Source of the DNA: Liolophura sinensis
Taxonomy: Eukaryota > Mollusca > Polyplacophora > Chitonida > Chitonidae
DNA: 64,000 nt
NCBI RefSeq assembly: GCF_032854445.1
Contig: NC_088301.1
Location: forward strand, 558,001-622,000
Direction of reading: 5' to 3'
Both the position numbers and the translations under genes were made by a program. The first letter of the stretch is position 1, and each line of letters starts with the position of its first letter. The notes under the pieces were generated by a model. It was given only the letters and a program-made list of their open reading frames with translations, had not been told where the DNA came from and searched no databases. Positions 1 through 64,000 of the stretch are shown piece after piece.

Positions 1-515
1 AGTTTTCGGCTTTAGCCTAAAATAGCTTTGTGAAACAAGACTTGGACTACTTACCTGTAACTGGTTTGACTTAATACATCACACATACTATATATATTTC
101 AACTGCGATGAAAACTGCTGACTGTTTCTTTTTACCAATAGCAACCTTTCTTCCAAATTAATCATATATATGTATGTTTAAAAATGTTACGGCCAAACAC
201 AGTTTGTTGCCCACTTGTGTTACATTTTAAGCTTGAACTTAAATTTATGCAGCTCACGAAAGTTAAATAACAAAAAAGAAATAGAAAAGTTAATGGGTTT
301 TAAAATGCTTAATCTATTTTTGAAGGTGGCGGGCTGAATATAGTGATTTGGAATCTTCATCTGTTATGAATTGTTTATCACGTTATATAATTTATCGATA
401 CTGACAGGAGCTGATAAAAGCAATCAAACTTCACACTCGTCTATATTTTTTACTTTGATATCCGGGTCATATTCGACCGCAGTGTCATTATGAACGATGT
501 ATTTTTACCTGGCAG
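1..515. other. Intron upstream of the first visible SLC22 exon
   Basis: AT-rich sequence ending in the acceptor TTTTTACCTGGCAG just before 516. No other feature seen. The preceding SLC22 exons must lie left of the window. Confidence 0.7.
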
Positions 516-3500
516 GTGTGTCGTGAGCATGGTGTATTACGGCCTCTCTCTGAACAGTGGGTACCTTTACGGGGGCGTGCACCTTAATTTCTTCCTCTCA
601 GTCGTCGTTGAGTTCATCGCATACGCCATGTGCTTTCCGCTCTTGGACCGGATTGGACGAAAGGCCCTTCACTCAACGTGTATGATCGTTGGGGGCGTGG
701 CTTGTTGCTGTACAATCTTCACAGTCTTGTATTTGTCTGAGGGTATGTATAGAAAGTTAGTAGCCCAAGTCGTCATGGCATCTATATAAACATTTGGGCC
801 CTTTGCCCAAAGAGATTGTAGCTACTATCAATTTTAGACTCTTTGCTTTCAGAAGAACAAGCCTTAATGTGCACAGACCTCTGGATTTCTTTATTAACTA
901 ATTACCGTGAATCAGGAGTTTTGATTCCTGCTTGGCTTAGCTTATCCTCAGGATGTAAATTCTTTTGACCACACTGCATTCGTCCAATGCTTTCAGAGGT
1001 GTGGATTATCCTATATGTAGGGTTAATTACATTATAGTGCCCAGTCGCAGTGACGTGATTGATAATTCATAAAATCGAAGTGTGTTCGAGCCATATTGAG
1101 CATTCCCGGTTGAAAACTGTTCTTTGATTTACACAAAAGGTAACTCCAAGACATTATGTCTGATTGGTTAGAGGTTGAGGTTTGGTGGAAAAGAGGATAG
1201 TCTGAATTCCTAACACCCAGGCCGAACCGCATAGTTTGCTAGATCTAAATACATCCATCATAATGTAGGGAGCACAAATTTTCAATAAAAATATGCTGTA
1301 GTTTACATTTCTCACATTTTTTCTTTCAGAATACCAACCGGTTACAACGGCTTTGTCGTTGATAGGAAAACTTGGAGCATCAGCAGCATTTGCTATCATC
1401 TACATCTTCTCATCGGAACTTTTCCCCACTGTTGTTCGGAATGGCGGCATGGGTGTCAGCTCGATGAGCGCCCGTGTCGGCAGTATGGCATCCCCGTACA
1501 TCGCTGACTTGGTAAGTCTTTGTCGTGACCCGAATTCCTAACAGGCAGAAAGCCGGTAATGGTAACATAATCACGACCTGGATGCTCATCTACAGGTAGA
1601 TTATAGAGAAGAGGGTTGATACTGAACACGTGGGCTACCGAACTGAATGAATGAATGAAAGAGTGAATAATAAATTAACTCCACGCCGGCGATATTTCTG
1701 TCATATCGTGTCGGCAGAACCGATAGACTTTTTGATTTGGTGGCCCAACACTCTGTGCTGAAATCATCCGGATGTTTCTGCCGTTTTCGTGAAAGCTTTT
1801 TGAAAGCTTTAAAAGTTCTAAAAGGAAAACTTTTCATTGGATAAAATTTGGTGATTTTAGGCACAAGGTTACGAGGCAAAGTTTTGCTGTTTTGGTTAAC
1901 TTTATTCACGTAATATGGCGGCCATCTTAGGTTTTAATCAAAACCTTTAAAATCTTCTTCTACGAAAGTAACTACGAAACCGTACACCATGCCTGTGGAC
2001 TGGGGATCTTTTGTAAAGAAAACAACACTCAACGCCGCTTATTCCTAACTATTTAGACCAAAATTTCATATCTTTATAGTCTCCTGATATTTCCTGTCAG
2101 CTACATGCACTCTCTATTCGCCCGTCCCCAGGCAAACCAGATGGGACACTGGAGCGAGGGGAATGCACACCATGTGTCCAGCAGCCTGAAATGTACATAA
2201 TTTGGTACATGTTTGGTGATCGCCAAATCCTTAACACTGGCAAGAAATCAGGATCACGCGTAGTGTGGGGTTCAAAAATGCTTTCTCTCCGTGTTTCCTG
2301 TATTTGTAAATACTGTTACGGTTTGTACATGCAGGTTCAATTTGTGATTTTTCCATTGTCTATGTACTTCGACAGTTCAATCAAGCTATTCGTCGTTATG
2401 TGCGTTAGCATCTGTTAGTAAGCTGTGTTTTAAGAGGAATGAGTGAAGCGTGTGAACATCAATGTTAGTTCATTCCATTCTTGAAACCATCGAGAAATCA
2501 GAATTTTCCTGATAGTTTTACTGACAATAACATGTTGTCTTTCAACCTGTCGAAAAAATGTAGCGTAAAATTTATTCCTACTTTACTCTTCAACAACAAC
2601 AAGAATTGAGTGATACTCATCTATAGGTCTATATGATTCACGATGTGGCTTGGTGTACAGTAGATGGACTAAACATGGAAATTTTACTTTTTTATATGCT
2701 TTTGATGCGAGAAATCTTAATGTATGGTATAATAGTCTTCATTTCAGGTAAGAAACCTTAATGAAGAAAGACATTTATTATACGTACGGTAAATGGATAG
2801 TTTAGCATGAATAGGAACCTCTTCACTCAAAATTATACAAGCAGTCGGGTCTTCTTATGTGGAGCCTTCTTATGTGTTGCTGTTCCAGTTATTTTTGAAA
2901 ACTTTGCTTTCTGTATAGCTGTTTATGACATTTATACAAGATAGGAAATCAAAGAAAGAAGAATATATTTACTTTTGTCAAAGATTTATTTAGCTTTTCA
3001 AAAGCTAATATATATGAGCGAAAGAACAGCAAAGGAAAGGAACAGTTACGATTTACTCTCTCCAAAAGATAACAACCATCTTGTGCACACAAAACTTTCG
3101 GCTGGAAAATGCTTTAGGTATAATCTTCACGTGGAAAATTCTTTGAGGAAGCTTATATGGGGACCTCCCTCCACCAATAGCTTGTGTAGCACAGAGGCGT
3201 TCTGTATCAAGGTGCAGGTAACTTTATCAAGCCTGCACTTCACACAAACCATACATCGTTCCACAAACGCTTACTATCAGGTATGACATTTCGAGGCTGT
3301 AGCTTTCCATTCGATTCAGTAATCCTTTTTGGGATTTCATGATAGCATCAGGTAAATTGCTCAACGTGACCAACACATATTGGCCTAATGTACAGTGTTT
3401 CTGCTAATGTAATGTCTTCCTGATGAACCGTAACTCATGTTTACAACAACATCTTTGCGGGCGACAAAGGTTCTCCTGGATGCTATTTTTGCGGTACTGT

Positions 3501-4735
3501 ATAGACACTCATACAAAGATTACAGCCAGAGAATGATGCATAGCTTTGAAAAACTGTTGTTCTTGACTAACTAAAGTTTCCCGTTCCTTTCTCCTTCATA
3601 AACGACAAATAAAAAGTTAAATGATTTGCCTTCATTTTACCACCCTCCAAATGCTGACCTTGGCTTTTTTTACCATTTAGAACAGAGGTATACAGTCACA
3701 ATACATGTTATGCTTTTATTTGTGTAATTCAGTGACATTCTTAGACGTTATTTCTGGCAAAAACGGTGTCGTTCTGGCACAAAAGGCAAATATAACGTGG
3801 CACAAAGTGAAAGTATTGCATTTTTTTGCTGTTTTCTTATTCGACATTGGGCCTTGATGCTTGTCCACGGATATCGCTGTAACGAACGTAACAGCTTTAA
3901 TTGTTATTTAATACTACTGGGTTATGTAAGGTTTCTTCAGCTTGCTACTTCCACATTCTGAAAAGCAAAATAAGCAAAAGTCTTTTGTCAAGTTCGCATG
4001 GATTGTTTATATCAGAGCACACCATGACATTTTCTGTTTCCTCATTCCCAGGGCCAGCTTGCTGGAGGTAACTTCGGGGTCGCCTTACCGCTCATTATCT
4101 TCGGGGGTCTCTCCGTGTTAGCTGGCGTAGCCTCGTTATGGTTACCGGAAACTCTGAACCGGAAGCTGCCGGAAACCATCCAAGATGCGATTGATTTTAA
4201 GAAGTAAGTTAGAGTTTGTAAGTTCTGATGACGCGATCTGTAAACTTATAGACCTTCAACTTGTAGTGAAAACACCGCTTTGACGTTAGAATTTCGAAAA
4301 AATTGGACAGGGACTTAATATAAACATTGGGTTATTCCCTTTTACAAGACTTATCTATGTATTTAGGCCTGCCTATAAGACGAAATTCTCCGCTTCAATA
4401 CCAAACTGATCATATTTGAATGTGAACATATTTGAAGGCACTACAAATGTAAACTATAAGCCTACTGAAATACTAAAATTTAAAATTCTAAGTTTTTCTT
4501 TAATTATTAACTGTTTGCAAAAGTACGTTTGATATAATTTTCAACTATATCCAGAATATGGATAAAACGTGAGGGAGCTATAAATAATAGGCTAAACTCA
4601 TTTTCCGCTTTTTCCAGTCAAAAGCCAGAAGGCCACGCGGACAAGCAGCGAATGGGAAAAGCGAAAGTCGTGGGAATCAGCGCTCGCAAACTGGACTTCG
4701 ACAATCCAGCTCTTGAGGGAGACGATGTCCTGTAA
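516..4735 (+). CDS. SLC22-family organic cation/carnitine-type transporter, 3' four exons (5' end outside window)
   Basis: Major facilitator superfamily membrane carrier, C-terminal part. Coding exons are 516-742, 1330-1511, 4052-4203 and 4618-4735 (TAA at 4733-4735), all with GT-AG introns and compatible phases. The encoded piece (about 225 residues) starts [15 protein letters not shown], as in SLC22 helix 7. It continues with a membrane segment and DRIGRK (the MFS loop motif), then ELFPTVVRN, the SLC22 hallmark before helix 11, then a final helix pair and [13 protein letters not shown], typical of the C-terminal end. The last exon gives a short polar tail ending [11 protein letters not shown]. 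The first listed exon opens with one base completing a split codon, so the N-terminal half lies upstream. The family moves organic cations, carnitine or anions across the plasma membrane; the substrate cannot be read from this portion. Family assignment is firm, subfamily is not. Confidence 0.9.
1512..4051. other. SLC22 intron, 2.5 kb, no feature recognised
   Basis: Lies between donor TTG|gtaagt at 1512 and acceptor ttcccag before 4052. Open frames in it are short and resemble nothing known. No tandem array or SINE seen, unlike most introns farther right. Confidence 0.7.
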
Positions 4736-5961
4736 CCGGCGGGGATTTACCAATGTCTGGCTGAATTCAAATGCAGCAATTGTTATGTTATGATGTCATC
4801 TAATACAGTATATAGACTAACTCGGCTAACTTATCAGAATGTATAGGCTGAGGAGATCTTAGTGAGGCCTGATACCCCAGGTTTACTTTTATCTCACAAA
4901 ATCTCGGCTACAGCTGTTTATATATATATTTAGAGTGGTGCTTTAAAGTGCGCACAATTATGCGTCATATAACGATTAAGTAGCCTGGTTTTTATATGGG
5001 AAACCTAGAGCGCCTAAACAGAAACAAATTAGAACCACAATGTAGTCCTTCACCAGAAAGCGAATTGCCATGCAGTTCTACTGTGAACTCATCGTAGCCA
5101 GAATAATGCCATTGAGTCGTTGTGCCATCAGATAGACCTGCTTGACCACTGCCGGGAATCTGGAAATGTTCATCGTGCAAAATAATCAGTTACATGTATC
5201 TAATATGATCATGGATGGGTCTGACTGCACGAGTTCGGACCCGAACACTTTAGATTAAAGAACCCAGTTCCGACAGAAACACTGAATTCTTCGAATAATC
5301 AGACCTGACACAATGGTTCAGAACGATTCATGATGTAACACGCCATTTTATGGATACAACCAATGTGTTTGGTGTTTTTCGTGAAATTTTTCCTGATGTG
5401 ACGCCAACATTTTCCTGACGTATCATTGGATGAGGCAGATGTGGCGTTAGGCAAAACAAGTTCGCTTGAACAAATATCAGAAATGTGGGTACGGTGTTAT
5501 TTGCTGCTCTACTTCAGCGATATGGTCCGACTGAAGTGGAAGGGGTAAAAACTTTGAATCTCTAAAGTCATCTAAGAGGTGCCAAAAAGGCATTAAAGGT
5601 CTCCCAACGTTCTGTTATTCAGGAAATCAATCCAGATTATCTCGATCCTTATATTTCATTTTCGTTTCTTTTAACGGTCCATAGTTTTGGAACTGGTAAG
5701 AATCTTTGAGATTGTTTTCCTAAATCCGGGATATCTCAGCCGCGGAAGCGGGAATAATGTACATATGTATGTAGCCGGTGATGTATAACTCTCGTATCAT
5801 TTGTGACGCACGCCTGAAGTTTCACTTGGCTGAAAACGCCGTCAGATGTCATTGCCAAACTGATATTCGTTTTCAGTTTTCCTTTGTTACTCATGTTTCA
5901 TTCCGCGATATGTTTAGAGCTGCAGCTTTTTCATACTCAATTGACTTGTATTTATGCTTGA
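4736..5961. other. 3' flank of SLC22 gene and intergenic DNA
   Basis: Probably begins with the SLC22 3' UTR. No canonical AATAAA stands out; an ATTAAA near 5254 is a weak candidate. No coding evidence and no recognised repeat up to the 24-bp array. Confidence 0.5.
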
Positions 5962-7140
5962 ATGATGAGTATCTCTATCATGATGAGTATCCCAATCCCA
6001 ATCATGATGAGTATCCCAATCCCAATCATGATGGGTATCCCAATCATGATGAGTATCCCAATCCCAATCATGATGCGTATCCCAATCCCAATCATGATGA
6101 GTATCCCAATCCCAATCATGATGAGTATCCCAATCCCAATCACGATGAGTATCCCAATCCCAATCACGATAAGAGTATCCCAATCACAATCATGATGAGT
6201 ATCCCAATCCCAATCACGATAAGAGTATCCCAATCCCAATCTTGATGAATATCCCAATCCCAATCACGATGAGTATCCCAATCCCAATCATGACGCGTAT
6301 CCCTGTCCCAATCATAATGGGTATCCCAATCCCAATCATGATGAGTATCCCAATCCCAATCACGATGAGTATCCCAATCCCAATCATGATGGGTATCCCA
6401 ATCCCAATCATGATGGGTATCCCAATCCCAATCACGATGAGTATCCCAATCCCAATCATGATGCGTATCCCAGTCCCAATCATGATGAGTATCCCAATCC
6501 CAATCATGATGAGTATCCCAATCCCAATCATGATGAGTATCCCAATCCCAATCACGATGAGTATCCCAATCCCAATCATGATGAATATCCCAATCCCAAT
6601 CACGATGAGTATCCCAATCCCAATCATGATGGGTATCCCAATTCCAATCATGATGGGTATCCCAATCCCAATCATGATGAGTATCCCAATCCCAATCACG
6701 ATGAATATCCCAATCCCAATCATGATGGGTATCCCAATCCCAATCATGATGGGTACCCCAATCCCAATCACGATGAGTATCCCAGTCCCAATCATGATGC
6801 GTATCCCAGTCCCAATCATGATGAGTATCCCAATCCCAATCATGATGAGTATCCCAATCCCAATCATGATGAGTCTCCCGATCCCAATCATGATGAGTAT
6901 CCCAATCCCAATCATGATGAGTATCCCAATCCCAATCATGATGCGTATCCCAATCCCAATCATGATGGGTATCCCAATCATGATGAGTATCCCAATCCCA
7001 ATCATGATGAATCTCCCGATCCCAATTATGATGAGTATCCCAATCCCATTCATGATGAGTATCCCAATCCCAATCATGATGAGTATCCCGATCCCAATCA
7101 TGATGAGTATCCCGATCATGATGAGTATCCCAATCATGAC
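5962..7140. repeat. 24-bp minisatellite, about 49 units
   Basis: The unit reads TATCCCAATCCC followed by AATCATGATGAG, with variants CACGATGAG, CATGATGGG, CATGATGCG and occasional 18-bp short units. Because 24 is a multiple of three and the unit lacks stops, both strands show long open frames (up to about 307 codons) of repeated octapeptides. These are by-products, not genes. A run of variant units around 6360-6475 recurs around 6710-6810, suggesting larger internal duplications. Confidence 0.95.
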
Positions 7141-8744
7141 AATTTACTAAAAGTGCGGAACAAATCGTCCGTCACACCAGCTACTTGCTTAAAGGTGGAG
7201 AAAACATAAAAATTTCATAAATTTCAGATGACACACAGCGCGAAAAGTTGATTATTAATGGTGGTCTTCAATATTTTTTTAATTTTTTTTGTAAAGAGAG
7301 AAAAACACTTGAAATGACTTTTGTATGGTGGGTATTTTGGACCACCTTTTGGTATATGTACTCTCTGTGCAATAATGCTATAAATGAGGACATAACACAT
7401 GTTTGATAAATATATTTGCAGTCTTCTCAGCTAACAAATGTGTTCAATCTGGATTTTTATAATATTTATATTTTCAGTATATTTATAAATATTATTATAA
7501 TTCAGATTAAATGCATATGTTTGAATTGTAGCTTTACGCCATACTGCTGAATTCTTGAGATTCGTCGTCCAGTAAATGTGATTATCCACTCATCACTGCG
7601 TGTATGAAGATACTTTACCTTACTTAAAAGTCTCATATTGGGCAATTTGACTCGTTTTAAAGATTTATGCTCTTGTATACGAATATATATATTCGTGCAG
7701 CAGGCGATACAGAAAGTAATATAACAAAACCTTCATTTATACCAGTTTATACCAGAGTTTATCAGTGTGCGAAGCCACTGCCAACATGGTGCCATGAATG
7801 GCGATGTGTACGCCTATGTCTTTTATGTCGAAAGTATACATGTATAGGATAAATGTAACATTATAAGTCTGTTAAATACAAGTTTCTCAACATACTGAAC
7901 TCTGCGTTCTCAGTGCGCCCGAGAAGCGCAACAGTTTGATGAACAGAGTTTCAAATGATAGGCCTATGCGTTTTCAGGGATATTTTGTAAAGATATTATT
8001 AACACTCCGGTGATCGTATAAAGAGTGCACATTTCTGGGACGAGATTAGGCGAAAACCCATTCAACTGAAGCGCCTTAAACTCACTCAAAGACTGCGTGG
8101 ATTATGTATATGGTGTTTTAAATGTGTGTGCCCGACTGAATTAGCTTGAGTACTATATTGTGAAACCACTCGTGTAAAATTTCTGGAGACGAAAAATAAA
8201 GAAGAATTTTCAAGTAGAAAACTGCGTCAATATTATTTTCAAGAACATAGTTAAACGGGCCTACAAATGAAGTGAACCTCAGTAGAAAGTTAAGACTTAT
8301 ATCTGAAAATGAGCTCACTTAATTTTTATTAGCCTTTTATATGCATTCAAGTGTAGGGATTGTCAGGTCCTGTACAATATACAAAAAACCTTTTTTATTT
8401 ACATAGGCTATACTGAGAGTATATGAGGTCACACAACTTTTTCACACGTGTGTGTTCAGGTCTGAATAAAATTGTGGTCAACTTTAGTCAGGTAATGTGT
8501 GTCAGTACATACAGCTTTTCGTCGTCTTTCTACTGATGCTTTATTCAGTTTTCTATTTTTCATTTTCCCGTAAGAAATTTGCTACACTCTTTTCATGCAT
8601 TGACCTCAATCATAGGAATTTCGTTATAATCAACATATTTTCTATGGTGCCTTATCATTACTCAAACATGCGTGCCATGAAAAAAGTTAATAACTTAAAC
8701 GATAACAAACCTGACGAAATACTAATGACAGCGATAACTGCGAT
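7141..8744. other. Intergenic, nothing recognised
   Basis: AT-rich unique-looking sequence. Short open frames lack family resemblance or splice context. Confidence 0.6.
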
Positions 8745-9482
8745 CTGGTCATACACAAGGGATGAAGCTGAGAGCACATCGGGATAGTTAGTGTATGGTC
8801 AGACATAAGTGATGAATTTGAGAGCACAGCGGGATAATTGGTATCTGGTCAGACAGATAGGATGAGTTGCGAGCACAGGAGAATAATTGTTGTCTTGTCA
8901 TACATAAGCGATGAAGACGAGAGCACAGCGGGATAATTGGTGTCTGGCCATACACAAGGGATGAAGCTGAGTACAGCGGGATAATTGGTGTCTGGCCATA
9001 CACAAGGGATGAAGTTGATAACACAGAGGGATAGTTGGTATCTGGTCATACGCAAGGGATGAAGCTGAGAGCACAGGAGAATAATTGTTGTCTGGTCAGA
9101 CATAAGTGATAAAGCTGAAAGCACAGCGGGATAATTGGTATCTGGTCAGACATAAGCGATGAAGTTGAGAGCACAGGATGATAATTGGTATCTCGTCAGA
9201 CATAAGGGATGGAGCTGATAACACAGCGGGATAATTGGTCATAGATAAGTGATGAAGCTGAGAGCACATGGGATAATTTTGTCTGTTCATACATAAACGA
9301 TGGAGCTGAGAGCATAGCCTGATAATTGGTATCTGGTCATACATAAGGCATGGAGCTGAGAGTACAGCGGGATAGTTGGTGTCTGGTCATACATAAGGCA
9401 TGGAGCTGAGAGTACAGCGGGATAGTTGGTGTCTGGTCATACATAAGCGATGTAGATGATAGCACAGTGGGATAGTTGGTAT
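8745..9482. repeat. Minisatellite, unit about 50 bp, about 15 imperfect units
   Basis: Repeats of GATGAAGCTGAGAGCACAGC followed by GGGATAATTGGTGTCTGGTC and ATACATAAGC, with many point changes and short deletions. Minus-strand open frames here simply translate the repeat. Confidence 0.93.
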
Positions 9483-10710
9483 GAGTGCTTCAAATGTAGC
9501 GCCGAAAGCTGTACATTTTCTCAGAGAGCTGTTCGTTTTCCCACAGAGCTGCGATGAAGGAAAGAACTATGTCCATGTATTGGCTACGAGATAAACACAC
9601 GGACACACGGCGAATGAGTGACACAATCAAAGCGCGACTGAGATACTTGTTTAATTGTTATTTGACCTGGAACTCATTCACGGACTACGAATTTGAACTT
9701 TGATATGGAATTCATGCCTCGAATATTCACTGTCTGCCCGGCATCATTGAAAACTGATGACCGCTCCTCTCTTGTGTGTTACCGGCTTTATTTCTTATTT
9801 GTATAATTTCTTACATACCTTTGTCTTTGGGAGCTAGTGTTAAACGCTGTTTTGGAAATGGATCTTGCGATTATCGACTTGGAACGCCTTTTACGGACAA
9901 CGAATGGTATATGAATGTCGGACATGACGCATATATATACAAATACGGGTCACTATACATGTAAGAATCTATGCCATGAAAAAGACATTCGTATATCAGC
10001 CGTGAACCAATACGGACCTTCCAGGTAAATAATCGCAAGGCCAATTCCCAAAACGATGTATAACACAAACCACCAAAGATCTCAGAAACTATATAAAGTA
10101 CGAAAATAGGACGAAATCATGCAGAGTGAAGCATTCAACAGTTTTCGTTGGAAAGATGCAAGGTGTGGTCTAAGCGACTGAGTTAAATCAGTATTCAAAT
10201 CGTGCACCATGGTAGAATATCATGTTGTCCATCTTTGTTAGGGTCAAAACTTTTGGATCTTTGTGCAAATGTAGGTCCAGACAAGATGTATCATCTGGAG
10301 AGTGGTTTCCTTTAAATCCAACGAAGGTGGGTAAATGTCTTTCTCAGTCTTTGCTATATATGGATTGTTTAAAGCTAGCCGATCAACATAACGTTTAGTT
10401 AGTATTTGTTTTACGCCTTAATACTTTCTGTATATAGTCGTCTTCATAGGATAACAGGTATAAGTCCGCCAAAGGCGGGGAGGGAGCCACAATATCTACC
10501 TATCGGAATACTTATACACTGTTGATGTATGGTTTCTTCGAATATGATGTCTCCGAGATGTTATTAATGAGAAATTCAAGCAACTCAGTGAGCATCGAAG
10601 CATCCCATGAACGGTAACCTTTGTATGTAGTGGAATTGAAGAAGGCTTTGTTGCCTTTGACGTTACTATAGCCGTGACCGGTTTTATTGAACACCGAAGC
10701 AATTAGAAAC
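9483..10710. other. Intergenic, one short dispersed repeat
   Basis: Contains the 72-bp dispersed repeat at 9625-9696. An open frame at about 9761-9963 looks secretory (hydrophobic start, then KRCFGNGSCDY) but has no in-frame ATG and no clear acceptor. It is not called as a gene. Confidence 0.5.
9625..9696 (+). repeat. Dispersed repeat copy A (inverted copy at 22170-22241)
   Basis: About 72 bases starting AATCAAAGCGCGACTGAGAT match the reverse complement of 22170-22241 with only a few differences. The shared part includes CCTGGAACTCATTCACGGA. Family unknown; probably a fragment of an interspersed element. Confidence 0.85.
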
Positions 10711-10889
10711 AAGTTTATTTCATTTATACGACAGCGGCCAACATTATGGACAGAGCCCGGACGAAACCCACGATCATCCACAGGCTGATCCAGACCTTAC
10801 CACGTACGACCAGAGAGGAAGGCAGCATGAGTTGGACTTGAACTCACATCGACCGCATTGGTGGGAGACTCCTGGATCATTTCGCTGCC
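10711..10889 (-). mobile_element. tRNA-derived SINE copy, minus strand
   Basis: On the minus strand it shows the B-box-like GTGAGTTCAAGTCCAACTCA, then the body GGATGATCGTGGGTTTCGTC and GGCCGCTGTCGTATAAATGA. It is the same family as the copies at 17908-18124, 30675-30897, 35095-35260 and 41029-41276. The tail is eroded and no target duplication is obvious. Confidence 0.85.
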
Positions 10890-11129
10890 TTGACATGAAC
10901 GTTTCGTAGTAGTGCTGCACATTTAGGCCCTACCAGAACCTACGACAAAAATTTTGTAAAATTATAAAATTATTATAGTGGCTGTCTTTGTCATCCATAA
11001 TACTGTCGCATACAGAGGAGCATAGGGCAACAGTATTCCAGTCCGTGTCAGCGCCATCTGACCCAGATAAGTGCATGTGTACGTCTACAGAACACAATGG
11101 TATAAAACAGTTAAGAAAATGAGGAGGTT

Positions 11130-11763
11130 GCCTTGACAGTTCTCTGAGTAGAGGTCACCCCCTGTACATATACAGCGTCTGGCAGTTCTCTGAATAGAGG
11201 TCACCTCCTGTTCATACACAGCGTCTGACAGCTCTCTGAATAGAGGTCACCTCCTGTACATGCACAGCGTCTGACAGTTCTCTGAATAGAGGTCACTTCC
11301 TGTACATACACAGGATCTGACAGTTCTCTGAATAGAGGTCACTTCATGTACATACACAGGGTCTGACAGTTCTCTGAATAGAGGTCACCTCCTGTACATG
11401 CACAGCGTCTGACAGTTCTCTGAATAGAGGTCACCTCCTGTACATGCACAGCGTCTGACAGTTCTCTGAACAGAGGTCACTTCATGTACATACACAGGAT
11501 CTGACAGTTCTCTGAATAGAGGTCACTTCATGTACATACACAGGGCCTGACAGTTCTCTGAATAGAGGTCACTTCATGTACATACACAGGTCTGACAGTT
11601 CTCTGAATAGAGGTCACTTCATGTACATACACAGCGTCTGACAGTTCTCTGAATAGAGGTCACTTCCTGTACATACACAGAGTCTGACAGTTCTCTGAAT
11701 AGAGGTCACTTCATGTACATACACAAGGTCTGACAGTTCTCTGAATAGAGGTCACTTCATGTG
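11130..11763. repeat. 46-bp minisatellite, about 14 units
   Basis: Unit contains CAGTTCTCTGAATAGAGGTC then ACTTCATGTACATACACAGG. Spacing measured between successive CAGTTCTCTG motifs is 46 bases. Confidence 0.95.
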
Positions 11764-11869
11764 CAGGATCCTTGAAAATCCCAGTACAAGATGCAGTGTT
11801 GTATTGTGTCATGCTTGGCACATATGCGTATGTCAACGTAGACATATGGTGGTGGGTTACTGCCATATT

Positions 11870-13132
11870 GCGCTAAGGTAACATCTACTACGATGCGGCA
11901 GTGTGACAATGCGATAAAGCGACACTGTGCTACGATACACTGGTATAACAATGCGATACACTGATACTGTGCTGCGATATAGTGGTATGACAATACAATG
12001 ACACTGTGCTACGATACAGTGGTATGACAATACAATATAACGACACTGTGCTACGATACGCTGGTATGACGATGCAATACAATGATTCTGTGTCGTGATA
12101 CATTGGTATGACATTGCGATACAATGACACTTTGCTATGATACAGTGGTATTACAATACGATGCAATGACACTGCACTACGAAAGAGTATGGAAACTGGT
12201 ATGACAATGCGATACAATAACACTGTGCTACGATACAGTGATATGACACTGCGATACGATGCAATGGTATGATAAGACAATAAAATGACACTGTGCTGCG
12301 ATACATTGGTATGGCAATGCCATACACTGTGCTACAATACACTGGTATGACAATGCGATAGAACGACACTGTGCTACAATACAGTGGTGTTACAATTCGA
12401 TACAATGCTACAGTACAGTGCTACAGTACAGTGGTATTACAATTCGATACAATGACACTGTGCTATGATGCAGTGGTATGATAATCCGATGCTCTTCATT
12501 GTCTGATTTATATCACTGCATGCTACGATGCAGTGAGGTTGTGCTATGATGCAATTGTGTGAAACTGTGTCGCGATACATTGGTATGATAATACAACATA
12601 ATGATGCTGTGCTACGATGCAGCTGTGTGATAATGGGATATAATGACACTGTGCTACGATACAGTGGTATGAAAGACAACGCAATGACAATGTGCTACGA
12701 TACACTGGTATGACAATACGACAGAACGACACTGTGCTATTATACAGTGGTATTACCATTCGATTCAATGACAATGCGCTGCGATACATTGGTATGACAA
12801 CGCGATACAATTACACCGTGATACCATGCTGTGGTATGATAATACAATATAATGACGCTGTGCTACAGTGCAGTGGTATGACAACACAATATGATGACAC
12901 TGTGCTACGATGCAGTGGTATGATAATACAGCATAATGACACTGTGCTACAATGCAGTGGTATGACAACACAATATGATGACACTGTGCTACGATGCAGT
13001 GGTATGATAATACAGTATAATGACACTGTGCTATAATGCAGTGGTATGATAATACAATATGATGACACTGTGCTACGATGCAGTGGTATGATAATACAAT
13101 ATGATGACACTCCTAAAATACAGTAGTATGAC
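11870..13132. repeat. 42-bp minisatellite, about 30 units, degenerate
   Basis: Unit contains GACACTGTGCTACGATACAG then TGGTATGACAATACAATATA. It is older and more diverged at 11.9-12.6 kb and more uniform at 12.8-13.1 kb. Open frames on both strands are translations of the unit. Confidence 0.93.
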
Positions 13133-13367
13133 ACGATGAAAAGTCAACTGCCAAGTGGATAATTAATTTGGTGGAAATTAACGACATGGGCCATGTGCTC
13201 ACTTGAAAACCAGATATTTTTCTATCATCACATCTTATTAAGAATTTTATCTTTGTCGCTTCAACGGTAGGGTTTGGAGTTTACAGAGATGGCTCGCAAA
13301 ACTGAATGAAAAATTATGTGGTAAACGGATAATAAGGGGAGACAACCGTGTCTGCTAAATACACGCC

Positions 13368-13818
13368 ATGTGGACACAGACCCCCATTACAACTTCCGTT
13401 TTTCGGTAGGGACGATTGTAGTTCTGTGAATTTTAGGGTGTAAAGTCTTTTTTTGCTCCCAGGCGGCCATTTTTGGTGCACAGGTGCATGCTTGGTATTA
13501 AAATGCTGGAAACTGTCTAAACTTTGAGGAGGTATGAGCTTTATTAATGAAAGTTTGAAATTCTGGGTGAGAGGACACAAGGTGTGAGGTAGTGATGAGG
13601 CTGCGAGTGACGTCCCCTTGGCGTTGCTAGGCACGCCTCCCAGCTGCCGGCATGGAAAGGTCCAGATTTTGACGGTCAACCTATGTCAAGATTTTTATGG
13701 CTTCTTTCTCACAGGCTGGGTCAGGTATGCACCAAAGCTTATTAGCCACGGAATGTTTGGGACTGAGCTACAGCGCTAGACGTTAACATTGTCGCTTATG
13801 GAAAATTAATGGGGGTCC
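13368..13818 (+). repeat. Duplicated segment, copy 1 (copy 2 at 14404-14838)
   Basis: About 440 bases from ATGTGGACACAGACCCCCAT to GTCGCTTATGGAAAATTAAT match copy 2 at high identity. Copy 1 carries about 16 extra bases near 13420 (around TTTTCGGTAGGGACGATTG) that are absent from copy 2. It has no coding evidence. Confidence 0.93.
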
Positions 13819-14403
13819 GAGGCCATGTGGACCTCTGGACTTCTCCCCACTACACATGTAACAAACATTTTCTCTTTTGATTATCTGGAAGTTGTCACAA
13901 AACTTAATAAATTAAAAGAATAACACATTCTTTTGCTCTACAACGACCTACGAATACATGTTTCTTGAGCCAATCTAGTATTTACACCGATATTTATTGG
14001 GTGTTTTCAGGCGCATCTTCCTTTAATTTTTTGCAGGCTAATGATTAGTGGCAAATAATGCTTTAAGGCGTGTATGTTGTTGATAAATTTACAATTTTAC
14101 CGTCAACTTTACAGAATCCAGGGTAGAAATGTACAAATCTACCTTAAAATGCAATTTACGTTGTGTTCTTTATAATTTCTCCAAAACAGAATATTTAGAA
14201 GAGTATTGTGAAGATTTGCACCCAAACAAAAACTTCATCATGTTGTGTTTACGGTGCAAACAACGGTTGATATCAAACACTATTTTGTAGAATTGTTATT
14301 CTCGGAGTACAGAAAACAACAGGGTGCTAAACGTAAACAATAAAAGGTGCCAGTGCCCAGAATGTATCTTTGTCATACTGTGTATATATAGTTATTGCTT
14401 TAC
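13819..14403. other. Spacer between the two duplicated segments
   Basis: AT-rich, no coding or repeat feature recognised. Confidence 0.6.
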
Positions 14404-14838
14404 ATGGACACAGACCCCAATTACAACTTCCGTTAATGTAGTTCTGTGTATTTTAGGGTATAAAGTCTTTTTTTGCTCCCAGGCGGCCATTTTTGGTGTA
14501 CAGGTGTATGCTTGGCATTAAAATGCTGGAAACTGTCTAAACTTTGAGGAGATATGAGCTTAATTGATGAAATTTTGAAATTCTGGGGGAGATGAGACAA
14601 GGTGTGAGGTAGTGATGAGGGTGCGAGTGACGTCCCCTTGGCGTTGCTAGGTACGCCTCCCAGCTGCCGGCATGGAAAGGTCCACATATTTTACGGTCAA
14701 CCTATGTCAAGATTTTTATGGCCTCTTTCTCACAGGCTGGGCCAGGTATACGCCAAAGCTTATTGGCCACGGAATGTTTGGGACTGAGCTACAGCGCTAG
14801 ACGTTAACATTGTCGCTTATGGAAAATTAATAGGGGGT
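14404..14838 (+). repeat. Duplicated segment, copy 2
   Basis: Direct-repeat partner of 13368-13818, offset about 1.03 kb. The copies share AGTCTTTTTTTGCTCCCAGG and CCAGCTGCCGGCATGGAAAG. They could be two insertions of one dispersed element or a local duplication; only a genome-wide copy count separates these. Confidence 0.93.
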
Positions 14839-15079
14839 CATATTTAGGACGACGTGTACCACATGTACTGGTATCAGCCACCTATCAGTCAATGTACGGT
14901 TAGCATCTATAAATGTCATTCAGTGTGTGAACATTATTTTTATCTTGCGTACTTTACAATGGGGTTGCCAGTTTTAATATCCCATGATACAGTATCTCCT
15001 CGCGAAGTCTCGAAGTGGTACAGCTCGTCTGTAAGTGTATTGTGTGGCCCAGTTGTTTGAACGTTCGATCAGCGGCAGG

Positions 15080-15957
15080 CTTCTTCGTATCAGGCGTGGT
15101 ATCGGCAGCATTCTCGTAGTGGCTGGCGTCGGAGCGGCTTAGGTAATAGGAGCATATTTAGCAGCCTGAGTAGCAGCCGCATGATTCGTAGCTGTTTGGG
15201 TAGTAGCGGCAGGGGGCTAGGGTAGTGTCTGGCGTACTAACGGTTTGGGTAGTAGTGGCTGGGGGCTAGGGTAGTGTATGGTGTGGTAGTGTGGTAGTTT
15301 GGGTAGTAATGGCTAGGGGCTAGGGGCTAGGGTAATGTCTGGCGTACTAACGGTTTGGGTAGTAGTGGCTGGGGGCTAGGGTAGTGTATGGTGTGGTAGT
15401 GCTTTGGGTAGTAACGGTTGGGGCTATGGTAATGTCTGGCGTAGTAGCGATTTGGGTAATAACGACAGGGGGCTAGGGTAATGTCTGGCCTACTAGCGGT
15501 TTGGGTAGTAGCAGCTGGGGGCTAAGATAGTGTCTGGCGTACTAGCGGTTTGGGTACTAGTGGCTGGGGGCTAGGGTAATGTCTGGCGTACTACCGGTTT
15601 TGGTAGTAACGGCGTCTTTCGTAGTAGCTGTTGTCGTAGCGGCTTGAGCATTAGCGACATGCTTAGCAGTGGCTGGTGTCGTTGCCGCAACGGGTAGCTG
15701 CGACATGCTTGCGTAGCAGCTTGGGTAGTAGCTGCATGCTTCGCAGCGGTTTGGATAGTAGCGGCTGGCGTCGTAGCGGCTTGGGTAGAGGCGGGCGTCA
15801 GGTAGTAACGGGTGTTTTTCCTCGTGGCTGACTTAACGGCTTGGGTGATAGTACAACATAGAGGTTGGTGTTGTACCGGGTTGGGTAGTGTCTGGCGTCC
15901 TAGCGGCTGGCTTGCTAACGGCGTGCTTTGTAGTGGCTGAATTCGTGGTGGCTGGGG
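15080..15957. repeat. Degenerate G-rich minisatellite, unit about 50 bp
   Basis: Irregular repetition of GGTTTGGGTAGTAGTGGCTG and GGGGCTAGGGTAGTGTCTGG with many rearrangements. Periodicity is poor at the right end. The region is strongly G/T-biased on the + strand. Confidence 0.8.
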
Positions 15958-17599
15958 TATGACCAGAATAACGATTCAACTGTGATATGACCAGAATAAA
16001 AATTCCACTGTGATATGACCAGAATAAAAATTCCACTGTGATATGGCCAGAATAACGATTCAACTGTGATATGACCAGAATAAAAATTCCACTGTGATAT
16101 GACCAGAATAATGATTCCATTGTAATATTACCAGAATAAAAATTCCACTGTAATATAACCAGAATAAAAATGCCACTGCAATATGACCAGAATAACGATT
16201 CAACTGTGATATGACCAGAATAAAAATTCCACTGTGATATGACCAGAATAAATATTCCACTGTGATATGACCAGAGTAATGATTCCATTGTGATATGACC
16301 AGAATAATGATTCCACTGTGATATGACCAGAATAATGATTCCACTGTGATATGACCAGAATAATGATTCCATTGTGATATGACCAGAATAATGATTCCAC
16401 TGTAATATGACCAGAATAATGATTCCACTGTGATATGACCAGAGTAATGATTCCATTGTGATATAACCAGAATAATGATTCCACGGTAATATGACCAGAA
16501 TAATGATTCCACTGTGATATGACCAGAATAATGATTCCATTGTGATATGACCAGAATAATGATTCCACTGTGATATAACCAGAATAATGATTCCATTGTG
16601 ATATGACCAGAATAATGATTCCACTGTGATATGACCAGAGTAATGATTCCATTGTGATATGACCAGAATAAAAATTCCACTGTGATATGACCAGAATAAC
16701 GATTCCACTGTGATATGACCAGAATAAAAATTCCACTGTGATATGACGAGAATAATGATTCCACTGTAATATGACCAGAATAATGATTCCACTGTGATAT
16801 GACCAGAATAATGATTCCATTGTGATATGGCCAGAATAACGATTCAACTGTGATATGACCAGAATAAAAATTCCACTGTGATATGACCAGAATAAAAATT
16901 CCACTGTGATATGACTAGAATAAAAATTCCATTGTGATATGGCCAGAGTAATGATTCCATTGTGATATAACCAGAATAAAAATTCCACTGTGATATGACC
17001 AGAATAACGATTCCACTGTGATATGACCAGAATAAAAATTCCACTGCGGTATGACCAGAATAAAAATTCCACTGTGATATGACCAGAATAAAAATTCCAC
17101 TGTGATATGACCAGAAAAATGATTCCACTGTGATATGACCAGAATAATGATTCCACTGTGATATGACCAGAATAATGATTCCACTGTGATATGACCAGAA
17201 TAACGATTCAACTGTGATATGACCAGAAGAAAAATTCCACTGTGATATGACCAGAATAAAAATTCCACTGTGATATGACCAGAATAAAAATTCCATTGTG
17301 ATATGGCCAGAATAACGATTCAACTGTGATATGACCAGAATAAAAATTCCACTGTGATATGACCAGAATAAAAATTCCACTGTGATATGACCAGAATAAA
17401 AATTCCACTGTGATATGACCAGAATAATGATTCCACTGTGATATGACCAGAATAATGATTCCACTGTGATATGACCAGAATAATGATTCCATTGTGATAT
17501 GACCAGAATAATGATTCCACTGTGATATGACCAGAATAGTGATTCCATTGTGATATGGCCAGAGTAATGATTCCATTGTGATATAACCAGAATAATGAT
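15958..17599. repeat. 28-bp minisatellite, about 58 units
   Basis: Unit is ATGACCAGAATAATGATTCC plus ACTGTGAT, with an AAAAATTCC variant interspersed with ATGATTCC and ACGATTC. Because 28 is not a multiple of three and all frames are stop-free on the minus strand, long minus-strand frames (up to about 319 codons) arise that cycle through three peptides. These are not genes. Confidence 0.96.
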
Positions 17600-17886
17600 G
17601 AACCTCTTCGGTGGCCTAACGGCTAGATCGTCTGCCTCAAGAACCTCTTCGGTGGCCTAACGGCTAGATCGTCTGCCTCAAGAACCTCTTCGGTGGCCTA
17701 ACGGCTAGATCGTCTGCCTCAAGAACCTCTTCGGTGGCCTAACGGCTAGATCGTCTGCCTCAAGAACCTCTTCGGTGGCCTAACGGCTAGATCGTCTGCC
17801 TCAAGAACCTCTTCGGTGGCCTAACGGCTAGATCGTCTGCCTCAAGAACCTCTTCGGTGGCCTAACGGCTAGATCGTCTGCCTCAA
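17600..17886 (+). repeat. Seven identical 41-bp tandem copies of a SINE tRNA-like head
   Basis: The unit starts GAACCTCTTCGGTGGCCTAA and ends CGGCTAGATCGTCTGCCTCAA; seven copies fill exactly 287 bases with no differences seen. TGGCCTAACGGCTAGA resembles a pol III A box, and after the last copy AAGGTCAGGAGAATTGGGAT continues as the rest of a SINE tRNA-like region would. The array abuts the 28-bp array with no gap. Confidence 0.93.
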
Positions 17887-18378
17887 GGTCAGGAGAATTG
17901 GGATTAATTTATCTATTTATTTTATTGGTGTTTTACGCCGTACTCAAGAATATTTCACTTATACGACGGCGGCCAGCATTATGGTGGGAGGAAACCGGGC
18001 ACAGCCCGGGGGAAACCCACGACCATCCGCAGGTTGCTGACAAACCTTCCCACTTACGGCCGGAGAGGAAGCCAGCATGAGCTGGACTCGAACCCACATT
18101 GGTGAGAGGCTCCTGGGTCATTACGAATTGGGATTAAAGCCAAAGACGTGAAAAATAGTACCTGTTGCGCTTGATCTTCAGCAATGAGAGGTCAAAACAA
18201 GTAAACAAGACTGGTTGGCCCGGTGTGACTATAATGTGACTGGGTGAGGTGTTGTGTCTGGCGGAAGCACAATGGGGGCAAGGGCTCGCCGTGCCACCAG
18301 AAGACACAGTATGTATATACACACCTAATGACTCCTCGTCATACGATTGAAAGAGTGTTAAGCACGACGTAAAACTCC
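17846..18378 (+). mobile_element. tRNA-derived SINE (V-like body), interrupted by another SINE
   Basis: If 17908-18137 is removed, the last head unit joins AAAGCCAAAGACGTG and a body that contains GACTGGTTGGCCCGGTGTG and ends near CCTCGTCATACGATTGAAAG and TTAAGCACGACGTAAAACTC. The body matches the minus strand of the SINE at 26176-26505 (GATTGGTTGGCCAGGTGAAT; GACTCCTCGTCGTCTTATTA). The head was amplified in tandem and the element then split by a younger insertion. Confidence 0.8.
17908..18124 (-). mobile_element. tRNA-derived SINE inserted into another SINE, 13-bp target duplication
   Basis: Flanked by GAATTGGGATTAA at 17895-17907 and 18125-18137. On the minus strand it has B-box-like GTGGGTTCGAGTCCAGCTCA, body CTGCGGATGGTCGTGGGTTT, 3' end TTGAGTACGGCGTAAAACAC and an A/T-rich tail. 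The A-box part is truncated at the right end. Confidence 0.93.
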
Positions 18379-18675
18379 AGGCATACATGAAATCAGTGCA
18401 AAGTGACCAGGTCTCTGGGAAGCTTAGTCCAGCAACAGAATCCTGGTATATGCAGGAATACAATATAAGAAGCACGGCATAGAGAGTAAAACCAGAGCAG
18501 CGACGACAGAATGATAGCTGTCAAATGGTCATACGTAACCGGTGAAAGGCGGCCTCTTGTAAATTTCCTTTGTTATAGGATTTTATTCTAACTATTCGTG
18601 TAAATGCTTAAATAGTGAGCAAAATTCACTTCAAACTATTGCACAAATTTTGTTGACAAAATGCCGTGCAGATTT

Positions 18676-19058
18676 GTTTGAGTGAGTGAGTGAATGCTTG
18701 AGTGAATGCTAAGGTCGTACTTAACAGTTTTTCAGTCATATGACGACGAAGGAATCCTTAGAGTGCATGTAATGTGCCTCCTTATTGCAGGACGGATTTC
18801 CGCCGCTCTTTTATCTAGTGTTACTTCGCTGAGACGACTTACCGAAGACAAGTAAGCCGTCCCGTCCGAGCCATTATACCAATACGGGTCAACCAATCGT
18901 TGCACTATCCCCTTCACTCTGAACGCCAAGCGAGGAAGTAATAAGTTCCTCTTTTAAGGTCTCAGGCGTGACTCCAACCAGGATTGACCTTGGATCTACC
19001 GCTCCCGAAGCGGACGCTCTACCAACTGTGGTACCGGCACCGGTCGACTTGTTTGATG
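18676..19058 (-). mobile_element. Full-length tRNA-derived SINE, 16-bp target duplication
   Basis: Flanked by AATGCCGTG(C/T)AGATTT at 18660-18675 and 19059-19074 (one mismatch). On the minus strand the head has GTTGGTAGAGCGTCCGCTTC (A-box region) and the tail ends TCGTCATATGACTGAAAAAC, TGTTAAGTACGACC and a (TCAC)n-like run. A body segment resembles the V-like family at 26176-26505. Confidence 0.92.
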
Positions 19059-19074
19059 AATGCCGTGTAGATTT

Positions 19075-20511
19075 CACTGCCCAAATGGGCAGACAGGAAG
19101 TTTCGGAGTTAAAATGTTGCTCTTAATCGGGCATTCATGTTTTTTCACTATATTTTGGATAATTCGAGAATAATTCTAAATCATTGATTTTTTTAAATAC
19201 CAACGTATCGCGATTTAGTGCACCATACGTACAGTGTGAACGACACATTTATCCTAAAAAGAGGTGATATAACTGCAGCAGGTCTACAAGCTCTCGCGGG
19301 ACCAAACGGCATCAGTTTACAGCTCTATTTCTTCAGTTAGTGAGTAGGTCTTGGAAGTCATCTTGTTATAGTCAGCTACACGATGGTTCATGGTAGTACA
19401 CACGTCACTGCACTGCCATGTCTGATGGCATTCGTGAACATGACCGCGCGTGATATAAGATACATGTAGATATGTGACAAGGCCAAAGGTCATGGACGTG
19501 TGTGGTAGACAGACATATAGGTATATCTAGTATCTTTGACTTTAAAAAGTCAGGCTGATGAACAGGTGACACCTCACACCTGCTGGCCCGTATACAGGTC
19601 TCACGTACGTAAGCTGACTGTTTACAGATTATATAGGTATATCCAGAAGGAATTCTACCAACGAAGTGGGTCAGACATAAGCATCAGTATTCTCAATGGT
19701 GTTTATGTCTGATCTGGTGTTCCCGAGTATATATATATATTATATACAGGAGAGGACATACGAGTACCATCTTTAAGGCCTGCAAGGTGTCGAACACACA
19801 CCTGTACTAGACCTGGACTGAGGTCAGAAACTAGTAAACATTTACCTCCATGTTGAGTGAGACCACAGAAGGCCAGGTTCTGCAATTTTTATCTTGGTGA
19901 GAAATCAACTTTTCAAAGGGAAATCCCCTGACTGAATATTTTTTTGATCAGAAATCTTCCTGAAAGATCAAAGGGGAATCTTGATTTGGCATTTCATGAG
20001 AAAACTTCCTGGATCATTTAAGGAGAAACCTTGTTGATGTATTTCAGGAACAACCTTACTGGTACATATTTATATTGCAGATGTGTTCAGGTATATGTTG
20101 ATCTTCTCGTCAGACAGGAAGAAGCCGCCTCTATTATTGAAAAGAAAGCCTCTCTCGCGGAAAGCTTTGCGATATTTGTATGTGATGTCTCTTCACAAGG
20201 CACCTGGAGCGATAGGTTCCTCTTCACACAGTCTTCTCTCTGGTGTAAAAGTCGCCGGGCTTCCTTTGGCTGGAGTGTCAGGCGTGCATATATGATGTTG
20301 ATTTCTTGGATTTATGCTCTCCCTTGTTGTGCGTTCATTCTGAGATAATTATTTTGTGTGGGATAAGAAATAATTCGTGGACAGTTAAAGATTACTTTTA
20401 TGACAGGCGGAGGCCTCCTTGTGCTTACAGCTTCTGTATAAACGGTGAAAAGGCATTGAGGTGAACACTTTTTGTGAAAAAAAAGGAAAAGAGTGGTTAC
20501 TTCATTCAAAG
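19075..20511. other. Upstream region of GPR143, no feature recognised
   Basis: No tandem array or known repeat. Presumably holds the GPR143 promoter and 5' leader; no TATA box or initiator could be assigned. ATG 20512 sits in an AAGATGG context. Confidence 0.5.
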
Positions 20512-23500
20512 ATGGCGTCCTTACATGACGCCTCGTTCTTCTGTATCCCGGAGACAGCTCTACCACACACAGAGCAAATAAACTACCGTCTTTTGTATTG
20601 TGTGATCAGCCTGTGTTCAGGCTTTTTGGGCATGTTTGGCTCCTGCTATCAACTGTTCGCCTGGAAACAAAAGATGACAGAGTGGCCAAGGCGGCGGTCC
20701 AGTCGGCCAACTACAAACCCGGAGATCATTTTCTATTTGGCCGCATCAAACCTCATGTCTTGTCTGGGTAAGAACTGTGAACTACAAAAATCTGTTGTCC
20801 CAAGATTTAAAACCAAAACAAAATTGTGTCCATTTATACCTCATAAGCTTGTTACTATTCAGGCGCATGTGCAGGACCTGTTTGTCCCAGACCCAGATGA
20901 CTGCAGCCGCCATGATGGTATATGGATTTAACACTGTACTGTTTAACACGGCTTCCACCACTTCCTCACCCTTGTCGGATGTCTGGAGATCATCTTTAAT
21001 GTTCTAAATTTAAACTCATAAACACATTACATAAAATATCTACTTAGTATTTTATGAATAAATTAATATCCTTTTCAAATACATCTACTTTTTATATATT
21101 TGTGTATTTGCCCTTGTACATACACGCTAGATAAACTCTGATGTACCCTTAACTCCTCAAGCTTTTCGCATATAAAAGAGCAACTTCTAGTGCAATTTAC
21201 GCACATTTTTAATTTGACAAAACTACATTGGTTGGATTGGCCAATTTCAGGGCCTGAAAAAAAAAAACAATTTTATCAGTCAGCACAGAATAATGCCTTC
21301 AGAACACGCTTGAATAAACACCCTACACACAAGCGGTAAGGTTGAAGAATTACAATAATGTGATGTGCAGCTCATAGCCTCGACTACAGGGCTTTTAGGC
21401 TTTGAGGCATTAGTGTTGTATATATGCAATCATTTACCGAGGCGTGATCCAGCACGTCTGTCTGCGGCCTGTTACCGGCAGGGCCACATGTCCGTGACCT
21501 AGGACAATCTACCTGGTATATAGCCCCATGACACTGACGCGGCAGGTTTTACTGTCTGAATTCATTCAATATTATCGTGTTTTTGGCCTCTGACTATAAT
21601 ATTGTACATACATTTATCTACGAGGCCATAATTTTGGCCTTACACAGACACAAGTCTGGGATGAAACGTTTTAACCTCTCTTTGTTTTTAATTTAAACAT
21701 TTTCATTAAAACCTACCTACATTCTGTGTTCAACATATATACCCACGAAAATCGCTGCGCACACCTGTAAACTGATATCATCTCTATCGTTTATTCAGCG
21801 TACGTGTTACATTTGCTTATCAAACAAGTTTTGAGACTTGAGAAATCGGGCCTATATCAGGTTTCGAATTTTGTTTTGTTTTGTGTTATTTTTTTGCCAA
21901 TCCTTTTCCAAAGGTACGTTGCAATACCAATACAGCTTTATCCATGTGTAACAAAGTTATTTTACATTGGAGAGGTCGCGTTTATTCAGAATGCGCAGAA
22001 TAGCACAATATAACTACCGGGCTATATTTCAGTACACATATCGATGAAAGCCCAGTCAGGTCGTCCGCACAATATGGATGACGTGCCCATAGAGTGGGGT
22101 TGGGACCGTGTATGGTACGATGTTTCAAAGTGATGAGACGACATGAACGCCGTTTCGCAACGTTGCCGCTCAAATTCGTAATCCGTGAATGAGTTCCAGG
22201 TCAAATAACAACTAAACAAGTATCTCAGTCGCGCTTTGATTGCAACTGTTCATAAAGGCATCATGCTGAGGCCTTTTACCATTTGAATGCAAATGTTCTT
22301 GCACCCAGTCATTTGGCTTGATGCGTGATGTCAGCTAGTGTTCTTCCGTCGAGGGGGCGGCTCTAGAGCCCCTTGGCTCCTTCATAGAAGCGGAATAGAA
22401 GGCATTTAAACTATTATCTTAGTTTTGCCGTTATTGCAACAAACAATGTGCTCTCGCGTAGAATCCTATGGATTGTATGAAATGGAGCGCAGAGCTGTTA
22501 CCATGCTACAGCGAGTTAATTTCTGTCATGACTTTTATGATTTACGAAAGCTCTTTAACTGAGCTAACTCACTAGCCTTGCTAAAGTCAATGGTAAAGTC
22601 TCTTCACTTCTGATATCACCTGAGAAAAGCAGGGTATAATCACCTCTGTCTGGCACACCGTTACCAAGGATACCGAGGGACTGAGTCTGCTAGTATGTGT
22701 CAGGAAGAGTGATGTCTCTTGTGCCGTTTTACATTATGTATGTTTACACAATTGTTTGTCACAGCGCAATAAATCAAAAGAAAGATAATAATAAATTAAT
22801 GAGCTAATCAATCCCGATTCACGATGCAGGTGCGTTGAAAGTCTTATTGAAATTAAGTACCAGTAAACAGTACGCGTGGCAAATGTAACCTCTAGTGAAA
22901 TATTATTTCAATAAGGGTTGGCATTGCAATGCTTATTCAAATAATTATGGTAGCGTCAAATGAAATTATTGTAAGTGTAACGCTTATTGAAACAATTACT
23001 TCAATAGAGGTAATTTGTTTCAATAAGAGATGCAACTCAGGCGTGATAATCAGTCAGTTCATCAATCCGGTTTCACGAAGCAGGTGTGATAGTCAATTGG
23101 TTGATCAGTACCGCTTCACGTTGCAGGTGTGATAATCAGTTAGCTGATCAGTGCCGCTACATGTTACAGGTGTGATAATCTGTTAGTTGATCAGTATCGC
23201 TTCACGCTGCAGGTGTGATAATCAATTAATTGATCAGTGCCACTTCACGTTGTAGCTTTGATAACTAATTATCTGATCAGTGCCACTACGTTTTACAGGG
23301 GTGATAATCAGTTAGTTGATCAGTACCGCTTCGTGTTTCAGGTGTGATAATCAATAAGCTGATGAGTACGGTTTCACATTTTTACGTTTAATTTGTGATA
23401 ATCAATTAGTTGATCATTACCGCTTCACGTTGCAGGTGTGATAACCAATTAGCTGATCAGTACGGTTTCACATTTTTATGTTTAATCTGTGATAATCAAT

Positions 23501-26500
23501 TAGTTGATCATTACCGCTTCACGTTGCAGGTGTGATAACCAATTAGCTGATCAGTGCCGCTACGTGTTACAATTAGTTGATCACTGCCGATTCACGTTGC
23601 AAGTGTGACAATCACTTAGCTGGTCAGTACCGTTTCACCTTTCTATCTTTCAGGTGTGATAGTCAGGTAGTTGATCAGTACCATTTTACGTTGCCGGTGT
23701 GATAACCAATTAGCTGATCAGTACCATTTCACATTGCAGTTGTGATAGTCAGTTAGTTGATCAGTACCATTTCACGTTGCAGTTGTGATAGTCAGTTAGT
23801 TAATCAGTACCGCTTCACACTGCAGTTGTGATAGTCAGTTAGTTGATCAGTACCGTTTCACGTTGCAGTTGTGATAGTCAGTTAGTTGATCAGTACCGTT
23901 TCACATTGCAGTTGTGATAGTCAGTTAGTTGATCAGGACCGTTTCACGTTGCAGTTGTGATAGTCAGTTAGTTGATCAGTACTGCTTCACATTGCAGTTG
24001 TGATAGTCAGTTAGTTGATCAGTACCGTTTCACATTGCAGTTGTGATAGTCAGTTAGTTGATCAGTACCGTTTCATATTGCAGTTGTGATAGTCAGTTAG
24101 TTGATCAGTACCGGTTCACGTTGCAGTTGTGATAGTCAGTTAGTTGTTCAGTACCTTTTCACGTTGCCGGTGTGATAACCAATTAGCTGATCAGTACCAT
24201 TTCACATTGCAGTTGTGATAGTCACTTAGTTGATCAGTACTGCTTCACATTGCAGTTGTGATAGTCAGTTAGTTGATCAGGACCGCTTCACATTGCAGTT
24301 GTGATAGTCAGTTAGTTGATCAGTACCGTTTCACATTGCAGTTGTGATAGTCAGTTAGTTGATCAGTACCGTTTCACATTGCAGTTGTGATAGTCAGTTA
24401 GTTGATCAGTACCGTTTCACATTGCAGTTGTGATAGTCAGTTAGTTGATCAGTACCGCTTCACATTGCAGTTGTAATAGTCAGTTAGTTGATCAGTACCG
24501 CTTCACATTGCAGTTGTGATAGTCAGTTAGTTGATTAGTACCGTTTCACGTTGCAGTTGTGATAGTCAGTTAGTTGATCAGTACCGCTTCACATTGCAGT
24601 TGTGATAGTCAGTTAGTTGATCAGTACCATTTCACATTGCAGTTGTGATAGTCAGTTAGTTGATCAGTACCGTTTCACTTTGCAGTTGTGATAGTCAGTT
24701 AGTTGATTAGTACCATTTCACATTGCAGTTGTGATAGTCAGTTAGTTGATCAGTACCATTTCACATTGCAGTTGTGATAGTCAGTTAGTTGATCAGTACC
24801 GGTTCACGTTGCAGTTGTGATAGTCAGTTAGTTGATCAGTACCGTTTCACATTGCAGTTGTGATAGTCAGTTAGTTGATCAGTACCGTTTCACGTTGCAG
24901 TTGTGATAGTCAGTTAGTTGATCAGTACCGCTTCACATTGCAGTTGTGATAGTCAGTTAGTTGATCAGTACCATTTCACATTGCAGTTGTGATAGTCAGT
25001 TAGTTGATCAGTACCGTTTCACATTGCAGTTGTGATAGTCAGTTAGTTGATCAATACCGCTTCACATTGCAGTTGTGATAGTCAGTTAGTTGATCAGTAC
25101 CATTTCACATTGCAGTTGTGATAGTCACTTAGTTGATCAGTACCGCTTCACATTGCAGTTGTGATAGTCAGTTAGTTGATCAGTACCGTTTCACATTGCA
25201 GTTGTGATAGTCAGTTAGTTGATTAGTACCATTTCACATTGCAGGTGTGATAGTCAGTTAGTTGATCAATACCGCTTCACATTGCAGTTGTGATAGTCAG
25301 TTAGTTGATCAGTACCGTTTCACGTTGCAGTTGTGATGGTCAGTTAGTTGATCAGTACCGCTTCACATTGCAGTTGTGATAGTCAGTTAGTTGATCAATA
25401 CCGCTTCACGTTGCAGTTGTGATCGTCAGTTAGTTGATCAGTACCGTTTCACATTGCAGTTGTGATCGTCAGTTAGTTGATCAGTACCGCTTCACATTGC
25501 AGGTGTGATAATCCGTTCCATGGCGATGTTGTTGACTAAAGCCCCTCATGTTAGTAGTGTATGGGTGAACATCACCAACACGTCCTGGTACGAGATCTAT
25601 TCCAACAATAAGTGTGACAACCAGGCCATACCCCACGGGGAGAAGAACGTGTTCATCTGGGGTAGCATCGTCGAGGTAAGCACCTACATGAACAGTATCA
25701 CCCATGCCATTCTCCGATATTGTTCTCTTGTTCTACGTATGAAATCATTAGTCTTTGATCTGCTTGATGCTGCTCTTCTAGCATCGATGTAGTCAGGAGT
25801 TCATGGGCTTACTTCCACAAAAGTTTTGTTCTAAATCACGCATTACAAATGGCATTTTAACTCATGCATCTATCCTTAAGGAACTAGTGAATTCTAAATA
25901 AAGAAAGGCCGAGGGGGAAAGGCTGCACAGATTTTACCAATATTCCTAGACAAAGCGGAAGGTCGCTGTCGCAATCATATAAAGTATGCATGCCGTTTGT
26001 TACCCCCGGGGTTATGGGAGTGGGTGGGGGGTGTGGCGAGGGTTAAGGGGTTGATTATTTGATTGTTGCTGAAAACCCTTATACTCACTTATTAAAGAGA
26101 TAGCTCAGTCAGTAAATGGCATGCGTCATATGTATATGGGGGAATGTCACGTTGATATGTATGTATGCATGTATGTTTAGGGTTTAACGTTGCACTTAAC
26201 AATTTGTCAGTAATAAGACGACGAGGAGTCATAAGGGGTGTGTACTTATACTGCGTCTCTTATCCCAGTCCTGCCGCCATTGAAGTAGCATGCCGAAGAC
26301 ACCAGACATGGCATCCCACCCAGTCACTTTATTCACCTGGCCAACCAATCCTGTTGACTTGCTCTAACCTCTCAGTGCTGAGCGCCAAGCCAGGCGGCAA
26401 CATGTACCATTTCTTTGAGATGACCCGACCCGCACGGGTTTGATCCCGGGTCTCCCGGCTTCGAGGCGGACGCTCTGACAATTAGGCTACCGGAGCGGCT

Positions 26501-29500
26501 CCCACCTTTATTCGTATTAACCTTGAAACTTGTCATTTGTTTTATATTCAGGCTTTCACACAATTCAGCTTTGGGGCCTCCGTCATCTGGACATTCCTCT
26601 ATTCCGTTGACACATACTCTCAGCTTGTCGGCTTCCACATGTAGGTATATATTCACTTGTACTACGCATTCCACGTGTAGGTATATCCACTTGTACTACG
26701 CATTTACACATTTACATCGGCTTTCACATATGCACATGTACTGTGCATCGACACATTTACATCGTCTTCCACATGTAGGTATATTCACTTGTACTACGCA
26801 TTTAAACATTTACATCGCCTTCCACATGTAGGTACATTCACTTGTACTACGCATTCACACATTTACATCGGCTTCCACATGTAGATATATTCACTTGTAC
26901 TACGCATTCACACATTTACATCGTCTTCCACATGTAGATATATTCACTTGTACTACGCATTTACAAATTTACATCGGCTTTCATATGTAGATATATTCAC
27001 TTGTATTACGCATCAACACATTTACATCGGCTTCCACATGTAGATATATTCACTTGTATTACGCATCCACGCATTTACATCGGCTTCCACATGTAGATAT
27101 ATTCACTTGTATTACGCATCCACACATTTACATCTATATTCTATATGATCTGCATATCATAGATACTTAGACATTATAGACTAGAATCTGGCTTGTTCAT
27201 TATGAACCGTTGTATAGCCAGTGAAGTGGCGTGTTCAAATCCAGCTCTCGCTTTATAAATTGATGGCCAAAAGAAACTTTACCACTTATAAATTAAAACT
27301 TAACAAACATTTTCAGCAAATTCGGTCCAAGAATATTCCTATATGGGGAAGGCTACATGTAAGCCCATACCAATTCGTTGCAACAGAGAGAGAAAAGTTC
27401 TAAAACCATGTGACTAGTGGACGGGCCGAAACCGCAAGGTCAAAAAGTGTATGAAACGTTAAAGTCAGTATGTCAAACTTGCACGGTGTTTACGAAACAC
27501 GGTAGTGATGCCACGACTGACTCTTGAACAACGCGAGAGGGCCCTGGGTACGGTGGCTATGAGAGCCACTCATGCTAACATTGCAAGAACTTTTGGTTGC
27601 CCTCGTGTAACCGTTACAAATCTGATGCAGCGTTACAGGCAGACAGGACGGACCTCAGACAGGCCAAGAACAGGCAGACCCAGGGTAACCACGCCCAGGG
27701 AAAACCGGTACCTTCGAAAGCATCTGCGAAATTGCTTCCTGACTGTGACGTCATCATCGCTGAATGCATTAGATCATCTGTTCAGTCAGCAGAGTCAAGG
27801 AGATTCTGGGATCACGGAATCCGGGCTTATCGACCATTCAGAGGGCAGTTATTGACGGCCCAAAATCGTCGTCAGAGGTTGAGGTGCGCACTAATTTTAC
27901 GACGTTGGCTGCGACGTGATTGGCAACGGGTCGTCTCCACAGATGAAAGCCGCTTCTGTCTGTTCAGAGCTGATGGAATTCAGTTTGCGTTCAGGAGGTG
28001 GTACCGTATAGTGGTGGGAGAGTGATGGTGTGGGGAGCGATTTGTGGACAGAAACGGACACCACTGGTCATCATGGCTGGGAACAGCTCTGTGTTACGTG
28101 GATGACATTTTACGTCCGATTCTTCTGCCCTTCCCTCGCCAGAATCCACGTGGTGTCTACAAGCATGACAACGCCAGCAGTCCATAAAGCTCAAGTCGTG
28201 CAGAACTTCCTTGACGCCAACGTCTTACCATGGCCTGCACGTTCCCCAGACATGTCTCATATAGAGCACCTCTGGGACGCCCTGGGTCACCGCGTAAGAC
28301 AACGAGCACAGGCTCTTGACGAAGAATGGCATGTATCCCACGTAACATCATCAGACGACTGACTTTTTCTATGCATCGGAGAATTTTTGCATGCGTAGAA
28401 GCAAGGGACAAGGTACTGATGAGGCGACTTTATCCAACTGAACAACTCACCCGATTGGTTATCAAACTGAAATGTCGATTTTTTTTTTACCCCAACCCCA
28501 GTTGGGCACATGTGATGGCTGTATGGGCTGATGTACATTTCCTTACTTTGGACGTGGATGACCTAACATATTGTTGTTTTCAATATATTACATTTCCAGC
28601 ATCTGTTGTTTTGTGTTGTTTCAACGTGTTTCTCGAGAGTTGTATGGTCATGTGGAACAGGTGACTTTAGTTTAGTTTATAAGAATAAGTTTTCTTCAGG
28701 TATGGGGCTCTCGCTTCACCAAAAGATCATTGTTCCCACCCTTAACCAACGGGGTCGGCTGCTGCCTTCAGTCAGGGGGTTGCTCACGTAGCTGGGGAAG
28801 AGCGGTGGTTTATATCGGGCATACTGTATAGCAGTATGGCATAAGCTTCACCGCAGACTAAGCGCAAAGTTCCCGAGACAAAGCTGAACGTATAAATACA
28901 TAAATGTACATATATATTAAACATTAAACTACTAATAAACAACTAATATTAACAGTCGCCTTACCTTCAGCAAAACTGAACGACTGAACAACCGTGGTGG
29001 GTCCCACGGTTAACTTAATACAGTGAGAGCTGGAGGAGCTCAAGGTGAAGGCCTCACCTTTCCATTGGCCTCTGTAGGACCCCGCCAACAAAAGTGTCTC
29101 AGGGGCTAAAGGTTGAATCAATGACCATGGCTTAAAGCCAGTGAGTTTGACGTGTATGTGGAGGTTTTGGTGACCAGTAGATGCCGCCTCGACGTTTCTC
29201 CAGCATACAGTGGTGCATCGTCTCATATGTTGTGAGCAAATGTTACGAGCGGAACACACCTCGCTGGTGGCTAACGGCATACATGTACTTCATCCAAAAG
29301 AACACACCATGAAAACTATGGTAATGACTGATTAGCTGGATGTAAGATCTATTTATATCTTGTGTGTTCCCAGTTCCAGTAAAGCCTATCACAGTATCAG
29401 CTGGGTGTTGGCGGGTGTGATGGCAATAGGATCCCAACTCTCTGTATCCATCGGCCTCACTCCACCTTACAGGTAACCCTCACAAACTTACACATTTTAA

Positions 29501-32233
29501 CATGCTGTGGGATAGTCTATATAGAAGACGGGTGTAGCCGTCTACGGTAGGTGGCGTGTTGCAATCTAGCATTTCGGTTAGGAGTGTAGATCAAGCGGTT
29601 TGTCAGATGGACGCCAAAGGGGCTGAGGTATAACCAGGACGCTGTCATATAAAAAGAAAATTCTTAAACATCAAATAAATAAATAAATAAATAAATGCCA
29701 CCTTGTAGGTGAGTTGGGTACTTTGAACTAGCAATCTTGCTGAATCATTCTACGTCCATCACTTTTTAAACTGACTTGGCTAAAAATGCTGATTTTCACA
29801 ACACAGTATAGGAAATATCCTTTAACTGACAGGCTTGTAAATGTGCAACATTATGGTAAGGATTGTTTCTATCATTAAGTCTTGTACCTCAAAAAGTGCT
29901 TCTTTTATGATTTCTTGGCTACAGGGTGAATTCGGTAAAAGAAATCTTAACCAAATGTAAGAAAACATGTTTTTCGTTTCTTTGTTTTTGGCAGTTGCGC
30001 AGACGGACCTCGCTTGATTATCCGGTACTTCTTTGCTTACATGCCTATGCTGGTCGTTTTGATACTCAATCCTGTATTCCTCTGGAGTACTCACCGCCAA
30101 GGTACGAACCATTCTAGCGACAAAAATGTATTACAAAGCTACAAATCATTCTTCATCAATCGGTCTTCATGAAAAGCATGATGAGATACCTTTCCGCCTA
30201 AAAGAATTCGAGAATTCGGGACAACGTGCAGATAGATTCAACACATCCGATGTACCACAATCCCTTCTCGTGGCAAGGTTGCTTTTGATTCTATTCCCGG
30301 TGAAAGCAGCTGTCACAGAATGACTGAACCTTCATAACCAATGCTCGCCACGATATGGCTGAAATATTGCCCATGTGGCGTTAAGCCATAATCATTCATT
30401 CATTCATTCATTCATAACCAATGTGTGGGACATCCCATTGACCTATTTGCAGCAGTACTGCTTATGATTGGTCAGTGGCGTGTTCTTGATACACAGTCCG
30501 GACAGGTCTATTACCCATGCATTCCAATAGGCCGTTGGTCTATTCCGCCTGGACCAGAGTCGCCATTGTTTTGAAAAGTTTACTTATTCTCTGCACGCTC
30601 CAATGGCTTTTGTTTCCATTCTTATGTCACTGTTGTTCTTTTAGGTGTGTTAAGTGTTGTGCATATATACATGTATTTATTTATTTATTTGATTGATGTT
30701 TTACGCCGTACTCAAGAATATTTCAATTATACGACGGCGGCCAGCTTTATGGTGGGGAGAAACCGGGCAGCGCCCGGGGAAACTCACGATAAGTTACAGG
30801 TTGTTGACAGACCGTTCCGCGTACGGTCAGAGAGGAAGTCAGCATGGACTGAACTTGAACTCACAGCGACCGCCTTGGTGAGAGGCGCCTGGGTTACATA
30901 CATGTTTGTAGCATATGGTAAATGGGTGACTGAAATTCACAATGCTACAACATAGAAACTTTTCTAACACCCTACTGGCTAAAACCTTACGTATATATTT
31001 AAACTTTCCGTGTCATTTAAAGAAGTATGTGTTCTGTCATTGCAGCCAAGAAACGTATGGTGAGCTATTCGGTCACGTTCACAGATACAGAACGGAAGTC
31101 GCTGACTAAACTCAGACAGAAGTTCATCACTATAGTATTTCTATTCACATTATGGTATGATTAACTATTCTTTTTTTTTTTTCATTCACAAATATTCCCA
31201 AATATCGATATATAAATATATATAAATCACTGCGATTAGTTTCCAGTACACACAACATTAACTGAATTATATTTTTTAAAGGTTTTGCTATAGTGATTAT
31301 TGTATTTACGAAGCTTTACATATATGTAGTTCAGTTAACTGTAAACTGTGAGGGCGCACCTTACAGCTTCGCGATGAAATATGTTACAGGGCTAACAATG
31401 TTGTCGGTAAACAAAAATAAATAAATCTGAAAGCAAGGTTTGTTTTATTTTGATAGCTGGGTTCCTAATCAGATCGACAGCGCGTTACAGATCTCTCTGA
31501 ACATTGACTGTATATACTCAAGCACGTCCACCTTCAACGTATTCTTCCCGCTTTGGGTTATAGAGGTAGGTCATTTGACTAAATGGTTACCTCCGAGCGT
31601 CTACCTTGATGTCTCTCAGTGCATGGTACTTTGTATGATAACGTTTCAGTGTATTAACTGGCAATTTGTTTTCGAGTCAATGGTAAAATAAAATCCTTAT
31701 ATCAAACTTTATAATTCACTATGTATTAATTTGCTTCAAAATTTGGCCTATGTAAGAAATCCACATAAATACGATTTCAGAAACATCGGAACATTAGGTC
31801 TGTCCGCTATCTCATCATCGTTTTCGCACACAAATTCACGGCCTGTGGAAGTCAATATTTGTAATGAAGTAATTTTGTATTAAGAGACAAACACGTTATA
31901 TGAGGTGCTCAGTTAATTTGGCCTGTACTGGACACAGTTAACGGGAATGAATTTTTATTTACTACATAGTTTACTCGGAAATTCTTGACTGTGACGTTAA
32001 ACAGCTATTAAATAAATATAATTACTCAGATATTTACCTTTGTAATCGGATATATCTGTACCAGTTTTGTATTGTTTTTCCACTAGGCGTTTCTCAACCC
32101 CCTCCAGGGCCTGTTCAACTGTCTCGTGTTCGGCAGGAGATTTGCGTGCTGCGACAGAACAGGGGAGAGAATCCGTGTCAGCACTCAGGACTCGTTCTCA
32201 GTTATCTCCTCAGAACGACAAACTTTATTATGA
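20512..32233 (+). CDS. GPR143: GPR143 (ocular albinism type 1) G-protein-coupled receptor homologue, complete
   Basis: Eight coding exons: 20512-20767, 25503-25675, 26552-26640, 29374-29472, 29995-30101, 31046-31154, 31457-31565, 32087-32233 (TGA). All introns are GT-AG and phases agree, giving 362 residues. The protein has seven membrane segments: near residues 27-45 (YCVISLCSGFLGMFG), the NPEIIFYLAASNLMSCLG segment, FGASVIWTFLYSVDTY, SISWVLAGVMAIGSQL, FFAYMPMLVVLILNPVFL, FITIVFLFTLCWVPNQID and VIEAFLNPLQGLFNCLVFG. Extracellular NIT and NTS sequons precede KCDNQ; that Cys and the SCADGPR Cys fit the conserved OA1 disulfide. CWVPNQI matches the family's CWLSNII, and FLNPLQG its ILNPAQG. In vertebrates OA1 works in melanosomes and lysosomes. 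The cytoplasmic tail is much shorter than in human (about 404 residues total). Introns 1 and 3 carry arrays that include this gene's own splice sites. Confidence 0.95.
21145..21365 (+). repeat. Dispersed repeat, copy 1 (other copies at 58 kb)
   Basis: Starts near AACTCCTCAAGCTTTTCGCA and continues GTGCAATTTACGCACATTTT then GACAAAACTACATTGG. About 220 bases match 58346-58568 and the reverse complement of 58070-58271. Lies in GPR143 intron 1. Class unknown; possibly a MITE. Confidence 0.82.
22170..22241 (-). repeat. Dispersed repeat copy B (inverted partner of 9625-9696)
   Basis: The reverse complement of these 72 bases matches 9625-9696 closely. Lies in GPR143 intron 1. Confidence 0.85.
22242..23049. 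other. GPR143 intron 1, no feature recognised
   Basis: Non-repetitive AT-rich sequence before the 43-bp array. Confidence 0.6.
23050..25502 (+). repeat. 43-bp minisatellite, about 57 units, ending at the GPR143 exon 2 acceptor
   Basis: Unit contains GTGATAGTCAGTTAGTTGAT then CAGTACCGTTTCACATTGCAG. Left-end units are diverged; from about 23.7 kb they are nearly uniform. The last unit supplies the real acceptor: CACATTGCAG ends at 25502 and exon 2 begins GTGTGATAATCCGTT, matching the unit's GTGTGATAATCAGTT. Each unit therefore carries an acceptor plus about 14 exon-like bases. In exon frame each unit gives a TAG after five codons. Confidence 0.96.
25676..26175. other. GPR143 intron 2, left part, no feature recognised
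   Basis: Follows donor GAG|gtaagc. Unique-looking apart from a short ATGTATGT-type run near 26160. Confidence 0.6.
26176..26505 (-). mobile_element. tRNA-derived SINE with V-like body, minus strand, GPR143 intron 2
   Basis: On the minus strand the head reads CCGGTAGCCTAATTGTCAGA (A box) and later GGGATCAAACCC (B box). The body includes GACTGGGTGGGATGCCATGT and the 3' part CTCCTCGTCGTCTTATTACT, GTTAAGTGCAACGTTAAACC. Same family as 17846-18378. Target duplications not identified. Confidence 0.88.
26628..27135 (+). repeat. 53-bp minisatellite, about 9 units, starting in GPR143 exon 3
   Basis: Unit contains TTCCACATGTAGATATATTC, ACTTGTACTACGCATTCACA and CATTTACATCGGC. Exon 3 ends TCGGCTTCCACAT at 26640, followed by donor gtaggt. 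The array repeats this exon end plus donor. Early units keep GTAGGT; later ones have GTAGAT, which weakens the donor. The first decoy donor downstream would add an in-frame TAG directly after the junction. Confidence 0.93.
27508..28440 (+). pseudogene. Decayed Tc1/mariner-type DDE transposase
   Basis: The first frame from ATG 27508 reads MPRLTLEQRERALGTV, then a helix-turn-helix (IARTFGCPRVTVTNLMQRY) and a GRPRVTTPREN linker. The sequence then shifts frame to RPFRGQLLTAQNRRQRLR, the first catalytic Asp in STDESRFCLF, and VMVWGAI. The second Asp (KHDNA) is in another frame and the third acidic residue is in SPDMSHIEHLWD. At least three frame changes make it inactive. Lies in GPR143 intron 3. 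Terminal inverted repeats could not be placed by eye. Confidence 0.9.
28441..29373. other. GPR143 intron 3, right part
   Basis: Probably includes the 3' flank of the transposon relic. The rest shows no recognised feature up to the acceptor tgtgttcccag before 29374. Confidence 0.6.
29590..29696 (+). mobile_element. Eroded SINE 3' end with (AAAT)n tail
   Basis: ACGCTGTCATATAAAAAGAA, then ATTCTTAAACATC and an AAAT run, resemble the family 3' end (gctgtcgtataagtgaaata ... attcttgag ... aatcaaataaataaat). Strongly diverged. GPR143 intron 4. Confidence 0.55.
30344..30410 (+). mobile_element. 5'-truncated SINE tail fragment, 13-bp target duplication
   Basis: Flanked by TTCATAACCAATG at 30331-30343 and 30411-30423. 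The 67-base insert reads GATATGGCTGAAATATTGCC, GTGGCGTTAAGCCATAATC and a (CATT)n tail. A clean severely truncated retrotransposition product in GPR143 intron 5. Confidence 0.9.
30675..30897 (-). mobile_element. tRNA-derived SINE, minus strand, 8-bp target duplication
   Basis: Flanked by ATACATGT at 30667-30674 and 30898-30905. The + strand shows the reversed A/T tail (TTTATTTATTTATTTG), then TTTTACGCCGTACTCAAGAA and the family body. GPR143 intron 5. Confidence 0.88.
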
Positions 32234-34289
32234 TATTAAACTGATAAAGAACTGTATTTATACATGTATATCAGGCTATAAATGATATTTTAAGAGGTAC
32301 TTAATGTTTAGTGGTGAGGTCAGACCTAAAACAAATTTTTGTATTTTATAAAATCTATGTAGACCGTGAACACGTGTCTGGACGAAATGCTATACGGTTA
32401 ACACTATTCAATAATCAAAGTCAAGCCGATTGCCTTGATTCCCTCTGGATGGCTGCGATCAACAGTCAAGCATGGGTTAGGCCGGCAGGGTCTGTGGACG
32501 TAAAATTCAATGATAGTGAAGTTGCTTTCTATTAAATCTCAGAAAGAGAAAGCTGCCTCTTTTTGTTACATTTTGTTTTAGATTTTCAATTTGAGCATAT
32601 TTTCGTGTTCTAACAATAGGTTGACGTAAGCTAGCGTTTGCCTGGTAGACATTGTATGTATGCGTACTTGTGCTACTTGTAAACATCTGTATCGTAGCCA
32701 TACACAATGCACTGACTGATCTAAATACCGCAGTATAAGCTACCCACAATTAGGGAATATATAGCAGTTTCCAGTCAACCTGGATATTGTGTGTGGGACT
32801 GTTAAATGAGCAATAGCACGTTTCGCATGCTTGGAGGAATATATATGAGTGTACTCCTACGGTTATAGGCCTATATACACGGTCTGAATAGTGCATGGGA
32901 TGTTGCATTTACATGTATATTAAATATTTTGCTAACTAAGTGCATGTGTAGGCCTCGTATACACATAGGCCTATATGTTTATGGCCCTTATGTTTACCAT
33001 GGCTGAATCTGTGTCTATATGTAGGCCTATGTACAAATGACAGGGAGAAATCAATGTTCGATGACATTTATAGCTATTATGGACATGCAGTGTATGCAAC
33101 TATTTTTCTGTTTAATACACTTATGAATCAAATACGGTCATGTTAACATTTGTTTTCTAATTCGCACAACTGAAGTCATCTATGCTTGTGCTGTCAGCCT
33201 TAGTATAAATTGTGGGGTTCATTTTAGTTTTTCCAGAATAAGATGAATTGATATACTTCATGTAAAACACGTATTAATGCGTTAAATGGAGATTATGTTT
33301 TAACATTTCAATCTCCGTCACTTTCTAAAATATTCAAACAGGTACACTTAAAACATTAATCTGTTCATGTTAAAGTGAACATAAAGTCTGTCGCTATATA
33401 AACATAAAAAACTGATATAGGACATAGTTATCACAGAAAACTATGTAAAAAATTGTATAAAGTTTTGAATGCCGAGAAGATAACGTTCAGCATTGGGGAT
33501 ATAGCACTGACGGACAATTCACTCCGAGTAGCCATGTTGTAGAAGCCCTTTTAAACTGGGCCAATCACTAGCGCTGAAAGCGTCACGTGATAATTGGCTG
33601 TCGCGTCAAAAAAAGCTATTAGCTGTCGATTGTCAGTGTGGTTTGTTACAAGTGTATAGACAGATTTCGATGCAATAAATTGGATTTTGCGGTTAGTATA
33701 AGTGTTAAACTGAAGCATTTTGACAACACATGTACGAACAGGGAAATGAGAAGGGCTGCCCATTTCACAATGCGTACATGTTGGACAGGATGCTGCAGTA
33801 ACTTCTCGGGATCAGCTGGCCAGAAAACCATCTCGCGAGTCATTGTTTGAAGAAAAATGTTGTGACTGTGCGTTATTTTTCCTTAGCAAAGTTAGATTAA
33901 TTACGAAAATATCTTCCCAAAATCTGAATAAAAGAGTCTGTTATCAATCAGAAGGTCCTGCTATGTTCGGTAAAATCCCACGCAGGACGAGGACCGCTAA
34001 AACACGACGCTTTTGTCACAAATATCGCCCTGACCGAGCGCCAACTAAAAGAATCATAGGCCCTCTGGACACGGAACAGAGCTGATACTCTTTGGTCGAG
34101 TATTACGCGTTGTTGTTTGCATTTTCTCATTGTCACATTGTTCAATACTTGTGGTACGGGGGAGCGCCTAGGTTTTGTGACCTCACTCCAATAGCTTTAA
34201 AATGGCAAAATGGCGTCACCAAACGAGTGGTTAGGTACTGATGAATTTTTTGCTATTTATTTTGTTGATAAGCTGAGAAGAATTTGGCT
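32234..34289. other. GPR143 3' flank and intergenic DNA, nothing recognised
   Basis: ATTAAA at about 32235 lies too close to the stop to be a confident poly(A) signal. Frequent TAGGCCTA motifs around 32.9-33.0 kb. No gene supported. Confidence 0.5.
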
Positions 34290-34873
34290 GTTATCTGAGT
34301 GATGCTACAATATATTCTGTTATTATAACATAATACTGTGTTATATTCAATATAATATCTTGTTAGTCTACTGGAATCTTTATATGTTGAATTAATACAG
34401 CATATGTGTTATATTTAACACAATAATTTGCTGCAATAGCAGAATACATTCCAGCATTACTCAGTACATGAAAGATCCCATTCGTGGGCTTTAAATCTTA
34501 TGGAATAATACAGTTGTACAGCGATGTTGTACACCTACGCTAGTCTTCTCCGGCAGGATATTTTAGAGGGCGGCAGCACTTTGGTGGCATGGACTCGAAA
34601 AACAAACTCGAGGAACAAAAACACACACCATTTGTACACACTCCTCGCGATTCCTCGTCATCATATAAATGAAAATTGTCAAGTATATACGACGTACACT
34701 CAAAAACTTAATCTCTTAATTTAACAAAAAGTCTGTTGTCTGCATGAGCGAATGTATTCTGTTAAATATAACACACATGTTCTATTAATTCAACATAAAG
34801 ATTCTGTTAGACTATATAATCAGTATGTTATGTTGAAGGACGCAGTATAACATTCTAACATCACTCAGACAAC
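34290..34873. mobile_element. Foldback/MITE-like element with about 120-bp inverted arms
   Basis: The left arm 34290-34420 (from TTATCTGAGTGATG through TATGTTGAATTAATACAGCA to GTTATATTTAACAC) matches the reverse complement of the right arm 34757-34873 (TGTTAAATATAACACACATG ... CATCACTCAGACAAC). The central about 340 bases include a worn SINE-like piece near 34560-34690 (CCTCGTCATCATATAAATGA). No transposase. True outer ends may extend somewhat farther each way. Confidence 0.75.
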
Positions 34874-35094
34874 ACACTTTCTGTTAAAATTAACAGATAG
34901 GTTTTTCAGTGTAGAACTCCAAGCATACAATAGGCCTACATTGTTCTTTTATTAGATTTTCAATATCCTTCTCGTTTTACTTGGAAAGCAGGTAATTAGA
35001 TGATAAGGTTATTACAGCATGGTTCCAGGACAGTGTTTGTATGCTGGTGAACGCTGGGTGCATACTTTGTGTATACAGCTGTATACAATACACG

Positions 35095-35260
35095 CCGTAC
35101 GTGGGAAGGTCTCCCCAGCAACCTGCGGATGGTCGTGGGTTTTCCCCCGGGCTCTGCACGGTTTCCGGTCACCTTAATGCTGGCCGCCGGCCTATAAGTG
35201 AAATATTCTTGAGTACGGCGTAAAACACCAATCAAATAAATAAATACAATACAATACAAT
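35095..35260 (+). mobile_element. 5'-truncated tRNA-derived SINE, 10-bp target duplication
   Basis: Flanked by ACAATACACG at 35085-35094 and 35261-35270. The + strand body CTGCGGATGGTCGTGGGTTT, then GTGAAATATTCTTGAGTACG, GCGTAAAACACCAATC and an AAAT tail. The tRNA head is missing. Confidence 0.92.
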
Positions 35261-35855
35261 ACAATACACGTGTAACCACGTGTGATTTTTAGATGTAGCT
35301 TAGGCCTGTACCGAATCCTCACATCCATATACCGGTGTGTGAATTCTGGTGTTCTTGTATGCTGAAACTGCTTTCCAATACTTCACAAACCAGATTTTGT
35401 ATTTCATGCAAAAGCCATGTAGGCCTACATGTACATGTCAGCGTTAAAATTAAATAGGATATTTATGCTAATGTATATGTACAAATTCATGACGCGTTTA
35501 TTCTTTTCTTCTGTTCATCTTCCATTCAATTAACCATGGCTTTCACTAAATGGTTCCATGTCATCACCAAAGTTTCCTTTATAATTATGAGATCATAATC
35601 TTGAATCCACCCACCGCCGCCAGGACTGGCTGCGGTTGACGTCAGTACCTGTCAGTATCTGATGTGGTGCCGTTGTTTGATCCGGGCTCTGATCAGTTTC
35701 TACGGATAGACAGAAGTGGGTATAATAAATATACCGCTGTACTGGCTACACATCATTACTTCCCCGTCCCCTCCCCCCCCCCCCCACCCCTGCATCGGCT
35801 GCGCAGTATTACATCCTGTTTGTGTACCGCTAGATGCTAGATAGGCTACACACGA

Positions 35856-36450
35856 GTACGTCCAGTTTGTTTCACTGGATGGCTATATACTGCATTACGT
35901 CCAGTCTGTATATCGCTGGATCCGATACTCACCATTAGGCCTACGTCCAGTTTGTTTCACTGGATCGGCTACATACAGCATTACGTCCACTTTGTATACC
36001 GCTGGATCCGCTACACACCATTAGGCCTACGTCCAGTTTGTTTCACTGGATTGGCTACGTAAAACATTACGTCCACTTTGTATACCGCTGGATCCGATAC
36101 GCACCATTAGGCCTACGTCCAGTTTGTTTCACTGGATGGCTACATACAGCATTACGTCCTGTTTGTATACCGCTGGATCCGCTACACACCATTAGGCCTA
36201 CGTCCAGTTTGTTTCACTGGATGGCCGCATACTGCATTACGTCCTGTTTGTATACCGCTGGATCCGCTACACACCATCAGGCCTACGTCCAGTTTGTTTC
36301 ACTGGATGGCTGCATACTGCATTACGTCCTATTTGTAGGCCTATACCGCTTTATCCGCTTCACACCATTAGGCCTACGTCCAGTTTGTTTCACTGAATGG
36401 CTACATACTGCATTACGTCCAGTCTGTATATCGCTGGATCCACTACACAC
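35856..36450. repeat. Dimeric minisatellite, about 85-bp higher-order unit, about 7 units
   Basis: Alternates a 39-base half (GTCCAGTTTGTTTCACTGGA TGGCTACATACTGCATTAC) and a 46-base half (GTCCTGTTTGTATACCGCTG GATCCGCTACACACC ATTAGGCCTAC). The halves are related to each other, so this is a higher-order repeat. Confidence 0.92.
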
Positions 36451-36460
36451 CCACCTGACC

Positions 36461-37021
36461 TGACATAGTTCGGTATTGAAAATGTTTTCTGTGGGTCCAC
36501 CTAGAATGAACTGACATGGAGGATGAAATGTGTTTGACTGTGAACTTTGCTACTAAAATTCTCTCTTATCACATTTGAGAACTTGTCAATGACCAGTAGC
36601 AAATAACAAAAGACTGTTATTTGATTCGTGTAAGCGGATTTTCTCGGTTCTTTCTCCTTTATGGCCTGTAAGCAACAATCAGATAAATATATTAATACGT
36701 CAGAAATATGTACATCCATATAGGCCTAGGCCTATCTTTTTTGTTGCCTCTCACGCTCTGGGTATTGGTATGAAGTTGAATAAAGTCAACCCCTTAAGAA
36801 AACGCCCTGTAGGCCAAGAAACATGCGCATATCTAGTTATTATTCTTGAGTTAAGCTTAAGTATTAGTATCAATAAAATAAATACATAAATAAAATGAGT
36901 GGTGGCTACATACGTCTTTTCCATTCACAAGATTATATGTTGCACGGTCTTCAACTTGCTGGAGAGTGACGTCCCTTGGTTAAGCAATCTCCTGTTGGAA
37001 AAGAGAAACACGGGGAGCATC
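36461..37021. other. Intergenic DNA upstream of USP24
   Basis: No repeat seen. Probably contains the USP24 promoter; no core element could be assigned by eye. Confidence 0.5.
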
Positions 37022-37075
37022 ATGGCGGCGATGGGAAGGTGTCCTGGGTGGGTCTGTAGTGATTTGACGATATGA
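37022..37075 (+). promoter_or_regulatory. Candidate upstream open reading frame in the USP24 5' leader
   Basis: ATGGCGGCGATGGGAAGG opens a 17-codon frame (MAAMGRCPGWVCSDLTI, then TGA) ending 76 bases before the USP24 start. It counts as a uORF only if transcription starts before 37022, which the sequence cannot prove. GCGGCG around an ATG is common in 5' leaders. Confidence 0.35.
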
Positions 37076-37151
37076 TTCCAGGAACGCCGTCATAACAGCC
37101 CAAATTAATGATTGACTAATTTACCAAATTGATGAAGTATTTCATTTTGAA

Positions 37152-40100
37152 ATGGAAATAGACGAGGACCACGTGAAAACACTTTTGGCGATGGGATTCC
37201 CCAGCGTGGAAGATGTGCGTAAAGCTCTCCGCTTGGGAAAGAACGATTTAAATGAAGCCGTGGCTATTTTGACAAACGAGCACCCAAGTTCATCGTATGA
37301 TACTGTGGACGAATTGGACGTGGAAATGAAAGACGTTCATTATCAGCCGAGCTCGGTGACAATTCAGTTGCCAGTGTACGGACCGTCCCTTCCGCCAAGT
37401 TACGACGAGGCTGTGGAGACCGAGGTAAGCACTTCCAAAAGAAGACTTGTACATTAAGAGCTAGGTCGAAGTGACCATTGACCTAATGTTGCCCTGCCTG
37501 GCTCCTAAAACTACACTGACCTTTTCACCAGTTGCAGCACCAACTTTGCACGCCCCAGAGCCGTCTGAAATGAGTCTGTGTGCCGATTACTACACTCAAT
37601 ATTGCTACAGGACTTGTCAGGTCAATGCCGTACAAGTTGACCTATTTTTTTTCAGTGCCATTAAGTAACCCATTTAGCACATGACGTGCAGCTATGTACT
37701 GTGGTCAACTCTCAGTTGTTACCTGCTGCTAAGTGTTTTTATGTAACATTTAAATATCTCAATTACTCTTGTTTGTCCGAGGTTAAAGTTTCACAATGTG
37801 TTTAGTCAGGCCTAACTAATTAGCTTTGACATAATAATATGTTGATAACTGGAAACAATTAGCACTGTCACTGTATCGGTTTTCACAGTGTTTCTGTTAG
37901 CTTTTCAGCGCCCTTTCTTGGGCTGGTGTTATGTTTACTTAGCAGTTGTTATTATTATGAAGCTTGTTAGTACTGATTCGTTAACTGAGTTATGTATGTT
38001 TGGATAAGGGTATGTTGAAATTTCTTCATGTATATATTATCTAGTCCTATATATATCTATGTGTTTGTTGGTGTACCATAGCATTTTCCATTTGATTTTG
38101 TGTTTTCCACTGTGTACTGTTTATATTTATAGATTTACAGTCATTGAACTCTTAAGATTTTAATATTTAGGTTTTTTATTTACATAGCCTTTACCTGTAT
38201 TAATTAGGACAAATTCATAAATTATATATATTATAAATCTATAAACTAGATTAAACTACTTTTTTTTTACTTTAATTACATGCTCACACTGCCTTTTAAC
38301 AGAGTGGTAATTAACATGTTATAGTGATGGGCAAGACAAAAAAAGGAAAGAAACTGTATGATGGAAAGTTATTGATCTTTATGAAATGTTGTCAGAGTTA
38401 TATTATGACTATTATGACTAGGTTTCTTAAAAATCAGAATTTGAAAAGAGCTGCTGGTAGTGGGGACAACTCAGTTAAAGCCAGTTTTATCAGAATAATT
38501 TCTTCGTTGCAATTTCTGTAAGTGAGACAAAATAGAATTGAGCACTCTATTGAATCGTGCTTGCTCTCAAAGAGTTGCCCAGTGACAGTCATTTGGCATT
38601 ATGTATGATTAACTTTAGATATATAAGTCGGAGAGCTTAGAAACTAAACTAAGAATAAACTATATGATTAATAGACAAATAACCTTAAAATGGGAAAAAA
38701 TTTAGATTTGACGTTAATTTTGACATGTAGAATCTTCAGGCCAGTGAAAATGCCTTGAGTAGGTGAGGAAACCAAACAGTGGGAGGGGTGGGATGGGAGG
38801 CTTGGTTGGGAATTGTGAGACAGAGGAGAAATCATTAATCACTGATACGATTAGATCATTGTAGTCAGCATGTGGTACATGTAGTATGTAGCATGTAATC
38901 CTGCATGAGACAAGCGATATCTGTCCCCATTCAGGTTGGTCACACATCACCAGTTGTCCAGTTGAATGATTAGGGTTTTACTGTGACATTGGTAGTATTT
39001 CAGGTGCTTTGTAGTGAGAATATTAGTAGCAGGAAAACACAGGTTTTCTTCACATGAGAATGTTTAGACCCAAAATCAGAACATACCAGAAACAGAATTT
39101 TTTTATACCTGGTAATACAAACTAAGTTGAAGTTCTAAGATCACATTCAACTTTAGCATTTGCGTGCAAAGCTGTCAAACCATGGAGCGGACTAGTGGCC
39201 ATGGCCCTATCGCGGATGCTGCGAGGATGTTATACTGTCCTCTGTCTTTCTGTTTACTGAGCCCACACTGGAGAGCCCTGGGTTTGTTACCATTCACATT
39301 AAGTTTACAGTATACCGAGGGCTGAACTCCTCACATCACTTTCACAAAGCTTTGTTCATCGGTAACCTTGATGACGTCCTTTACAGAAAAATTTAAGAGA
39401 AATATGATATATGAAGCTGATGTCAAAGTCATAGATAACTACCCATCCCAAGAAATCAACTTGGGACAGTGTTTCAGATGTATATCAAAATTTTATGTGT
39501 TCGCATATTCTGAATCTCAACTTTTTTTTAAATCTTCCTTTTTGAAGTCTTATATACATGAGTTTGTTGACTTGATGCTGCTGATCATAGAGGAAAATTG
39601 AGCCTGGGTCTAATAAACTTGCCAAGATCAACCAGCAACTGTACCATTTTTGTGGATAGTAATGGACAGGAGGCAGTTTTACAAACTGTGTAAAACATAT
39701 TTACATGAACAGATAATACTGCAATCATTAGGTTACCATGGTAGTCACTTGGCCCGCATGATAATTAATATATGTGCTTTGTTAAACTGGCTACTCATTG
39801 TGCTCAGTGTAATGCATTTATATACCAAATACATGTAGTAAAGCCAGCATGTATGTATTTAGGTGAAAGCTTTCCTGTTTAACAGTATTACATATTACAT
39901 TATATTTAAACTGCAGAGGAACAACTTGGCTGATGGATTAAGCCTTGTTCAGGGTCCGAATAGCCCTTGTAACAATGCTGTGTGTTAGAATCGCCTCCTG
40001 ATATGTCAGCTGTACATAGCTTTAAATGTGTCTGGAGCTTTAGGATTGTTGTGGGACACGAATTCATCCAGATATATGATGGGCTTGTTACTGTTCCCAG

Positions 40101-43100
40101 GTGGTTGAAGAATCCAGCGAGAAAACAGACGCCATGACAACCAGTGGGGGAGCAGACGACAGTAATTCTCTGGAATTTCCTGTCACAAATTTGTATGAGC
40201 TGGAAGGCCGTGTGTTTACAGAGCACTGGTCTATACCTTATAAAAGAGAAGAATCACTCGGGAAATGTTTGCTGTCAGCTACCAGACTAGCAGATGCAGG
40301 TAATTAATGCTGATATTGTGGAAAGGTTCCTAGTATTCATTTCTGTGATCTGCTAATGTAACAAAGTCGTGCTGGCTTCCTCTGTGGGTGTACATCTGAA
40401 CGTCTGAATGGTTGTGGGTTTAGAATTTGGTTTAATCCCAACATTAGGCTGGTCGCTGTCGTATGAGTGCAATATTCTTGAGTATTTGATTGAGAAACAT
40501 CAATCAAATAAATAAATAATGTAACAAAGCTGGGGTAAAACACCCCATGTTTTATTTCTGAGAAAACTGCTTAAAATAAGACTGAAGACTTCATGAGTAC
40601 ATGTATGTTAAGACTTACAGGCGCTGGTTTATGGATTTCAGACACATAGAGTTATACGTGTAGAATGAGAAATCTTATTAAAAAGCGATATGAGAGAAAG
40701 GATATGCCCTTACATTTTCATAGTTTACCAGGATACCAGTTTACCATTCAGTTTTCATTTTCTTGACTTCTACCTTATCAGGTTTAGCTGATTCAGATGA
40801 GAACTGTAAACGGTTTATGGAGAGATGTATGCCAGAGGCTTTCCAAAAGGTGAGTGGTGAAATTATTCTGCCAGACTTGTTGATGATGTCTTGGAATTCA
40901 GCTGGACTATCCTGAATTTTACAGGCCCTTCAAAACATAAACAAGCGTGCAGAACATATAAGTAAGCATTAGCCTCAGATCAGGGTTATGATTAATAGAT
41001 CCTTAGATCGTTAGGACAAGGTTTACGGGGCCTGCTTGGTCAAGGGAGTTAGCACGTCAGCGTGGCGCAATGACGTAAGTGCCTCTCACCAATGTGGTAG
41101 CGCTGAGTACAGCTCATGCTGGCTTCATCTCTGGCCGTACATTGGAAGGTCTTCCAGCAACCTGCGGATGGCAGTGGGTTTCCCGGGCTTTGTCACCTTA
41201 ATGCTGGCTGCTGTCATATAAGTGAAATATATAATGAGTATGGCGTAAAACACCAATCAAATAAATAAATAAATAGATCAGAGTTTACAGGAAAGTTAAT
41301 CAATACAAAAACAGAAGAAGAGAAGAATGGGAAAGTGGGTTTAAAAGCTAAAATTAGAATACTAGGCTAGTAGGGTTTTCTGGTGGAATACCCATGAGGT
41401 GCGTTTATTACGCCTGGACATTAGTGGAGTACAAGTGGTGATATAGCATGTGTGTGACTGTTTTACAGTTGCTGGCCTCGTCTGCTGTTCATAAATGGGG
41501 CACAGAAATCCAGGAGGGTATCTATAACATGTTACAGCTGTTGGTGGACCTGGTGGTGGCCAGACTACAGCACAGCCCTGCACCTGTGGATCTCCTAGAT
41601 GTCCTCGCACTGGTAACACTCAGCTTTGTCCTTTTTTTTTTTTGAGAATTTGACAAGTCACATGTAGATAATGTTCTATTTTCGCTCAACAAGTAGAATT
41701 TGATGAATTGATAACACATATCGTCCCATGTGAATGTAGCCTTAGATTTCAAAGTCAAGTACTTTTCAGCCCATTTCAGTACAATGTGGCATGGTATTTC
41801 AGTGAGGCAGTGCTGTTCATGTCTTGGTATTGGGTTGTGCATGGTGCAAGGAAAGACTGATATGTTAGACCAAAATACTGTGAACAGTGATGTTAACGAA
41901 ATGCAAGTAGATTCCAAGGGTTGAAAGGTCATGAGAGTAGCCAGTGCTTACACACAGTAGACGATGGGCTGGAACTCTCAAGTGCTCTGAGAAATCAAGT
42001 TGATAGAGCTCAGAAGTGTTTATTATAAAGAGAAAACTGTCTACAGTCATCTCTGTTTGCACTGCACTGTTTATCTGTATGCACTTTATAACGGATACAT
42101 GTAATGTATAAATGTTATTTAAAAGATGGATGTGGGAAATCATATGAAGATTTCAATCTTGACCAGGCAAAGTAGCGAACAAGATAAGATTTATTGTATA
42201 TTTATTTTATATATCTTTTTGATATAGAGAAAGATCTGTTGACCTGCTGGAGTCTTGTAAGAATATGCCTGTATAAATCACCTGTATGTACCTGTATATG
42301 TTGTATGTGTACAGGCCTTGACTCCCGACACAGAGTTCCACTACAAGAACAAGATGCGTCGACCTGACCGAGTGGCCAAGGATGACGGTGATGGAGATAA
42401 ATTGCAGTCTAATAATTATGCAGCTAGTCCTCCCTCAGGCACCTATAAGGTAGGTTATATGGCACTTAATGGAACTACACATGTTCATTTGGTGTGTAGA
42501 CACGTTAACCACTGGTTCAATAAATCTCAGCTGCCCAGCTTTTGAGATGAGAAGCAGCCCTCTTGTTGCCTCTTGTTCCACCCAGGCAGGTCACATCAAT
42601 TCCGTACAGTCGGTGACAAAACTGGTGGTTTTTGTAATAATTAATATCCATGCATTTAGTACATAAATATGTCCCCCTTAAAATAGAAAATAAACCGTAT
42701 ACCAGATACATTATTTATATTGTTGACAATTTACGAGTACATCTAATGATCTGAACTTTGACCCAGAGACCCACAGAGGATTCCCCTGTGTCTACCCTAT
42801 TTCTTCTAATTTTTAGGACAGAAGTAGTGCTGAAAGCAAAGAACTACTTTTCTCTCTCAGTTTTTTGGACAAGTAAAAGTATGAATATGTTGTTCATTTA
42901 GATGGAATAACCATGTGAAAAAAATATTCCTGCTACAATTACAACTGCCTAGTAGAGTGTGAACGTACATGTATATTTATTAGTAAAAGCAGAGCGAGAC
43001 GTTGCCATACATGTATACTATTTCTTCATCCTTTTCAACCACCTCTGGAACTAATATTTGACACATTCTAAGAGAACTTCAGGGTGTAGGGAAATAATTT

Positions 43101-46100
43101 GCACAGTTTTATGAAGCTCGCATCTTTAGTGACACAGATAAATCATTTTGGAGTCATTTTTATTGGAATTGTATAAATAAATTCCAGTGAAAAAAGTGCT
43201 TTAGAGGTCGAAAATGTTGACGATTTACAGTATATAAATAAATGTAAGTTCTCTTGTGAGTCTGGCATTTCGTACTACAAATCCATCCTTCCCATTGTTT
43301 ATGATTTCAGGACCCATATGGCTGGTTGTCGAACCTTATCAATAGGGTAAGCATTGTGTGCTTTATCTTTACTGGGTTACATCGTGAGTGATACATAGTG
43401 TTACGTAGTGATACATAGTTTTACATAATGTTACATAGTGATACATAGTGTTATATAGTGAAATATACCTGTAACATAGAAGAGTTAATGTTGAGAAATG
43501 CTGTGAAAGGTTATTAGGACCTCGACTTCAAAGCTTGAAACATTGATATACATGTATGTTTTACACAATGAAATATTCCTTGCTGTGGTTTACACAGTTA
43601 CATGTATGTGTTTCTTACCATGTCTTAAACATTCACTTTGGTTTTCAGTTTGGTCAGAAAGGAGGGTTTACTTTAGTCCAGAAATTCCTGGAAACTGAGA
43701 ATCTGGATGCACCAGTAAGTTAATAGCCATGTTATGTTTACGATGTTTATTTTTTCTCTGTCTTCTTGACGCTGTTTCAGGCACTGTGATGTGTTGTTTG
43801 ATTATTTCCATCTGGGTTTTCATAAGATTGACTTTCTTTCCATGTAACAGCTGTATAAGCAAGCACATGTAAATTTAAACCAGAAGAAAAACGTTTAGCA
43901 AGTGATCTTATGTGTGAGACCACTTACCCTTAATCAGTGAAGTGAGTGTGGCTCCCTCTGCTTGAGTGCTAGGCTCATCCTCAGCTGACTGGTACATCGC
44001 GCATCTCTGGTCTCCTACATCATGTCATATACCTTGTCTGGACAATATCATTGCTAAAAACTTAATGTAGATATGTACACACTGTGAGAAAGCTCTGTCA
44101 TATACTGTGGTCAGATAAAGTATAAAATATGTCTTAAATTTACACTTGGTGATGTGGTTGAGAGTGACCTTTGACCTTGTATTTGTAGGCCATGGCAGCT
44201 TTACTGCGTCCGTTTGGAGTGTCTGCTGAGTACTTAAACTTCTCTGTTGTGGAGAAACTGCTGACTCCTGGAATGGAGAGAGCGATCAAGTATGTGCAGA
44301 GTCTGGAGGAGAAGGACTTCAAAGAGAAGGTATGGTGCCGGCTGGGTGTGGTGTCAGTGGTCTGGTGCAGGCTGGGTGTGGTGTCAGTGGTCTGGTGCAG
44401 GCTGGGTATGGTGTCAGTGTTCTGGTGCAGGCTGGGTGTGGTGTCAGTGTTCTGGTGCTGGCTGGGTGTGGTGTCAGTGTTCTGGTGCTGTCTGGGTGTG
44501 GTGTCAGTGCTCTGGTGCCTGCTAGGTGTGGTGTCAGTGTTCTGGTGCAGGCTGGGTGTGGTGTCAGTGTTCTGTTACTGGCTGGGTATGGTGTCAGTGT
44601 TCTGGTGGAGGCTAGGTGTGATGTCAGTGTTAGGTGTGGTGTCAGTGTTCCGGTGCTGGCAGGGTGTAGTGTCAGTGTTCTCGTGCCGGCTGGGTGTAGT
44701 GTCAGTGCTCTGGTGCTTGCTGGGTGTAGTGTCAGTGTTCTGGTGCCAGTGGGATGTAGTCTCAATGTTCTGGTGCAGGCTGGGTGTAGTGTAAGTGTTC
44801 TGGTGCCGGCTGGATGTAGTCTCAATGTTCTGGTGCCAACTGGGTGTAGTGCCAGTGTTCTGGTGCCGGCTGGTTGTGGTGTCAGTGCTCTGGTGCCAAG
44901 TCAGTGTAATGATGCTAGCTGGGTGGGTGTGAGGGTATGATGCTAGCTGAGTGGGATGTCTGGGTATGATGCTAGGCAGTAGGGGTGTCAGGGTATGATG
45001 TTAGTGTAATAGTTCTAGCTAGGTGGGGTGTCAGGGTAATGATGCTAGCTGGGTGGGATGTCCAGGTTTGTTGCTAGCTGGTAGGGGTGTCAGAGTAATG
45101 ATGCTAGCTGGGTGGGATGTCCAGGTATGTTGCTAGCTGGAAGGGTGTCAGGGTAATGATGCTAGCTGGGTGGGATGTCCAGGTTTGTTGCTAGCTGGAA
45201 GGGTGTCAGGGTAATGATGATAGCTGGGTGGGATGGGTGGGATGTCCAGGTATGTTGCTAGCTGGAAGGGTGTCAGGGTAATGATGCTAGCTGGGTGGGA
45301 TGTCCAGGTATGTTGCTTGGTGGTAGGGTGTCAGGGTAATGATGCTAGCTAGGTGGGATGTCCGGGTTTGTTGCTAGCTGGTAGGGGGGTCAGGGTAATG
45401 ATGCTGGCTGGGTGGGATGTCCAGGTATGTTGGTAGGGTGACAGGGTAATGATGCTAGCTGGGTGGGATGTCCAGGTATGTTGCTAGCTGGAAGGGTGTC
45501 AGGGTAATGATGCTAGCTAGGTGGGATGTCCGGGTATGTTGCTAGCTGGGTAGGGTGTCAGGGTAATGATGCTAGCTGGGTGGGATGTATGGGTAATGAT
45601 GCTAGCTGGGTGGGATGTTCAGGTATGTTGCTAGCTGGAAGGGTGTCAGGGTAATGATGCTAGCTGGATGGGATGTCCAGGTATGTTGCTAGCTGGTAGG
45701 GTGTCAGGGTATGATGCCAGCTGTGTGGGATGTATGGGTATGTTGCTAGCAGGTAGGGGTGTCAGGGTATGGTGGGTGTCAATGTATGATGTCAGTGTAA
45801 TGTTGTTAGCTGGTCAGGGTGTCCGGGTATGATGTTAGTGTAATGGTGTTATCTGGGTGTGGTGACATCGAAGCTATGGTGTCAGGATAATGGTATAGCT
45901 GGGTGTGCCACTGTTGTGACATAGACGGTATGGTGTCAGGATAATGATATAGCTGGGTGTGGTGTCAGGGTATGGTGTCAGGATAATGGTGCTATCTGGG
46001 TGTGGTGTCAGGGTATGGTGTCAGTGTAATGGTGTTATCTGGGTGTGGTCACATAGAAGGTATGGTGTCAGGATACACAGTTTGTGACTGCTTGGTATAA

Positions 46101-47158
46101 ACAGGCCCGATTAGCATTTCAACCAGTGATATGGCTGCATTATCACTGATCCTCTATTAATAGTTATTCAGTATAAACAAACAAGTGTCATATGTTGAAT
46201 GTTGTAGGTGTTAATAGTAAATGTGCCTTTTTGTCAGATTTAGGATTTTTACTTTCTTTTTATGATTCTCACTTACCATGTGTCCTTATACAAGAGGTAT
46301 TCATGCCTACACTTATGTATTTATCTATTTTGTCAGTGGGTGGTTGATACACGTGCTCTGATGATGTGGCAAATCACTGTTGTCATATATGTGTACACTC
46401 TGATGGTAGATGCGATTACATCAAAATAATCATATCTGAATAATGGATAGCTCTGTTGATGCTGTAAATTACAGGATACCTACCCTATCATGAAACTGAA
46501 TGGTAGCTTAGCAAAGGAAAGTCACTCTGGGCTATTGTAATGCTGCCAGTAGGATATCGTGAAGTTTTACAGAATCACTCAATGCTCAGTACAACTGTGT
46601 AGCGACTCATATTTCTGTGCTTGTTCCCCCTGTGTTGTGTTGCAGAAAGTGGGCAGCGTGAGCGACCTCCTGGCCTCTATGAAGCTCCTATGTCTGAATA
46701 TGCTACCAAATGATGTGGACTCGATAGATGAGCTACGGCTGAACATCGCCCTGCGCATGCTCAAGTCCCCCCACTTCAATGCTAAAATGAACTCTCTGAA
46801 AGAGGTAAGAGATACGGGGCCTTCATGATGCACTGTTATTATCAGATTTATTCTTGAGTTGGCATAAAACACCAATAATATAAATAAATAAATAAATAAA
46901 TATGATTTTGAAATACTAAGGATAAAATTTATGGTGTTTACATGTCTGATTTTGATTAGAATCATTTTACTGTGTTAAAAACCCATCTCTGATTAAGTAA
47001 ATGCAGATCTGTTCCTCACAGTAAAGTCCTTTGTATGTCGTGACAGATAATGTCCGAAAAATTTACTTAAGAATGTGATGCTGACTGCATTTTAGTGGAA
47101 ATTGCAGTATATTACATGGCATTTTGGTATGGACGGGAGTGTATGTGTGCGAAAGGTA

Positions 47159-47191
<33 letters not shown>

Positions 47192-47208
47192 ACACCCACA
47201 CACACGCG

Positions 47209-47246
<38 letters not shown>

Positions 47247-50200
47247 TGTACTGTATGTATAATGATATAGGAGAGTTCAGCTAATTTTAAAGATTCCAAA
47301 TCAACCGTCCACTATATATCTCTCTATGACCAGCTGGCATTGTTGAAAACGTAGCTGCACCAGCCTGGCTAACTTGAGTAACACGTCTCCCCATTCCATT
47401 CCTTTAGGTGACAAAGTTGATAGAGGACAGCACCGGCAGTAAAGTCCCCAAGACAGCCATCGGAATGGAGAAAATCTTGGAGTGGCTTGTGGACAACCGG
47501 CTGTTATCCATAGCCCTGGAGGGTAACATAGACCAGGCCCAGTACTGTGATAAAATAAAGGGCATAGTGGACTTCCTTGGGGCAAAGCTGTCTCTGGATG
47601 AACTCACCATGATCTGGAAGATGCAGGTACACATGGAATGTTATATAAAGCCACCTCTGTTTTGAGTAAACAGGTGTCCAAACTGGAAAATGCTTCAATG
47701 TACACGCACGTTACTACCTGCATATGTAACATGGTGGCAGACTTAAAAATGTTTTAGTGTGGCATAAAACTGTTGTCCAGGACATGATGGCAAACCCAGC
47801 AAGTGAAGATTCCACACAGTCAGTCAGCCCTGTGTAAACTGCATGTATAACCCCGTTTTCTGATGTGAAAGATGTTTAGGTAACAAATAAAAGTAATGCA
47901 TTATAGTAATACACTTTATTGCTCTACAGTTAGATTTGGTTTGGTCATAAAAGGATATGGTTTCTACCACAGACAATGGTAGCAAATTTAACAATGCTTC
48001 TGGAGTCTCCAGTTGCTTTTTGCCCAGTTTATACCATCTCATAAAAGATGCCCTATTTCTCATGTTGGGTATTACGGAGGATAGTTTGTTTGAAATTTCT
48101 CTCTCTATTCACAACTTTATTTTGCTTGTTTCAGAATGGCCAGACAAACAATGTGATAGACAACATACACTCAATAGTGGCCGCTGCAGCGGTTAAGTTT
48201 GATGCTCAGCAGTTAGAACACCTTTTTCTTCTCATACAAAAGGTGAGTGGCAGTGGGTGTATGTGTAATGTGGCAGTTGTGGGTGACGTTGTAGTATTCA
48301 GCTGGTCCATATATTGTATTGTTTGTTCGAGTTTTGTGCCCTCTTTTGGCTTGAAACATGGCTGTAAATTCAGAGATCATGAGGAGTTCAGTAAGGTGAG
48401 GAACTTGAACAGACGAACAGCACCTGTAGTTTAGATGAACCACATCTCCATGATGGGCAAATGATGCTTTTGGTTGCACAAAGAACATCTTTAGGAGAGA
48501 CAAGGCACATCCAAGATTCGCAAGCTATGACTTTAGGTTATACAAACAACACCTCAAGGATAAGAATAATACCAATACTCAAACAAGCAACACCCCTATA
48601 ACAGCATCACTTGTTTAGGCAAACAACACCACTGGGACAGCATGTCTAGATTAAGCAAACAACACCACTAAAACAGCATCGCCAGATTAGGCAAGCAAAA
48701 CCACTAAAACAGCATCACCAGATTAGGCAAGCAACACCACTAAAACAGCATCACCAGATTAGGCAAGCAACACCACTAAAACAGCATCGCTAGATTAGGC
48801 AAGCAACACCACTAAAACAGCATCCCTAGATTAGGCAAGCAACACCACTAGCACGGCATTGCTAGATTAGGCAAACAACACCACCAGAACAGCATGCCTA
48901 GATTAGGCAAGCAACACCACTAAAACAGCATCGGTAGATTAGGCAAACAACACCACCAGAACAGCATTCCTAGATTAGGCAGGCAACACCACAAGAACAG
49001 CATTGCTAGATTAGGCAAGCACACCACTAAAACAGCATCCCTAGATTAGGCAAGCAAAACCACTAGCACAGCATTGCTAGATTAGGCAAACAACAACACC
49101 AGAACAGCATGCCTAGATTAGGCAAGCAACACCACTAAAACAGCATCGGTAGAATAAGCAAGCAAAACAACTAGAACAGCATTCCTAGATTAGGTAAACA
49201 ACACCAATAGAGCAGCATCGCTAGATTAGGCAAACAACACCGCCAGGACAGCATGCCTAGATTAGGCAAACAACACGACTAGAGCAGCATTACTGGATTA
49301 GGCAACCAAAATCTTTAACTATTAAGCCATAATCAACTAAAGTAAGACTGACAGTAATGTTTTTCATCCTTTATAATTCCTGTCATGATTTATGATTTTT
49401 TTTGTTTTGCACAGAATTGGCAGGAAGATAACGATCGTATGAGGGAGAAGCTGCTGGCTTTAATCGGGAAGATTGGGCGCGACGCTCGTGTCTCAAAGAC
49501 AACCACCAGAGTAAGTGTTATATGGACTCTAGGTCTTGTACGTCCACTGCTGTCAGCTAACACTGAAATGTAACCTATTAAACAAGTACATTGATTTAGG
49601 AATGGTGTGTATATTTTTTTGCTCTTATGCTTGGGTACATGTGTATGTAGCGCACACTGGAACCTGGCACATCTACCTGTCCTCTCTGCATACCTTATGT
49701 ACTCATCTGTATGGTGTGTTGTTTTTACAGGCATTGGAGTTGCTGTGGGACATGTCACATCTACCTGTCCTCTCTGCATACCTGATGTACTCATCTGTAT
49801 GGCATGTTGTTACAGGTATTGGAGTTACTGTGGGACCTGTCACATATACCTGTCCTCTCTACATACCTGATGTACTCACCTTTATGGTGTTTTGGTGGTG
49901 GTGTTACAGGTTTTGGAGTTACTGTGGGACATGTCATATCTACATGTCCTCTCTACATACCTGTTATACTCACCTGTATGGTGTGTTGTTGTTACAGGTA
50001 TTGGAGTTAATGTGGGACCTGTCACATCTACCTGTATCGCTGTATGCCTGATGTACTCACCTGTATGATGTTGTTATTACAGGTATTGGAGTTACTCTCT
50101 ACACGCCTGATGTACTCACCTTTATGGTGCATTGTTATTACAGGTATTGGAGTTACTGTGGGACCTGTGACATCTACCTGTTTTCTCTACACACCTGATG

Positions 50201-53200
50201 TACTCATCTGTATGGTGTATTGTCATTACAGGTATTGGAGTTACTGTGGGACCTGTCACATCTACCTGTCCTCTCTGCATACCTGATGTATTCATCTGTA
50301 TGGTGTGTTGTTGTTGCTGCAGGTATTGGGGTTACTGTGGGACCTGTCACATCTATCTGTCCTCTCTGCATACCTGATGTACTCATCTGTATGGTGTGTT
50401 GTTGTTGCAGGTATTGGAGTTACTGTGGGACCTGTCACATCTATCTGTCCTCTCAACACACCTGATGTACTCATCTGTATGGTGTATTGTTATTACAGGT
50501 ATTGGGGTTACTGTGGGACCTGTCACATCTACCTGTCCTCTCTACACACCTGATGTACTCATCTGTATGGTGTGTTGTTATTACAGGTATTGGAGTTACT
50601 GTGGGACCTGTCACATCTATCTGTCCTCTCAACACACCTGATGTACTCATCTGTATGGTGTGTTGTTGTTACGGGTATTGGAGTTACTGTGGGACCTGTC
50701 ACATCTACCTGTCCTCTCTACACCCCTGATGTACTCACCTTTATGGTGTATTGTTATTACAGGTATTGGAGTTACTGTGGGACCTGTCACATCTACCTGT
50801 CCTCTCTACACACCTGATGGAGCAGGCCCTGGATGAACACCTGGCCATCCTCAGTGACTCCTACATTGTCAAGGAGCAGGTGAAGCGCCAGTATGTTGTC
50901 AAGTGTGTGGAAGACATCAAAAAGGTAAATGTAAGTTCTGTGTGATACGATAAGGTTTGATGTCAACTTTGTTTATGATTCAGAGATAATATTTGTCTAA
51001 TGGGTGGGTTATGGCTGTTTGGTTTAAGATGCTCAGCCTGTCATTCAGTCTGGTGGTGTTGGCTGAGAGGCAGCCTCAGATGGGGAAGTTTTACGATTCA
51101 TCTACCTCCACTGGTCTCAGGGGGTTTCGGCAATAAGCAGTCAGCAGGAGCTCTTACACAAATCTTTCAGCTCTCGCTGTGGCTGGAAATCTGTGTATCC
51201 AATGTGATAAAGTTCATCAGTTATTTATCAAAGGCTGGTGGTTTACTGTGGGTATTGGGGATTTCCTCTTCGCATTAAAAATTTGTGAATTGGGGTGTTA
51301 AAATAAATTTTTAGGCCATTTGCCCACTGATAACGTTTACATTTTTCTGTATGAAAGTGTAATGTTTGTACAGTTTATACTTTTTGCTGGTGATACTATT
51401 GTCAGGTGATAGTAATGGCACATTTTCAGCTGATAGTAATGGCACATTTTCAGGTGATAGTAATGGCACATTTTCAGGTGATAGTAATGGCACATTTTCA
51501 GGTGATAGTAATGGCACATTTTCAGCTGATAGTAATGGCACATTTTCAGGTGATAGTAATGGCACATTTTCAGCTGATAGTAATGGCACTGTGGTATTCT
51601 GTACTTGTGGTCATATAAATGTAGTTGTATAACATGCTAAATTTTAAATCTCTGGAGAAGTGGAACAGATGCTGTCTTACCTTTGAACACAACTCCAGCT
51701 CACAGGTGATGGTAAAGTACCTGTAATTCACCTGTTGTTGTGGTATAGTACACCTGCGGAGGTTAATGAAGTAGTTATACTGTGGTCTACTTTACTTGCA
51801 GGGTGTCTGGGTATTACCAGCTATCAAACAGATGCTGCACATCAGCAAGAACATCCTCAAACAGACATTCCCCAAAACTGACAAGGTATCCTCAGCAGCT
51901 GATTTAATACTGCTTTATGGTTTTGGTACAGAATCTTGATTTCAAAGCATCCCATAGTTTCAGTATCTTGATGACATTTATGCTAACGAAGATATTAAAC
52001 AAACATGCTTAAATTTTTTGTGCATTTTAAATAAATTTGCTTCAAATTAGAAATGAATTTTTCATTTGGTCTGGGGCATTTTTAAATGACTTTTTATAAA
52101 ATGTTGATATTTGTGGGAGCGTTGGGGGCTACATCTATAAATATTATGAATTCTCTTCATCTTTTCAGTCCTCTCAGTATTCATTGCACTGTTTCTCATC
52201 TGTTTCAGGGAATTTTACATGAATTAAACAAAAACTTTGATTTGATCAAATTGATCACAAACAGTTTGGTGAAGTGTCACAAGACAGCAACGACAGCTCA
52301 GCCAGGGAAGCTGATCTCCCCAGAGACTATCGTGGACAGTAGATACACCCATGCTGATGTGAGTAAGATCACAGGGGGTGGGAGAGGGAAGACAAGCACA
52401 GTGCGCGTCTTGTTACACACATGCTGATGTGAGTAAGATCACAGGGGGTGGGAGAGGGAAGACAAGCACAGTGCGTGTCTTGTTACACACATGCTGATGT
52501 CAGTGAGCTCATGGGGGGTGGGATAGGGAAGACAAGAACAGTACGTGTCTTGTTACACAAATGCCGATGTGTGTAAGATCACGGGGTGGGAGAGGGAAGA
52601 CAAGCATGGTAAGCGTTTTGTTACACACATGCTGATGTGAGTGGGGTCAGAGAGAATGAGATGGGGAAGAAAAGCATGGTACACATCTCGTTACACTCAT
52701 GCCGGTGTCAGGTTGCAGAGGGTGGGATAGGGAAAACAAGCATGGTACACATCTTGTTACACTCATGGCGGTGTCAGTGAGGTCACGGAGGGTGGGATAT
52801 GGAAGACAAGTGTGGTATGAGTCTTGTTACACACATGCCGGTGACAGTGAGGTCACGGAGGGTGGGATATGGAAGACAAGTGTGGTATGAGTCTTGTTAC
52901 ACACATGCCAATGTCAGTGAGGTCTCGGAGCGTGGGATAGGGAAGACAAGTGTGGTACGAGTCTTGTTACACACATGCCAGTGTCAGTGAGGTCACGGAG
53001 CGTGGGATAGGGAAGACAAGTGTGGTACGAGTCTTGTTACACACATGCCAGTGTCATTGAGGTCAGGGAGGGTGGGATAGGGAAGACAAGTGTCGTATGA
53101 GTCCTGTTACACACATGCCGGTGTCATTGAGGTCACAGAGGGTGGGATAGGGAAGACAAGTGTGGTACGAGTCTTGTTACACACATGCCGGTGTCATTAA

Positions 53201-56200
53201 GGTCAGGGAGGGTGAGATAGGGAAGACAAGTGTGGTATTAGCAGGCAGCGAAATTTGGCGCGAACGAAACCGTCGGTCGCGCAACGGTTACGTGCGTTTC
53301 AATTTGGCTAACCGAAAATCGGTTAGGCCAACTGTCCAACGAGAACGTCCTTAGAGTCAGTGTGCATTAGGTAACTACAGATAAACTGGACTGAACAGCT
53401 TTCATAATCACAACGCGGTTAGTATGGCAACGCGTCTAAGCCACTTCAGCCACAGCCAGCTGCCTATGCTGGTCACATGGAAATGTAATCATTCATATAT
53501 GCCTTACAGGCTTTGAGATAATACTCAAATTATTTATTTTGACTTATCTTTTCACGATCACGCAAGTAAATAAAACAAGGTTACCTTTTCATGTACATGT
53601 AGTTTAACTGCTACTCGAGCCCAAATTAGTCGAGTCTACCGTACAGATTGATGGAACCCTTACGGGACCTCACCGGCTGCGTTCTGATTTAGAGCACAGG
53701 CCTGTGACGCATAGGCCTGTGACGTCAAGGTCTCTCCCGGCCCTGTAGCGAGTATATATATATATATCACTGTGGTAAGACTCACACCACGTGCGTTGGA
53801 AACTGCGTTAATTATCAGTAATCAGGGATACCAAACTCGCTCCCCAATACCGTAATGACACTTACTGGAAGTACTTAATGTTGGACTGGGCATATTGCAA
53901 ACATATAAGCCTGTATAACGGAATTTCACGTAAAAATGTGCCACAGGAGTCAAGTACCAACCAGGCAACACACAACGTTGAAACACCGTGTGAGTGTAAA
54001 ATTTCTCTTTCTTTTGTTCACCAACCTTACGGTATGAGCTGCTAGATATAGAAAAGAAAAACAAACATAACATTGAGCTGAATACTTTTATTAATGATCC
54101 AGAATGATGCCTGAAACATAAACCACGTAAACAATTAGCGTAACCGATCGGGTTGATAAACATACGTGGCGTAACCGAATGATCGGTTAGGCGAGGCGGA
54201 ATAACCGATTTCTGGGTTTCGGCGGCAGGCCAAATTTCGCTGCCTGTATTAGTCTTGTTACACTCATGTCAGTGTCATTGAGGTCAGGGAGGGTGGGATA
54301 GGGAAGACAAGCACGTCTTGTTACAGATAAATTATGCTGCATGATTATGTCACTTTAACAAGAACCAGCAAAGATGTGACCTCCTTCTTCTCATGCTGAA
54401 CAGAGAAAACCAAGTGGAGGTAATTCAGGGGTTCTGACAGGGCTCTGAATGCACATTTTGTGTTAGTGAAAATACGTATTCTCTTATGTTCTGTGCACAG
54501 TTCATGGTTGTTCCATGTTCTCCCCACAGGTATGTGACTGACTGTTCCATGTTCTCCCACAGGTATGTGACTGACTGTCCCATGTTCTCACACAGGTATG
54601 TGACTGACTGTCCCATGTTCTCCCACAGGTATGTGACTGACTGTTCCATGTTCTCCCACAGGTATGTGACTGACTGTCCCATGTTCTCACACAGGTATGT
54701 GACTGACTGTCCCATGTTCTCCCACAGGTATGTGACTGACTGTTCCATGTTCTCCCACAGGTATGTGACTGACTGTCCCATGTTCTCCCACAGGTATGTG
54801 ACTGACTGTCCCATGTTCTCCTACAGGTATGTGACTGACTGTCCCATGTTCTCCCACAGGTATGTGACTGACTGTTCCATGTTCTCCCACAGGTATGTGA
54901 CTGACTGTCCCATGTTCTTCCCAATGTATGTGTTCACACACCTGACTGACTCTTCCATGCTCTTCCCACAGCATGTGTCAACACACCTGACTGACTGTTC
55001 CATGCTCTTCCCACAGCATGTGTCAACACACCTGACTGTTCCATGCTCTTCCCACAGCATGTGTCAACACACCTGACTGACTGTTCCATGCTCTTCCCAC
55101 AGCATGTGTCAACACACCTGACTGTTCCATGCTCTTCCCACAGAATGTTTTGACACACCTGACTGTTCCATGCTCTACCTACAGCATGTGTCAACACACC
55201 TGACTGACTGTTCCATGTTCTCCCACAGGTATGTGACTGACTGTCCCATGTTCTTCCCACAGTATGTGTTCACACACCTGACTGCCAGTTCCATGCTCTA
55301 CCTACAGCATGTGTCAACACACCTGACTGACTGTTCCATGCTCTTCCCACAGCATGTGTCAACACACCTGACTGTTCCATGCTCTTCCCACAGCATGTGT
55401 CAACACACCTGACTGACTGTTCCATGCTCTTCCCACAGCATGTGTCAACACACCTGACTGTTCCATGCTCTTCCCACAGCATGTGTCAACACACCTGACT
55501 GACTGTTCCATGTTCTCCCACAGGTATGTGACTGACTGTCCCATGTTCTTCCCACAGTATGTGTTCACACACCTGACTGCCAGTTCCATGCTCTACCTAC
55601 AGCATGTGTCAACACACCTGACTGACTGTTCCATGCTCTTACCACAGCATGTGTCAACACACCTGGCTGTTCCATGCTCTTCCCACAGCATGTGTCAACA
55701 CACCTGACTGACTGTTCCATGCTCTTCCCACAGCATGTGTCAACACACCTGACTGACTGTTCCATTCTCTACCTACTGTATGTTTTGACACACCTGACTC
55801 ATTTTTTTATGTTCTTCCCACAGTATGTGTCAACACACCTGACATTCCTACAGTATGTACTACAGGAGGGGGTGCTTTATCTGCCGTCTAACCGCGCTCG
55901 TGATATCTGGGGGGTTCTCGTGGCCAATCAGGACGCCTGTGACTGGGACAGGGAGGTAAGGCTGATTCTGCAGAATTGATATGGCACAGAACCTGACAAA
56001 GTGAGAAAATGTGACGTAAACAAATCTCGTGACATACAACTTTGGTAAAAATTTGACATAAACCAATCCTGTTGCATATTGTGACATTATCAGCCATGCT
56101 ATGACTGAAAGCAAATTAAGCATTAACAGTTTGTCCTCTTCCAAAAAGTGTATTAATTAACTATATGTGCAGTGAAACATGCTGCCTACATGTAGGTGTA

Positions 56201-59200
56201 CAGGTTATGGTGATTCTCTGGTCTTCTGTATGCTGTGACAGGATGTGACAAATCATACAGGTGTTTTTAACAAAATGTGACAAAAGCATAAAGTGTTCAG
56301 TAATGTCACATGTGACCAGAGGTGATGTGCTGTGATTCTGTCCAGTGACCAGTGATATGAATCTGGCCACAATTTACACTGGTCATGCTTGGTGATGAAT
56401 CACCTAAACCATTGTCCCAGTACAGATGATGTTACAGTGTAGACTGAATAGTTATAGGGACACAGAAATCAGATGAAAGGGCATGGTAACCCATCTCCAA
56501 GAAACTCTTTGTCATGTTGAGAGATATTTTATGGACTGAAATCTGGTCACCATATACCTGTATAATCTGGTCACCATATGCCTATATAATCTGGTCATCA
56601 TATGCCTATATAATCTGGTCACCATATGCCTATATCATCTGGTCGTCATATGCCTGTATAATCTGGTCATCATATGCCTATATAATCTGGTCATCATATG
56701 CCTATATAATCTGGTCATCATATGCCTGTATAATCTGGTCATCATATGCCTGTATAATCTGGTCATCACATGCCTGTATAATCTGGTCATCATATGCCTA
56801 TATAATCTGGTCATCATATGCCTGTATAATCTAGTCATCATATGTCTGTATTATCTGGTCATCATATGCCTGTATAATCTGGTCATCATATGTCTGTATA
56901 ATCTGGTCATCATATGCCTATATAATCTAGTCATCATATGCCTATATAATCTGGTCATCATATGCCTGTATAATCTGGTCATCATATGTCTGTATAATCT
57001 GGTCATCATATGTCTGTATAATCTGGTCATCATATGCCTGTATAATCTGGTCATCATATGCCTGTATAATCTGGTCATCGTATGCCTATATAATCTGGTC
57101 ATCATATGCCTATATAATCTGGTCATCATATGCCTGTATAATCTGGTCATCATATGCCTATATAATCTAGTCATCATATGCCTGTATAATCTGGTCATCA
57201 TATGTCTGTATAATCTAGTCATCATATGCCTGTATAATCTGGTCATCATATGCCTATATAATCTGGTCATCATATGCCTGTATAATCTGGTCATCATATG
57301 TCTGTATAATCTGGTCATCATATGCCTATATAATCTAGTCATCATATGCCTATATAATCTGGTCATCATATGCCTGTATAATCTGGTCATCATATGCCTA
57401 TATAATCTAGTCATCATATGCCTCGTGTATGTGATAGTTCCGGAATGACCTGTTCTTCAGTATGACATGTAAATGTTGAAGGCGTTTATAAGGTGTTTAT
57501 AAGGCGTTTATAAGGTGTTTATAAGGTGTTTATTTGTGTGTACAGACGTGTTACGAGTGGTTCAGTAAGGGCTTGGCAGACCTAGAACCTGAAACTCAGA
57601 GTCAACTCTTCCAGAAGGAGCTGTTAAAACAAGACCCCGCCAAGCTTAGCCAGCAGGGTGAGTCCGACCATTTCCACTATTACCACTAAGGAGTTTTTGT
57701 GTGTTGTGACCTCACTTAATGTCTTATCACCGTGACCCCAGTGACATCAGCGTTGTTCAAGAATCTGAGTGACATTAGCGTTGTTCAAGAATCTGAGTGA
57801 CATTAGCGTTGTTCAAGAATACTCAGATCAGTTGTTGTTCATTGGAACCTCGACAACTTGCTGTACCAGGAGTAGGAGCAAGGTGATAATGTCAGAGGGA
57901 TGAGTTATATGTGCATATGCCTTTAACATGAATTCCTGTCATTTGAAAGAAATGAATGAACTTGGCTAAACTTGTTCTTGGAAATTCTGGACAAATACAT
58001 GTGTATTAAAAAGAGCATTACTATCATTCTTCCACCTTTTGGCCTGTTCCATGCTCTTCCTGCCGTATGTGGCGACACACCATGCTCATGTTGTTTATTC
58101 AAACCTATTCTGACGCATTATCCTGTGATAAAATTATACTTTGTGTGAAGCTCTGAAACTGGTCAATACAACCAGTGTAGTCTTGTCTTCAAACTCAAGT
58201 CAAAAATGTGCATAAATTGCGCAGAAAGTTGCTCTTTCGCATGCAAATAGATTGAGGAATGAGAGTAATGCTGATTTGTGATTCCTTATAAACCAAATGC
58301 ACAAACGATTGTGTTTTGTTTTTGAAAGAGTAAAAATCAAACCATTATTACTCTAATTCCTCAACCTTTTCGCACAAGAAAGAACTTTCAGTGCAATTTA
58401 TGCACATTTTTAATTTTATTGAGTAGACAAAACTACATTGGATGAATTTCAGGGCTTCAAAAAAAGTATATTTGTATCAGTCTAGAAAGACCAGTGCTCT
58501 CAGATTGTGCCCTTAAATATACACATTGAAAACATGTGAAAAGTTTGAAGAATAATAACTAATGTGGTTTTGGGTGGTATGATTACTGTTAATGATGAGG
58601 CTCTTGTAAAGGAAGTTGGAAAGGCCTTGGTCATATGTACACGAATTTGTTCTTAAGTCTGCTGGGCATATGGGAGTGATTGACATCTACATGTATTGTG
58701 ATGGCTGATTTAGCCAGATAATGGGTTGTTTTGCTCACACTGATTTAGCCAGGTAATGTGTTGTTTTGCTCACACTGATTTAGCCAGGTAATGCTCTGTT
58801 TTGCTAACACTGATTTAGCCAGGTAATGCGCTGTTTTGCTCACACTGATTTAGCCAGGTAATGTGTTGTTTTGCTCACACTGATTTAGCCAGGTAATGCG
58901 CTGTTTTGCTCACACTGATTTAGCCAGATAATGGGTTGTTTTGCTAACACTGATTTAGCCAGGTAATGCGCTGTTTTGCTCACACTGATTTAGCCAGGTA
59001 ATGCGCTGTTTTGCTCACACTGATTTAGCCAGGTAATGCGCTGTTTTGCTCACACTGATTTAGCCAGGTAATGCGTTGTTTTGCTCACACTGATTTAGCC
59101 AGGTAATGCGCTGTTTTGTTCACACTGATTTAGCCAGATAATGGGTTGTTTTGCTCACTGTTGATACTTGACCAGCGAGGTTGTACATTTGAATGCAGCT

Positions 59201-62200
59201 TGGCGGTTTTTCTATTAAAGCCAGTTCCACTATTTGTCATAACTGGCAAAGGACATTGTTTTACTCTGGTTTCTTCCTATCCTTTATAATGCTGTCATAA
59301 ATATGATGAAAAATTCATGTTTGGCATTATATACCAAGCAGTTTTCAAATAAATAACTGAACATTCTCCACGTATGGTATAGATAAGACACACATACAAA
59401 CCTCTAGAGAAATCTTTGTGTTGATAAACACTCTCTACATATGGTACAGATGAAGACAAACATACAAACCTCCAGCGAGATCTTTGTGTAACTGATTTGT
59501 TGTTTATCCATACAGGTTTCACCTGTTTTAAGAGTTTCTTTGAAAGCGTCAACTTGTATGACCACAAGCTGAAGAAATCTGCCAACGTTCTGGTGGTGGA
59601 GAAGGCGGAGCTATGCGGCCTCGAGTACCTATGGGAGGTGTGTCTGAACACGTCTGACGAGACGATAGCTGAGCTTGCCATCACCCTCCTACTCAACATG
59701 TCCTACTCCGGCCTCGCCCCACGCCTGAAGAAAGACCCCCCAGTTCTCCACAAAAAGTTTATAAATGAGTGCTACAACAGACTTGAGTCTGCGCTGTTCA
59801 GTTTGGGTGGGTCAACTTTTGCCAAAATTATCACCTTGGCAACCAAAACCTTAACAGCAGCAACAGTGCCAGAAGTGGCTTGTGTTCCATCTCCATCAAG
59901 GTATGGAAACTTGACAAGGAAAACAGTATTCATTTCATAAATATACATACAACTTTGTTTTAAGGAAATATTTGGTGAAGAGTGTTTTTGTCTGACACCT
60001 TTTCTTATTCCTCTGTGAGCAGTTGATATTTAGAATAAGGTTACCTATATCTTTTTCTACTCTGGCATTCTCACAAATATGTATGAAGTGGCAATGTAGG
60101 TGTACTTTTTTCAGATACTGATATCTACATGTATATCCTGCTATGTTTTACGGTTGTCTAGGTCAGCCAAGCTGCTGAACATTGAGCGATTACTGTGGAT
60201 TGCTGAGGGCTATGTGTTAAGTGTCGAGGGCACTCACATCACCCCCAGGACAATCCTCCCCCACGGGGCATCCTTCCACGGCCACCCCACGTCCTTCCTG
60301 ATCAGCTGTGAGTCCACCAAGCAGGAGTACACGCTGCAGGTGAGTTAGATGCAACTCAAGGGTGTTCTGTAAGATAGGCAGCATCCCAAACCATCTTTTT
60401 CTCTTCATCATTTTATACACGGCGAGAGAACCGACCACAAAGAAAAATCCTGGGTGTTGGTGTTGGTGGTGGTTTTTCTGAAGGCTACAATTTACTACAA
60501 TTATTTGTCCATAACAGCCATGAGGCTCAGCAGAAGTCTGGAGTAGATAAGTATTCGGTCACTGTTTATAAATCAGTGTGGCCTGGGCCGAGCTTCGTTT
60601 GTACCCCTGATATTTACTGAAAATAAAATTTAAGCATGGATAAACCGTGAGCTGTAGCTGTCATCATTCTGTACATGTAAGTAGTGTGAGCAGATATTGA
60701 CAATTCTCGCTGACCCATAACTCTGGCTTCTGATGTACATGTGTTGTACACTAGCCAGGTTTTTTCCCAATATCTGTGTCATTCAGCACCCAGGTTTCCA
60801 GTGTTCTCTGGGCTTTGGTGGCAATTAGTGGTTAATGATACCCCGCTGTTAGTTGCGGGCCATGTGCACATATACATACTAAATAGAGATGACCTTTCAA
60901 ACAAATAAATCAAGTGTGTCACTTGACACAGCCGCCAGTACGTTTACCTCCCCAAGCAGTATCATGTTATGCTGTTTATGTCTACAAATAAAGAATTTGA
61001 GTTTGCTTCCTTGTTAGATTTGCTTAGTGATTTATGTAAAGGTAAATTAACAGAATTTTTATGGTGAAAAAGTTTCGCATTATTTATAGATATCGCTTTT
61101 GTTTTTCATTTTTTATATTTCACACCCCAGACGCCATGACGTTGAAAAAGAAACGTTTGTTTCAAGACATTCCAATCTGAGCTTAGTGGTATGACATTAT
61201 AATACATGGACAGTACACTTTACATTTCTACCTGAACTCAGTGGTATGACATTATAATACATGTACAGTAAATTTTACATTTCTACCTGAGCTCAGTGGT
61301 ATGACATTATAATACATGTACAGTAAATTTTACATTTCTACCTGAGCTCAGTGGTATGACATTATAATACATGTACAGTAAATTTTACATTTCTACCTGA
61401 GCTTAGTGGTATGACATTATAATACATGTACAGTAAATTTTACATTTCTACCTGAGCTCAGTGGTATGACATTATAATACATGTACAGTAAATTTTACAT
61501 TTCTACCCGAGCTCAGTGGTATGACATTATAATACATGTACAGTAAACTTTACATTTCTACCCGAGCTTAGTGGTATGATATTATAATACATGGACAGTA
61601 AACTTTACATTTGTACCTGAGGTTAATGGTATGACATTATAATACATGTACAGTACACTTTACATTTCTACCTGAGCTCAGTGGTATGACATTATAATAC
61701 ATGTACAGTAAATTTTACATTTCTACCTGAGCTCAGTGGTATGACATTATAATACATGTACAGTAAATTTTACATTTCTACCTGAGCTCAGTGGTATGAC
61801 ATTATAATACATGTACAGTAAACTTTACATTTCTACCTGAGCTCAGTGGTATGACATTATAATACATGTACAGTAAACTTTACATTTCTACCTGAGCTCA
61901 GTGGTATGACATTATAATACATGTACAGTAAACTTTACATTTCTACCTGAGCTCAGTGGTATGACATTATAATACATGTACAGTAAATTTTACATTTCTA
62001 CCTGAGCTCAGTGGTATGACATTATAATACATGTACAGTAAACTTTACATTTCTACCTGAGCTCAGTGGTATGACATTATAATACATGTACAGTAAACTT
62101 TACATTTCTACCTGAGCTCAGTGGTATGACATTATAATACATGTACAGTAAATTTTACATTTCTACCTGAGCTCAGTGGTATGACATTATAATACATGTA

Positions 62201-63352
62201 CAGTAAATTTTACATTTCTACCTGAGCTCAGTGGTATGACATTATAATACATGTACAGTAAACTTTACATTTCTACCTGAGCTTAGTGGTATGACATTAT
62301 AATACATGGACAGTAAACTTTACATTTCTACCTGAGCTCAGTGGTATGACATTATAATACATGTGTACACTTTACATTTCTGCGTCACGAGTCAATAAAA
62401 CATGATGTCATACACACGCAGCTTTGATGTATCTAGGTCAACTGCTATGGCCTAAGTTTGCTGTTGATTTGTCTAAAATGCATGACCTCTGTGGAGGGAG
62501 TGAAACAGAATGGCAGCATGAAATATGCAGTTTTTGATGCATTTTCTTTCTTTTTTGGGGGTAGACTAAACTTTAAACACCTTTGTCTTGGTGTTGTGTA
62601 ACACGATACTGGTGAATCATGTTTCGCACCTCGTCAAGTTTGGCTCCATACGAAACAAGGTTCAGCTATGTAGGGTTCCTTCCACCAACCATAAAACTTT
62701 AGTTTCTCTTTGACTTCAGTGTCACAGTAATGAGACGTTAGGTTCTCTACGGCAGAAGGTGGCCAAGAAACTCAAGCAGTCACCAGATAATATCCAAGTG
62801 GTGGCCGGAGAAAAAATGGTGAGCTTACTGTCAACAAAACCATAAATCTTCAAAATTTGAGGCTTGTTTTACAAATTAGCAGAACAAAAGTGTTCTTGTA
62901 AACTCAAATGCCACCTTCCGTTTTAATAAAAATGAATTACACCTATGAATTACTTGTAAATTGTCTATCCTTCTAGATATTTTAATGGAGGTTTCATTTT
63001 GAGATAAGTATTTTGGTATTTGTGATTCCTGATTTTAATATTCCTCAAACTAAATAATACAGAATATCAACAAATTTATTTTTATCTTTTTATTCTCTAG
63101 TGCCTTAAAAAAGTGAGATGTAGTATTTTTTAGGATTTAAAAAAAAACACTAATTTTTCCCGAACATTTTCCTCCAAATCTATTTAGTTTATGGTTTGAT
63201 TTGATTGCTCTACCAATGTCTACCTGCAGCTACCCGCGGGTAAGGATCAGAAGCTGTTACATCAGCTGGAGCTGGAGGACAATCAGATGATCCTAGTGAG
63301 AATCTTCTCTCCGAGTACGACCAGTACAGTACAGAACAGCCAGAACAAGGAG
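37152..63352 (+). CDS. USP24: USP24 ubiquitin-specific protease, N-terminal 21 coding exons (3' end outside window)
   Basis: Exons: 37152-37424, 40101-40299, 40782-40849, 41469-41612, 42315-42449, 43311-43346, 43649-43714, 44189-44329, 46646-46804, 47408-47626, 48135-48242, 49415-49510, 50763-50924, 51802-51885, 52209-52358, 55824-55955, 57546-57657, 59516-59900, 60162-60339, 62720-62818, 63230-63352. All are GT-AG and in phase: 1,023 residues, collinear with the N-terminal third of the vertebrate protein. Residues 3-45 form a UBA domain (LLAMGFPSVEDVRKALRLGK). A PPSY motif lies at residues 84-87. NLYELEGRVFTEHWSIPYKR, SSAVHKWGTEIQEGIYNML and SIALEGNIDQAQYCDKIKG are near-verbatim family blocks of the helical-repeat region. 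Exons 20-21 form a ubiquitin-like segment (SPDNIQVVAGEKM, DQKLLHQLELEDNQMILVR). USP24 removes ubiquitin from substrates; its Cys/His catalytic domain lies downstream of the window. The start is set by the UBA and no in-frame ATG precedes it closely. Arrays in introns 12 and 15 copy its own splice sites. Confidence 0.97.
37425..40100. other. USP24 intron 1, no feature recognised
   Basis: 2.7 kb between GAG|gtaagc and ttcccag|GTG. AT-rich, no SINE or array found, short open frames only. As is common for a first intron, it may hold regulatory elements that cannot be read by eye. Confidence 0.6.
40367..40516 (+). mobile_element. Diverged SINE, 13-bp target duplication, USP24 intron 2
   Basis: Flanked by TAATGTAACAAAG at 40354-40366 and 40517-40529. 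Body GTCGTGCTGGCTTCCTCTGT, GGTTGTGGGTTT, GCTGTCGTATGAGTGCAATA, TTCTTGAGTA and an AATCAAATAAAT tail. The 5' head is lost. Confidence 0.9.
41029..41276 (+). mobile_element. Near full-length tRNA-derived SINE, USP24 intron 3
   Basis: This is the most complete + copy of the family. Its head GTTAGCACGTCAGCGTGGCG precedes GTGCCTCTCACCAATGTGG, CAGCTCATGCTGGCTTCATC, CTGCGGATGGCAGTGGG, GAGTATGGCGTAAAACACCA and an AAAT tail. Target duplication not clear. Confidence 0.9.
41613..44188. other. USP24 introns 4-7, no repeat or RNA gene recognised
   Basis: Apart from exons 5-7 the stretch is AT-rich. A short run of CATAGTG-like repetition lies at about 43385-43460 (GTGATACATAGTGTTACATA type). Nothing else supported. 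Confidence 0.55.
44334..44900 (+). repeat. 30-bp minisatellite, about 19 units, abutting the USP24 exon 8 donor
   Basis: Unit reads GCTGGGTGTGGTGTCAGTGT then TCTGGTGCAG. It starts only four bases into the intron after the AAG|GTAT donor at 44329/44330. The unit is a multiple of three and mostly stop-free in several frames, so the exon 8 frame stays open into the array for about 155 more codons. Confidence 0.95.
44901..46075 (+). repeat. 57-bp minisatellite, about 20 imperfect units
   Basis: Unit contains GGTAATGATGCTAGCTGGGT, GGGATGTCCAGGTATGTTGC and TAGCTGGAAGGGTGTCA. It grades out of the 30-bp array and probably shares an origin (GTGTCAG, GCTGGGTG). The right end decays into GGTGTCAGGATAATGGT variants. 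Confidence 0.92.
46849..46902 (+). mobile_element. SINE 3' tail fragment, USP24 intron 9
   Basis: TTCTTGAGTTGGCATAAAAC, ACCAATAATATAAATAAATA and an AAAT run match the 3' end of the SINE family. Only about 54 bases remain. Confidence 0.75.
47159..47241. repeat. (CA)n microsatellite, USP24 intron 9
   Basis: About 83 bases of CA dinucleotides with a few CC and CG interruptions. Confidence 0.98.
48590..49310 (+). repeat. 36-bp minisatellite, about 20 units, USP24 intron 11
   Basis: Unit contains AACAGCATCACTAGATTAGG then CAAGCAACACCACTAA, with frequent GCTAGATTAGG and CCTAGATTAGG variants. Does not contain either bordering splice site. Confidence 0.94.
49650..50820 (+). repeat. 88-bp minisatellite containing part of USP24 exon 13, 13 units
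   Basis: Each unit has about 31 intronic bases ending TTGTTATTACAG and the first 57 bases of exon 13 (19 codons, VLELLWDLSHLPVLSTHLM), followed by TACTCATCTGTATGGTG. Exon-like starts are at 49731, 49816, 49910, 49998, 50083, 50144, 50232, 50323, 50411, 50499, 50587, 50675 and the real one at 50763. The last six are exactly 88 apart. The copy at 50675 has lost its AG (ACGG). An older degraded copy lies at about 49650-49720. No copy but the last is followed by the rest of the exon. Confidence 0.96.
51408..51590 (+). repeat. 24-bp minisatellite, 8 units, USP24 intron 13
   Basis: Unit is GGTGATAGTAATGGCACATTTTCA. Junctions between units read TTTTCAGGTGATA in most and TTTTCAGCTGATA in others, so most junctions look like a pyrimidine-AG directly followed by a GTGA donor-like start. 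Confidence 0.95.
52344..53235 (+). repeat. 70-bp minisatellite containing the USP24 exon 15 donor, about 13 units
   Basis: Starts in the last about 14 bases of exon 15 (ACACCCATGCTGAT|gtgagtaagatc) and repeats this exon end plus donor: the second unit has ACACACATGCTGATGTGAGT with donor at 52429. Later units change the donor (GTCAGT, GTCATT) and accumulate GGGATAGGGAAGACAAGTGT. The array continues for one more unit after the transposon at 53242-54246. Confidence 0.95.
53242..54246. mobile_element. Non-autonomous DNA transposon, 1,005 bp, perfect 18-bp TIRs, 6-bp target duplication
   Basis: The ends are perfect inverted repeats CAGGCAGCGAAATTTGGC (53242-53259) and GCCAAATTTCGCTGCCTG (54229-54246), flanked by TATTAG at 53236-53241 and 54247-54252. 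Subterminal CGGTTA motifs are frequent at both ends (AACCGAAAATCGGTTAGG; ATGATCGGTTAGGCG). No transposase frame. It interrupts the 70-bp array, so it is younger than that array. Superfamily not assigned. Confidence 0.93.
54253..54326 (+). repeat. Right remainder of the 70-bp exon 15 donor array
   Basis: TCTTGTTACACTCATGTCAG and GGTGGGATAGGGAAGACAAG continue the array interrupted by the transposon. Confidence 0.92.
54524..54920 (+). repeat. 33-bp array of intron-like units, 12 units, USP24 intron 15
   Basis: Each unit runs GTATGTGACTGACTG, TTCC or TCCC, ATGTTCTCCCACAG, and the next GTATGT follows at once. Every unit thus starts with a consensus donor, has CTGAC as a possible branch site, a short pyrimidine run and an acceptor. 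TTCC and TCCC units alternate in a three-unit (99-bp) pattern for at least three cycles. Further single units occur near 55217 and 55518. Confidence 0.95.
54921..55843 (+). repeat. Minisatellite containing the USP24 exon 16 acceptor and exon start
   Basis: Units of about 37-45 bases carry CTCTTCCCACAG and CATGTGTCAACACACCTGAC. The real exon 16 starts at 55824 as TATGTGTCAACACACCTGAC after GTTCTTCCCACAG, so each unit holds the acceptor plus 20 exon-like bases. Larger blocks of about 300 bases repeat inside. From about 55674 the exon frame is open upstream, so acceptors before 55689 and 55734 would add 45 or 30 codons in frame. Confidence 0.95.
56540..57425. repeat. 24-bp minisatellite, about 37 units, USP24 intron 16
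   Basis: Unit is TGGTCATCATATGCCTGTATAATC with CCTATATAATC and TCTGTATAATC variants. Minus-strand open frames (MMTRLYRH repeats) are by-products of the 24-base period. Confidence 0.96.
57478..57532 (+). repeat. Short 10-11 bp repeat just before the USP24 exon 17 acceptor
   Basis: Five copies of GTGTTTATAAG or GCGTTTATAAG type, then TTTGTGTGTACAG. T-rich units may serve as the pyrimidine tract region, but the array stops short of the AG. Confidence 0.8.
58070..58271 (-). repeat. Dispersed repeat, copy 2 (minus), left arm of a head-to-head pair
   Basis: The reverse complement matches 58346-58568 and 21145-21365. Its inner end (ATTACTCTCATTCCTCAATC on the minus strand) faces the right-hand copy. 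USP24 intron 17. Confidence 0.8.
58346..58568 (+). repeat. Dispersed repeat, copy 3 (plus), right arm of a head-to-head pair
   Basis: TTACTCTAATTCCTCAACCT, CAGTGCAATTTATGCACATT, GACAAAACTACATTGGATGA and AAAGTTTGAAGAATAATAAC match the 21-kb copy. With 58070-58271 it makes a large imperfect palindrome with a loop of about 75 bases. Confidence 0.82.
58715..59155 (+). repeat. 35-bp minisatellite, about 13 units, USP24 intron 17
   Basis: Unit is CACACTGATTTAGCCAGGTA then ATGCGCTGTTTTGCT. Each unit has CCAG|GTAATG, donor-like. The preceding exon ends TTAGCCAGCAGG|gtgagt, a partial resemblance that may be chance. Confidence 0.95.
60340..61171. other. USP24 intron 19, left part, nothing recognised
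   Basis: No SINE or array before the 55-bp repeats begin. Confidence 0.6.
61172..62372 (+). repeat. 55-bp minisatellite, about 22 highly uniform units, USP24 intron 19
   Basis: Unit contains GAGCTCAGTGGTATGACATT, ATAATACATGTACAGTAAAT and TTTACATTTCTACCT. Few variants, mainly AAACTT for AAATTT and GCTTAG for GCTCAG, which points to recent spread or homogenisation. Confidence 0.96.
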
Positions 63353-63389
63353 GTACGCTGCATCGCTTTATGATTACTATGTACATACT

Positions 63390-64000
63390 ACCTATGCCTG
63401 TACAGCATGACTGCTAAACAGAGACACTGTACTGTACATACTACCTATGCCTGTACAGCATGACTGATAAACATGGACCATGTACTGTACATACTACCTA
63501 TGCCTGTACAGCATGACTGCTAAACATGGACCATGTACTGTACATACTACCTATGCCTGTACAGCATGACTGCTAAACAGAGACACTGTACTGTATGTAC
63601 TACCTATGCCTGTACAGCATGACTGCTAAACAGACACTGTTCTGTACGTACTACCTACATGTATGCCTGTACAGCATGGCTGCTAAACAGAGACACTGTA
63701 CTGTATGTACTACCTATGCCTGTACAGCATGGCTGCTAAACATGGACCATGTACTGTACATACTACCTATGCCTGTACAGCATGACTGCTAAACAGAGAC
63801 ACTGTACTGTACGTACTACCTACATGTATGCCTGTACAGCATGGCTGCTAAACATGGACCATGTACTGTACATACTACCTATGCCTGTACAGCATGACTG
63901 CTAAACATGGACCATGTACTGTACATACTACCTATGCCTGTACAGCATGACTGCTAAACATGGACCATGTACTGTACATACTACCTATGCCTGTACAGCA
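63390..64000 (+). repeat. 53-bp minisatellite running off the window edge, USP24 intron 21
   Basis: Unit contains GTACTGTACATACTACCTAT, GCCTGTACAGCATGACTGCT and AAACATGGACCAT or AAACAGAGACACT. Starts about 37 bases after the exon 21 donor and continues beyond 64000. Confidence 0.95.

Follow-up and report, generated by a model that had tools for sequence, protein, structure and literature searches.

Minisatellites containing exon-intron junctions in conserved genes of the chiton Liolophura sinensis

Tandem arrays whose repeats contain an exon-intron junction were found in eight of 11 modelled genes of the chiton Liolophura sinensis (published as L. japonica). They are probably minisatellites of the mirage type, with breakpoints untied to the splice site and founder duplications that would do next to no harm when they straddle a boundary. 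The window, a stretch of 64,000 nucleotides (scaffold_3:558001-622000), contains exons of GPR143 and part of USP24. Homology-guided models bear out the original prediction that five arrays in these two genes contain junctions together with 13 to 57 exonic bases, and the junctions themselves are repeated. The features in GPR143 are as follows.

20512..20767, + strand, GPR143 exon 1 (coding sequence from the ATG; joined exons 1-5 against PF02101 Ocular_alb, E 2.7e-12)
23038..25517, + strand, array at the exon 2 acceptor, unit 43 bp, ~57 copies (TRF)
25503..25675, + strand, GPR143 exon 2 (first 15 bases part of the 43-bp array)
26552..26640, + strand, GPR143 exon 3 (join to exon 4 at 29374 open and consistent in phase)
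26628..27134, + strand, array at the exon 3 donor, unit 53 bp (TRF start 26633)

The acceptor of exon 2 (25502/25503) lies at the right edge of its array, which includes 15 exonic bases. The junction word recurs in 56 other copies, 51 of which have an intact AG. At the left edge of the second array, moved by eye from 26633 to 26628 (5 bases), lies the donor of exon 3 (26640/26641) with 13 exonic bases, and GT is intact in eight of the 10 other copies. Thus, both GPR143 arrays span a junction, against 0.14 expected with approximate introns. Exons 1 to 4 were joined in phase. For the later exons, neither of two scripts recovered a complete join, no full seven-exon join was obtained, and no match to a solved structure was found for GPR143. 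When the genome was searched exon by exon with PF02101, the GPR143 exons of the window were absent from the hits at E ≤ 1, and the sole listing was a weak place on another contig. GPR143 was excluded from the held-out test described below.

In USP24, exon numbers are those of the original prediction, and the stretch 37320-40100 is poorly modelled. All 50 introns kept begin with GT and end with AG; nine of these had uncertain small exons and were simplified to their outer intervals, and intron 1 was omitted. The following features were considered.

44333..44896, + strand, array without a junction, unit 30 bp (TRF and model)
49658..50819, + strand, acceptor array ("exon 13"), unit 88 bp (two TRF rows)
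50763..50924, + strand, USP24 exon starting within the preceding array (VLELLWDLSHLPVLSTHLMEQALDEHLAILSDSYIVKEQVKRQYVVKCVEDIKK; spliced alignment with human USP24)
52344..53237, + strand, donor array ("exon 15"), unit 70 bp (TRF and model)
54509..55843, + strand, compound acceptor array ("exon 16"), units 33 and 45 bp (TRF and model)
55824..55955, + strand, USP24 exon starting within the preceding array (YVSTHLTFLQYVLQEGVLYLPSNRARDIWGVLVANQDACDWDRE; spliced alignment with human USP24)
57479..57552, + strand, TRF call adjoining a USP24 acceptor (57545) (TRF)

The two TRF rows at 49658-50819 were counted as one array. It contains the "exon 13" acceptor (50762/50763) and 57 exonic bases; AG is intact in 10 of 12 other copies, and nine of these 12 decoys keep the full open frame of 22 codons past the acceptor. 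The "exon 15" donor (52358/52359) lies within array 52344-53237 with 15 exonic bases, and its GT is intact in 10 of 11 other copies. Next after this array stands an inverted-repeat element of 1005 bp. Within the compound array, the 45-bp unit contains the "exon 16" acceptor (55823/55824) and 20 exonic bases, with AG intact in 32 of 34 other copies. The sixth array begins, as predicted, at the fourth intron base past the donor 44329/44330, leaving the junction outside. The call at 57479-57552 was rejected as junction-spanning, since the junction is not repeated and the run of 11-mers stops at 57533; dropping it lowered the window count for USP24 from four to three.

Twenty candidates were scored, and 18 arrays in seven genes had a repeated boundary after the arrays at 44333 and 57479 were dropped. 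Together with one array in CCT6 and two in CCT3, this gives 21 verified junction-spanning arrays (13 at donors, eight at acceptors), while CCT8, CCT7 and CCT4 had none. Arrays shorter than 70 bp or with units below 10 bp were excluded, and the left edge of array 70039-70550 was extended by 4 bases to take in the donor and 2 exonic bases, which recur in the array. The exonic reach is less than one unit in every spanning array. The CCT sample comprised six of the nine intron-bearing loci, picked before arrays were seen (C1 48.4 Mb, C3 and C11 were left out), and the CCT genes align to human orthologues across the modelled stretch. CABLES and a receptor tyrosine kinase, the latter read by eye without a gene model, had been noticed via their own arrays and entered the catalogue only, outside the held-out test. 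Intron 1 of SLC22 was delimited roughly and may conceal exons. A subtelomeric effect on array density was also considered and weakened: the first four CCT loci gave 0-16%, whereas a sum by hand came to about 30% at the CCT3 locus.

To what extent such arrays exceed chance depends on the null. The original prediction held that randomly placed arrays would rarely include a junction even once, which proved too strong, as 0.9 to 1.7 of the 16 USP24 arrays in the window are expected to do so and three did. This part alone is not decisive; under a placement null, USP24 gave P values of 0.09 and 0.33 with an overhang of 60-90 bp and of 0.0004 with 20 bp. The claim of more than chance itself held up in the held-out genes. 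There, a junction lies within 14 of 36 arrays, whereas random founders in the un-expanded gene would give 4.8 (P 7e-5) and the stricter within-intron null would give 7.3 (P 0.002), a two- to threefold excess over random founders. The CCT genes alone gave P 0.13 under the within-intron null, and an earlier pooled held-out count (CABLES and four CCT genes) was 12 of 35 against 4.6. The naive null, with arrays as they are in present introns, gave smaller P values; we report the collapsed and within-intron nulls because the naive one includes intron space grown by the arrays. If the founding intron space was 0.6 of the collapsed size, 8.0 of the held-out arrays would be expected to span a junction (P 0.013), rising to 9.6 at 0.5 (P 0.06) and 12.0 at 0.4 (P 0.28). 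Hence, the gap closes only when founding intronic space is at most about half of today's collapsed size.

The breakpoints show no tie to the splice site. The ratio of exonic reach to unit length runs from 0.04 to 0.91 and fits a uniform distribution (18 arrays, KS P 0.37), and exonic breakpoints range over 2-97 bases; one of the 18 falls within 4 bases of the junction. Units are longer in the 18 spanning arrays (median 67) than in the 34 wholly intronic ones (median 34; P 0.001), which length-biased random spanning would predict. The predicted spread of copies into the intron was found, the junction arrays extending on the intron side. We therefore favour a course in which, in a repeat-rich genome, short segments would be tandemly duplicated with breakpoints independent of the splice site. 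A founder that happened to straddle an exon-intron boundary would be nearly harmless because the exon-joined copy keeps its coding bases and a working splice site and the others fall intronic, so that splicing would presumably stay normal. Unequal exchange or slippage could later expand the copies into the intron, and selection on the coding copy may anchor the array at the exon. Whole-genome pattern searches, which may miss matches, placed all 28 matches to the unit of array 23038-25517 and all five to that of array 54509-55843 inside their own arrays, consistent with birth in place. Random straddling alone leaves the two- to threefold excess without an explanation.

One tentative way to account for this excess, to which we give about a one-in-four chance, is that founders in chiton genes are two to three times commoner across boundaries, chiefly 5' splice sites, than in the rest of the introns, because an unstable transcribed donor zone (e.g., through R-loops or polymerase pausing) would place breakpoints over ~100 bases and not at GT itself. 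If so, DNA instability linked to splicing would keep generating decoy donors and mini-exons throughout the genome. A related but somewhat less likely reading is the predicted hot spot, in which splice junctions or their surroundings favour duplication through AGGT-type microhomology or through transcription- or splicing-linked breaks near donors. In its favour, besides the held-out excess, 11 of the 14 held-out spanning arrays are at donors (P 0.057), and 18 of 51 arrays have their 5' edge between -110 and +30 of a donor, against six of 51 with 3' edges at acceptors. Furthermore, CAGG occurs in 46 of 101 unit consensuses (38.2 ± 3.6 in shuffles) and AGGTA in 24 (15.5 ± 3.3), i.e., 2-2.6 SD above the shuffles, perhaps partly owing to the junction arrays among the 101 units. 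The even exonic reach and the rarity of breakpoints near the junction speak against it, and a start exactly at the splice site is disfavoured. AGGT itself is not enriched (38 of 101 consensuses versus 41.3 ± 3.9 shuffled), contrary to the proposed microhomology. The 34 wholly intronic arrays are slightly biased towards the ends of introns (KS P 0.02) but cluster little at junctions, with five within 30 bp (3.5 expected) and nine within 60 bp (7.0 expected).

Decoy splice sites, as predicted, are abundant: 228 of the 278 other copies keep an intact dinucleotide. This, along with the 22-codon frame kept by decoys in USP24, could suggest that the arrays are retained for a function in splicing fidelity, U1-bound suppression of early polyadenylation or alternative exons, which we consider improbable. 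Donor decoys are about as well preserved as the bases around them (89 of 118 intact versus 88.0 expected), and unit lengths are multiples of 3 only as often as by chance (eight of 21, counted by hand). Acceptor decoys exceed expectation (139 of 160 versus 114.0, with the exon-bound copy as reference), but this is no clean sign of selection because the exon-bound copy differs from the array for coding reasons. An artefact of gene models, TRF or assembly is the least credible reading: exon placement draws on human proteins, one TRF call proved spurious, two array edges were set by eye, and the GPR143 exons escaped the PF02101 genome search and lack a seven-exon join, but the USP24 intron ends, the CCT alignments and the PF02101 match of joined GPR143 exons argue against it, as do the array lengths: none listed exceeds 4.4 kb, and the HiFi assembly was built from reads averaging 8.3 kb.

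The arrays extend a curiosity of a few amphioxus genes to another phylum and occur in ordinary conserved genes such as USP24, CCT chaperonins and PKA, with a testable figure for the frequency of junction-straddling arrays. They allow two questions to be tested in nature: by what rule the spliceosome settles on a single site when dozens of nearly identical copies are present, and whether new exons or introns arise from such arrays. They are also a warning for gene predictors, as decoys can have open frames and intact splice sites.

Several known systems resemble these arrays in part. In human segmental duplications, internal tandem repeats at exon-intron boundaries account for 27 intron modifications (De Grassi and Ciccarelli 2009, PMC2812944). 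These are likewise minisatellites at such boundaries and alter intron structure, but they concern recent primate paralogues, whose exons either keep the repeats or lose them by splicing, whereas the chiton genes are conserved and retain the authentic junction. Tandem duplication with splice signals is also shared with the Rogers model and with potato RdRp, in which an intron-exon unit was duplicated and a new intron made (PMC4974935). In the Rogers model an exonic AGGT segment is duplicated to yield a new intron, whereas the chiton units are part exonic and part intronic, AGGT is unenriched, the introns pre-exist and the extra copies are intronic filler. The closest counterpart is the mirages of amphioxus, tandem repeats across exon-intron boundaries described in Adh3, the globins BflGb6 and BflGb9, PGBD5 and TnC and suggested to give rise to cryptic sites and new introns (PMC3087553, PMC3902484), so the original statement that no such system had been described does not stand. 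Mirages have reported units of 10-160 bp, copy-number polymorphism, including somatic, and concerted evolution that spares edge copies (PMC3087553, PMC3902484), and RT-PCR suggests normal splicing (PMC3087553). Our searches of openly licensed literature gave no report of mirages beyond amphioxus. Common to both are donors and acceptors, many copies with AG or GT, and an intronic array whose single authentic copy is attached to the exon. The chiton arrays show a repeated boundary at both 5' and 3' ends of introns, AG or GT in many copies and units of 22-147 bp; they differ in occurring in a mollusc, not a cephalochordate, and in having their frequency measured against a null. They thus belong to the already described mirage structure, now in a mollusc.

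Tandem arrays in GPR143 and USP24 were closely examined, and each of the five splice junctions first noted was found within its array, with the junction word repeated in further copies. The following arrays, here called spanning arrays since their repeat unit includes the exon-intron boundary, were identified in the window:

23038-25517, GPR143 exon 2 acceptor (25502/25503): junction word in 56 other copies, 15 exonic bases
26628-27134, GPR143 exon 3 donor (26640/26641): 10 other copies, 13 exonic bases
49658-50819, USP24 "exon 13" acceptor (50762/50763): 12 other copies, 57 exonic bases
52344-53237, USP24 "exon 15" donor (52358/52359): 11 other copies, 15 exonic bases
54509-55843, USP24 "exon 16" acceptor (55823/55824): 34 other copies, 20 exonic bases

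A sixth USP24 array (44333-44896) begins, as noted, with the fourth base of its intron.

Human protein queries in tblastn located the exons, which a purpose-written splice-aware aligner then joined. USP24 extends from 37161 to about 108476, i.e., past the window end, and all 50 introns kept, nine of them simplified outer intervals, are bounded by GT...AG. GPR143 exons 1 to 4 join in a phase-consistent open frame, and Pfam Ocular_alb matches exons 1 to 5 when joined (E 2.7e-12). Counting against this model, an exon-wise genome search with the profile recovered no GPR143 exon of the window at E <= 1, nor did the joined exons hit any solved structure at that threshold, and splice-aware joining did not reach a complete seven-exon model. 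The same procedure gave models for PKA, an SLC22-like gene, six CCT genes, and part of CABLES. Further spanning arrays were found as follows (numbering continued outside the window):

USP24 outside the window: six, at donors 70036, 79676, and 94927 and acceptors 82370, 86547, and 99270
SLC22: three, all at donors
PKA: one, at a donor
CABLES: one, at an acceptor
Receptor tyrosine kinase (read by eye): one, at an acceptor
CCT5: one, at a donor
CCT6: one, at a donor
CCT3: two, at donors

Altogether, 21 spanning arrays (13 at donors, 8 at acceptors) occur in the kinase and in 8 of the 11 genes for which models were built.

The original prediction held that arrays overlap junctions more often than under random placement. 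As a null, a founder as long as the observed unit was placed at a random position in the pre-expansion gene, leaving out wholly exonic founders; dropping an array into today's intron was judged unfitting. The held-out set comprised 103 introns from USP24 beyond the window, SLC22, PKA, and the six CCT genes; of its 36 arrays, 14 were spanning versus 4.8 expected (P = 7e-5), in line with the prediction. Expectation rose to 7.3 with founders confined to their own intron (P = 0.002) and to 9.6 with intronic space halved from today's collapsed size (P = 0.06). By group, the founder null gave 6/20 versus 3.0 for USP24 outside the window (P = 0.06), 4/8 versus 0.47 for SLC22 and PKA (P = 0.0005), and 4/8 versus 1.4 for the CCT genes (P = 0.03; 2.2 expected and P = 0.13 within introns). 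Inside the window, 3 of 16 USP24 arrays were spanning versus 0.9 to 1.7 expected. From these held-out and per-group counts, an excess of about 2- to 3-fold, based on 36 arrays and homology-based junctions, is probably real.

Duplication was further predicted to start at the splice site, which would put the exon-side array end at the junction. The observed ends are not there: exonic reach, as a fraction of unit length, runs from 0.04 to 0.91 and is consistent with a uniform distribution (18 arrays, two edges placed by eye; Kolmogorov-Smirnov P = 0.37; second count, 17 arrays, P = 0.37). AGGT-type microhomology fared no better, with AGGT in 38 of 101 unit consensuses versus 41.3 ± 3.9 after shuffling. 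Among the eight words tried, CAGG (46 versus 38.2 ± 3.6) and AGGTA (24 versus 15.5 ± 3.3) were raised, by 2 to 2.6 SD; this runs counter to random breakpoints, though the 101 units include the junction arrays. Spanning arrays have longer units (67 versus 34, P = 0.001), which is what random spanning predicts. Two units searched genome-wide gave 28 and 5 matches, all in their own array, in a search that can miss matches.

Beyond the anatomy, breakpoint spread, and length bias observed, the best reading is that tandem duplication with random breakpoints probably generates the founders in place. Founders across a junction would be tolerated, since one of the copies still makes the exon complete, and growth by unequal exchange or slippage would then run into the intron, presumably neutrally and with splicing normal. 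Random-breakpoint duplication does not explain the residual excess or the lean toward donors (11 of 14 held-out spanning arrays, P = 0.057); 5' array edges lie near donors in 18 of 51 cases and 3' edges near acceptors in 6 of 51.

As predicted, putative decoy splice sites are present and not purged: AG or GT is kept in 228 of 278 other copies. Donor decoys were intact in 89/118 copies versus 88.0 expected from neighbouring bases, and acceptor decoys in 139/160 versus 114.0. The acceptor excess is no clean sign of selection because the reference is the exon-bound copy, itself under coding constraint. The USP24 array at 49658-50819 has decoy copies resembling 66-bp in-frame mini-exons; of the 12 decoys listed, 9 carry the entire open frame of 22 codons, and in 7 of these a GTATGG pseudo-donor comes next. 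The first copies of an SLC22-like donor array (window coordinates -2380 to -1682, unit 66 bp) form a single open frame in which part of a membrane helix recurs, and a gene predictor could take this array for a long exon.

Other elements were seen in the window. At 53242-54246, within the USP24 70-bp array, lies a 1,005-bp element whose terminal inverted repeats are perfect over 18 bp (CAGGCAGCGAAATTTGGC) and which is flanked on either side by TATTAG; its terminal word has no further exact copy in the surrounding 264 kb. Open frames at 27490-28362 (GPR143 intron 3) resemble, by motif, a Tc1/mariner-type transposase. At 17600-17887, a 41-bp unit occurs as seven copies with 100% identity, adjoining a 28-bp array without a gap; the unit contains what we take to be a tRNA A-box-like word and is possibly SINE-derived.

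The window occupies 558001-622000 of contig C7. Tandem Repeats Finder returned 76 rows within it, and 137 merged arrays make up 31% of the 264 kb around it (458001-722000 of C7). Arrays made up 54% and 39% of two 6-kb samples, each taken 0.5 Mb from the end of another scaffold, 0 to 16% of four CCT loci, and about 13% and 30% of two more (hand sums). Minisatellite share was thus 31 to 54% in three samples near scaffold ends versus ~10% (hand sum) at six CCT loci in scaffold interiors. The assembly used (609,464,459 bases, 632 contigs; C7, 60,359,117 bases) compares with 609,495,693 bases, 632 scaffolds, and a scaffold_3 of 60,359,117 bases in the consulted sections of the published Liolophura chiton report (PMC11068029), whose species assignment was afterwards amended to L. 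sinensis (PMC12441733). The repeat table in those sections lists 0.08% "other (simple repeat, microsatellite, RNA)" and 14.04% unclassified and does not name minisatellites (PMC11068029). A term search of the main text of a comparative chiton paper found neither "minisatellite" nor "tandem repeat" (PMC12005716).

Among the matches listed in the open-licence literature, as distinct from subscription papers, there was no report of chiton minisatellites, nor of mirages outside amphioxus, one pine paper using the word aside. The suggestion that no system of this form had been described does not stand, as mirages, amphioxus minisatellites of such anatomy, were already reported (PMC3087553; original Adh3 paper, Canestro 2002, as cited there). 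Related phenomena, going by the relevant parts of each paper, are human boundary repeats (PMC2812944) and intron gain by tandem duplication (PMC4974935). With the mirages, as portrayed in the sections of PMC3087553 drawn on here, the chiton arrays share all four features compared.
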